Source of the DNA: an uncultured Rubrobacteraceae bacterium
GTDB lineage: Bacteria; Actinomycetota; Rubrobacteria; Rubrobacterales; Rubrobacteraceae
Assembly (NCBI GenBank): GCA_902806085.1
Contig: CADCVH010000042.1
Coordinates: 1 to 38,705 of the forward strand
Reading direction: 5' to 3'
DNA: 38,705 bases
Positions 1 through 38,705 of the stretch are shown one piece after another. How positions within the stretch are numbered: the first letter of the stretch is position 1; each line of letters opens with the position of its first letter. A program made the position numbers and the translations under genes. Below the pieces are notes generated by a model. That model saw only the letters and a program-made list of their open reading frames with translations. It made no database searches and was not told the origin of the DNA.

Positions 1-202
1 GGCATCGCACCGGGGTCGAAGGCGTTGACGGTTATGGGTGCGATGCCGGTACTAGATCCTGCCGCCTTCAGACGGCGATCCAGCTCGTAGACGGCGTAGA
101 TATTGAGAAGCTTGGAAGTGGTGTAGCGTCTCCTCCCGATCGCGCGTAGGCACCCGACCCCAGGGTAGAGGGACGGCCGCGCGGTCAGGTTTCAAACCCG
201 GC
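1..202 (-). pseudogene. Short-chain dehydrogenase/reductase remnant (C-terminal part, runs off the window)
   Basis: Read on the minus strand, this stretch encodes a recognisable piece of a short-chain dehydrogenase/reductase. The active-site pattern Y-T-T-S-K lies at 111-125 and is followed by a helix of the N-I-Y-A-V-Y-E-L type and by V-N-A-F-D-P-G-A-M at the window edge. That order is typical of retinol-dehydrogenase or protochlorophyllide-reductase-like members. Upstream in the same frame there is a TGA at about 200-202 and no Rossmann glycine motif or start codon. The N-terminal cofactor-binding half is therefore missing here. The 3' end lies outside the window. I read it as a gene fragment; a frameshifted full gene is excluded on the visible side. 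Confidence 0.6.
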
Positions 203-247
203 AACGAACGGTCGAGGTTCCCGGCGTCGAGAGCCTGTGACGCGGGG

Positions 248-303
248 CCCGATCTCCGAACAGAGATCGGGCAACGAAAAGGGCCGGGGCAAACCCCCGA
301 CCC
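248..303 (-). terminator. Rho-independent terminator of the NlpC/P60 gene, with a second hairpin
   Basis: On the minus strand, shortly after the NlpC/P60 stop, arms GGGTCGGGG and CCCCGGCCC are separated by a short loop and followed by TTTT (277-303 on the plus strand). This is a textbook intrinsic terminator. A second perfect hairpin (CCCGATCTC / GAGATCGGG, 248-271) follows directly and may back it up. Confidence 0.75.
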
Positions 304-345
304 CTCTCTGGCAAGCTACAGGCTAAGGCCCGAAGCCTGAAGCCT

Positions 346-771
346 CTAGGCTACGTCCACCGCGCCGACGTAGCCGGGGATCTGCGAGATTGGGGTCTCG
401 GTAATAATCCCGTAGTAGGTCGAGGCGTGGATTACCGTGCCGTAGCCGGTGGCGATGCCGACGTGCGAGATGCCGTAGCCGGCCTCGTCGAAGAAGACCA
501 GGTCGCCGGCCGCGCCCGCGGAGGGGTAGCCGTAGCCGTACTGGGCGATCGGGTCGTCGGGCAGGTAGACGCCGAGGTTGGCGTAGACGGCGGAGGTGAA
601 GCCAGAGCAGTCCAGGCCGCCGGACCCGTAAGGGGTACCGATGTAGGCCTGCGCTTCGGCGACGGCCGCCTCGCCGGAGACCGTCTGCGCGGACGCCTCC
701 GAGGGCGCGTTCACCAGGAACACCGCAGACAACACGGCGCACGAGAACAGGGCAACAACAAACTTTCGCAA
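346..771 (-). CDS. Secreted NlpC/P60 family cell-wall hydrolase
   Basis: This 141-residue protein has an N-terminal signal peptide (about residues 1-29, ending A-S-A-Q) followed by a compact NlpC/P60 domain. The catalytic cysteine is in D-C-S-G-F (about residue 55) and the catalytic histidine is in S-H-V-G-I (about residue 103). The family cleaves D-gamma-glutamyl-meso-diaminopimelate or related peptide bonds in peptidoglycan, so an exported role in wall remodelling is expected. There is no SH3 or LysM targeting domain, so it is a minimal form. The TTG start is chosen because GGAGGGGGA lies just upstream and gives a clean signal peptide. It is a single gene, ended by the terminator at 277-303 and divergent from the deacetylase-like gene. 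Confidence 0.85.
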   Translation of the reverse strand: MRKFVVALFSCAVLSAVFLVNAPSEASAQTVSGEAAVAEAQAYIGTPYGSGGLDCSGFTSAVYANLGVYLPDDPIAQYGYGYPSAGAAGDLVFFDEAGYGISHVGIATGYGTVIHASTYYGIITETPISQIPGYVGAVDVA

Positions 772-792
772 GGAGATCCCCCTCCATATTCG

Positions 793-809
793 CTTACAAC
801 CACTTACAA
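793..809 (-). repeat. Two direct repeats TTGTAAG upstream of the NlpC/P60 gene
   Basis: On the minus strand TTGTAAG occurs twice with a 10-bp period, just upstream of the ribosome binding site of the NlpC/P60 gene. One helical turn of spacing would suit a regulator site, but the function is unknown and chance is possible for a 7-mer. Confidence 0.3.
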
Positions 810-902
810 GGCCGGGATGGTATCAGGGATCGGCGAGGCTTCAAGGAACTTTTTGGAGAAGGGGTGACCCGGCGCCCTGCGTCGGCCGTCTCTGGCGCGG
901 CC

Positions 903-932
903 TTGTCACCGGTGGGCCTCCCGCCGGATAAT
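903..932 (+). promoter_or_regulatory. Sigma70-like promoter for the deacetylase-phosphoribosyltransferase genes
   Basis: TTGTCA (903-908) and GATAAT (927-932) are separated by 18 bp, close to the vegetative consensus. They lie about 40 bp upstream of the TTG start at 971. Confidence 0.6.
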
Positions 933-970
933 GGGTGCAGTAGCGGAGACGAGAACCTGGAGCGTGAAGC

Positions 971-1981
971 TTGCACGTCTACAGCGACCCGGCGCTGGAG
1001 CGCCACGTGAACGACCTCTCCGGTGTCGAGAACCCGGAGCGGTTCCCGGCGGCCGTCGCGGGCGTGGAGGAGGCGGAGCGCGGCGGGACGCCGGTCGAGT
1101 GGCCCCCCTGCCGGCCGGCAGGGGGGGAGGAGATCCTCGCCGTCCACGAGCCGGCTTACCTGGACCGCTTGAGGGGCCTCTCCGACGCCGGTGGGGGCTA
1201 CCTGGATCCTGACACGGCGATGGGCCCCGGCTCCTTCGAGGCCGCGGCGCTCGCGAGCGGGGCCGCCTGCGGGGCGGTGGAGAGCGCCCTGGGCGGGGAG
1301 CCGTCCCTGGCCGCCATCCGGCCGCCGGGGCACCACGCGGGCGCCGGCTATGCGATGGGCTTCTGCCTACTCAACCACGCCGCGGTGGCCGCCGCGTACG
1401 CCCGCTCGCTCGGGGTCGAGAGGGTGGCGGTCTTGGACTGGGACGTCCACCACGGCAACGGCACCCAGGACGTCTTCTACGCCGACGGAGCGGTGCTCTA
1501 CCTCTCGACCCACCGGAGTCCCTTCTACCCCGGCACCGGGCGGGTCGGCGAGACCGGAGAGGGGGAGGGACGGGGGTTCACGGCCAACGTGCCGCTTCCG
1601 GCGCGATCGGGGGAGGACGTCTACGCGGCGGTGTTTGCCGGGGTTCTCGTCCCGATGCTACGGGAGTTCGATCCGGGGCTAGTGGTCGTCTCCGCCGGCT
1701 ACGACGCCCACGCGGCGGACCCGCTCGGGGGCATGGGGCTCGAGGCCGGCTCTTTCGGGCGGTTTGCCGCCCTGATCTGCGCCGCGGCCCGCGAGGTTGG
1801 GGCGCCCCCGCCGGCTTTCGTGCTGGAGGGCGGCTACGACCTCGGCGCCCTTACCCAGAGCGTAGCCGCGACCGTGCGCGGGGCGTACGAGGACGCCCCC
1901 GAATGGGAATACGCAGGCGGCGTGCGGCCCGTGGAGGAGGCCCGCTCGGCCCTGGCCCCCTTCTGGAAGAGCCTCCGGTAA
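971..1981 (+). CDS. Histone deacetylase family / acetylpolyamine amidohydrolase-like hydrolase
   Basis: This 336-residue arginase/deacetylase-fold enzyme carries the class I/II deacetylase motifs in order: R-P-P-G-H-H (about residue 117), G-F-C-L-L-N, D-W-D-V-H-H-G-N-G-T (about 155) with metal ligands, S-A-G-Y-D-A-H (about 240), and E-G-G-Y-D near the C-terminus. The family removes acyl groups from amines (acetyl-lysine, acetylpolyamines) using Zn2+. The true substrate cannot be told from sequence. The TTG start gives a normal N-terminus (H-V-Y-S-D-P) but has only a weak Shine-Dalgarno (GGAG). It leads a plus-strand run of genes, and the following phosphoribosyltransferase starts 25 nt after its stop. 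Confidence 0.88.
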   Translation: MHVYSDPALERHVNDLSGVENPERFPAAVAGVEEAERGGTPVEWPPCRPAGGEEILAVHEPAYLDRLRGLSDAGGGYLDPDTAMGPGSFEAAALASGAACGAVESALGGEPSLAAIRPPGHHAGAGYAMGFCLLNHAAVAAAYARSLGVERVAVLDWDVHHGNGTQDVFYADGAVLYLSTHRSPFYPGTGRVGETGEGEGRGFTANVPLPARSGEDVYAAVFAGVLVPMLREFDPGLVVVSAGYDAHAADPLGGMGLEAGSFGRFAALICAAAREVGAPPPAFVLEGGYDLGALTQSVAATVRGAYEDAPEWEYAGGVRPVEEARSALAPFWKSLR

Positions 1982-2006
1982 GGCCCAGGTGAGGAGGTTG
2001 GCCGGG

Positions 2007-2666
2007 ATGATCGGCGCGGGTCCGCCCTTCAGGGACCGGAGGGACGCCGGAGAGAAGCTGGCCACACGCCTGATCCAGCACCGCGACCGACGCCCCGTCG
2101 TGTTCGCGCTTCCGAGGGGAGGGGTGCCCGTCGGGTACGAGGTCGCGCTCGCCCTCGACGCCCCGCTCGACGTGATCGTGGCCCGCAAGCTGGGCGCCCC
2201 GGACCAGCCCGAGTACGGGATCGGGGCCGTCGCGCCGGGCGTGCGCGTCCTGAACGAAGGGGCGGTCCGGCGGCTCGGCATCCCCGAGGAGTACCTCGAC
2301 CGGATCACGCACCTGGAGACCGCCGAGGTGGAGCGGCGCCTCCTGCACTTCAGGGGGGACCTCTCGGAGGCCGACGTCTCCGGCCGCACCGCCATCCTCG
2401 TAGACGATGGCCTCGCAACCGGCGTCACGGCCAGGGCCGCCGTCGAGGCGCTGCGTCTCAGGGGACCGGAACGCATCGTGCTGGCCGTCCCCGTCTGCGC
2501 CGCCCAGACGGCGGAACTGTTCCGGACGGAGGTGGACGATGTGGTCTGCCTGAAGTGCCCGTCTGACCTCGGGGCCATCGGCTTCTGGTACCGCGATTTC
2601 GAGCAGACCCCCGACGAAGAGGTCGTCCGCCTGCTCGAAGACTCCAGGCGAAGGCCCCCGAGCTGA
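2007..2666 (+). CDS. Phosphoribosyltransferase domain protein
   Basis: This type I phosphoribosyltransferase-like protein of about 219 residues has a PRPP-binding loop I-L-V-D-D-G-L-A-T-G-V-T (about residue 130) and an N-terminal region A-L-P-R-G-G-V-P-V-G-Y, typical of the stand-alone predicted phosphoribosyltransferases of COG1926. These are often found beside stress or hydrolase genes and their substrate is usually unknown. The ATG at 2007 is preferred over an upstream GTG at 1989 because GAGGAGG (1991-1997) sits 9 nt before it. It follows the deacetylase-like gene by 25 nt, so co-transcription is likely. Confidence 0.82.
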   Translation: MIGAGPPFRDRRDAGEKLATRLIQHRDRRPVVFALPRGGVPVGYEVALALDAPLDVIVARKLGAPDQPEYGIGAVAPGVRVLNEGAVRRLGIPEEYLDRITHLETAEVERRLLHFRGDLSEADVSGRTAILVDDGLATGVTARAAVEALRLRGPERIVLAVPVCAAQTAELFRTEVDDVVCLKCPSDLGAIGFWYRDFEQTPDEEVVRLLEDSRRRPPS

Positions 2667-2704
2667 CGCGGCGACCGGCCGATGGGAGAAGCCGGGTGAC
2701 CCGG

Positions 2705-2710
2705 TAGAAT
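2705..2710 (+). promoter_or_regulatory. Candidate -10 box for the SRAP gene
   Basis: TAGAAT at 2705-2710 matches the -10 consensus. It would start a transcript near 2717 that carries the structured leader ahead of the SRAP gene. No good -35 is visible. Confidence 0.4.
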
Positions 2711-2729
2711 AAAGGGGCTGTTGGCTATC

Positions 2730-2783
2730 GGCTTTCGACGGTCGGCCCCCGGCTTTGGCCGACGCCGAAAGCCCCCGAAGGGG
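2730..2783 (+). promoter_or_regulatory. Strongly structured 5' leader immediately ahead of the SRAP gene
   Basis: Two nested perfect stems are present: GGCTTTCG (2730-2737) with CGAAAGCC (2766-2773), and inside it GTCGGCC (2741-2747) with GGCCGAC (2757-2763), capped by a 9-nt loop. A short CCCC-GAA-GGGG hairpin (2773-2783) follows at once and overlaps the GGGGTGAGG ribosome binding site. No ORF occupies this stretch. It could control translation or attenuate transcription, or it could be the terminator of the preceding gene; there is no T-tract to support the last option. Confidence 0.5.
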
Positions 2784-2791
2784 TGAGGTTC

Positions 2792-3448
2792 ATGTGCGGT
2801 AGGTACACCTTGACGGTCCCCGTGGACAGGCTGGCCGCGGAGTTCGACCTGGACGAGGTCAGGGGGGAGCCCACGGCCAACTTCAACGTCGCCCCGACGC
2901 AGGAGGTCGCGGCGATACTGGCCGAGAACGGAGGCAGGCGGCTGGAGATGCTCCGGTGGGGGCTCGTGCCCTCGTGGGCGGACGACCCGGGGATCGGGGC
3001 GCGCATGATAAACGCCCGCAGCGAGACCGCCCCGGAGAAGCCCTCTTTCCGCGGCGCGTTCCGCCGTCGCCGGTGCCTGATACCGGCCGACGGCTTCTAC
3101 GAGTGGAAGCGCGAGGAGGGCGGCAAGCAGCCCTACTACATCCACATGAACGACGGGCGCCCCTTCGCCTTCGCCGGGCTCTGGGAGAGCTGGAACGACG
3201 GTGAGATCCGCTCTTGCACCATCCTCACGACCTCCGCAAACGAGCTCGTCGGGGAGGTGCACGAGAGGATGCCCGTGATCCTGCCCGCCGAAGAGCGCGA
3301 CGCCTGGCTCGACCCGGAGGCCGAGAGGGAGGAGCTCGCCTCCCTGCTGCGCCCCTACCCCGGCGACGACCTCGAGACGTTCCCCGTCAGCCGCTTCGTC
3401 AACAGCCCTCGCAACAACGACGAGCGCTGCATAAAACCCGCCGCTTGA
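2792..3448 (+). CDS. SOS response-associated peptidase (SRAP / HMCES / YedK family)
   Basis: The start is fixed by the family: the mature protein must begin with Cys2, and ATG at 2792 gives M-C-G-R-Y. A GTG nine bases upstream would bury the cysteine. The 218-residue protein shows N-F-N-V-A-P-T (active-site Asn region), N-A-R-S-E-T (catalytic Glu), G-F-Y-E-W and V-H-E-R-M-P-V (catalytic His). SRAP proteins crosslink covalently, through the Cys2 thiazolidine, to abasic sites in single-stranded DNA and protect the replication fork. The stop overlaps the TTG start of psuG (TTGA), so the two are translationally coupled. Confidence 0.92.
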
Positions 3449-4356
3449 GCCTGGCCATTCGGCCCGAGGTGGCGGAGGCCCTCGAAAGGGGGGGGCCCGT
3501 GGTGGCGCTGGAGTCCACCCTGATCTCGCACGGCCTCCCCCACCCGGATAACCTGGAGGTGGCCCGCGAGTCCGAACGCCTCGTCCGCGAGGGGGGCGCC
3601 GTCCCCGCCACGATCGGCGTCGTGGGCGGCACCCCGAAGGTCGGGCTGGACGGGGCTGAGCTAAAGCTCATGGCGACCTCAGACGGCGTCGAGAAGCTCT
3701 CGGCGAGGGATCTTCCCGTTGCAGCCGCCAAGGGCCTGCACGGGGCGACGACCGTGGCCGCCACGGCGCACCTGGCGGCGATCGCGGGGATAAGGCTCTT
3801 CGCGACCGGGGGCCTCGGGGGCGTGCACCGGGGGGCCCGGGAGAGCTGGGACGTCTCGGCTGACCTCGCCGCCCTCGCCCGGACTCCGGTCGCGGTGGTC
3901 TGCTCTGGCGTGAAGTCCATCCTCGACGTGCCCGCCACCCTCGAGTACCTGGAGACGCTCGGCGTGCCCGTCGTCGGGTTCCGCACCAGGCGGTTTCCCG
4001 GTTTCTACCTGGCCGACTCGGGCAGCCCGCTCGCGTGGTCGGTGGGGGACGAGGGCGAGGCGGCGCGCCTGATCCTGGCGACGGCGGATCTTCTACCCGA
4101 CCACCCCGGACTCGTCGTCGCCAACCCCCTTGCCGAGGGGGATCAGCTCGACCCGGCCCTCCATGACCGCGCCCTTCGGGCCGGCCTCGAAGAGATGGAG
4201 AGGCGGGGCGTGCGGGGCGGGGACGTCACGCCGTTCTTGCTGGACCGTTTCGCGACGGAGACGGGGGGTGAGAGCCTGCGGGTCAACAAGAGGATCATAC
4301 AGGGCAACGCCGGGCTCGCCGCCCGAATCGCCGTCGCGCTCGCCGGAACCTCCTGA
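3445..4356 (+). CDS. psuG: Pseudouridine-5'-phosphate glycosidase
   Basis: This protein of about 303 residues breaks pseudouridine 5'-phosphate into uracil and ribose 5-phosphate. Family landmarks are [14 protein letters not shown] near the N-terminus, the catalytic-lysine region [24 protein letters not shown], and G-V-K-S-I-L-D. Its length is normal. The TTG start at 3445 overlaps the SRAP stop; a GTG at 3469 is a possible alternative but would clip the conserved N-terminal helix. It is followed after 3 nt by the kinase that makes its substrate, forming the usual psuG-psuK salvage pair. Confidence 0.92.
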
Positions 4357-4359
4357 TCC

Positions 4360-5250
4360 TTGGCGGACCCGCGCGTCCTGGTGATCGGGGACCTGCTCTA
4401 CGACCTGCTCGCCAAGGCGGACGGGGAGGTCGTGCTCGGGACGGACACCTTCGTCCCCATCCGGGTCGCCGCGGGCGGCTCGGGCGCGAACGCCGCGGCC
4501 TGGCTCGCCTCCTCGGGCGTCGAGACGCGCTTCGTCGGCCGGGTGGGGGACGACGTCTTTGGCGAATTCCTTAACGGGGAGATGGAACGCGCGGGCGTGG
4601 AGGCGCACCTGGCCCACGACCCTTCGCTGCGGACGGGCAAGGTCTTCGTGCTGGTGGACGGGGCGGGGGAGCGGACCATGATCACGGACAGGGGCGCGGG
4701 CGAGGCCCTTGGCCCCAACGACCTGCCCGAAGACCTCTTTGGCGGCGGGCACCTCCACCTCTCAGGCTACACGTTCTCCGGCGGCAGCCGCCGGGAGGCC
4801 GCGGCGAAAGCGCTGCGCCTCGCCCGCGATGCCGGCATGACCGTCTCCGTGGACCCCTCGTCTGTGCCCCTGCTGGGGTCCATCGGCCCGGAGCGTTTCC
4901 TGGGGTGGACCCGCGGCGCGGACCTCCTCTTCCCGAACCTGGCGGAGGGGGAGACCCTGACCGGCGAGCGGGACCCGGACCTCATCCTGGAGAAGCTGCT
5001 GTCGCACTACCCCGCCGTCGCCCTCAAGCTCGGTCCCGAAGGGGCCGTGTACGCGGATGGCACGGGGAACCCGCTCCGGGTACCGGCGGCGTCGGCCCGG
5101 GCCGAGGACACGACGGGCGCCGGCGATGCTTTCTGCGCGGGTTTTCTGGCCGCCTGGCTCGACGGCGGATCGCCGGAGGAGGCGCTGCGGCGGGGGGCCG
5201 GGGTCGCGGCAAGGGCCGTCGGGCGGGTCGGGGCGCGTCCGGGGGACTAG
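4360..5250 (+). CDS. PfkB-family carbohydrate kinase, probable pseudouridine kinase
   Basis: This ribokinase-fold protein of 296 residues has the glycine-rich substrate motif G-G-S-G-A-N-A-A (about residue 39), V-G-R-V-G-D-D-V-F-G, and the C-terminal PfkB signature D-T-T-G-A-G-D-A-F-C-A-G-F (about residue 249) with the catalytic Asp. Members phosphorylate ribose, adenosine, fructose derivatives or pseudouridine. Location 3 nt after psuG makes pseudouridine the most likely substrate (PsuK role). The start is TTG with a weak ribosome binding site, consistent with translational coupling to psuG. PfkB kinases are hard to assign by sequence alone. Confidence 0.83.
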   Translation: MADPRVLVIGDLLYDLLAKADGEVVLGTDTFVPIRVAAGGSGANAAAWLASSGVETRFVGRVGDDVFGEFLNGEMERAGVEAHLAHDPSLRTGKVFVLVDGAGERTMITDRGAGEALGPNDLPEDLFGGGHLHLSGYTFSGGSRREAAAKALRLARDAGMTVSVDPSSVPLLGSIGPERFLGWTRGADLLFPNLAEGETLTGERDPDLILEKLLSHYPAVALKLGPEGAVYADGTGNPLRVPAASARAEDTTGAGDAFCAGFLAAWLDGGSPEEALRRGAGVAARAVGRVGARPGD

Positions 5251-5342
5251 AGGATGGCCGCGCCTTCAGCGCCCGTGGGTAGATCCGTAGTAAGTTCTGG
5301 TCCGTAGGTAACTTTACGAGAACTTGACGGAAGGGTCCGGCC

Positions 5343-6131
5343 TTGAGCATCGAAAGTACGCAACCGAAGCGCGGTGACGGCCGGCGGGGGCTCCTCGTCC
5401 TGGCCCTGGCCTGCGTCTTCGCGTTCCTCCCGACTGCCTGCGGCGGGGAGGCCTCGGACGGCGCGCAGGGGGACCCGGGCGGGGGGTCGCAAGGGGAGGC
5501 CGCGAAGGAGGCGAAGCCTTCGGAGGGCAAGCCGGGGAAGACGAAAGCATCGCCCGAGGAGACGACCGCAGCGAAAGCGTCCTCCGGCGAGGCCGCCGAG
5601 CTGGCGGAGGCCAGGGTGAGCCCAGATGAGATCCAGAACATGCTCCCGGCCGACGGGAAGCAGCCGGACCCGGCCCGCCCCCTGCCCGAGGACCCGCCGG
5701 AGGGCATCGAGGTCTACCCGGCCACCACGAACAGGACCACCGGGGAGCCCATCGAGTACGGCCGCACGCCGCCGACCAACGGCGACCACGACCCCCTGTG
5801 GCAGAACTGCGGCGCCTACGAGAAGCCCATAAAAGACCGGCACGCGGTTCACAGCATGGACCACGGGGTCGTCTGGATCACCCACGGACCGGACCTGCCC
5901 GCCACGCAGGTGAAAAAGCTGCGCTCCTACGGCGACGAAGACTACGTCATAGTAAGCCCCTACCCGGGCCAGGAGGCGCCGGTGGTCGCGACCTCCTGGC
6001 GCGTCCAGCTAGAACTTGACGGCGCCGACGATCCGCGCCTCCGGCGGTTCGTGGACGGCTTCCGCCGCTCCGAGATAGCCCCTCTCTCCGGCAACCGCTG
6101 CTCTTTGGGCGTCGGGAACCCGCAAGGGTAG
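5343..6131 (+). CDS. DUF3105 domain lipoprotein
   Basis: This protein of 262 residues has a lipoprotein signal peptide (lipobox L-P-T-A-C, Cys about residue 33). A low-complexity linker rich in Gly, Glu, Lys and Ala spans about residues 34-95. The C-terminal DUF3105 domain (about 115-255) has the conserved H-D-P-L-W-Q-N-C-G and H-S-M-D-H-G-V-V-W-I-T patterns. The function of DUF3105 is not known; the conserved His and Cys residues suggest metal or redox chemistry outside the cell. The TTG start follows GGAAGG by about 9 nt. It ends opposite the RTX-protein gene. Confidence 0.8.
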   Translation: MSIESTQPKRGDGRRGLLVLALACVFAFLPTACGGEASDGAQGDPGGGSQGEAAKEAKPSEGKPGKTKASPEETTAAKASSGEAAELAEARVSPDEIQNMLPADGKQPDPARPLPEDPPEGIEVYPATTNRTTGEPIEYGRTPPTNGDHDPLWQNCGAYEKPIKDRHAVHSMDHGVVWITHGPDLPATQVKKLRSYGDEDYVIVSPYPGQEAPVVATSWRVQLELDGADDPRLRRFVDGFRRSEIAPLSGNRCSLGVGNPQG

Positions 6132-6135
6132 GCAG

Positions 6136-6165
6136 GGGCGGCCCCCGCAGGGACGGGGACTGCCC
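6136..6165. terminator. GC-rich hairpin between convergent genes
   Basis: Arms GGGCGGCCCCCG (6136-6147) and CGGGGACTGCCC (6154-6165) pair with two imperfect positions in the gap between the converging DUF3105 and RTX genes. There is no T-tract, so it may act as a bidirectional, factor-assisted terminator. Confidence 0.5.
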
Positions 6166-6170
6166 GCGGT

Positions 6171-6689
6171 TCAGCGGACCGTTACGATCTCGCAGCTCGA
6201 GAGGCGCACGAAGTCCTCGAAGCTCTGGCGTCCGAGGTCGGCCCCGTCGACGACGGCGGTGTCGTTGCCGATGCCGCAGCTCACGGAGTCCTTTATGTTG
6301 TCGCCGGCCACGTTGATAAAGTCGTCCCCCGCGTTGCCTTCGACGACCTCCGTGCCGGAGCCACCGTAGATCTCGTCGCCGACGGGGCCGCCGGAGAGGT
6401 TGTCGTTGCCGGCGTTGCCGGATATCTTGTCGGCGCCGTAGTCGCCGTTGATGGTGTCGAGGCCCTCCCCACCGTACATCACGTCGGCGTTGTAGCTGCC
6501 GGTCATCACGTCGTTGCCGCCGCGGCCGGACATCCTGTCGATGCCGCCGGTGCCCCGCATCCTGTCTTCGTTGTTTGTGCCGACGCAGGTCCCGCCCTTA
6601 CAGTTGATGGTCGTCGCGGCGAACGCGATGCCCGTCACCAACAGCAGCATCGTCCCCGCGGTCGCGAGCAGCACCGTAGTTTTCCTCAT
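6171..6689 (-). CDS. Secreted RTX-type calcium-binding repeat protein
   Basis: This 172-residue protein has a signal peptide (about residues 1-25, ending A-F-A-A) followed by roughly nine-residue glycine/aspartate repeats of the G-G-x-G-x-D type (G-R-G-G-N-D-V, Y-G-G-E-G-L-D-T, S-G-N-A-G-N-D-N and so on) from about residue 48 to 125. Such parallel beta-roll repeats bind Ca2+ after export. Two conserved cysteines lie near the C-terminus. AAGGAGG sits 10 nt upstream of the ATG. It lies only 51 nt downstream of phoD on the same strand with no clear terminator between, so it may be co-expressed under the phosphate-type promoter. PhoD enzymes need Ca2+; a functional link is inference. Confidence 0.8.
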   Translation of the reverse strand: MRKTTVLLATAGTMLLLVTGIAFAATTINCKGGTCVGTNNEDRMRGTGGIDRMSGRGGNDVMTGSYNADVMYGGEGLDTINGDYGADKISGNAGNDNLSGGPVGDEIYGGSGTEVVEGNAGDDFINVAGDNIKDSVSCGIGNDTAVVDGADLGRQSFEDFVRLSSCEIVTVR

Positions 6690-6740
6690 TTGTTAGTTAC
6701 CTCCTTTATTGAATCTCTGGCTACTACGGACGGCCGTCCC

Positions 6741-8732
6741 CTAAGGCTGTCCGGGCACCGGCGCGGGCACCGGCGCGGGCGCCGGCACGTCGCACGGTAG
6801 TGGCACCGGCACCGGGCCCGTCTCGTCGATGAGCAGGGTCTCTCCCGCCGGCACCCTGAACCTCTTGAGGACCTCGGCGGTGGTCTGCCGGGGGTCGGGC
6901 TCCCGGATCCCGTTCGCGTTCGGGTTCTCCTGGGTTATGGGGGCCCGGATGGCGACCATGGTGCAGACGATGGACTCCCTGGTGACTTCCATCAAGTTGT
7001 AGCCGTGCTCGTTGGAGTTGAAGAACTTTACGTGGGGGTTGTTGGCGACGATCTGCGCGCCGAACTGGCCGGCGTCGGGGGCAGGAGCGGCCCCGAAGCC
7101 GAACGTCGCGAGCTCCGAGAGGTTCGAGGAAGTGACGGAGGGGCAGACGAGCTCCACCCCGACGGGCCGGTTCTCCCCCGCGCAGGTCCGGTCGTCGTAG
7201 ACCTCCTTGATGTACCCCGCTATGTAGGAGTGGATGTCGCCGGTTATGGTGACGAAGTTCTCGGTGCCACCGGGGAAGACCCGGTTGTCCCGGATCTCGC
7301 GGGTGATCCGGCGCCGCTCGGCCTGGAAGCCGTCCCACTGGTCGAGGGTGACGTAGACGCCCTCCGGGTTGTCGACGGACCCGGCCGCAGGGGAGTCCCC
7401 AATCCCCGGGAAGAGCTCCTCCAGGGAGGTTATAGGGTCGACGGTCGCGGACTCCGCGTCGGTGTTCGCCACCTTCATCTGCATGAAGGTGACCTCGTTG
7501 CCCCAGATCTTCCACCTCCTGGGCGAGCGCGTGATCTTCTGCAAGAAGTAGTCCACCTGCGGCGGACGGCGCAGCCCGTCCGCCCCCGGGGTGCCGTCGC
7601 CGAGCAGGGTGCGGTCGGGGGCCTCTTCCCCCTGTGTTCCGGTGCCTGGCGTCAGGTAGCGGTTCTGGGTCTGGTTGCCGTTGGGCGGCGGGTCGCGGTA
7701 GAGCCGCTGATCGGTCATCACCAGCTCCATGAGGTTGCCGAAGGCGAAGGAGCGGTAGATGACGATCTCGTTTAGCGGGTCGTTGGCGGCGTTGAAGTAG
7801 ACACCGACGGGGTTGAACTCGGCCCACGCCCTGCTGGCCACTTCCCGACGTCTGGGGTTCTTCTTGTTGCCGTCCTGGTTGCCGCCCTGGTCCGGGGCGA
7901 AGGTCTGGTGGGCGTCGTTCGCGAACTCGTGGTCGTCCCAGATGATGATCATGGCGCACTTCTCGTGCACCGCCTGCAGGTTCCTGTCGGATTTGTACTT
8001 CTTGTACCCGAAGCGGTAGTCACTGAGGGTAAGCTCTTCGGCGCCGCCATCGGGGAACTGGAAGCGCCTCTCGTCAGGGCCCCCGCCCTGGAAGCTGTTG
8101 CTCTCGCCCGGCGGCGGCGCGGTCTCGTAGGTGTAGTCGCCGAGATGGACGATGAAATCGAGGTCCTCTTCTCGGGCCAGGTGGTAGAGGGCGTTGTAGT
8201 AGCCGTTGGTGTAGTCCTGGCAGGAGATGTAGCCGAAGCGCAACCGGCCCACGTCCGCGTTCGGCGCTGGTAGGGTCTTGAAGCGGCCGGTCCGGCTGAA
8301 CGAACCCCCGAAGTAGAAGCGGTAGCGGTACTTCCTGAAGGGCTTGAGCTTCGCGTTTTGAAGCTGGATCTTGACCGTGTAGTCTCGCGCCGCGCTCGTC
8401 TCCGCAACACCGCTCAAGACGGGGTTGGCGAAGGCCTCCGCGTCGCTCCTGCCGTCGTCGAGGGCGACCCGGTAGCCCACCCGCAGGGTGCCGCCCGCCT
8501 GCGACGCTACGCGGGTCCACAGCACGATCCCGTTGGGCCTCGGATCCCCGGAGGCGACGCTCTGCGGGAAGCGGGCCGGGTTTAGGGCGGCCCCGACGAA
8601 GAGGTCCTGCGCTTCCGCCTCGTCGATGCCCGAGACCTGGGTGCCGGCCCACACCGCGACGCTGGTCGCCAGCGAATACTTGAGGAAATCCAGGCGGTCT
8701 ACGTGAAACTCGTCTAGCGGGTTCTTGTTCAT
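6741..8732 (-). CDS. phoD: PhoD-like alkaline phosphatase
   Basis: This 663-residue exported phosphatase has the PhoD metallophosphatase motifs H-L-G-D-Y-T-Y-E (about residue 196), W-D-D-H-E-F-A-N-D (about 266) and I-T-G-D-I-H-S (about 488). It is preceded by the usual N-terminal Fn3-like domain with S-G-D-P-x-P-N-G-I-V-L-W-T-R. The family hydrolyses phosphomono- and diesters with Fe3+ and Ca2+. The export signal is unusual: where Tat substrates have S-R-R-x-F-L-K, this protein has D-R-L-D-F-L-K before a hydrophobic stretch, so the second arginine is missing. The C-terminus is a Pro/Ala/Val tail. GGAG lies 5 nt before the ATG. Upstream is a PHO-box-like triple repeat. Confidence 0.92.
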   Translation of the reverse strand: MNKNPLDEFHVDRLDFLKYSLATSVAVWAGTQVSGIDEAEAQDLFVGAALNPARFPQSVASGDPRPNGIVLWTRVASQAGGTLRVGYRVALDDGRSDAEAFANPVLSGVAETSAARDYTVKIQLQNAKLKPFRKYRYRFYFGGSFSRTGRFKTLPAPNADVGRLRFGYISCQDYTNGYYNALYHLAREEDLDFIVHLGDYTYETAPPPGESNSFQGGGPDERRFQFPDGGAEELTLSDYRFGYKKYKSDRNLQAVHEKCAMIIIWDDHEFANDAHQTFAPDQGGNQDGNKKNPRRREVASRAWAEFNPVGVYFNAANDPLNEIVIYRSFAFGNLMELVMTDQRLYRDPPPNGNQTQNRYLTPGTGTQGEEAPDRTLLGDGTPGADGLRRPPQVDYFLQKITRSPRRWKIWGNEVTFMQMKVANTDAESATVDPITSLEELFPGIGDSPAAGSVDNPEGVYVTLDQWDGFQAERRRITREIRDNRVFPGGTENFVTITGDIHSYIAGYIKEVYDDRTCAGENRPVGVELVCPSVTSSNLSELATFGFGAAPAPDAGQFGAQIVANNPHVKFFNSNEHGYNLMEVTRESIVCTMVAIRAPITQENPNANGIREPDPRQTTAEVLKRFRVPAGETLLIDETGPVPVPLPCDVPAPAPVPAPVPGQP

Positions 8733-8791
8733 GGATGCTCCATCGTTCTGAGACTGCGTGGCCGCGAAATCGGGAATGCCGATCCGCGCAA

Positions 8792-8851
8792 AGTGTAGTG
8801 ATCCGCCGGATCGTCGGTGTTAAACGACCGAAAATTTCGGGTTAAATCGCA
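8792..8851 (-). promoter_or_regulatory. phoD promoter with three 11-nt PHO-box-like repeats
   Basis: Plus-strand units are GTTAAACGACC (8819-8829), GAAAATTTCGG (8830-8840) and GTTAAATCGCA (8841-8851). The -10 for phoD on the minus strand is TACACT (8792-8797), 21 nt from the repeat block. No -35 consensus is present. The same geometry recurs at five other phosphatase-type promoters in the window. Confidence 0.8.
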
Positions 8852-8905
8852 AAGGTTGTCAGGGGTTCTGGCCCCACCTCCCCGCCGCTACGCCCACGTC
8901 GGCCG

Positions 8906-8942
8906 CCCGGGGACGCCACGGGGACGCCAGCACGTCCCCGGG
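8906..8942. terminator. Strong hairpin in the phoD-cadA intergenic region
   Basis: CCCGGGGACG (8906-8915) and CGTCCCCGGG (8933-8942) form a perfect 10-bp stem. It lies about 160 nt past the cadA stop and could terminate that transcript before the phoD promoter. The rest of 8852-9104 holds no gene that I can recognise; a slightly AT-richer patch at about 8970-9035 is unexplained. Confidence 0.45.
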
Positions 8943-9104
8943 CTCCAGGAGCCGAACGGCGCATTCTCGAAGTGCGCCATGCTTGGGATTGCATGAGTAT
9001 ATGGAGAGCATTTCAGGTTACACACATACGCGCCTGTAGGGTGAGGGTCGGCGGTTGCGCGCCGGCGGGGCTCCTCTCCGGTCTTGCTCTGCGGTGTCTA
9101 CGCT

Positions 9105-11438
9105 TTAAGCATTCCCTTTGCGGAACAGCCTCAGGCCGTTGAGGGTGACGGCGATGGAGGTGCCCATGTCCGCCAGCACCGCGAGCCAGAGCGCCACCAA
9201 CCCGAAGGGGGCGAGGAGCACGAAGAGGCCTTTTATGGCTATCGAGACGGCCACGTTCTGGCGGATGATCCGCTCTGCGGACCGCGAGAGCCTGACGGCC
9301 TCGGCGAGCTTGGGCAGGTCGTCTTGCATGAGCGCTACGTCGGCGGTCTCGAGCGCCACGTCCGTCCCTGCCGCGCCCATGGCGAAGCCGACCGAGGAGG
9401 CGGCGAGCGCCGGGGCGTCGTTGACGCCGTCGCCCACCATGCCGGCCGAGCCGTGCCCGGCGACGAGCCCGCGGACGGCCTGGACCTTCTGTTCGGGCAG
9501 GAGCCGCGCCCGGTAGGAGATCCCGAGCTCCTCCGAGATCCTGCGGGCCGGGGCCTCCGCGTCCCCGGTGAGCATCACGAGCTCTTCCACCCCGGCGCTC
9601 CGCAGCGCCTCTATCGTGGCCCCGGCGTCCGGGCGCACGGCGTCCGCGAGCCCGAAGACCGCCACAGCGCCTCCCTCGTCGCCCAAGATCACCGGCGTCT
9701 CGCCGGCCCCCTCGACCGCCGCGAGCGCCCCCCCGGCGTCCGCAAGCGAGATACCCCTCTCGTCGAAGAGGCGGGGGCTGCCGATCAGGTACCGTTTGCC
9801 GCCGACCTCGCCCTCGGCACCCCTGCCCGCCACCGACCGGAAGCCCGTGACCGGCGGGAGGGTGGAACCGTTTTCCCCGTGGCCTCCGGCCGTGCTGGCC
9901 GTCAGGATCGCGTGCGCCAAAGGGTGCTCGGAGCGCCGTTCGAGCGCCGCGGCGAGCCGCACCGCCTCCGCTTCGCCCGTCCCGTTCAACGCCACCACGC
10001 GCGAGACCACGGGCCGGCCCTCGGTGAGGGTGCCGGTCTTGTCGAAGGCGAGCGCCTTGAGGCGCCCGGCCGCTTCGAGCGCCGCCCCGCCCTTCACGAG
10101 GATGCCGCGCCTGGAGGCGGCGCCTATCCCCGAGACCACCGTGACCGGCGTCGAGATGACGAGCGCGCACGGGCAGGCGATGATGAGAAGCGCCAGCGCC
10201 CGGTAGAACCACTCCCCGAAACCGCCGCCCAAAAGCGGCGGCACAACGGCCAGCAGCAGGGCTGCGGCGACCACTATCGGCGTGTAGACGCGCGAGAAGC
10301 GGTCCACGAACTGCTCGGCGGGGGCCTTCCGGGCCTGCGCCTCCTCCACCAGGCGTATGATCTTTTGAAGCGTCGAGTCCCCGGCCCGCTTCGTCGCCCT
10401 GACGACCAGCCCGCCCGGGCCGTTGAGGGTGCCCGAGAAGACCGCGTCGCCTTGTCCTTTCTCCACGGGCACGCTCTCGCCCGTCACGGGCGACTCGTCC
10501 ACGGCCGAGGTGCCTTCCACGACCTCGCCGTCCACCGCCAACCTCTCCCCGGGCCTGACGATCACCGCATCCCCGACGCCGACCTCGTCCACCGGGACGA
10601 CGACCTCCGCGCTCCCCCTCTGGACGAGGACCTCGTCCGGGGCGAGCCGCACCAGCGCCCGCACCGCGCCCCGGGTCCGGTCTATGGCGTACACCTGCAA
10701 CGCGTTACCGGCGGCGAAGAGCACCACGACCGAGGCCGCCTCGGCCCACTGCCCGATCGCGACCGCGCCCAGCGTGGCCGCGCCCATCAGCACGTTCATG
10801 TCCAAATGACGGGCCCGCAGCCCCGAGAGCGCCGCCCGGAAGATCGGCAACCCGCCGACCGCGATGGCGGCGGCGTAGGCCCCCACCCGCGCCACCTCCG
10901 GCGCGCCCGGGAACCCAAGCGAGAGCGCGAGGCCTAACGCGAACAAGAGGGCCGAGGCGAGCACGGAGACCGCCCTCGGGGTGCGCCAGAACGGGGGCCT
11001 CTCGGCCTCCTCCGTCTCCGCCACGCGATAGCCGGCGCCCCTCACGGCCTCCTCGATCTCCGCGAGCGCGAGGGCGGGCTCGTGCTCGAGGTCCAACCGT
11101 CCGGCGGCGAAGTTCACGGTCGCCCGCCTCACGCCTGGCAGGGCGAAGACGCGCCTCTCCACGGTGGCCGCGCAGCTCGCGCAGTCCATACCCTCGACGC
11201 GCACGACGGTCCTCTCGAAGCCGCCACCGGCAAAGGCCCGCTCGATCACTTCCGGGTTCGCCTCGCGCGTCGTCGGCCACGCCTCCGGCGACGCGGCGTT
11301 CGCCCGGGCCGGTGCCTCGACGCCGGAGCAGCAATCGTCCGCGCAGCCGCCTCCCCCGGCGCGCGCCGGGTCCGGGGTTTCCGGCTCCGGCGCGGGCGCC
11401 TGCCCCAGGACCGGCAGCGTCTTCTTCTGGCGGCTCAC
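9105..11438 (-). CDS. cadA: Heavy-metal P1B-type ATPase (Zn/Cd/Co/Pb exporter)
   Basis: This protein of about 777 residues has an N-terminal Cys-rich stretch (G-C-A-D-D-C-C) and an HMA domain with G-M-D-C-A-S-C, then transmembrane helices, the transport motif C-P-C (in A-C-P-C-A-L-V-I-S-T-P), the phosphorylation site D-K-T-G-T-L-T-E-G, and G-D-G-V-N-D-A-P-A-L. The CPC motif and the D-D-L-P-K-L C-terminal region fit Zn2+/Cd2+/Pb2+ exporters of the CadA/ZntA group. The frame is open much further upstream, but that part overlaps the repressor gene and is not coding. The GTG at 11438 overlaps the repressor stop (GTGA), which sets the start and couples the two genes. Confidence 0.92.
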   Translation of the reverse strand: MSRQKKTLPVLGQAPAPEPETPDPARAGGGGCADDCCSGVEAPARANAASPEAWPTTREANPEVIERAFAGGGFERTVVRVEGMDCASCAATVERRVFALPGVRRATVNFAAGRLDLEHEPALALAEIEEAVRGAGYRVAETEEAERPPFWRTPRAVSVLASALLFALGLALSLGFPGAPEVARVGAYAAAIAVGGLPIFRAALSGLRARHLDMNVLMGAATLGAVAIGQWAEAASVVVLFAAGNALQVYAIDRTRGAVRALVRLAPDEVLVQRGSAEVVVPVDEVGVGDAVIVRPGERLAVDGEVVEGTSAVDESPVTGESVPVEKGQGDAVFSGTLNGPGGLVVRATKRAGDSTLQKIIRLVEEAQARKAPAEQFVDRFSRVYTPIVVAAALLLAVVPPLLGGGFGEWFYRALALLIIACPCALVISTPVTVVSGIGAASRRGILVKGGAALEAAGRLKALAFDKTGTLTEGRPVVSRVVALNGTGEAEAVRLAAALERRSEHPLAHAILTASTAGGHGENGSTLPPVTGFRSVAGRGAEGEVGGKRYLIGSPRLFDERGISLADAGGALAAVEGAGETPVILGDEGGAVAVFGLADAVRPDAGATIEALRSAGVEELVMLTGDAEAPARRISEELGISYRARLLPEQKVQAVRGLVAGHGSAGMVGDGVNDAPALAASSVGFAMGAAGTDVALETADVALMQDDLPKLAEAVRLSRSAERIIRQNVAVSIAIKGLFVLLAPFGLVALWLAVLADMGTSIAVTLNGLRLFRKGNA

Positions 11439-11851
11439 GCCAGCGTTCCCACCGGCCTCGCCACCGGTGCCCCGCCCAGCACGGCCGAGAGCAGCGAGAG
11501 GCCCTCGTCGGTCAGGGAGTACATAACCAGCTTGCCGTCCCGCCTGGAACGGACCAGGCCGTGGGAGCGCAACGTGCGCATGTGGTGGGAGACGAGGTTT
11601 TGGGCGCGGCCGGAGATCCAAGCCAGGTCGCAAACGCAAAGCTCCCCGCCCACCGAAGGGCCGTGCCCGGGCCCCCGCCCGGCCTCGCCCGCCTCGCGCA
11701 GCGCCGCCGCCAGCGTCAGGCGGGTCGGGTCCGAGAACGCCTTCGCCCTCTCGGCGGCGTCGTAGGCCGCCTCCCCGCCGAGCAGCCTCTCGCGGATGGC
11801 CTCGGCGCGGGGGGCGTCCAGACAGAGCAGGTCGCAGCGGTCGTTCGTCAT
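11435..11851 (-). CDS. ArsR/SmtB-family metal-sensing repressor, CadC type
   Basis: This 138-residue winged-helix repressor has the alpha3N metal site E-L-C-V-C-D-L-A (about residue 70) and extra N-terminal cysteines (D-L-L-C-L, and C at about residue 6), as in CadC, which senses Cd2+/Pb2+/Zn2+. The recognition helix is Q-N-L-V-S-H-H-M-R-T-L-R and the wing is R-R-D-G-K-L-V-M-Y. On metal binding, such proteins leave the operator and allow export-pump expression. It is encoded first in the cadC-cadA operon, with its stop overlapping the ATPase start. A perfect inverted repeat lies just upstream of its ATG. Confidence 0.9.
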   Translation of the reverse strand: MTNDRCDLLCLDAPRAEAIRERLLGGEAAYDAAERAKAFSDPTRLTLAAALREAGEAGRGPGHGPSVGGELCVCDLAWISGRAQNLVSHHMRTLRSHGLVRSRRDGKLVMYSLTDEGLSLLSAVLGGAPVARPVGTLA

Positions 11852-11858
11852 CAGTACA

Positions 11859-11884
11859 CCTCAACGGTCGTCGATACGTTGAGG
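11859..11884 (-). promoter_or_regulatory. Operator inverted repeat of the cadC-type repressor
   Basis: CCTCAACG (11859-11866) and CGTTGAGG (11877-11884) form a perfect 8-bp inverted repeat with a 10-bp spacer, just upstream of the repressor ATG. Size and position fit an ArsR-family autoregulatory operator. Confidence 0.65.
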
Positions 11885-11954
11885 TAATGGTAGCACGTCT
11901 GGCCGCGCGGGCCTTCGGCGGTCCTCAGATCGCGCGATGACCTTCAGGTTCCCG

Positions 11955-12008
11955 TTGCGGGGGCCCTACCCGCTCGGGGTGGTCCGCTGGCCGGAGCGCG
12001 GGGCCCCG
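11955..12008 (-). terminator. Hairpin after the trpB2 gene
   Basis: A GGGGGCCC...CGCTC arm and a GAGCG...GGGGCCCC arm pair across an 18-nt loop just after the trpB2 stop. There is no T-tract. Confidence 0.4.
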
Positions 12009-12012
12009 GCTC

Positions 12013-13365
12013 TCAGCCCGGTATCTCCGCCACGGCCGCCTCTATCTCCTCGTCGGAGTGCTCCAGGTTGACGAGGTTGCCGGCCAGGTACTGCTCGTAG
12101 GCGGAGAAGTCGAAGTGGCCGTGGCCGCAGAGGTTGAAGAGGATGGTCTTCTCCTCTCCGGCCTCTTTGGCCTCCAGGGCCAGGTCGATGGTCGCCTTTA
12201 TGGCGTGCGTCACCTCGGGCGCCGGGACGATGCCCTCCGCGCGGGCGAACATGACGCCGGCCTCGAAGGTCGGGTTCTGGGCGTAGGCCCGCGCCTCGAC
12301 GAGCCCTTCGTGGACGAGGGCGGAGACTATGGGCGAGCCGCCGTGGTAGCGCAGGCCCCCGGCGTGGATGCCGCTCGGCACGAAGGAGTGCCCGAGCGTG
12401 TACATCTTCATCATCGGGGTGGTGCCGGCGGTGTCGCCGAAGTCGTAGACGTAGCGGCCCTTCGTGAGGGTCGGGCAGGAGGCGGGTTCCACGCCGATGA
12501 TGCGGGTGTCCTTGTTGCCCTTGAGGTTCTCCCGGATAAAGGGGAAGGCCATGCCGCCGAAGTTCGAGCCGCCGCCGACGCAGCCGACGACCACGTCGGG
12601 GTACTCGCCGGCGAGCTCCATCTGTTCGAGGGCCTCCTGGCCGATCACGGTCTGGTGGAGCAGGACGTGGTTGAGCACGCTGCCCAAAGAGTACTTGGCG
12701 TCGTCGTTCTTGGCGGCGTCCTCGACGGCCTCGGAGATGGCTATGCCGAGGGAGCCCGGGGAGTCGGGGTGCCCGGCCAGGATGTCGCGGCCGGCCTGGG
12801 TGAGGTCCGTCGGGCTCGGGTGGACCTCGGCTCCGTAGGTCTCCATCATGATGCGCCTGTAGGGCTTCTGGCCGTATGAGACGCGGACCATGTAGACCGT
12901 GCACTCGAGACCCAGGGCGCCGCAGGCGAAGGCCAGAGAGGAGCCCCACTGCCCGGCGCCGGTCTCGGTGGTCAGGCGGCGGACGCCCTCCTGCTTGTTG
13001 TAGAAGGCCTGGGGGACGGCGGTGTTCGGCTTGTGGGAGCCCGACGGGCTCACGCCCTCGTACTTGTAGTAGATGTGGGCGGGGGTATCCAGGAGCTTTT
13101 CGAGCCTACGCGCCCTGAACAGCGGGGTAGGGCGCCAGAGGGCGTAGGTCTCCCTCACCTCTTCGGGGATCGGGACGTAGGGGTCCGTCGTGACCTCCTG
13201 GCGGATGATCTCCTCCGGGAAGATCGGCGCGAACGCCTCCGGCCCCACCGGCTCCCTCGTGGCCGGGTTGAGGGGCGGCTCCAACCCGAACGGCAGGTCC
13301 GGCACGAGGTTGTACCAGGACTCGGGGATGCGCTTCTCGTCGAGGACGAACTTGGTGCGCTGCAT
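12013..13365 (-). CDS. TrpB2-type pyridoxal-phosphate enzyme (tryptophan synthase beta-like)
   Basis: This protein of 450 residues belongs to the TrpB2 branch (longer N-terminus than TrpB1, with R-P-T-P-L before the catalytic domain). The PLP lysine lies in G-S-H-K-P-N (about residue 111) and the phosphate-binding loop is G-G-G-S-N-F-G-G (about 230). E-T-G-A-G-Q-W-G is also conserved. TrpB2 enzymes make tryptophan from indole and serine or act as stand-alone beta subunits; no trpA or other trp gene is nearby, so a salvage or scavenging role is likely. The ATG at 13365 has GGAGG upstream; the 5' extension of the open frame lacks conservation. Confidence 0.88.
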
Positions 13366-13406
13366 GAGAACCTCCGGTTTTTGACCCACCAGCGTTTCGG
13401 GCTTCT

Positions 13407-13449
13407 AGCTTACCGTCTTTCGTACGGCCCGTGCGACCGCGGTCGCACG
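13407..13449 (-). promoter_or_regulatory. trpB2 promoter with a perfect 20-bp palindrome over the -35 region
   Basis: The -10 TAAGCT (minus strand, 13407-13412) lies 17 nt from a perfect palindrome CGTGCGACCG/CGGTCGCACG (13430-13449). The palindrome covers the expected -35 position and lies between two divergent genes, as expected for an operator. Confidence 0.5.
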
Positions 13450-13484
13450 ACCTCCGGGATCGCCCGTGGGGCCGGAGGCTCCGG

Positions 13485-13490
13485 TAGACT
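13485..13490 (+). promoter_or_regulatory. -10 box for a likely leaderless transcript
   Basis: TAGACT ends 6 nt before the ATG at 13497, and there is no Shine-Dalgarno in the usual window. Transcription would start at or very near the A of the start codon. Confidence 0.5.
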
Positions 13491-13496
13491 GCCGGC

Positions 13497-14672
13497 ATGG
13501 AAGCCACGGAGATGGCGAGGACCGGGAGGTCCATCACCCTGGACTCGCGGGCAAGACTTCTGCGCGGGCCGCTCTTCTGGGCGGCGGTCGCGGCCTTTGT
13601 GGGCGCCGGGATCGGCCTCTTGGGCACGCTCCGGCGGGCCGCTTTCGGGGGCTCCTTCTACGTCGACCCGACGGCGCAGTTGCTCGCGCAGGTACAGGGG
13701 GCCCTGGGGGAGGCGCTGGTCGCGTCGTCGTCGCTTGGCGTGGTCTACCTGGTCTGGAACGCCCTTCGCGGGGCGGGACGTCGCCTGGCCCTGATGGGGG
13801 CCGCGCTGCTGGCGCTGCTGCTGACGGCGGAGGGCGTGGGCATCGCCTCCGCCGTCTACTGGAGCAGGGGGACGAGCTGGCAGGGCTACGCGGCGTTCCC
13901 GTTCCCGGCGCTTGAGGCCGCGGCTTCCCTCGCCGTCCTGGCCCTGCCCTCCGCGGTTCTTCTGATCTTTACGGCCCTCGCCCTCGCGGCCCGCGAGAAG
14001 GGGTTGGCGGGCCTGCTCTTCGCGCTCTTTCTCCTCTCCGTGCCCATCGGGACGATACGGTTCTTGTTCTTTACGCCGGATCCCGCCACCATGTTCGGGC
14101 CGGGTCCCGGGCTCGTGGCCTCCCTCCTCGGCTGGTACTCGGCGGAACTGAGCCTCCTCGAGGCGCCGCTCTGGGTCCTGCTCGGCGCGATGTTCCTGCG
14201 CCGGGCCCGCGGTAGCGCGCTCGTCGAGGCCTCTCGCGTCAGGGAGAAGGAGAACCTCGAAGCGGCCCGTCGGCTCTACGAGGAAGGGCTCGGCCGGGGC
14301 GACGCCTCCGTCGTCGACGAGTTGGTCGCCGAGGATTTCCGCGACCTCAAGCGCGGCGTCCGCGGCAAGCCCGGTATGGGGCGGGTGTTCTCGGCGCTCC
14401 GGAAGAGCTACCCGGATCTCGCGGTCTCGATAGAGCGGCAGGAGGCCGAGGGCGATCTCGTCACGACGCGCCTGACGCTCTCGGGCACCGACGGGGGAGG
14501 CGTCTTGTGGTACCCGCCTACGGGGAGGCGGGCCACCTTCACCGCCGAGTTCGTGGACCGCTTCTCGGACGGCGAGCTGATCGAGCACTCCGGCCAGGCC
14601 GACACAGCAGGACTCCTGCGCCAGCTCGGCCTGGCGGAGACCCACGTGGCCCCGCCCCCCGGGATCCCGTAA
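13497..14672 (+). CDS. Multi-pass membrane protein fused to a SnoaL-like domain
   Basis: This protein of 391 residues has about six hydrophobic segments (residues about 25-235), followed by a soluble C-terminal domain (about 250-380) with a SnoaL-like/ester-cyclase pattern: N-L-E-A-A-R-R-L-Y-E-E-G, E-D-F-R-D, S-Y-P-D-L, F-V-D-R-F, and a final G-L-L-R-Q-L-G. SnoaL-like domains are small alpha+beta cones that act as polyketide cyclases or ligand binders; being attached to a membrane domain is uncommon. The function is unknown. The start is ATG, leaderless by position of the -10. Confidence 0.7.
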   Translation: MEATEMARTGRSITLDSRARLLRGPLFWAAVAAFVGAGIGLLGTLRRAAFGGSFYVDPTAQLLAQVQGALGEALVASSSLGVVYLVWNALRGAGRRLALMGAALLALLLTAEGVGIASAVYWSRGTSWQGYAAFPFPALEAAASLAVLALPSAVLLIFTALALAAREKGLAGLLFALFLLSVPIGTIRFLFFTPDPATMFGPGPGLVASLLGWYSAELSLLEAPLWVLLGAMFLRRARGSALVEASRVREKENLEAARRLYEEGLGRGDASVVDELVAEDFRDLKRGVRGKPGMGRVFSALRKSYPDLAVSIERQEAEGDLVTTRLTLSGTDGGGVLWYPPTGRRATFTAEFVDRFSDGELIEHSGQADTAGLLRQLGLAETHVAPPPGIP

Positions 14673-14700
14673 GCCGAGGGCTGGGGCGTACCGAAAGGGC

Positions 14701-14757
14701 GCCAAAGGCGGTGCCAAAGGCGGTGCCAAAGGCGGTGCCAAAGGCGGTGCCAAAGGC
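14701..14757. repeat. Array of 12-bp tandem repeats between convergent genes
   Basis: GCCAAAGGCGGT occurs four times head to tail (14701-14748), followed by a partial copy (GCCAAAGGC, 14749-14757), in the 100-bp gap between the SnoaL-fusion gene and the NAGPA-domain gene. All copies are identical, which implies recent expansion. No gene is supported across it. Confidence 0.85.
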
Positions 14758-14774
14758 GCCGCGCCGGCAAGCCT

Positions 14775-16340
14775 CTACGGCAGGAGCACCACCGCGTCGC
14801 CTACCGGACGCTCGCCCGTCGCGTCGGAGGGGCGGGTGACGAGCCTCCGCTCCACCGTCATCCCGGTCGAGCCGCCGCCGTCGAGGTTCACGGCCTCGTC
14901 GGAGCCGAGGGCCTCCATGATGCCCGCGCTCTCCTCGAAGCTCGCACCGACGCTGTAGCCGGGCCTCCTGCCGTCCACGGCGACGAGGAGCAGGTCGCCG
15001 CCCGGCGTCGTTCCGGCGAGCGTGCGCGGGTTGCGGCGCCCGCCGAAGCGGTAGTAGAACTCGGGGTTTTCGGGGTAGACGAAGCCCTCGGCGAACGCGG
15101 TTATCTCCGGCTCGCCGCCTTCGAGAAGCCGCGGCCCCCCGTTGACGACGCCCGTCCCGGCACCGACGCGCGCGCCCTCACCGGAGATGCTCTCGGAGAG
15201 CCGGATCGTCCCTCCGGGCCGGGCGTGGGCGCGGAGCCAGCCGGCGCCTTCCCCGGTGCCGGAGAGTACCGAGCCGCCCGCCGGGATCGGGCCGCCGCGC
15301 TCCTCGCGCAGCGCCGTGACGCGGCCCGAGGCGTCCAGTACGGCCTCGGCGCCCTCGCCGGGCTCGGTGCCCGTACCGAAGAGGGGGGTGAAGAGGATCA
15401 ACTCAGACGAATCCGTGCAGGTGAAGTCGTGTTTGGGGGCTTCGGTGGGCGCGTCCCCGCCCTCGCCGCCGCAGCCCCGGATGAGGCCCGGTTTGCGGTT
15501 CTTGCCGTCCACGAGGCGCGTCGCCCCATCGGAGGACCGGACGGAGAGCCCGTCGGAGAGGGCCGCCACGTCCGCGCCCGCGCCGTCGCCCTCCGGGAGG
15601 ACGAGGCTGGTGCGGCCGTCCACCGCTTCGCTTACGAGGTCGCCTTCGAGCACGGAGATACCGGCCAGGTCCCCCGGCGTGCCGTCGTTTGGGCCGATCA
15701 CGAAGTAGCCGCCGTTTACGGCCGCGAGCGCGCCCGTGCGCGACGAGATGCCCGTCAAGAGCTCCCGCCCGGGCACTACCTCCGTCGCGAGCTCGGGCCC
15801 TAGCGTGCCACCGTAACGGTCGGGATCGACCTTCAGGACGTGGACGACCCACGGACCCGTCGTCTTCCCCCCGTCCTCGCCCGTGTAGACGGTGCGCGTG
15901 CCGGCGTAGCCGTCGGCCGTCAGCCTCGCCCGCAGGGCGTCGGCCCCGGCCTGGGTGGCGGACTTTCCGACGCGGACCAGGTAGCCTGAGGGGCCGTCCG
16001 CCGGGTCGTCGGGGGCGCGGTCCGCGACCTTCTCGGTGCGGGGCCTGTAGCCGTCGGCCCGGAGCCGGGCGGAGATCTCTTGCGACGCGGCGCGGTCCGC
16101 CCCAAAAGCCACGTCCACCGTGTAGAAGTCCCTCCCGGACTCCTCGCCGCGCTCGATGCGGGTGTACGTGACGCCGGGCGTTATCCTTTCGGTCGTCCGG
16201 GTCTCCTTCAGGCCCGGGTTGCCAAGGGGTAGTTCATCCCGGTAGGCGGTGCCGTTCGGGGCGGCGAGGGCCGGGGCCAGGCCTAAAGTGCCCAGGATCA
16301 GGGCGGCCACGACGCAGAGCAGGCCTTTTTGCAGCTTCAT
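14775..16340 (-). CDS. Secreted phosphodiester glycosidase (NAGPA/DUF2233) domain protein with SPOR-like region
   Basis: This protein of about 521 residues has a signal peptide (about 1-27). An N-terminal region (about 60-150) contains two repeats resembling SPOR domains (L-R-A-D-G-Y and L-T-A-D-G-Y). The C-terminal NAGPA domain contains A-A-V-N-G-G-Y-F (about residue 205) and N-L-D-G-G-G-S-T-G-M near the end. NAGPA-type enzymes cleave GlcNAc-phosphodiesters; bacterial members act on exopolysaccharide or wall phosphodiesters. GGAGGGG lies 4 nt before the ATG at 16340. It follows the metallophosphoesterase gene by 17 nt and so probably shares its PHO-type promoter. Confidence 0.82.
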   Translation of the reverse strand: MKLQKGLLCVVAALILGTLGLAPALAAPNGTAYRDELPLGNPGLKETRTTERITPGVTYTRIERGEESGRDFYTVDVAFGADRAASQEISARLRADGYRPRTEKVADRAPDDPADGPSGYLVRVGKSATQAGADALRARLTADGYAGTRTVYTGEDGGKTTGPWVVHVLKVDPDRYGGTLGPELATEVVPGRELLTGISSRTGALAAVNGGYFVIGPNDGTPGDLAGISVLEGDLVSEAVDGRTSLVLPEGDGAGADVAALSDGLSVRSSDGATRLVDGKNRKPGLIRGCGGEGGDAPTEAPKHDFTCTDSSELILFTPLFGTGTEPGEGAEAVLDASGRVTALREERGGPIPAGGSVLSGTGEGAGWLRAHARPGGTIRLSESISGEGARVGAGTGVVNGGPRLLEGGEPEITAFAEGFVYPENPEFYYRFGGRRNPRTLAGTTPGGDLLLVAVDGRRPGYSVGASFEESAGIMEALGSDEAVNLDGGGSTGMTVERRLVTRPSDATGERPVGDAVVLLP

Positions 16341-16357
16341 CTTCCCCTCCCTCCGCA

Positions 16358-17338
16358 CTACGGCGCGAAGTTCTCTTCTATTATCTCCGGCTCGAAGGAG
16401 AAGACCTCTTCATCGCGCCGGTCCACCGTGGCCCGGACCCAGTGGACGTCCGGGCTTCCGAAGGTCTCCACCCGCGTAAAGTTCAGCGGACGTCCCCCGG
16501 AGATGGCCGGCTTGTCTATCCGGAACGTGTGGCTGTCGCCGTGGACGAGGACCACGGGCTTGCCGAAGGCGACGACCTCTTCTTCAAGAGCCTTCTTGAA
16601 CTCCGAAAAGCCGGAGGGCTCGGCGGTGTCCTCCTCGAAGGGGTTCGCCTGGATCACGAGCATGACGGCCGGGCTCCCTTTCTTCCCCGCCTCGTCGAAG
16701 GTCTGCGCCAGCCATTCGAGGTTGGCGGCGTTGCGCGCCCGGTACTCCTCCTCGTTCCCGACGACCGTACCGTCAGGCAGCGTGGTCGGGCGGTTGTTGT
16801 TCGAGCCGACGATGTGGAGCGTGGCGAAGGTCACGCCGCCCCGCTGCCAGCGGGCGTTCTCCGGGTAGTCCTTGTTCTGGCGTTCAAGGTCTATCTCCTT
16901 GCGCCCGAGCGAGTCGTCGTCGGGGAAGAAGACGCCGCGCAGGTAGTCCAGCCGGCCGAGCGGGTCCGCCTCCTCGGGCGTGGGGTTCGGCGGGCGGTGG
17001 CAGTCCGTCCACTCGTTGTCGCCCGGCGTGTAGACCAGCGGGTTCTTCGAGGCCTCAAACCGGCGCAGCTCCTTCTGGTAGACGTCGTCCGTGCAGGCCG
17101 AGGAGCCGCTCTTGACGTCGCCGTCGTGGGCTACAAAGGCGAGCTTCTCGCGGTCGAGCTCGTCGAAGAGCCTCGCGGTCTGTTCTTCCTGGACGGCGTT
17201 GTAGGGGATGTCCCCGATCAGGGCGACGTCGAAGGGACCGCCCTTCCCGGCCCCCGAGGGTTTCGCCCCGGCCGCGGCCGAAACGGAGGCGGTGACGGCC
17301 ACCACGATCAGGACCAACAGCAGACGATTCCTCTTCAA
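16358..17338 (-). CDS. Secreted metallophosphoesterase
   Basis: This protein of 326 residues has a signal peptide (residues about 1-24) and a calcineurin-like phosphoesterase domain. The metal site motifs are G-D-I-P-Y, H-D-G-D (about residue 71), the G-D-N-E-W-T-D motif (about 104) and H-G-D-S-H-T (about 271). The usual G-N-H-E is replaced by G-D-N-E, as in a subset of secreted actinobacterial phosphatases. The TTG at 17338 is chosen because AAGGGGAG sits just upstream and the signal peptide begins cleanly. It is the first gene of a two-gene unit with the NAGPA protein, behind a PHO-box-like promoter. Confidence 0.82.
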   Translation of the reverse strand: MKRNRLLLVLIVVAVTASVSAAAGAKPSGAGKGGPFDVALIGDIPYNAVQEEQTARLFDELDREKLAFVAHDGDVKSGSSACTDDVYQKELRRFEASKNPLVYTPGDNEWTDCHRPPNPTPEEADPLGRLDYLRGVFFPDDDSLGRKEIDLERQNKDYPENARWQRGGVTFATLHIVGSNNNRPTTLPDGTVVGNEEEYRARNAANLEWLAQTFDEAGKKGSPAVMLVIQANPFEEDTAEPSGFSEFKKALEEEVVAFGKPVVLVHGDSHTFRIDKPAISGGRPLNFTRVETFGSPDVHWVRATVDRRDEEVFSFEPEIIEENFAP

Positions 17339-17389
17339 GGTTCTCCCCTTCCGGCCGCCACGCGGCGACACCCGGCTCGCACGCCAGCA

Positions 17390-17449
17390 ACTATAAGGAA
17401 AGGGATGCGTCGGCGGGTTAACTGCCGCGAAAATCTGGGTTAAATGTGG
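17390..17449 (-). promoter_or_regulatory. Metallophosphoesterase promoter with three 11-nt PHO-box-like repeats
   Basis: Plus-strand units are GTTAACTGCCG (17417-17427), CGAAAATCTGG (17428-17438) and GTTAAATGTGG (17439-17449). The minus-strand -10 TATAGT is at 17390-17395, 21 nt away. Confidence 0.8.
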
Positions 17450-17510
17450 CCGGGGCGAAGCCGGGGTAACTCTGCCCCGGCTTCGCCCCGACCACCGTTA
17501 CTGTCGTTGC

Positions 17511-17930
17511 CTAGTCGCTATCCTGCGCATGGGCTGCGGGCACGGACAGGTCCGCGACGACCGGCAGGTGGTCGGAGGCGATGGTACTGGGAACGGATGC
17601 GGCCCTCACCGCCACGTCGGCGTGACGAACACGTAATCGATGCGGCGGGCGGGGTTCTCGGCGCCTATGGTGTACCTATGGTGTACCTATGGTGTACCTA
17701 TGGTGTACCTATGGTGTAGCCGGGGCCCTCGCCGCCGAGGGGCCAGGCGTCATTGTAGCGCTCGTAGAGGGGCGCGAACTCCGGCGCCTCGGGCACGGCG
17801 TTCAGGTCGCCGACGAGGACCTGCGGCTCTTTCACGTCCCCGGTGTGCTCCGTGATGGCGCGGGCCTGGGGCGCCCGCTCCTCAGCTTCGCGCCCGGCGC
17901 GGGCGCCGTCTTCGTGCGCCCACCGGGCTG
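17511..17930 (-). pseudogene. Decayed endonuclease/exonuclease/phosphatase (EEP) family gene, C-terminal part
   Basis: The minus strand encodes the C-terminal half of an EEP enzyme in broken frames: G-D-L-N-A-V-P-E-A-P-E (catalytic Asp and Asn), then G-Y-T-I-G, then A-E-N-P-A-R-R-I-D-Y-V-F-V-T, then S-D-H-L-P-V-V-A-D-L with the catalytic Asp-His pair. Two lesions are visible. A tandem 11-bp expansion (17664-17718) adds 44 nt after G-Y-T-I-G and brings an early TAG. An in-frame TGA at 17606-17608 is followed by a one-base shift before S-D-H-L-P. The 5' half is missing; the sequence joins directly to a PhoD fragment. Confidence 0.8.
17664..17718. repeat. Five copies of an 11-bp tandem repeat inside the EEP pseudogene
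   Basis: CCTATGGTGTA is repeated five times without a mismatch. One copy would restore the reading frame across G-Y-T-I-G-A-E-N-P; four extra copies (44 nt) break it. Confidence 0.95.
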
Positions 17931-18349
17931 ACCTCGCCGCCCACCTCAAAGCGGTAGAAGTACTCGCGCCCGGGCGAGAGATCCCCTACCTCCGGGTGGA
18001 CTGAGTTCCCCAACTCGGGCGTCGCCTTAGCCGTCCCACGCTGGATTATCTTCGAGAAGTTCTCGTCCCGGGCGACCTCGTAGCGCACCGCGTAAGAATG
18101 GTCCCTCGGGATGCCGCCCCAGCCGTCCGCCGCTGTCGGGTTCGTGGAGAGCCTCGTCCACAGCACCGCGCCGTCGGGCTCCGGATCCCCGAAGGCGACG
18201 CCGAGGGCTAACGGGTAGCCCGAGAACGTGGGTTGCGCCACCGCCCGGCCGCTCGTCAACCCGCCGACGCCGAGGGCGAGCGCCGCGGCACCCATCCCCC
18301 CGATCCCGATAAACCTTCCCCGGCTGATCCTCTGGTCTCGACCGCCCAT
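17926..18349 (-). pseudogene. N-terminal fragment of a second PhoD-like alkaline phosphatase
   Basis: About 140 residues match the start of a PhoD enzyme: an export signal with S-R-G-R-F-I-G-I-G-G, then L-A-L-G-V-A-F-G-D-P-E-P-D-G-A-V-L-W-T-R and the end of the Fn3-like domain Y-F-Y-R-F-E-V-G-G-E-V-S-P-V-G. The metallophosphatase domain is absent. At about 17925 the sequence passes into the EEP remnant in another frame, so a deletion has probably joined two neighbouring genes. The Tat motif lacks the second arginine. The start is taken at ATG 18349; upstream in-frame codons exist but carry no conserved features. A PHO-like repeat block is still present upstream. Confidence 0.75.
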
Positions 18350-18491
18350 CTCTCCGTGTGTGCCCAAAACGCCCCACCGGTCGTACCCAGAACCCCAACC
18401 GAACGCAGCCCGTAACCAGACACCCGATACCCCTCCAACGCAGCTACCAAAATCCTGCAAATCTAGGGTGCAAAACGAACCAACAACCGTT

Positions 18492-18524
18492 GTTTCAGAC
18501 GGATAGAACCCAGGTTAATCCTGG
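18492..18524 (-). promoter_or_regulatory. PHO-box-like repeats upstream of the PhoD fragment (probably decayed promoter)
   Basis: Plus-strand units are GTTTCAGACGG (18492-18502), ATAGAACCCAG (18503-18513) and GTTAATCCTGG (18514-18524). At the conserved distance the minus strand reads CACCCT (18465-18470), a poor -10, in keeping with the pseudogene state. A displaced TAGATT (18460-18465) is an alternative. Confidence 0.5.
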
Positions 18525-18540
18525 GGCGGCGAGCGGGGGA

Positions 18541-18599
18541 TGGCCTGTCCTAGCGGCTCAAGGAGGGATTGATGTTCCCGCAAGCCGGGTATCAGGCCA
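18541..18599 (+). other. Nested inverted repeats enclosing a ribosome binding site and ATG; possible structured RNA
   Basis: Three nested perfect stems are TGGCCTG/CAGGCCA (18541-18547 with 18593-18599), CGGCT/AGCCG (18554-18558 with 18583-18587) and GGGA/TCCC (18565-18568 with 18576-18579). The inner loop holds an ATG (18572) that follows AAGGAGG. A short frame from this ATG to 18790 exists, but its later part runs through a terminator, so I do not annotate it as a gene. The strand of action is uncertain. The remaining stretch 18600-18727 shows nothing recognisable. Confidence 0.35.
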
Positions 18600-18727
18600 G
18601 GGTTTTCGGGCTCGAGGAAAGGCTTCTCGGATGCAAGGTGGTCGCCGAGCCGGGACCTTGGGGCGGGGTGGTTCGATCCTCACGTACGCCCCTACCACGA
18701 GGTGCCGGGCCTACAGTCGCCGGCGCG

Positions 18728-18756
18728 AAAAAGGGCGCGTCCCGAGAGACGCGCCC
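18728..18756 (-). terminator. Rho-independent terminator of the 5'-nucleotidase gene
   Basis: On the minus strand GGGCGCGTC and GACGCGCCC form a perfect 9-bp stem with a 6-nt loop, followed by TTTTT, 20 nt after the stop codon. Confidence 0.85.
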
Positions 18757-18776
18757 GAAGAAGCGGTGCCTGAAAC

Positions 18777-20468
18777 CTACCCCTCTTTGATGATCCTCGG
18801 GTCCGTGCTCGGGTCCGGGGCCTCGAAGGGCGAGGGCAGGCCGTCGATGTGGTCTTCCAGGGCGTCGAGGTCGCTGCCCAGGGTCGTCGGGTTCTGGCCC
18901 TCCTTGAAGACCGTAAAGCCGTCGCCGCCTGTCGCTATAAAGCTGTTGGCCGCGACGGTGTAGGTGGCGCCTCGGTCCAGCGGGGCCCCGTCCGGCAGGG
19001 TGACGGAGGTGATGCGCGACCCGGCGGGGTTCTGGGAATTGTAGGAGAACTCCAGGCCGCTTATCTGGAGGATGCGGGTCCTCGGGTTGCCGTTGCTGTC
19101 CGTCTGGAACTGCTGTTCCAGGACGCGGTAGACCTGCTCGCCGGTGAGTTCCATCCTCGCCACCTGGTTGTCGAAGGGCTGGACGGCGAAGAGCTCGCCG
19201 TAGGTCACCTCGCCAGAGGCTATGTCAGCCCTGATGCCGCCGGGGTTCATGAACGCGAAGTCCGCGCCCGCGAAGCCCCGCTGGGCGTCGGCGATCAGGT
19301 CGCCGAGGGCGCTCTCGCCGGCGGGTGTCGCGGTGCGGGTGACGTTCTCGGCCGCGGTCCCGACGACGCGGTTGGCGACGGGCGCTATCTGCTCCTCGTA
19401 GCCGGCGACGAGGGCGTCGACCTCGGGGTCGGGCTGGACGGCATCCTGAAAGGTGGTGACGACCTCGGCCGAGGAGGAGACCACGTCCTTGGTCTTCCGG
19501 TCGATCCTGAGGTCGACGTCGTCTATGGCCGCGCCGAAGCTGAGGGCCTGCACGAGCAGCTTGCCGTCCACCCGGGTGTTCATGAAGGTGTGGCTGTGCC
19601 CGCCGATTACCGCGTCCACGGCACCGTTCATCTGCTGGGTCTCGGAGACGACCTCGCCCGTTGCGGCAGCGCCCGACTGGACGCCACCGGAGTGGGCCAG
19701 CACGACAATTGCCTCAACGCCCTTCTTCCTGAGCTCGGGCACGTAGCGGTTGACGGTGTCCGACATGTCGGGGAAGTCGAACGGGGCGACGGCGTCGGGG
19801 ACGACGATCTGCTCGGTCTCGGGCGTCACGACCCCGATAAAGCCGACCTTCGCGTCGTCGCGCTCGATGATGGTGTACGGCGGCAGCACGGGGTTTTGCG
19901 TGCCCGCCTCGACGGTGTTGGCGGCTATGTACGGAAAGTCCGTGCCGGGAAAGCCCGCGTCGGAGGTGTTGACGGGCTCCCCGTCGGGGCCGTCCTTGAA
20001 CTGCTTGCCGTCGGAGCGCTGCCCCCCGTCGAGCAGGCGGAACATCTCGTCCCCACCCTCGTCGAACTCGTGGTTGCCCAGGGTGCCGAGGTCGAGGCCC
20101 ATCTCGTTCATGGCGTAGACGGAAGGCTCGTCGTGGAAGTAGCTGGAGATGAGGGGCGAGCCGCCGACGGAGTCGCCCGCGTGCAGCCTGATGGTGCCCG
20201 CGGGGTTCTCCCGCTCCTCGCGGTCGAGGTAGGCGGCCAGGTATTCGGCGCCGCCGACGGGACGGCCGTCTATGGCCCGCGGGGATTGCAGCCAGCCGTG
20301 GAAGTCGTTGAAGCCCAGGATCTGGACGTCCGCGATCCTGCCCTCGGGCACCGGCTTGCCCGGCTTCGGCCTGGACTCCGCGCCCGAAGCCAGTATCGTC
20401 AAGAACGCAAGCATGAAAGCCAGCGCAAGCGTGATCGGCAAAAGCGCCGAACGCAGCATCCCTGCCAT
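18777..20468 (-). CDS. Secreted bifunctional 5'-nucleotidase / UDP-sugar hydrolase family protein
   Basis: This protein of 563 residues has a signal peptide (about 1-32), an N-terminal metallophosphatase domain (F-N-D-F-H-G at about 54, H-A-G-D-S, G-N-H-E-F-D at about 133, G-G-H-S-H) and a C-terminal substrate domain (A-L-G-D-L-I-A-D, N-P-G-G-I-R-A-D-I, and a F-N/Y-S-pattern near 475). Such enzymes release phosphate from extracellular nucleotides, and many also act on UDP-sugars or cyclic nucleotides. The ATG has GGAGG 6 nt upstream. It is a single-gene unit with its own PHO-like promoter and terminator. Confidence 0.92.
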   Translation of the reverse strand: MAGMLRSALLPITLALAFMLAFLTILASGAESRPKPGKPVPEGRIADVQILGFNDFHGWLQSPRAIDGRPVGGAEYLAAYLDREERENPAGTIRLHAGDSVGGSPLISSYFHDEPSVYAMNEMGLDLGTLGNHEFDEGGDEMFRLLDGGQRSDGKQFKDGPDGEPVNTSDAGFPGTDFPYIAANTVEAGTQNPVLPPYTIIERDDAKVGFIGVVTPETEQIVVPDAVAPFDFPDMSDTVNRYVPELRKKGVEAIVVLAHSGGVQSGAAATGEVVSETQQMNGAVDAVIGGHSHTFMNTRVDGKLLVQALSFGAAIDDVDLRIDRKTKDVVSSSAEVVTTFQDAVQPDPEVDALVAGYEEQIAPVANRVVGTAAENVTRTATPAGESALGDLIADAQRGFAGADFAFMNPGGIRADIASGEVTYGELFAVQPFDNQVARMELTGEQVYRVLEQQFQTDSNGNPRTRILQISGLEFSYNSQNPAGSRITSVTLPDGAPLDRGATYTVAANSFIATGGDGFTVFKEGQNPTTLGSDLDALEDHIDGLPSPFEAPDPSTDPRIIKEG

Positions 20469-20526
20469 CTTCTCCCTCCGATTTTTCCGGCCTCCGCGAC
20501 GCGGCAGGTGGTGCCCCGCCCCGCAT

Positions 20527-20586
20527 AGAATAGCAGCCTACGGCTCAAAGAGTGTTTCACGTGCATCAACTTTGCGTAAACGAATC
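20527..20586 (-). promoter_or_regulatory. 5'-nucleotidase promoter with three 11-nt PHO-box-like repeats
   Basis: Plus-strand units are GTTTCACGTGC (20554-20564), ATCAACTTTGC (20565-20575) and GTAAACGAATC (20576-20586). The minus-strand -10 TATTCT is at 20527-20532, 21 nt away. Confidence 0.75.
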
Positions 20587-20624
20587 GGCCCACCCGGACG
20601 CCCCCGGGCGGGCCAGCTATCTGG

Positions 20625-22871
20625 CTACTTCGAGAGCGTGAGGACGGGCGGGTCGTGGTCCGAGACGTGGTGGCCGTCCGTGGGGTCGTCCCGCTCGAAG
20701 TAGTCGTTGTCGAAGTGGGCGTAGCGGAAGTCGCCGGCCCTGTTCTTGAGGCCCTGGGTGACGAGGACGTGGTCGAGGGTCTGCAGCCTCCCCTGGAAGG
20801 CGAAGCTGTAGCGCCCCTGCTCGGGCGCCGTGTCCCAGAGGTTGTCCAGCGTCGTCGTGCCGCCTTCGAGCGTCCGGAGCGCCGACTCGTCCTCGAAGGC
20901 GTTGAGGTCCCCGGCGACGATAGAGCGCTTGCCGGCGTCTTCGAGCTCCGCGACCCTGTCGCGCACGAAGGCGGCCTGCGCCTCGCGGCACGCGTCTGGG
21001 GCGGCCTTGGAGGCGAAGTGGTTGGAGAAGACGGTGAACCCGCCGAAACCCCGAGCGGTGACCTCCACCGCGAGCGGCGGCCGGTCGAAGAGCCCGCCGG
21101 GGACGTCGGAGCAGTCGAGGCCTTCCGGCGCGGTCGCGGCCTTGCCGTACTGCGTAACGCCCTCGACCTTCACCCCGTCCTCGATCAGAAAACCGACGTC
21201 TATGCCGCGGGAGTCGTTGCCCTCTTCGAGGTGGGCCGTGTAGCCCCCGACTGAGGCGGCGAGCGTCCGCAGCGTGGCGAGGTCGTAGACTTCCTGGACG
21301 GCGACGACCTCGGGGCGCTCCAGCCGGTCGTCTATCGCGTCGGTGAGGCGGGCCGTCTTCTCGTCGAACTCGTCTTGACTGACGTTGCCGCCGTCCAGCG
21401 CGCCACCGACGGGGAAGTAGTTCTCGACGTTGAACGAGGCCACGCGGAACTGCCTGCTCTCGGCCGGTTCGAGTTCTTCGTAGGGGTAGGCGACGCCCGT
21501 ATCGGTCACGGCCGGAAGGTCGCCGGGCTGGACCATGATGCGGTAGTTCTCGAAAGAGAAGCCCATCGGGCCAACGACGCCCTCAACCGTGTCGAATAGG
21601 TCGGCGTCGACCTCGGTCGTGGAGCCGTCGGGGTCGCGGTAGGGGTTGCCCGGGTCGCCGGCCCCCGCGTCGGCGTCCGTGGCGATGAGGGCGGGTTCGG
21701 TGTCCGTGCGGAAGACGCGGTCCCGATCGGTGCCGGGCGTCATGAACAGCTCGCCGAACTTGTTGGTGCCGCCGGAGTTGGCGGTGCCGACGGCGAGGCG
21801 CGCGCGCATGCCTTCGAGGGTCTCGTAGTACGGACGGGAGGCCGGGTCCTGGGCCTCCGCCCGCGCGGCGTCTATCTCGACCGGCGCCGGCACGGGGACC
21901 GAGCCGACCTCCTCGGGCTCCCGGTCAAAGGTCTCGGAGATCATGGTCAGGCCGAACTTCTCGCCCACGCGGCCGTTCACGCGCACCACGTCGCCGGGCT
22001 TGTAGGCCGCGCGGTCGCGGACGAAGCCGACAAAGACGCCCTCGGAGGTGTCCGGGTCGGCGTCCGCGTCGGCCGCCTCTTCCTGGACGAAGATGCCGGC
22101 GTCCTCGGGGAAGCGGCGGATGGTGTTGCCGGAGCCGAAGCCCGCCCCGACCTCGTCGTCTATCCCCGTGACGACGCCCTCGACGGTGACGGTCCGGCCC
22201 GCGAGGGGCGACCCGTCGCCGGGGCCCTGGACGGCGTGTATCTTCGTGATCTCAGGCCCGGGCTCGCCCCCACCGCCGGAGAGGTTCTGCGGCCCCCCCG
22301 CCTTCGGCCCTGCAAAGTCCGCGGCGTTGTCGTCGGTGTCCTGCCGGCCGTCGCTCTTTCGCTCGAAAGAGCTGTCGCCGTTGGCGGTCGGCGTGGTGAT
22401 ACCGGTCCCTTCGCGGCAGGGGCTGTTCGGGGAGCCCACGCCGTCTATGACGCCGCCCGAGGCATCCACGAGTCGGGCACCGCTCGCGTTGGACGCCTGA
22501 AAGTCGGTGAAGCCGGTCGAGTAGGCCCGGTCGCCCGGCACGGCGCCGGAGTAGCCGCCGCTCCCGGAGTTGGTGAACAGGTAGTGGTCGCCAGGCTTGA
22601 GGGCCGTATCGGCCGGGACCGTGGCCCGGTCCGAGGGGCCGCCGGACGCGGAGGCGCAGCCCTGGAGCTTGTAGCCCGAGATGTCCACGTCTTTCGTGGA
22701 GGTGTTGAGCAGTTCAACGAACTCGTCGTTGCCGCCGGCCGGACCGCGGGCGCGCAGCTCCGAGATCACGACGCCGCTCGGGGACGCCAGCGCCGGCGCG
22801 AGCGAGAGGAGCAGCGCGGCCAACGACAGCACGATACCTGATACGACCGCGGGCACACGAAGACCGTACAC
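20625..22871 (-). CDS. Secreted lamin-tail domain / endonuclease-exonuclease-phosphatase protein (probable extracellular nuclease)
   Basis: This protein of about 748 residues has a signal peptide (about 1-30), a lamin-tail domain (I-S-E-L-R...D-E-F-V-E-L-L-N, about 33-150), an OB-fold-like segment (about 205-330), and a C-terminal EEP domain (about 475-748) with F-N-V-E-N-Y, V-A-V-Q-E-V, G-D-L-N-A-F and H-H-V-S-D-H-D-P-P-V. This layout is that of secreted DNases that use extracellular DNA as a phosphate source. The GTG at 22871 is chosen over an upstream TTG because GGAGG lies 6 nt before it and the signal peptide begins there. Confidence 0.88.
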   Translation of the reverse strand: MYGLRVPAVVSGIVLSLAALLLSLAPALASPSGVVISELRARGPAGGNDEFVELLNTSTKDVDISGYKLQGCASASGGPSDRATVPADTALKPGDHYLFTNSGSGGYSGAVPGDRAYSTGFTDFQASNASGARLVDASGGVIDGVGSPNSPCREGTGITTPTANGDSSFERKSDGRQDTDDNAADFAGPKAGGPQNLSGGGGEPGPEITKIHAVQGPGDGSPLAGRTVTVEGVVTGIDDEVGAGFGSGNTIRRFPEDAGIFVQEEAADADADPDTSEGVFVGFVRDRAAYKPGDVVRVNGRVGEKFGLTMISETFDREPEEVGSVPVPAPVEIDAARAEAQDPASRPYYETLEGMRARLAVGTANSGGTNKFGELFMTPGTDRDRVFRTDTEPALIATDADAGAGDPGNPYRDPDGSTTEVDADLFDTVEGVVGPMGFSFENYRIMVQPGDLPAVTDTGVAYPYEELEPAESRQFRVASFNVENYFPVGGALDGGNVSQDEFDEKTARLTDAIDDRLERPEVVAVQEVYDLATLRTLAASVGGYTAHLEEGNDSRGIDVGFLIEDGVKVEGVTQYGKAATAPEGLDCSDVPGGLFDRPPLAVEVTARGFGGFTVFSNHFASKAAPDACREAQAAFVRDRVAELEDAGKRSIVAGDLNAFEDESALRTLEGGTTTLDNLWDTAPEQGRYSFAFQGRLQTLDHVLVTQGLKNRAGDFRYAHFDNDYFERDDPTDGHHVSDHDPPVLTLSK

Positions 22872-22932
22872 GTCGAACCTCCACTTTTCGTTGCGACCTT
22901 TTGCCAAACCGGGCGGCTCCTCGACCCATCAT

Positions 22933-22991
22933 AAATTACCAGAGGACTCGTCGCCGTTGTTTCATACGGGCAAAACCCGCGCCAAACGTCC
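22933..22991 (-). promoter_or_regulatory. Nuclease promoter with three 11-nt PHO-box-like repeats
   Basis: Plus-strand units are GTTTCATACGG (22959-22969), GCAAAACCCGC (22970-22980) and GCCAAACGTCC (22981-22991). A minus-strand -10 TAATTT lies at 22933-22938, 20 nt away. The second and third units are weaker than elsewhere. Confidence 0.65.
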
Positions 22992-23003
22992 GGCAAGCGT
23001 GGG

Positions 23004-23034
23004 GCCCCGCCCGGGTGGATTCGACGGGCGGGGC
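23004..23034 (-). terminator. Hairpin after glpQ
   Basis: GCCCCGCCCG (23004-23013) and CGGGCGGGGC (23025-23034) form a perfect 10-bp stem about 30 nt past the glpQ stop, just ahead of the next PHO-like promoter. There is no T-tract. Confidence 0.6.
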
Positions 23035-23062
23035 TCCCCTGCGGGTTAGCGTGGGTCTCCCC

Positions 23063-24067
23063 CTACACGCCGGCGAGGCAGGCCTCTGATGCCCGGGCGG
23101 CGAGGCGGGCGCCGGTCTTGCCCTTCGCGGCCTCCTTGCCGAGCACCTCTTCGAGCCGGTCGGGGAAGTTGGTGAACATGCCGTCGACGCCGACGGAGAT
23201 GAGCTTCTCCATCTCCGGCGTTTCGTTGACGGTGTAGGGGTGGACGTCCAGGCAGCGGGCGTGGGCGGCGTCCACGAGGGGTTTGTCCACGTCGGACTTC
23301 GAGGGGCCAATACCTACGGCGTAGGACGCGGTCGCGTCCAGCTTTGCCTGTATCGTCCCGCTCGTCTCGGAGCCTGAGAAGAGCTGGATGAGGGGGAGGG
23401 ACGGGTCGAGGGCGTGGACCTTCTGCAGGCTGGCGGGGGAGAAGGATTGGATCAGGACCTGCCACTTGTCCGCAGCCGGCTTCGTCAACCCGTACTCGTC
23501 CATGAGGCGCAGCAGCTCCTCCTCCATGCCCGGCGCGGACTCGGGGCTCTTGGTCTCTATGTAGTAGTTGGTGCTCTTGCGGTACTCCTGGAAGACCTCT
23601 TCGAGCGTCGGGATCCTCAAGCCCACGTACTCGGGCTGCGCGTACTGCGGGTAGGCCTGGTTGAACCAGGTCCCGACGTCGCACGTCTTGATCTGGGCGA
23701 GCGTCTTCTCGCGCACGAGCCCGGTGCAGTCGCCCGGCGCGGACTCGGCCGTCGGGCGCGCCGTCCTGTTCAGCGTCTCGTCGTGGAGCACCACGAGCAC
23801 GCCGTCTCGGGTGAGCTGGAGGTCCTGCTCGATGTAATCCGCGCCCATCTTCAGCGCGAGGTCGTAGGCCGGGATGGTGTGCTCCGGCGCGTACCCGGAC
23901 GCCCCCCTGTGCCCGACGTTCAACACCGGCGCGTCCTCCGCCGGCTTCTTGGCCGCCGACGCCGGCCCGGCGATGAGCAGCGCGGCGGCGAGCACCGCGG
24001 CGGCGAGCACCGCCGCAAGGACCGCCGCGAGCGCCATCGCGAAGATTCCCGACCTCACGTTGTTCAT
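23063..24067 (-). CDS. glpQ: Secreted glycerophosphodiester phosphodiesterase
   Basis: This protein of 334 residues has a long, alanine/leucine-rich signal peptide (about 1-38) and a GDPD TIM barrel: V-G-H-R-G-A-S-G-Y-A-P-E-H-T (about residue 52), E-Q-D-L-Q-L-T-R-D-G-V-L-V-V-L-H-D (catalytic Glu/Asp/His, about 80-95), Y-I-E-T-K-S-P and I-Q-S-F-S. It hydrolyses glycerophosphodiesters (phospholipid head groups, possibly teichoic acids) to glycerol-3-phosphate plus alcohol. The ATG has GGGAGG upstream and lies 3 nt after the esterase-like gene, with which it forms an operon. The signal peptide core contains a 15-bp tandem duplication. Confidence 0.92.
   Translation of the reverse strand: MNNVRSGIFAMALAAVLAAVLAAAVLAAALLIAGPASAAKKPAEDAPVLNVGHRGASGYAPEHTIPAYDLALKMGADYIEQDLQLTRDGVLVVLHDETLNRTARPTAESAPGDCTGLVREKTLAQIKTCDVGTWFNQAYPQYAQPEYVGLRIPTLEEVFQEYRKSTNYYIETKSPESAPGMEEELLRLMDEYGLTKPAADKWQVLIQSFSPASLQKVHALDPSLPLIQLFSGSETSGTIQAKLDATASYAVGIGPSKSDVDKPLVDAAHARCLDVHPYTVNETPEMEKLISVGVDGMFTNFPDRLEEVLGKEAAKGKTGARLAARASEACLAGV
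23982..24011. repeat. 15-bp tandem duplication in the glpQ signal-peptide coding region
   Basis: GCGGCGGCGAGCACC occurs twice head to tail (23982-23996, 23997-24011), which lengthens the hydrophobic core in frame. Confidence 0.85.
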
Positions 24068-24070
24068 CCC

Positions 24071-25225
24071 TTACCTCCCAGTCCGTAGTTGTCCGTTCTC
24101 CACGCCCAGCGCGACCACGCGCGTCACCTGGCCGGCGCTGAAGTTGTCGTCGCTCTGCAAGAGCAGCGTCCGCCTCCCGCCCGGCAGCCGGGGCCCGAGC
24201 GCCAGGCTCTCGTAGTTGTCCAGCAGCGGGTTCGGCTGTGTACCCGGCGTCGTCGCGCCGCCCGTCGGGCAGTTCGCCACGTCCACCAGCAACTCCTTCT
24301 CCACGGGCTCGAGGCCCGGCGCCGCGAGGCTCGGCTCGTCGGAGACGTCCTCGGCGCCGTCGAGGGAGACGCGGAAGACCCGCACCGTGTTCCCGACGCC
24401 GGACCGGAAGCCCCGCTCCAGCACCAGAAGCCCGTCCTCCGAGAGCGCGACGATCTCGACGACCCCCAGCCCCGGCTCGGTGAGGTAGAAGAACTCCTCG
24501 ACCGGCCGGAACCCTCCCGGGTCGCGGTCCTCGTAGCGCAGGATGCGGATGCGGTCGCCGCCATCGGCGGTCTCCCCGTCCGCGAGGAGGAAGCCCTCGT
24601 TCGCGGTAAACAGGCTGCGCCCGTTCGGGCTCAACGAGAGGCTCTCGAACGTCTGGTTACGTTGCCCTTCGCCCCCCGGCGCGACCTCGAACTTCTGGGG
24701 CACGGGCAGTTCCTCCAGGAGGTTGCCGTCGAGGTCGAAGCGCCGGATCGAGGGTTCCGTCTCGGAGGAGGCGAGCAGGTCGCCCCTGCGGGTGAGCACC
24801 AGGCCCTCGCCATCGAAGTCGGAGGCGGTGAGAGGCCGGCCGTCAGCGTTCCTCAGGGTGGTGACGTCCAGGATCTCGGGCGTGCCGAGGTGCTCTTTTA
24901 CCGGAATTCGCAGCGTGTAGAAGCGGGCCTCGGAGGCGGCGGTCGGGCCATTGTCCACGAGGCTGTAGTAGGTGCCGTGGCGTCCCCCGTAGGCCAGGGC
25001 GGAGAGGCCGCCGACGCTCGTGCCCTCGTAGGTCCGTTTGTTGAGGGCGTCTGAGAACCCGAGGAAATCCACGCCGGCGGCGCAGTCCGGGGCCTCCGAA
25101 CCCGGCTGGGCCGCGGTCGCATATCCCGGCACCGCGAACAGCGACGCGTAGGCGGCCAGGATGGCGACGAGCAGCGCCGCGGGTAGCCTTGCGTCCAGGG
25201 ACCTTGCTCGATAGTTCCGGGTCAT
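24071..25225 (-). CDS. Secreted esterase-like activity of phytase family protein
   Basis: This protein of 384 residues has a signal peptide (about 1-38) and a beta-propeller-like domain of the phytase-like esterase family (PF13449). Patterns include G-L-S-A-L-A-Y, L-V-D-N-G-P-T, F-D-G-E-G-L-V, E-S-L-S-L-S-P-N-G-R-S-L-F-T-A-N-E-G, and N-Y-E-S-L-A-L-G-P. Members are predicted extracellular phosphatases or phytases; the exact substrate is unproven. The ATG has GAGAGGAG upstream. It is the first gene of an operon with glpQ (3-nt gap) and has a PHO-like promoter about 165 nt upstream. Confidence 0.82.
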   Translation of the reverse strand: MTRNYRARSLDARLPAALLVAILAAYASLFAVPGYATAAQPGSEAPDCAAGVDFLGFSDALNKRTYEGTSVGGLSALAYGGRHGTYYSLVDNGPTAASEARFYTLRIPVKEHLGTPEILDVTTLRNADGRPLTASDFDGEGLVLTRRGDLLASSETEPSIRRFDLDGNLLEELPVPQKFEVAPGGEGQRNQTFESLSLSPNGRSLFTANEGFLLADGETADGGDRIRILRYEDRDPGGFRPVEEFFYLTEPGLGVVEIVALSEDGLLVLERGFRSGVGNTVRVFRVSLDGAEDVSDEPSLAAPGLEPVEKELLVDVANCPTGGATTPGTQPNPLLDNYESLALGPRLPGGRRTLLLQSDDNFSAGQVTRVVALGVENGQLRTGR

Positions 25226-25270
25226 GCTATCGCTCCTCTCGGGCGTTCGGTGGGGAGTAACGCCCCCGCC

Positions 25271-25294
25271 GGGGCCGGGGCCGGGGCCGGGGCC
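25271..25294. repeat. Four GGGGCC hexamers in the leader of the esterase-like gene
   Basis: GGGGCC is repeated four times on the plus strand, inside the 5' leader of the esterase-like gene (template strand). Four G4 runs could form a G-quadruplex. Confidence 0.7.
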
Positions 25295-25396
25295 AGGGCA
25301 CCCGCGCCGGTCACGGCCGCGAGCCCGTCAGAAATTTGCGTCTGGAGGGCCCCACCCGCATCCCCCTTCCGGGTGACCGTCGGACAACTGCGGTAG

Positions 25397-25456
25397 AGCG
25401 TACTGATTCTCAAAGGAGCGCGGGTTACATGCGGGTAAATTCTGCGTAAAAGGTTG
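25397..25456 (-). promoter_or_regulatory. Esterase-glpQ promoter with three 11-nt PHO-box-like repeats
   Basis: Plus-strand units are GTTACATGCGG (25424-25434), GTAAATTCTGC (25435-25445) and GTAAAAGGTTG (25446-25456). The minus-strand -10 TACGCT is at 25397-25402, 21 nt away. Confidence 0.75.
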
Positions 25457-25481
25457 CGCAGGGTCCCGCCGTTTCAGACGT

Positions 25482-25514
25482 CGGGGCGTCCCTCCGACTC
25501 GGAGGGACGCCCCG
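25482..25514. terminator. Perfect 14-bp hairpin after phoX
   Basis: CGGGGCGTCCCTCC (25482-25495) and GGAGGGACGCCCCG (25501-25514) pair fully around a 5-nt loop, 30 nt past the phoX stop and just before the next PHO-like promoter. No T-tract follows on the minus strand. Confidence 0.7.
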
Positions 25515-25544
25515 TTGGTTCCGCGAGGTTGGTTTTGCGCGTCC

Positions 25545-27053
25545 CTATGCCAGGGGGACGCCGAGGCGGTCGTAGGCGGCGGCCTCGAGCTGGCTCATGC
25601 CGTTACGCTCTGCGGCCTCGGAGAGCTCGCCCGAGACCTCCGGGCGCAGCCTCTTCGGGGGCTCGGCCGTTGCCATCTGGCGCTGGCGGCCGGCGTCGGG
25701 CCGTTTGAAGGGGCCCCAGATCGCGTACGTTATGCCGGGGCTCTGGATGTTGACGAAGAACGTCTGACCGTCGGGCGAGAAGGTCGGGCCCGCGAACTCC
25801 GAGCGCTCGCCGGGGTCGCCGGCCGGGACGCCGGGGGAGCTCTGGAACGGGACGCGGTTGTTCGCGAAGACGTAGGAGCGGCCCTCCGGGGTGAAGCCGA
25901 TGATCCTGTTGCCGAAGTCGCCGTCCTCGGCAACCCACAGATCGCCCCAGGGGGTGACGGTGATGTTGTCCGGGCTCTGGAGGCGGTTCACGTCCGTGCC
26001 CTCGTAGAAGAGCTCGATGGTGTTTGTCGAGGGGAGGTAGCGGAAGATCTGGCCCAGGCGACGCTCACCGCCGGCCGTGTCGTCGAACCAGAAGGCCCCG
26101 CCCTTGAAGAACGCGCCCTCCAGGCGGTTAAAGCGGGTGGCGTCGATGGCCAGGGCGTCGTCGCGCGGGGTCTCGGGGTTCACCGTGATCCAGCGCATCG
26201 TGAACCGCTGGCCCTGCTCTATAAAGTCCGCGTCGCGCGGCGCCTCGTCGAGCTTGGCGACCTGCAGGGTGCCGCCCTGCTGCAAAGCGCCCGGACGGGC
26301 GCGGCGGTTGTTGGGCAGGAAGCGGTAGAGGTAGCTGCGGCGGGTGTCGAGGTTCGGATCGTCGTCGTCGATCAGGCCCTCGAAGTCGTCCTCGGTGAGG
26401 TAGGCGATCCCCGTCCTTGGGTCTATGTCCACGGCCTCGTGGGAGAACCGGCCCATCTCCCTGATCGGGGTCCTGGACAACTCGTTCTCGGGGTCCCTGG
26501 GGTCGACCTCGAAGACGTAGCCGTGCTCCTGCTCGCCCGTGGTCGTGCGGTCCTCCTCGCAGGTCAGCCAGGTGCCCCAGGGGGTGCCGCCGCCCGCGCA
26601 GTTGTTGACCGACCCCGAGGAGGTGACGTAGGACCGGATCACCCGCCGGTCCGGCCCCACGACGACGGCGGTCGTGCCGCCGACCTGGGTCGAGTCGTAG
26701 GGGTTCCTGCCCTCCAGCGGGTTCGCGTCCGACGTCCTTAGCTCGTGGTTGCGAACGAGGATGGTTCTGTCGCCCCTACCGGCGATGGCAACCATGCCGT
26801 CGTGGTCGCCGGGGACCGGCGTGCCGTCCGAGAGCTTCGAGCCCTCGCGCGAGATCACACGATATTTGAAGCCTTCGGGAAGGTCCAGCATACCCCTGGG
26901 GTCCGACTGCGTCGGGCCGTAGCCGGCCCGGCCCCCGCTCTGCTGCGCCAGCGCCTCCCCGGAGCCGAACAGCAGGGCCGCCGCCCCGAGTCCCCCCGCC
27001 CCCAGAAAACTCCTCCTGCTGACCCGCCTGTCCCAGTTGCCGCCGATGCTCAA
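25545..27053 (-). CDS. phoX: PhoX-type alkaline phosphatase (DUF839)
   Basis: This protein of about 502 residues has a canonical Tat signal, R-V-S-R-R-S-F-L-G (about residues 11-19), then the PhoX pattern in order: L-D-L-P-E-G-F-K-Y-R-V-I-S, D-G-M-V-A, L-V-R-N-H-E, T-C-E-E-D, G-R-F-S-H-E-A, L-T-E-D, P-D-N-I-T-V-T-P, and F-S-P-D-G-Q-T-F-F-V-N. PhoX enzymes are Ca2+/Fe3+-dependent phosphomonoesterases induced by phosphate limitation. The TTG at 27053 is chosen because GGAGGAGGG sits 7 nt upstream and the Tat signal begins there; the longer open frame runs through the promoter. Confidence 0.92.
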   Translation of the reverse strand: MSIGGNWDRRVSRRSFLGAGGLGAAALLFGSGEALAQQSGGRAGYGPTQSDPRGMLDLPEGFKYRVISREGSKLSDGTPVPGDHDGMVAIAGRGDRTILVRNHELRTSDANPLEGRNPYDSTQVGGTTAVVVGPDRRVIRSYVTSSGSVNNCAGGGTPWGTWLTCEEDRTTTGEQEHGYVFEVDPRDPENELSRTPIREMGRFSHEAVDIDPRTGIAYLTEDDFEGLIDDDDPNLDTRRSYLYRFLPNNRRARPGALQQGGTLQVAKLDEAPRDADFIEQGQRFTMRWITVNPETPRDDALAIDATRFNRLEGAFFKGGAFWFDDTAGGERRLGQIFRYLPSTNTIELFYEGTDVNRLQSPDNITVTPWGDLWVAEDGDFGNRIIGFTPEGRSYVFANNRVPFQSSPGVPAGDPGERSEFAGPTFSPDGQTFFVNIQSPGITYAIWGPFKRPDAGRQRQMATAEPPKRLRPEVSGELSEAAERNGMSQLEAAAYDRLGVPLA

Positions 27054-27128
27054 GACGTATTCCCTCCTCCAACCGAAATCGCGCGAGCGCTTTCGGTCCT
27101 CTGCGCGTGGTCGTTCCAACGGGGGGAA

Positions 27129-27199
27129 AGTATAGGGAGGGACACGCGTTTGCAGGTTAACCAACCGAAAACTTTAGGTTAAATCCGAGAAACCCTAAG
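27129..27199 (-). promoter_or_regulatory. phoX promoter with 11-nt PHO-box-like repeats
   Basis: Plus-strand units are GTTAACCAACC (27156-27166), GAAAACTTTAG (27167-27177) and GTTAAATCCGA (27178-27188), with a fourth, weaker unit GAAACCCTAAG (27189-27199). The minus-strand -10 TATACT is at 27129-27134, 21 nt away. Confidence 0.82.
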
Positions 27200-27223
27200 G
27201 AGCCGGCGGATGCCTCGAAAAGA

Positions 27224-27253
27224 CGGCGGGGCCCGCCTCAGCGAGCCCCGCCG
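27224..27253 (-). terminator. Rho-independent terminator of the second phoX gene
   Basis: CGGCGGGGC (27224-27232) and GCCCCGCCG (27245-27253) form a 9-bp stem; on the minus strand it is followed by TCTTTT. Confidence 0.75.
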
Positions 27254-27286
27254 GGTGGCGGATCGGGATTTCCGGTTCGGCCTAAG

Positions 27287-28941
27287 CTAGGCGCTCGGAC
27301 CGTTGCCGAAGTTCTTGGAGTTGTCGCCCTCCCGCTTCGCGAAGGGGCCGTAGATCGCGTAGGTCACAGCCTGTCCTCCGGGAGGACCTTCGATGCCGCC
27401 GCCGCGCTCGCCTTGCTGGTTCACGTAGAGCGTCTGGCCGTCGGGGTCGAAGCAGGCGCCGCAGAACTCGGTGTCGTTTGAGACGGTCTGGGCGAAGTTG
27501 TAGATCTCGCCGCCCTGCGTCACGCCGCGGATGAACTGCTCGCCGGGGCCGTCCTCGCACAGGAAGATATCCTGCGTCTGCGGAACTATCGTGACGTTGT
27601 CCGGGTTCTCCAGCTGGTTGCGATCCGTCGAGATGTAGATCAGGGTGAGCGCCTCGCGGCCCGGATCGTGCTCCCACACCTGCCCGAGGTTCTGCGGCCC
27701 CCCGGTGGTGCAGTCGAAGTAGACCTTCGCGCCCTGCCCGACGCCCGAAACCCAGATGCCTTCCCCTGGCGGTCGAAGTAGGCGGCGCCGTTGTCCTGGG
27801 CCTGGATGCGGGTCGGGGTGAAGTTGGGGACCCGGTCGCGACGGTTGTCCGTATCGTCGTCGTGATCCGGCTCGGGAACCGGCACCCACTCGACGGGGAA
27901 GGGCACGCCGACGGTAACGACGGCGTCGGCGTTGAAGTGGGGCTGGCCTTTTATCGCGAGCGCCTCCAGCGGCCCCGTCGTCTCGGCGAGACTGCCGGAC
28001 TGGCCGACCCGCCCGTCGGGAATGTAGCGGTAGAGGCTGGACCCGATGGTGCCGCGGATGGGATCGGCCTGGAGGCTGCGGTCCTCGGTCTGGTACAGGA
28101 TGCCCGAGCGCCACGCGGTGGCCTCGTGGACGAAGCGGCCCATCTGCGGAATCGGCACGGCCTTGACCGGGCCGTCGCTCATCGCGTCGACCTCGAAGTT
28201 GTAGCCGTGCTTCAGGCTGTCTTCCCCGGTCCCCGTGCGCTTGACGACCTCTTCGCAGGTCATCCACTTCTTGAACGGCAGCTCGCCGCCGGCGCAGTTG
28301 GTGGACGTGCCGCCGAGGATGTTGAAGCTGTCGACGACCCCGTATTCCCGGGCCTCCTGGCCCCGGGCGTCCCTGCTCCGGGTCTGCCGGACCACGAGCT
28401 TGGTGCAGCCGCCGAAGGCCGTCTCGTCGTACTCGAACGCAGGGCCGGTCGTGACCTTGATCTCGCCCGGCCGTTCACGGTTCTCGTGGTTGCGGATGAG
28501 GATGGTCGTACCCCCCGTAGGGTTGACACCTCCCCCGGCGTCGGGGTAGGCGCCCATCGCGTCGAAGATGCCGGGCGTGGGGTTGCCGTCTCGCTGCGGG
28601 TCGCCCCGACGCGAGATGGTCTGGAAGTTGAACGCCGCCGGCAGGCGCAGGGAGTTCTCCCCGTCGGTCTTCAAGACGAGCGGGCCGTAGCCCGTCGCCT
28701 GCGGCACCTCTTGACCCAACGCCGCCCGCGCCCCCAGAGATTGCAGCGGCCCGTTACCGAGCATGAGCGCCGCCGCGCTCATCCCCCCGATGCCTAAGAA
28801 AGCCTTGCGGCTCAACCGGCCCGGTTTGGACTCCGAGTAGTATCCGGACAGGATCGTCCGTCGACCGGGTCGAAAGTCCGGCGCCGGTATCGCGGGTCGG
28901 TACCCGAAGGCCGCCTCGGGGGTCTCGCGGCGGACGCACAT
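27287..28941 (-). pseudogene. Second PhoX-type alkaline phosphatase, interrupted by a one-base frameshift
   Basis: The N-terminal part (28941 to about 27768) has L-R-L-P-A-A-F-N-F-Q-T-I-S, L-I-R-N-H-E, T-C-E-E and G-R-F-V-H-E-A; the C-terminal part (about 27763 to 27287) has P-D-N-V-T-I-V-P, F-L-C-E-D-G and F-D-P-D-G-Q-T-L-Y-V-N. Together they form a full-length PhoX. The frames join at a C4 run (27764-27767): one extra C restores A-A-Y-F-D-R-Q-G-E-G-I-W-V. A sequencing error or a real lesion are both possible. The Tat motif is S-R-K-A-F-L rather than S-R-R. The true start is unclear and no PHO-like repeat is found upstream, unlike the other phosphatases. Confidence 0.82.
28834..28863. repeat. 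30-bp dispersed repeat, copy 1 (start region of the second phoX)
   Basis: It matches 35805-35834 in the same orientation with one mismatch (28841 T, 35812 C). Here it lies in the presumed start region of the frameshifted phoX gene. Confidence 0.85.
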
Positions 28942-29016
28942 CCCTGTCGGCGGGCGACATTCCGGATCGATGCCTGCCGAGGCCCGGACCGCGAAGCGCG
29001 GCCAGAGGGGCGTTGT

Positions 29017-31422
29017 TTACCGGGGTGCCGGAGCGTCGGGGGAAATGTCGGAGGCCAGCGCGTACTCGACGGCCTCGTCGAAGGCCATAGACCTCCCGCG
29101 CTCCCGCCCGTCCTCCAGGGCCTCCTCACCCAACGCGGCGCGTGTCGCCGCCGCGTGCTCCTTGAGGGAGGGGTCGGGGTTGTAGAAGTTGTAGACGGGC
29201 GCCCCGACCTCCCGGAGCGAGGCCTCGGCCGCGCCGGACAGGACCGCCGAGCGCCCCGGCTCCCCGCCCAGCGCCGCGACCGCCGAGAGCGCCTCCAGGA
29301 AGTGCGCCAGGTTGGCCCGGTCTTTGGTCTGGCCGGAGAGCTCTATCCCTTCCCCGAGCGCGCGGGAGGCGAGCGCGAGGTCTTCGCGGGCGAGCGCCAG
29401 CTGGGCCAGGTTGTAGAGCGCGACGTAGGTGCAGAGCGGGTCCCCCCTGCCCCGGGCGGAACGTAGACCCGCCTCTACCTCGCGCTCCGCGGCCGTTGTG
29501 TCGCCTTGCGCCAGCTTTATCGTCCCGAGCCACACGTGGACTAGCGAGGCAAGCGCGTCCTCTCCGTCGGGGCGCTCCAGAAACGGGAGGGCCTCCTCCA
29601 TGCACGCCCGTGCCCTTACGAAATCGCCGTGGACCATCCGCGCCAGCCCCGTGCCGGCCGCGGCGTAGCCCGCTCCGATCGCATCTCCTTCCCGCCGGGA
29701 GAGTCGGGCCCCTTCCTTCCAGCGCCCTTCGGCGGTGTCGTGGTCGCCTTGCACATAGGCCATCGCCGCCGCGACCGGTAGCACCCGGGCGCGCACCCGG
29801 GGGGAAAGCGTCCCGGCGAGCGCGGCCTCCGAGAGCCGACGCCCCTCCCGGTGGTGGCCGCGGGCCCACCAGAACAGCCACAACGCCCAGCAGAACCGCC
29901 CGCCGACGTCCGCCTCGCCCCGCGCGAGCGCCCACGTCGCTGCCGCGCGCAGGTTGCCGTTCTCCTCCTCCAGGGCGTCGAACCATTCCCCCTGTTCGGG
30001 GCCCCACATCCGGGACGCGGCCCGCTCGGCCAGCGCCAGAAAGTAATCGGCGTGCCGGCGCGAGGCCTCCTCGACCCCGCCGCTACGCTCCAGCCTCCCG
30101 CGGGCGTACTGCCTGACCGGCTCGAGCATCGCGTAGCGCGTCGGGCCACCGCCGGCGGGGGAGGTGACGACCAGCGACTGCTCGACCAGGGCGCCGAGCC
30201 GCAGGACCACGTCCCCGCTCCCCCCCACCGCGTTCGCGCCGACGGCCTCCGCGCCGACGGCCTCCGCGCCGACGGCCTCCGCCGCCTCCAGGGAGAAGGT
30301 GCCGGAAAAGACGGAGAGGCGCCCGAAAAGCCTCTGCTCGTCCCCGTCTAGAAGGCCGTGGCTCCAGTCGAGCGTCGCCGCCATGGTGAGCTGCCTCTCG
30401 GGCAGGTCGCGCGCCCAAGCCACGGAGAGGGCCCCGTCCAGGCGCGAGAGGAGCGCCGCCGGGTCCAAGAACCTGGCCTTCGCCGCCGCCAGCTCCAGCG
30501 CGAGCGGCAGCCCCGCCAGGCGCCAGCAGATCGCCGCCACCGCCTCCGCGTTGCCCGAAGAGAGGCGGAAGACCGGGGAGGTCGCCCGGGCGCGCTCGAC
30601 GAACAGCGCCCCGGAGGCGGACTCAAGAACCTCTTCTTCGGACGGCGAACGCGTGGAGGCGGGCAGCGCCAGCGGGCCGACCGGGTACTCGTTCTCCCCG
30701 CGTACCCGCAGGGGGGCGCGGCTCGTGACGAGCACCGAGAGGCCGGGACAAGCCTCCACCAATGTCGCCACCTCCGCGGCAGCCCCCAGGACGTGCTCGA
30801 AGTTGTCCAGCACGAGCAGGAAAACCTTGTCTCCGAGGTGCGAGACCAGGGCTTCGACGGGGCTCCGGCCCTCCGCCTCGAGCACCCCCAGCGAGCGCAG
30901 CACCGCCGGGACGACCAGGGCGGGGTCGGCCAGGGGGGCCAGCTCGACGAAGGCCGTCCCGTCCGGGAAGAGGTCCGCGGCCTCCCTCGCCGTCTCCACC
31001 GCGAGCCGGGTCTTGCCGACCCCGCCCGGGCCCGTGAGCGTGACTAGCCGCACGTCGGGCCGCGCCAGCAGCCCCGCTACCCTCTCCAGATCCTCCTCGC
31101 GGCCGACCAGGGGGGTCGCGGGGCTCGGCAGCGCGGCGGGTCGCGGGGGGGGAGGAACGTCGGTGCCCCCGTCGCGACCGGGGAGGGCGGCGAACAGACT
31201 GTCCCTCTCGGCTTCGTCGAGCCCCAGGGCCTCCGCCAAGGAACGCACGGTGTGCGGGTAGGGTCGACGCCTCTGGCCGCGCTCCAGGGCGCCGACGGCG
31301 TTCGGGGAGAGGCCCGCGCGCGTCGCCAGCTCCTCCTGGGTGAGCCCGGCCTCCCGCCTCAGGGCGCGCAGGCGCCCGGCGAACGCCCCGGACGCTCCCT
31401 TTTCGGTCCCGCGCTTCTCCAC
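29017..31422 (-). CDS. XRE-type HTH / STAND ATPase / TPR regulator, paralog 1
   Basis: This protein of about 801 residues has an N-terminal XRE helix-turn-helix (about 12-70: [24 protein letters not shown]). A STAND/NB-ARC-like ATPase follows (P-loop [11 protein letters not shown] at about 130, Walker B-like [22 protein letters not shown]). The C-terminal half is TPR-like helical repeats. Such proteins are ligand-gated transcription switches (COG3903-type). A 15-bp in-frame repeat gives G-A-E-A-V copies at about residue 390. The GTG start is 7 nt after a TATGCT -10, matching both paralogs, so the mRNA is probably leaderless. It is divergent from a small basic protein. Confidence 0.87.
30236..30280. 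repeat. Three 15-bp tandem repeats coding for G-A-E-A-V in regulator 1
   Basis: GCGCCGACGGCCTCC occurs three times head to tail (plus strand), in frame. The two paralogs lack the expansion at this linker. Confidence 0.85.
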
Positions 31423-31429
31423 GGGAGGA

Positions 31430-31435
31430 AGCATA
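31430..31435 (-). promoter_or_regulatory. -10 box of regulator 1, leaderless arrangement
   Basis: The minus-strand TATGCT lies 7 nt before the GTG start. TTGCCG 16 nt further upstream is a fair -35. Identical spacing is found in front of regulators 2 and 3. Confidence 0.65.
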
Positions 31436-31460
31436 CCAACCGGGCGCGGCCCGGCAAGCC

Positions 31461-31523
31461 GCGCCCGCACGCCGCACACACGCCGCCCGCACACCGCCGA
31501 CTGTGCGTGCGGCGTGCGGGCGC
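31461..31523. promoter_or_regulatory. Large inverted repeat between regulator 1 and the small divergent gene
   Basis: A perfect 16-bp inverted repeat (31461-31476 with 31508-31523; arm begins GCGCCCGCAC) surrounds a 31-bp spacer holding more CGCAC / GTGCG copies. It lies between the two divergent promoters, where a shared operator is expected. The corresponding gap at 38540-38610 has similar GTGCGGG and CCCACAC elements. Confidence 0.6.
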
Positions 31524-31595
31524 TGTGCGTGGTGGTCCGTCGCCCCCGGCGGCAGACTTCCCGCAGACGGATACCCCGAGCGAAGGAGGAAGAGG

Positions 31596-31835
31596 ATGTT
31601 CACGGAGTTGGATCTGTCCCTGGCGCGCGAGCGCCGCGAGCGGCTCCTGCGGGAGGTGAACGCCGCCCGACTGGAAGGGCGGCTGCGCGCGAACCGCGAC
31701 CGTGACTGCGACCGTGGGTTCCGGCCCAGCAGGTTGAGGCGGGCCACCGGGGCCTTGTTGCCGCGGTGGTTCGCGTCCCGGTCCGCGAGGCCCGGGCGGA
31801 CCGGCCGCAAGGGGGTGGGGTTGGGAGACGCCTAA
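31596..31835 (+). CDS. Small basic protein of unknown function, divergent partner of regulator 1
   Basis: This 79-residue protein begins [19 protein letters not shown] and is very rich in Arg, with an N-terminal amphipathic helix and no signal peptide or cysteine cluster. The ATG has GGAGG 6 nt upstream. The first 13 codons and their upstream region recur at the right edge of the window next to regulator 3 (start 38667), so this is a real, conserved small gene paired with the STAND regulators. I do not recognise a domain. A role as target, effector or modulator of the regulator is inference from position only. Confidence 0.7.
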
Positions 31836-31904
31836 GGAGCGAGCGGGGAAGCACACCGAAGAGAAGACCGAAGAAGACGGAACGGACAAAAGGAGCAAAC
31901 GAGG

Positions 31905-32417
31905 ATGAGAAAGATGACGACCATAGCCACGGCCATGATGCTGATGGTGGCCCTCTCTGCCGGCGCCGCCCTCGCGGCGACCATCGTGGGCCACCCGTGG
32001 GCCGAGACGCTCACGGGCACGGCCAAGACCGACACGATCTCCGGCAAGGGTGGCGGCGACGCCCTGATCGGCAAGGCGGGCGACGACTTCCTCTACGGCG
32101 GCGGGGGCCACGACGCCCTCTACGGCGGCGCGGGCGACGACACCGCCCGCGGGGGCTCCGGCGACGACCGGGCCGAGGAGCGCGCCGTCTACGGCGGGGA
32201 GGGCGACGACAAGCTCCACGGCGACGACGGCGACGACGCCCTCTACGGCGGCCCCGGCTCCGACAAGATGTACGGCGGCGCCGGGGCCGACCTGATCGGC
32301 TCGGAGGGCGACGGCAAGGCGGACACCGTGGACTGCGGCCCGGGCGTCGACGCGGTCAAGAAGAGCCCCACCGAGCAGATCGACACCTTCGTGAACTGCG
32401 AGAGGTTCGTCAACTAG
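31905..32417 (+). CDS. Secreted RTX-type calcium-binding repeat protein, second copy
   Basis: This 170-residue protein has a signal peptide (about 1-25, ending A-L-A-A) followed by glycine/aspartate nonapeptide repeats (Y-G-G-G-G-H-D-A-L, Y-G-G-A-G-D-D, Y-G-G-E-G-D-D-K-L and others) over residues about 40-130. The C-terminus, V-D-C-G-P-G-V-D-A-V and N-C-E-R-F, has two conserved cysteines, as is usual in actinobacterial RTX proteins. Regular repeats imply a Ca2+-binding beta roll. AGGAG lies 9 nt before the ATG. It lies 70 nt after the small basic gene on the same strand and 100 nt before the next secreted protein. Confidence 0.8.
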   Translation: MRKMTTIATAMMLMVALSAGAALAATIVGHPWAETLTGTAKTDTISGKGGGDALIGKAGDDFLYGGGGHDALYGGAGDDTARGGSGDDRAEERAVYGGEGDDKLHGDDGDDALYGGPGSDKMYGGAGADLIGSEGDGKADTVDCGPGVDAVKKSPTEQIDTFVNCERFVN

Positions 32418-32516
32418 GGCCCGCGGCGAGCCAGGGAAAATTTGGCAGATCGAGGTCCGCCGCCGACCGGCGGCGGACCTCCACAACAAGCCGGCGACGA
32501 GCAAGGGAGGAAGAGG

Positions 32517-33101
32517 ATGAGAACCACGGCGTCTTTGGGGGCCAGGGGCGGGCGCAGCGTTATGGCCGTCTTGCTGGCGGCGATCGCGGCAGGGCTCGTG
32601 GGGGTCCTGCTCGCTTCCGGTCCGGCCGGCGCCCACGACCACCTGGTGCCCGGCACGGTCCTCAAGAAGGGGGCAAGGGAGCTGCAGGCCGGCACCTTGG
32701 TGAAGGAGTCCGACTGGGTCTACCCCGCCGACGGCGGCCTGTGCGCCAACGAGAGCACCATCTACAGGACGCGCTTCCCCGAGACGGACAGCGTGGCGGC
32801 GGGGGCAAAGCTGCGCGTGCGGGTCTTCAAGGCCCAGCGCCCCGACTCCTTCGCGATCGCCGCCTACCGGTCGGTGGACAAGGACGGGATGCCCGTCGGC
32901 GAGGCGCGGCTTCTGAGCAGAACCCTCGAGCGCGTCGTCAGGGACGGCAAGACGGTGGCCTGGGATGCAGCGTTCCGCGTGGGCCGGCCGTCCAGGGACT
33001 ACTACCTGGTGACCGAGGGGCACTGGCAGGACAGGGAGGGCTGCGGCACCGACCAGTTCGCCCACTGGTCTTTCCACGTCAAGACCCGAAGCGGATCCTG
33101 A
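32517..33101 (+). CDS. Secreted protein of unknown function
   Basis: This 194-residue protein has a signal peptide (about 1-39: a hydrophobic stretch followed by G-P-A-G-A-H). The mature part begins H-D-H and includes two conserved-looking cysteines (G-L-C-A-N and E-G-C-G-T-D-Q). I recognise no domain. The predominantly beta-like pattern and the paired cysteines fit a small extracellular domain. The ATG has GGGAGG upstream. It lies 100 nt downstream of the RTX gene on the same strand and converges with regulator 2. Confidence 0.65.
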   Translation: MRTTASLGARGGRSVMAVLLAAIAAGLVGVLLASGPAGAHDHLVPGTVLKKGARELQAGTLVKESDWVYPADGGLCANESTIYRTRFPETDSVAAGAKLRVRVFKAQRPDSFAIAAYRSVDKDGMPVGEARLLSRTLERVVRDGKTVAWDAAFRVGRPSRDYYLVTEGHWQDREGCGTDQFAHWSFHVKTRSGS

Positions 33102-33104
33102 AGA

Positions 33105-33137
33105 GAGCCCCCGTAGGGTGGGCGGGGGGCGGGGCTC
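33105..33137. terminator. GC-rich hairpin between convergent genes
   Basis: GAGCCCCCG and CGGGGCTC arms lie between the secreted-protein gene and regulator 2, which converge; the right arm overlaps the regulator 2 stop codon. There is no T-tract. Confidence 0.4.
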
Positions 33138-35511
33138 AGGACCGCGCCCTCCGCCGGGTTTGGGCGTCCGGGCGCGCGTATGCGACCGCCTCCTCGAAGG
33201 TCATGGCCCGTCCCGCCTCCCGGGCCTCCGCGTAGGCGGCGTCGCCGAGGACGGCGCGGGCCTCGCCCGCAACCTTCTCCCCAGACGCGGGGTCCGGCGC
33301 GTAGTAGTTGTAGACGGGGGCGCCGGCCTCTTGCAGCAACCCCTCCGAGGCGCCCGACAGCGTCGCCGCCCGCTCGACATCCCCCCTCATACCGGCCGTC
33401 AGGGCCAGCCCCTCCAGGAAGTACGCCAGGTTCGCCCGGTCTTTCATCTGCTCGGACAGCTCGATCCCCTCCTCGAACATGCGGGCCGCGAGCTCTTGGT
33501 CGCCGCCACCCATCGCGACCTGCGCGAGGTTGTAGAGCGCGTTGTACGTGCCCAGCCTGTCGCCTTGCCCCCGCGCCAGCGACAGTCCTTCCTCGAAGAC
33601 GGGGATCGCCTCGTCGCGGCGGCCTTCCAGGAGCAGCGCCGTTCCCGTCCACACGCGCAGTATGGGGAGCATCCCCTCCTCGCCGGCGCGCGCGAAGAGC
33701 GGGCGGGCCTCCCCGAAGCGGGCCGTCGCGTCCGCGAAGCCGCCGCGCCCCAACGCCTCCAAGCCCAGGCCGCACAAGGCGTAGGCCTCGCAAAGCTCGT
33801 CCCCCACCCGCCGGGAGAGCTTTAGGGCCTCCCGCGAGTACCCCTCGCACGCCCCGAAGTCGCCCTGCGTGTAGGCCATGGCGTTGGCGACCTGGGCCGC
33901 CCGCGCCCGCAGGCCCGGGGGCAGGTCCCGCATCAGCAGCGCCTCCATCCAGCGGCGTCCCTCTCCCTGGTGGCCCCGAAGCCACCAGAACACCCACAGC
34001 GACCACCCCAGGCGCACGGCCAGCCCGGCGCCATCGGTCTGCGCGAGCGCCCAGAACATGGCCGCGCGCAGGTTGCCGTTCTCGCGTTCGAGGCGCTCCA
34101 GCCACCCCACCTGCTCGGGCCCCCGCATCTCCGCCAGCGCGTCCTCGGCCAGCGCGAGAAAGAACGCGGCCTGACGCCCCCGCGTCTCCCCGAATTCCCC
34201 AGCCTCCTCCAGCATCTCCCGGGCGTACTGCCTGACCGGCTCGAGCAACCCGTAGCGGACCTCGCCGCCCGCCTCCAGGTCCACCGTCACCAGCGACTGC
34301 TCCACCAGCCCCCCGAGCAAATCGAGCGTGTCCTCCGTTCCCAGGGCCTCGGCGGCCGAAAGCGTGAAGCCACCGGCGAACACCGAGAGCCGCCGGAGCA
34401 GGGCCCGTTCTGCCTCCGAGAGCAGGCCGTGGCTCCAATCCAGCGCCGCGCGCACCGTCCTCTGGCGCTCGGGCAGGTCGCGCGCCCCTGCGGTGGAGAG
34501 CGCGCGGTCGAGGCGCGCCAGCAGCGCGGCCGGGTCCAGGAAACGCGCCTTGGCCGCCGCGAGCTCCAGCGCCAGGGGCAGCCCCGCCAGGCGCCGGCAG
34601 ATCGCCGCCACGTCGGCGGCGTTGTGCCGCGTGAGGTCGAAGCTGGGGGAGGAGGCCCGTGCTCGCTCCAGGAAGAGCCGGCCGGAGGCGGAGCCCGCGA
34701 CGGCCTCGGGGTCCCGGGAGGAGTCGGGCAGACCCAGCGGCGCGACGGCGACCTCCCGCTCGCCCCGCAAGCGCAGCGGCGCGCGGCTGGTGGCCAGCAC
34801 CGTGAGGCCGGGGCAGGCCTCCAACAGGCCGGCGACCTCGGGGGCGGCACCTAGTACGTGCTCGAGGTTGTCCAGCACCAGCAGCAGATGCTTCTCCCGA
34901 AGGTAATCTTGCAGAACCTCGCGTGTTGGGCGTTCCTGTGCCTCCCTGAGGCCGAGCGCCCGCGCGATGGTCCCGACGACGAGCGCGGGGTCCCCGAGCG
35001 GGGCCAGGGCGACGAACGCCACCCCATCCGCGAAGAGCCCCTCGGCGCGGCTCGCCACCCCCAAGGCGAGGCGCGTCTTGCCCACGCCGCCGACCCCCGT
35101 TAACGTCAGGAGCCGCACCCCTTCGCGCACGAGCAGGCCCGTCACCTCCTCGAGCTGTTCCTCCCGGCCCAGTAACGAGGTGGTGGGCCTCGGCAGCTCG
35201 GACGCAGAGACGGGCGGGACGGCATCGGCGGCGGACGGAGCCGCCTTGCCGCGCCCGGGCACGGCGCCCCAGAGCGCAGCCCGCTCCTCGTCGTCGAGCC
35301 CCAGGGCGTCGGCGAGGGCCCTCACGGTGTGCGGGTAGGGTCGCTTCCTCGCGCCACGCTCCAAAGCGCCGACGGCGTTGGGGGAGAGGCCCGCCCGCGA
35401 GGCCAGCTCCTCCTGCGTGAAGCCTCGCGCCTCGCGCAGTTTCCGCAGGCGCGCGCCGAATGGTGCTTCGACCTTCGGGCTTCTGTCTCCGGTGCGCCGC
35501 TGCCCCACCAC
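33136..35511 (-). CDS. XRE-type HTH / STAND ATPase / TPR regulator, paralog 2
   Basis: This protein of 791 residues has the same layout as paralog 1: an XRE helix-turn-helix (about 19-75, G-F-T-Q-E-E-L-A-S-R-A-G-L-S-P-N), a STAND ATPase (P-loop [11 protein letters not shown] at about 140, L-L-V-L-D-N-L-E-H, T-S-R-A-P-L-R, G-L-P-L-A-L) and C-terminal TPR-like repeats ending with F-E-E-A-V-A-Y-A. The GTG start at 35511 is placed by the TATCCT -10 7 nt upstream. Unlike its paralogs it has no small M-F-T-E-L-D gene on the other side; that space holds a hydrolase-like remnant instead. Confidence 0.88.
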   Translation of the reverse strand: MVGQRRTGDRSPKVEAPFGARLRKLREARGFTQEELASRAGLSPNAVGALERGARKRPYPHTVRALADALGLDDEERAALWGAVPGRGKAAPSAADAVPPVSASELPRPTTSLLGREEQLEEVTGLLVREGVRLLTLTGVGGVGKTRLALGVASRAEGLFADGVAFVALAPLGDPALVVGTIARALGLREAQERPTREVLQDYLREKHLLLVLDNLEHVLGAAPEVAGLLEACPGLTVLATSRAPLRLRGEREVAVAPLGLPDSSRDPEAVAGSASGRLFLERARASSPSFDLTRHNAADVAAICRRLAGLPLALELAAAKARFLDPAALLARLDRALSTAGARDLPERQRTVRAALDWSHGLLSEAERALLRRLSVFAGGFTLSAAEALGTEDTLDLLGGLVEQSLVTVDLEAGGEVRYGLLEPVRQYAREMLEEAGEFGETRGRQAAFFLALAEDALAEMRGPEQVGWLERLERENGNLRAAMFWALAQTDGAGLAVRLGWSLWVFWWLRGHQGEGRRWMEALLMRDLPPGLRARAAQVANAMAYTQGDFGACEGYSREALKLSRRVGDELCEAYALCGLGLEALGRGGFADATARFGEARPLFARAGEEGMLPILRVWTGTALLLEGRRDEAIPVFEEGLSLARGQGDRLGTYNALYNLAQVAMGGGDQELAARMFEEGIELSEQMKDRANLAYFLEGLALTAGMRGDVERAATLSGASEGLLQEAGAPVYNYYAPDPASGEKVAGEARAVLGDAAYAEAREAGRAMTFEEAVAYARPDAQTRRRARS

Positions 35512-35518
35512 GCGGCCC

Positions 35519-35524
35519 AGGATA
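35519..35524 (-). promoter_or_regulatory. -10 box of regulator 2, leaderless arrangement
   Basis: The minus-strand TATCCT lies 7 nt before the GTG, the same spacing as in front of regulators 1 and 3. Confidence 0.6.
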
Positions 35525-35610
35525 CCAGCGGGTCGAGGCCGACGCCCTGCCCCCGGATCTCGGGGGCCGCGACCTCTTTCGGGCCCTCACACTTCGTCCT
35601 CCCTGGGGTC

Positions 35611-35623
35611 CGAGTATTACTCG
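35611..35623. promoter_or_regulatory. Palindrome upstream of regulator 2
   Basis: CGAGTA-T-TACTCG is a perfect 6-bp inverted repeat around one base, in an AT-richer patch about 100 bp upstream of the regulator 2 start. It may be an operator. Confidence 0.35.
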
Positions 35624-35702
35624 ATGTGAAACACTAACCCACGGTTGCGGGCGACGCGAGGAGTCCTCGGAACGATCCGAGCGATCCTACGACAGGTCTT
35701 CG

Positions 35703-35835
35703 CTACGGGTCACGGTCCGTCTCCTGGTCTGATGCAAGCTCTCGGGCGACTCGCTCCACGAACTGCCTGATGTTCTCCGGAGCCTCCGCGAGCGGGCCGA
35801 AGTGCGAGTAGCATCCGGACAGGATCGTCCGTCGG
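35703..35835 (-). pseudogene. C-terminal remnant of a probable alpha/beta hydrolase-like protein
   Basis: The minus strand encodes about 40 codons ending in TAG (35703-35705), with S-H-F-G-P-L-A-E-A-P-E-N-I-R-Q-F-V-E-R-V-A. That looks like the tail of an alpha/beta hydrolase, with a possible catalytic His. No start or N-terminal domain is present. Its 5' end is the second copy of the 30-bp repeat (35805-35834). The family assignment is weak. Confidence 0.35.
35805..35834. repeat. 30-bp dispersed repeat, copy 2
   Basis: It matches 28834-28863 with one mismatch. Here it forms the upstream end of the hydrolase-like remnant. Confidence 0.85.
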
Positions 35836-35836
35836 T

Positions 35837-35949
35837 GGCGCATCCGCTAAATTCACTACCGCAAATCCAAAAGGGTTCTTGGCACAGATAAGGACAGGCC
35901 GTCCCGGAGGCGTTACGCCGAAAACCGCGCCTTACTTACCGGATGCGCC
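35837..35949. repeat. 113-bp segment flanked by 10-bp inverted repeats
   Basis: GGCGCATCCG (35837-35846) and CGGATGCGCC (35940-35949) are perfect inverted repeats around a comparatively AT-rich, non-coding interior. It could be a small non-autonomous element or chance. No clear target duplication is seen. The remaining gap to 36059 holds nothing recognisable. Confidence 0.3.
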
Positions 35950-36059
35950 GTCTGGGCACCGGAGTGGCGCTGGAGGGCGTCCATCGTCCGCCTTTCGGAG
36001 GGGGCACCCCGCGTGCTCGCGGCGATTCGTTTCCCGTACGGGGAGCGCGGGAAGGGGGG

Positions 36060-38459
36060 CTACTCCCGCGTCCGGTCTCCCCCGAGCGCGTACCCGACCG
36101 CTCGCTCGAAGCCCATCTCGCGTCCCCGCGCCCGCGCTTCCTCGAAGACCGCGACCCCCAGTGCGGCGCTCGCCTCTGCCACGGCGCGTTCCCGGAGGGA
36201 GGGGTCCGGCCGATAGAAGTTGTAGACGGCGGCCCCCACCTCCTGCGCCGAGCCCTCCGCCGCCCCGATCAAGACCGCCGAGCGCTCCGCCTCCCCCCGC
36301 AAGGCCTCCACCGCCGAAAGCATCTGCAGGAAGTGCGCCAGGTTTGCCCGGTCCTTTGTTAGTCCGGACAACCCGATTCCCTCCCCGAGCATGCTCGTCG
36401 CCGCCACAAGATCGCCGCGAGCCAGGGCCGACTTGGCGAGGTTGTAGAGCACGATGTAGGTCAGCGAAGGGTTCTGCACGCGGCGGGCCCACGCCAGTTC
36501 CTCTTCGAGCATCCGCTCCGCCCGCCCGCCCTCTCCCCGCGCGAGCAGCGCCATCCCGAGCCACACGCGCGAGGCCGACGCCAGGTAGTCCTCGGCGCAA
36601 CGCTCGAAGAGCGCCAGGGCCCTTTCTATCTCCGAGGTCGCCGCCTCGTGGTCCGAGCGGCTCATACTCACCAGCCCCAGGCCGAGTCGCGCGTACCCCT
36701 CGCCGACCGGGTTCTCCTCCCGTCGGGAGAGGAGGAGGGCCTCGCGGTGGCGCGCTTCGGCGGCGGGGTAGTCGCCCTGCACGTACGCCATCGGCCCGGC
36801 GACCTGGAGGGCCGCGATCCGCAGGCCCGGCGGCAGCGGACCTTCGAGCGCCGCCTCCATCCAGCGGCGTCCCTCCCGGTGGTGCCCGCGGATCCACCAG
36901 AACGTCAACAGCGCCCGCCCGAAGCGGGCGGCGGTCCCCGGCTCGCCGGCCTCCAGCGACCGGGAAATGGCGGCCCCGAGGTTGCCGCTTTCGCGTTCCA
37001 GCCGGTCGAGCCACCCCACCTGACCGAGCCCCAACAGCTCGGGGGCGGCCCTCTCGGCGAGCGCGAGGAAGAACCCTGCGTGCCGCCGCCCGGTCCCCCC
37101 GGCCTCTCCGCTCTGCTCCAGCTTCTCGCGGGCGTACTGCCTGACCGGCTCCAGCATCCCGTAGCGGGTTCCGTGTTCGCCCGCGTCCGGGTAGACCGTC
37201 ACCAGCGACTGCTCCACCAGCGTTCCCAGCAGGCCGAGCACCTCCTCGGGGTCGCCTTCGTCCTCCGTCGCCCCCACCGCCTCCGCCGCCTCCAGCGTAA
37301 AGCCGCCGGAGAAGATCGATACGCACCGGAACAGCGCCCGCTCCGGTTCGGAGAGGAGTTCGTGGCTCCAGTCGAGCGCCGCCCGCATGGTGCGCTGCCT
37401 CTCGGGCAGGTCACGCCCCCAGGCGGTCGAGAGCGCCCGGTCCAGCCGCGAGAGGAGCGCCGCCGGGTCGAGGAACCTCGTCTTCGCCGCCGCCAGCTCC
37501 AAAGCCAGCGGCAGCCCCGCCAGCCGCCAGCAGATCGCCGCCACCGAAGCGGCGTTCTCCCGGGTGAGCGCGAAGCCGGGGGAGGTCGCCTGCGCCCGCT
37601 CGGCGAAGAGCCTCCCCGAGGTGGACGCGAGTACCTCCCCCTCGTCCGGCGAGCGGGTTGAAGCGGGTAGTCCGAGGGGCGGCACGGGGTACTCCCTCTC
37701 TCCCCGGAGGCGCAAGGGCGCGCGGCTGGTGGCCAGCACGACCAGCCGCGGGCAGCCCTCGACCAGGGCGGCCACCTCCGGCGCCGCCTCGAGCAGGTGC
37801 TCGAGGTTGTCGAGCACCAGCAGGAGGCCCTTGTCCCTGAGGTGGTCGACCAGGGCCTCCGTCGCGGTGCGGCCCTGCGCCTCGGGCAACCCTAACGAAC
37901 GCGAGACCGTGGGGACGACGAGCGCGGGGTCGGAGAGCGGGGCGAGCCCCACGAACGCCGCCCCGTCCGGGAAGTCCACTGCGGCCTCCCGCGCGACCTC
38001 CACGGCCAGGCGGGTCTTGCCCACGCCCCCTATCCCGGTGAGCGTGACGAGCCGCACGTCCCGCTGTGTGAGCAGGTCTCTCACCTCACCTACCTCCCGC
38101 TCGCGGCCGACCAGCGTGGTGGACGGGTGGGGCAGCGCGGATGCCGCTGGGGCGGGGGACGCCGGAGAGCCCCCGGCGGCGGACGGGGTCGTCCCGACCC
38201 GCTCGGGCACCGCCGCGAGCAGCGCCGCTCGCTCGTCCTCCGAGAGGCCCAGGGCGTCGGAGAGGGACCTGACGGTGTGCGGCTGCGGGCGCTTCCTCGC
38301 CCCGCGCTCCAGAGCCCCCACGGCGTTGGGTGAAAGGCCCGCCCGCGAGGCGAGTTCCTCCTGGGTTAGCCCCGCGGCCCGGCGCATGCTTCGCAGCCGC
38401 TCGCCGAACGGCGCGGCCCCACTTCCCGCCCTTCCGTCTCTGGTGCCGTGCTCTCCCAC
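36060..38459 (-). CDS. XRE-type HTH / STAND ATPase / TPR regulator, paralog 3
   Basis: This protein of about 799 residues has an XRE helix-turn-helix (about 22-80, [16 protein letters not shown]), a STAND ATPase (P-loop [11 protein letters not shown] at about 145, L-L-V-L-D-N-L-E-H, T-S-R-A-P-L-R, G-L-P-L-A-L), a winged region V-S-I-F-S-G-G-F-T-L and TPR-like repeats. The GTG at 38459 lies 7 nt after a TATCCT -10; the open frame continues 52 codons further upstream, but that part runs through the promoter. It is divergent from another M-F-T-S-L-D small gene at the window edge, so the pairing is the same as for regulator 1. Confidence 0.88.
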   Translation of the reverse strand: MGEHGTRDGRAGSGAAPFGERLRSMRRAAGLTQEELASRAGLSPNAVGALERGARKRPQPHTVRSLSDALGLSEDERAALLAAVPERVGTTPSAAGGSPASPAPAASALPHPSTTLVGREREVGEVRDLLTQRDVRLVTLTGIGGVGKTRLAVEVAREAAVDFPDGAAFVGLAPLSDPALVVPTVSRSLGLPEAQGRTATEALVDHLRDKGLLLVLDNLEHLLEAAPEVAALVEGCPRLVVLATSRAPLRLRGEREYPVPPLGLPASTRSPDEGEVLASTSGRLFAERAQATSPGFALTRENAASVAAICWRLAGLPLALELAAAKTRFLDPAALLSRLDRALSTAWGRDLPERQRTMRAALDWSHELLSEPERALFRCVSIFSGGFTLEAAEAVGATEDEGDPEEVLGLLGTLVEQSLVTVYPDAGEHGTRYGMLEPVRQYAREKLEQSGEAGGTGRRHAGFFLALAERAAPELLGLGQVGWLDRLERESGNLGAAISRSLEAGEPGTAARFGRALLTFWWIRGHHREGRRWMEAALEGPLPPGLRIAALQVAGPMAYVQGDYPAAEARHREALLLSRREENPVGEGYARLGLGLVSMSRSDHEAATSEIERALALFERCAEDYLASASRVWLGMALLARGEGGRAERMLEEELAWARRVQNPSLTYIVLYNLAKSALARGDLVAATSMLGEGIGLSGLTKDRANLAHFLQMLSAVEALRGEAERSAVLIGAAEGSAQEVGAAVYNFYRPDPSLRERAVAEASAALGVAVFEEARARGREMGFERAVGYALGGDRTRE

Positions 38460-38466
38460 CGACCCA

Positions 38467-38472
38467 AGGATA
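38467..38472 (-). promoter_or_regulatory. -10 box of regulator 3, leaderless arrangement
   Basis: The minus-strand TATCCT lies 7 nt before the GTG, the third instance of this exact spacing. Confidence 0.6.
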
Positions 38473-38666
38473 CCAACGGGCCCGCCGTCGCGCCCACCGG
38501 TTCCGCCGCCCCGGCCCCGGGGCCGTCCGGGACTCCCTGGCCTCACCCACACTTTACCCACACAGCGCGCTTTGTGCGGGCGTCGTGCGGGTTGCGTGCG
38601 TGGTCCGCCGTCCACCCGAGCGGGAGACTTCGGTCAGACGAGTAACCGGAAGCGAAGGAGACGGAA

Positions 38667-38705
38667 GTGTTCACGAGTTTGGATGTGTCCCTGGTGCGCG
38701 AGCGC
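38667..38705 (+). CDS. Start of a second small MFT-S-LD protein (cut by window edge)
   Basis: GTG with GAAGGAG upstream begins M-F-T-S-L-D-V-S-L-V-R-E-R, nearly identical to the small protein at 31596. The leader (G-TGGTCCG, AGACTTC, CAGACG, GCGAAGGAG elements) is also conserved between the two loci. Only 13 codons are in the window. Confidence 0.65.
   Translation, partial: MFTSLDVSLVRER

Follow-up and report, generated by a model that had tools for sequence, protein, structure and literature searches.

The promoters described here carry three tandem 11-nt direct repeats, which precede genes for phosphorus scavenging and are followed, at a distance fixed in most cases at 18 nt, by a -10 element of the form TAnnnT. 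Six of them lie in the window, that is, the whole stretch of 38,705 nt that was analysed, and the same arrangement occurs elsewhere in its genome and through the family Rubrobacteraceae. These blocks are very probably Pho boxes, the operators of a PhoP/RegX3-type regulator of the OmpR family which would switch on phosphorus scavenging in the Rubrobacteraceae. Their core, TTTAACC, is by sequence comparison of the cyanobacterial and Bacillus type and not the GTTCACC of Streptomyces. A Pho regulon as such is of a known kind; judged from the sequences, the unusual part is the fixed placement of the array, one 11-nt unit upstream of the position taken by the boxes of cyanobacteria, Bacillus and E. 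coli with which it was compared. Among the papers listed in a literature search there was no account of a Rubrobacter Pho regulon or a Rubrobacter pho box. For a deep-branching actinobacterial family, the sequences predict a phosphate regulon whose operator resembles those of cyanobacteria and Bacillus and not that of Streptomyces.

Predicted Pho boxes in the window

The genome comprises 4.41 Mb in 133 contigs, of which C42 is the window. The best named matches of its PhoD protein belong to Rubrobacter and Rubrobacteraceae (87% for a MAG, 68% for R. marinus). All six sites lie on the minus (coding) strand and consist of three 11-nt units followed by TAnnnT, without a visible -35 element (Table 1). 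The original prediction had named six blocks with -10-like hexamers, and all were recovered at their places, as were the distance of 21 nt from the last core to the hexamer in five of them (20 nt in the weak LTD site) and the lack of a -35. Measured from the last TTTAAC/TGAAAC-like core, 21 nt correspond to 18 nt from the end of the 33-nt block, the register used in the following; it applies to five window sites, and the gap at the LTD site is 17 nt in its best register. The consensus of the three units reads nATTTAACCCA / GAGTTTnCnCG / CnTTTAACCYn. A decayed seventh site, missing from the earlier list, was proposed by the leave-one-out scan described below. No metallophosphoesterase, as had been assumed behind the site at 17417, could be recognised: neither Pfam nor NCBIfam has a family that fits the ORF there, and none of its PDB matches has an E-value under 0.38. 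Since the listed phoX ORF overlaps both its box and its -10 element, the true start of phoX should be further in.

Table 1. Predicted Pho boxes of the window and of other contigs of the same genome, with the genes behind them
Site	Box (strand)	Units, coding direction	Gap to -10	-10 hexamer	R2 E-value or matrix score	Genes behind the box
phoD	8816..8848 (-)	GATTTAACCCG AAATTTTCGGT CGTTTAACACC	18 nt	TACACT 8792-8797	E 7.3e-5 (R2 training site)	phoD 6741..8732 (-), PhoD and PhoD_N by Pfam
ORF 16358-17371	17414..17446 (-)	CATTTAACCCA GATTTTCGCGG CAGTTAACCCG	18 nt	TATAGT 17390-17395	E 6.0e-5 (R2 training site)	ORF 16358..17371 (-), without known family, ORF and box both conserved in relatives; then NAGPA-domain gene 14775-16358
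Decayed site	18489..18521 (-)			CACCCT in place of TAnnnT	15.4 bits	ORF 17882-18460, phoD N-terminal remnant (PhoD_N)
5'-nucleotidase	20551..20583 (-)	TCGTTTACGCA AAGTTGATGCA CGTGAAACACT	18 nt	TATTCT 20527-20532	E 0.06 (R2 training site)	5'-nucleotidase gene 18777-20468
LTD (weak)	22956..22988 (-)	ACGTTTGGCGC GGGTTTTGCCC GTATGAAACAA	17 nt (best register)	TAATTT 22933-22938	16.8 bits	LTD/exo-endo-phosphatase gene 20625-22907
glpQ	25421..25453 (-)	CCTTTTACGCA GAATTTACCCG CATGTAACCCG	18 nt	TACGCT 25397-25402	E 4.5e-6 (R2 training site)	phytase-like esterase 24071-25225; GDPD 23063-24067
phoX	27153..27185 (-)	GATTTAACCTA AAGTTTTCGGT TGGTTAACCTG	18 nt	TATACT 27129-27134	E 1.1e-4 (R2 training site)	phoX, 25545 to a start inside 27164 (listed ORF 25545-27164)
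C3						phoD-like gene, cut by contig end
C101 (two boxes)						two phoD-like genes
C115 (two boxes, divergent)						phoX; oppositely oriented gene without assigned family
C83						AP_endonuc_2 TIM-barrel gene
C102						small ORF without assigned family
C129						phoD
C132		CGTTTAACCTC GATTTAGCCTG GAGTTTACATA ACTGCAACTAA	18 nt	TATCAT	matrix score 19.8	pstS-pstC-(pstA not scanned)-pstB-phoU

Leave-one-out matrices were scored at 77,298 positions on the two strands of the window. The left-out block took rank 5 for phoD, the ORF 16358-17371 site and phoX, rank 4 for glpQ and rank 9 for the 5'-nucleotidase, so that these five were placed level with or directly after the five training sites. The LTD site ranked 792 with the block alone and 87 with the -10 element added; it is backed by better boxes before the orthologous LTD-nuclease genes of two relatives, G006 and G013, the latter with its hexamer at +20. 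On these ranks, together with a reversed-sequence control (see below), a chance origin of the boxes was rejected.

Boxes elsewhere in the genome

For the search beyond the window two models were used. R1 is a strict model of block plus -10 element from five window sites; the LTD site was left out because a MAFFT alignment of all six introduced gaps. R2 describes the 33-nt block alone and was built from 43 family sites. In its own genome, R1 returned the five training sites and then matches of E 0.66 or worse, which suggested a box confined to the window. This was overturned by the further sites that R2 and a 50-site matrix brought up. With 150 of 368 first-look candidates scored, R2 found at least 12 places at E≤10, weak ones included. 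Five are window sites with E 4.5e-6 to 0.06, and the others, on C3, C102, C115, C83 and C101, have E 0.1 to 1.7; only the four best window sites have E <0.05. Eight of the 12 precede phoD, phoX, 5'-nucleotidase or phytase/GDPD genes, and a ninth is that of the ORF 16358-17371 with its NAGPA-domain neighbour.

The matrix scan covered 248 kb, namely the window and stretches picked for phoU, for regulators and for weak hits. Named sites reached 15.4–45.6 bits, compared to a maximum of 7.9 bits on reversed sequence; a few places of 11–15 bits were also obtained. The scan adds a box before phoD on C129 and a four-unit box before the pst-phoU genes on C132, the PhoU of which is below the NCBIfam but above the Pfam cut-off. 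Neither box is among the R2 matches at E≤10 in this genome. The genome-wide model scan which the original prediction had proposed as a check did yield targets of the phosphatase type, whereas the pstS box came from the matrix scan of the phoU locus.

Occurrence and targets in the Rubrobacteraceae

Over 60 genomes, R1 matched 30 at E≤1, all but one of which are Rubrobacteraceae. R2 was applied to 99 genomes with stricter filters and at most 72 candidates scored per genome; at E≤0.01 it matched 23 of 39 Rubrobacteraceae versus none of 60 genomes from other families (best value there 0.031), a restriction that is partly built in, because 20 of these 23 genomes had supplied R2 training sites. Three family genomes (G002, G011, G060) gave no box with R2 at E≤1, and another two (G021, G022) gave none with R2 and weak ones with R1.

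A set of 108 distinct family sites was compiled at a matrix score of at least 24, with duplicates by sequence removed. The window LTD site, the site at 18521 and the pstS box fall below this score and were left out, and five plus six loci were also dropped (five non-family). The matrix had been trained on 49 of the 108. At 66 of the sites the gene behind the box is homologous to one whose family is identified and related to phosphorus; at 6 it is a homologue of the ORF 16358-17371, and at 7 it matches a box-linked ORF of unclear role. The other 29 have no gene assigned by homology, although one of them, L034, was separately recognised as PhoX. These counts are descriptive, because the genes used as reference had themselves been taken from behind boxes. 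By Pfam, NCBIfam and homology, the enzyme genes behind family boxes code for PhoD, PhoX, PhoA, 5'-nucleotidase, LTD-nuclease, exo-endo-phosphatase, GDPD, phytase-like and type I phosphodiesterase proteins. The transport genes code for PstS, for PhnD (over the NCBIfam cut-off) and for a permease whose best match, below cut-off, is UgpA. The Pho regulon that had been postulated from the window is therefore supported by boxes before phosphorus genes both in the same genome and in relatives.

Some boxes precede a TIM-barrel or an RTX-repeat gene, neither of which has a known role in phosphate metabolism. The TIM-barrel (AP_endonuc_2) gene, with its three- or four-unit boxes, and the gene for an RTX calcium-binding protein, divergent from phoX, are unexpected candidate members of the regulon.

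Spacing between the repeats and the -10 element

A TAnnnT hexamer is found at +18 in 46 of the 50 matrix sites, a number which is biased, like the results of R1, because the -10 element is contained in R1 and partly entered the choice of sites. R2 and the matrix scan, on the other hand, use the block alone and hold no -10 information. Around R2 matches there are 33 family sites not in the R1 list at E≤1; TAnnnT occurs at +18 in 20 and at +29 in 4 of them, and no other offset is seen more than once. In the +29 (18+11) cases a fourth unit is present, followed by 18 nt and TATACT. In the complete set of 108 family sites, which are not all independent because many are orthologous promoters, 82 have the hexamer at +18, 6 at +29, 1 at +8 and none at +7, and other offsets have a mean of 0.8% each. 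It is at +20 in 8 sites, which may partly be due to overlap inside one hexamer. Among the 59 sites that were not used for training, 37 have TAnnnT at +18.

Over the 82 promoters, units 1 to 3 hold 13.5, 10.6 and 12.1 bits of information, the 11 positions upstream of unit 1 hold 3.4 bits, and the spacer between block and -10 element is unconserved. This bears on the question whether the arrangement is after all that of E. coli, with a further unit gone unrecognised in the spacer and a geometry that is not truly different. The spacer is indeed occupied in E. coli-type and in SARP boxes, and PHO box units may be degenerate (PMC4415409). However, the 11 promoter-side positions adjoining the block contain 0.63 bits in all, and the four-unit sites keep their 18 nt after the fourth unit. 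A hidden unit is therefore unlikely, and we continue with an array that ends 18 nt before the -10 element.

Comparison with known operators

A PHO box is defined by at least two direct repeat units of 11 nt, in which seven positions are well conserved and the other four less so (PMC4415409). In agreement with this, 82 promoters have three 11-nt units. PHO boxes also lie in front of Pho genes, the pst operon in particular, and here one stands before the pstS-pstC-...-pstB-phoU genes of the same genome. Boxes before pst and ugp genes had been suggested as a check, and in relatives they were found before pstS, phnD, phoA and the gene of the ugpA-like permease.

The cyanobacterial SphR/PhoB Pho box, CTTAACCT, has three 8-bp repeats with 3-bp linkers (PMC1906773, PMC11126600). 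It is similar in its three tandem repeats of period 11, its TTAA core and its location before phosphatase and pst genes; furthermore, the window PhoD is 40–45% identical to cyanobacterial PhoD. The spacing differs: clear arrays of cyanobacterial phoD promoters end 7 nt before TAnnnT (5 of 11 loci), compared to 18 nt in the Rubrobacteraceae. A sixth locus has CAATCT at +7 behind its array. The remaining five are without a clear array, one of these showing a weak array with TACTGT at +8; loci L102-L105 seem to be related by their sequences. When scored with the Rubrobacter matrix, several of the cyanobacterial phoD arrays are surpassed by another place in the same locus. R2 and pattern scans of ten cyanobacterial genomes gave few weak matches, one scan being not clearly above its reversed control, and for this reason the cyanobacterial spacing is that of phoD promoters only.

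The PhoP sites of Bacillus are TT[A/T]ACA repeats, which resemble the present ones in period 11 and a TTAAC-like core. Among 26 TTWACA arrays from nine Bacillaceae genomes (two of 32 listed places were dropped, having no locus), the commonest TAnnnT offset is +7 (7 of 26), and most arrays have no clear offset. Five arrays, one of which is counted in both groups, have the hexamer at +18; in four of the five a further TTAATA unit can be seen by eye, which leads back to +7. The E. coli PhoB pho box shares the tandem direct repeats of period 11 and a -10 element of the form TAnnnT/A, but differs in its core and in its distance to the -10, which is 10 bp (PMC1906773). A last repeat about 8–10 bp from the -10, as in the E. 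coli and cyanobacterial type, was not seen in the Rubrobacteraceae (0 of 108 at +7).

The Streptomyces PHO box, from the same phylum, is likewise built of 11-nt direct repeat units, GTTCACC-N4 (PMC4415409, PMC6988585). The core found here is TTTAACC instead, as in cyanobacteria (PMC1906773) and Bacillus, and all 50 sites examined have A or T, never C, at position 6 of unit 1; in this the original prediction, which had called the core unlike that of Streptomyces, was right. No preferred -10 offset was found for 30 GTTCACC pair sites in four genomes of the phylum. Putative activator boxes of the Streptomyces type are described as lying just upstream of the -35 (PMC7244524), and an upstream shift of the array may be common to Actinobacteria.

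Other regulators also use repeats of this period. GlnR, a nitrogen regulator of the OmpR family, has sites with 11-nt repeats in Actinobacteria, gTnAC-n6-GaAAC, which control nitrogen genes (PMC10704036). The TGAAAC and TGTAAC variants of unit 3 resemble its GTnAC/GAAAC half-sites (PMC10704036), and one regulator of the genome (L001) appears by eye to have a degenerate receiver. Yet the targets that could be identified are phosphorus genes, among them pstS, phnD, phoA, phoD and phoX, and none is a nitrogen gene, which makes a GlnR-like protein very unlikely as the owner of these boxes. An activator of the SARP/AfsR type is still less probable. SARPs bind 11-bp direct repeats that overlap with PhoP sites in Streptomyces (PMC10936776), and two HTH-AAA-TPR regulators are encoded in the window (29017-31494 and 33136-35511). 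However, the 3' repeat of SARP boxes is 8 bp from the -10, the afs box being centred at -29.5 (PMC10936776), while here none of 108 sites has the hexamer at +7, one at +8 and 82 at +18; moreover, both window regulators carry HTH_31-type domains in Pfam and not OmpR-type ones. Finally, close relatives do share several of the sites as orthologous promoters, but promoter sequence kept by descent without function is most improbable as an explanation: the same block and spacing stand before non-homologous genes in one genome and in at least 10 genera of Rubrobacteraceae, with an unconserved spacer. Pho boxes of a PhoP/RegX3-type regulator thus remain the preferred explanation.

Proposed mode of activation

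In the model that we propose, each 11-nt unit would be occupied by one DNA-binding domain, so that three and sometimes four of them line up head to tail on a promoter. The promoter would be of the sigma-70 type, with a -10 element 18 nt behind the last unit and no visible -35, and the lack of the latter fits a dependence on an activator. If the -10 hexamer is placed at the usual -12 to -7, with the start 6–7 nt after it, this gap of 18 nt puts the centre of the last two units near -41.5. Class II activators are centred at -41.5 (PMC10936776), and because of this position the phosphorylated regulator, presumably activated by phosphate starvation, may work in a class II-like manner, through a contact with region 4 of sigma. 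Such a contact appears likelier than the arrangement of E. coli PhoB, because the block is one unit further upstream. It had been supposed earlier that the activator replaces -35 recognition. The block does overlap the -35 position; the replacement itself goes beyond that, and the class II-like contact with sigma seems the likelier mode.

We would give even chances to the following, more far-reaching proposal. The Rubrobacteraceae kept a Pho box of the TTTAACC type and shifted the whole array upstream by the 11 bp of one unit, roughly a turn of the helix, so that the site normally used next to the promoter is vacant; PhoP would then act as a class II activator at -41.5 and would not be bound in the spacer as in E. 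coli, Bacillus and cyanobacteria, and the contact with sigma would fix the spacing regulon-wide. The shift by one unit lets one ask if the same activator family can switch its mode of polymerase recruitment by moving one turn.

Candidate regulator

The genome has 11 Trans_reg_C matches in all. We consider the RegX3-like response regulator on contig C118 (L183:10234-10995, minus strand) the best candidate for the protein that would bind the boxes. It matches the models for YycF, MtrA, RpaB and PhoB, all below their cut-offs, and among solved structures RegX3 is closest to it (E 1.6e-60). HAMP and HisKA domains are present in the kinase next to it, whose PAS matches and likeness to WalK, PnpS and PhoR are all below the cut-offs. 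A box at phoR-phoP was among the expectations of the original prediction; at this pair, the best PhoP/PhoR-like one, the matrix scan gave no site of 11 bits or more. With a search cut-off of 1e-70, set so that near copies alone appear, the regulator was found at 80–100% identity in all 24 family genomes searched, and none of 15 other genomes passed; such conservation is not in itself a sign of binding to the box. A second regulator, on C102, also has RegX3 as its best match, less good than that of the C118 protein.

Further candidate genes of the Pho regulon

A Pho box of three or four units, the predicted PhoP/RegX3-type operator, was found at a TIM-barrel gene (AP_endonuc_2) in several Rubrobacteraceae genera: in L194 (contig C83 of the own genome) and in loci L247, L251, L258 and L272. 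L256 was counted with these on ORF size only, and the L272 gene matches CbiR below the cut-off. The TIM-barrel gene is possibly a new member of the Pho regulon.

Also the gene divergent from phoX has a Pho box of its own, in L191 (contig C115 of the own genome), L084, L086 and L260. RTX calcium-binding repeats were detected in the L084 gene, the only relative's copy scanned; the own-genome ORF had no match in NCBIfam or Pfam. PhoX enzymes require calcium, and this need may explain the pairing of the two genes.

Within the window, one ORF has no match in Pfam, NCBIfam or PDB. Several genomes conserve both this ORF and the Pho box that belongs to it; a NAGPA-domain gene follows the ORF.

Features in the window and on two other contigs
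Feature	Position	Strand	Remark
TIM-barrel gene	L194:2216-3253 (C83)		Pho box before gene
ORF divergent from phoX	L191:4839-5561 (C115)		own genome
ORF without match	window 16358-17371	minus	
phoD remnant region	window 17450-18521	minus	
phoD N-terminal remnant	window 17882-18460	minus	PhoD_N
Second PhoX	window 27287-28941	minus	two overlapping frames
N-terminal part	window 27640-28941	minus	
C-terminal part	window 27287-28267	minus	
Regulator	window 29017-31494	minus	HTH_31/NB-ARC/TPR
Regulator	window 33136-35511	minus	HTH_31/NB-ARC/TPR

Degenerate copies and distant matches

Since the second PhoX is split, it is frameshifted or misassembled; no Pho box was found upstream of it. In the phoD remnant region, sequence that by eye is nuclease-like comes after the N-terminal remnant and contains an 11-nt tandem repeat near 17.67–17.71 kb. 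The region looks like a decayed fusion plus a decayed Pho box.

Beyond Rubrobacteraceae, the best matches of the window PhoD (L102-L115) are mostly cyanobacterial (40–45%), with one from Actinomadura (44%) among them, and TTTAA-type boxes occur also at some of these genes.

The two regulators are alike in build and adjoin the phosphorus cluster.
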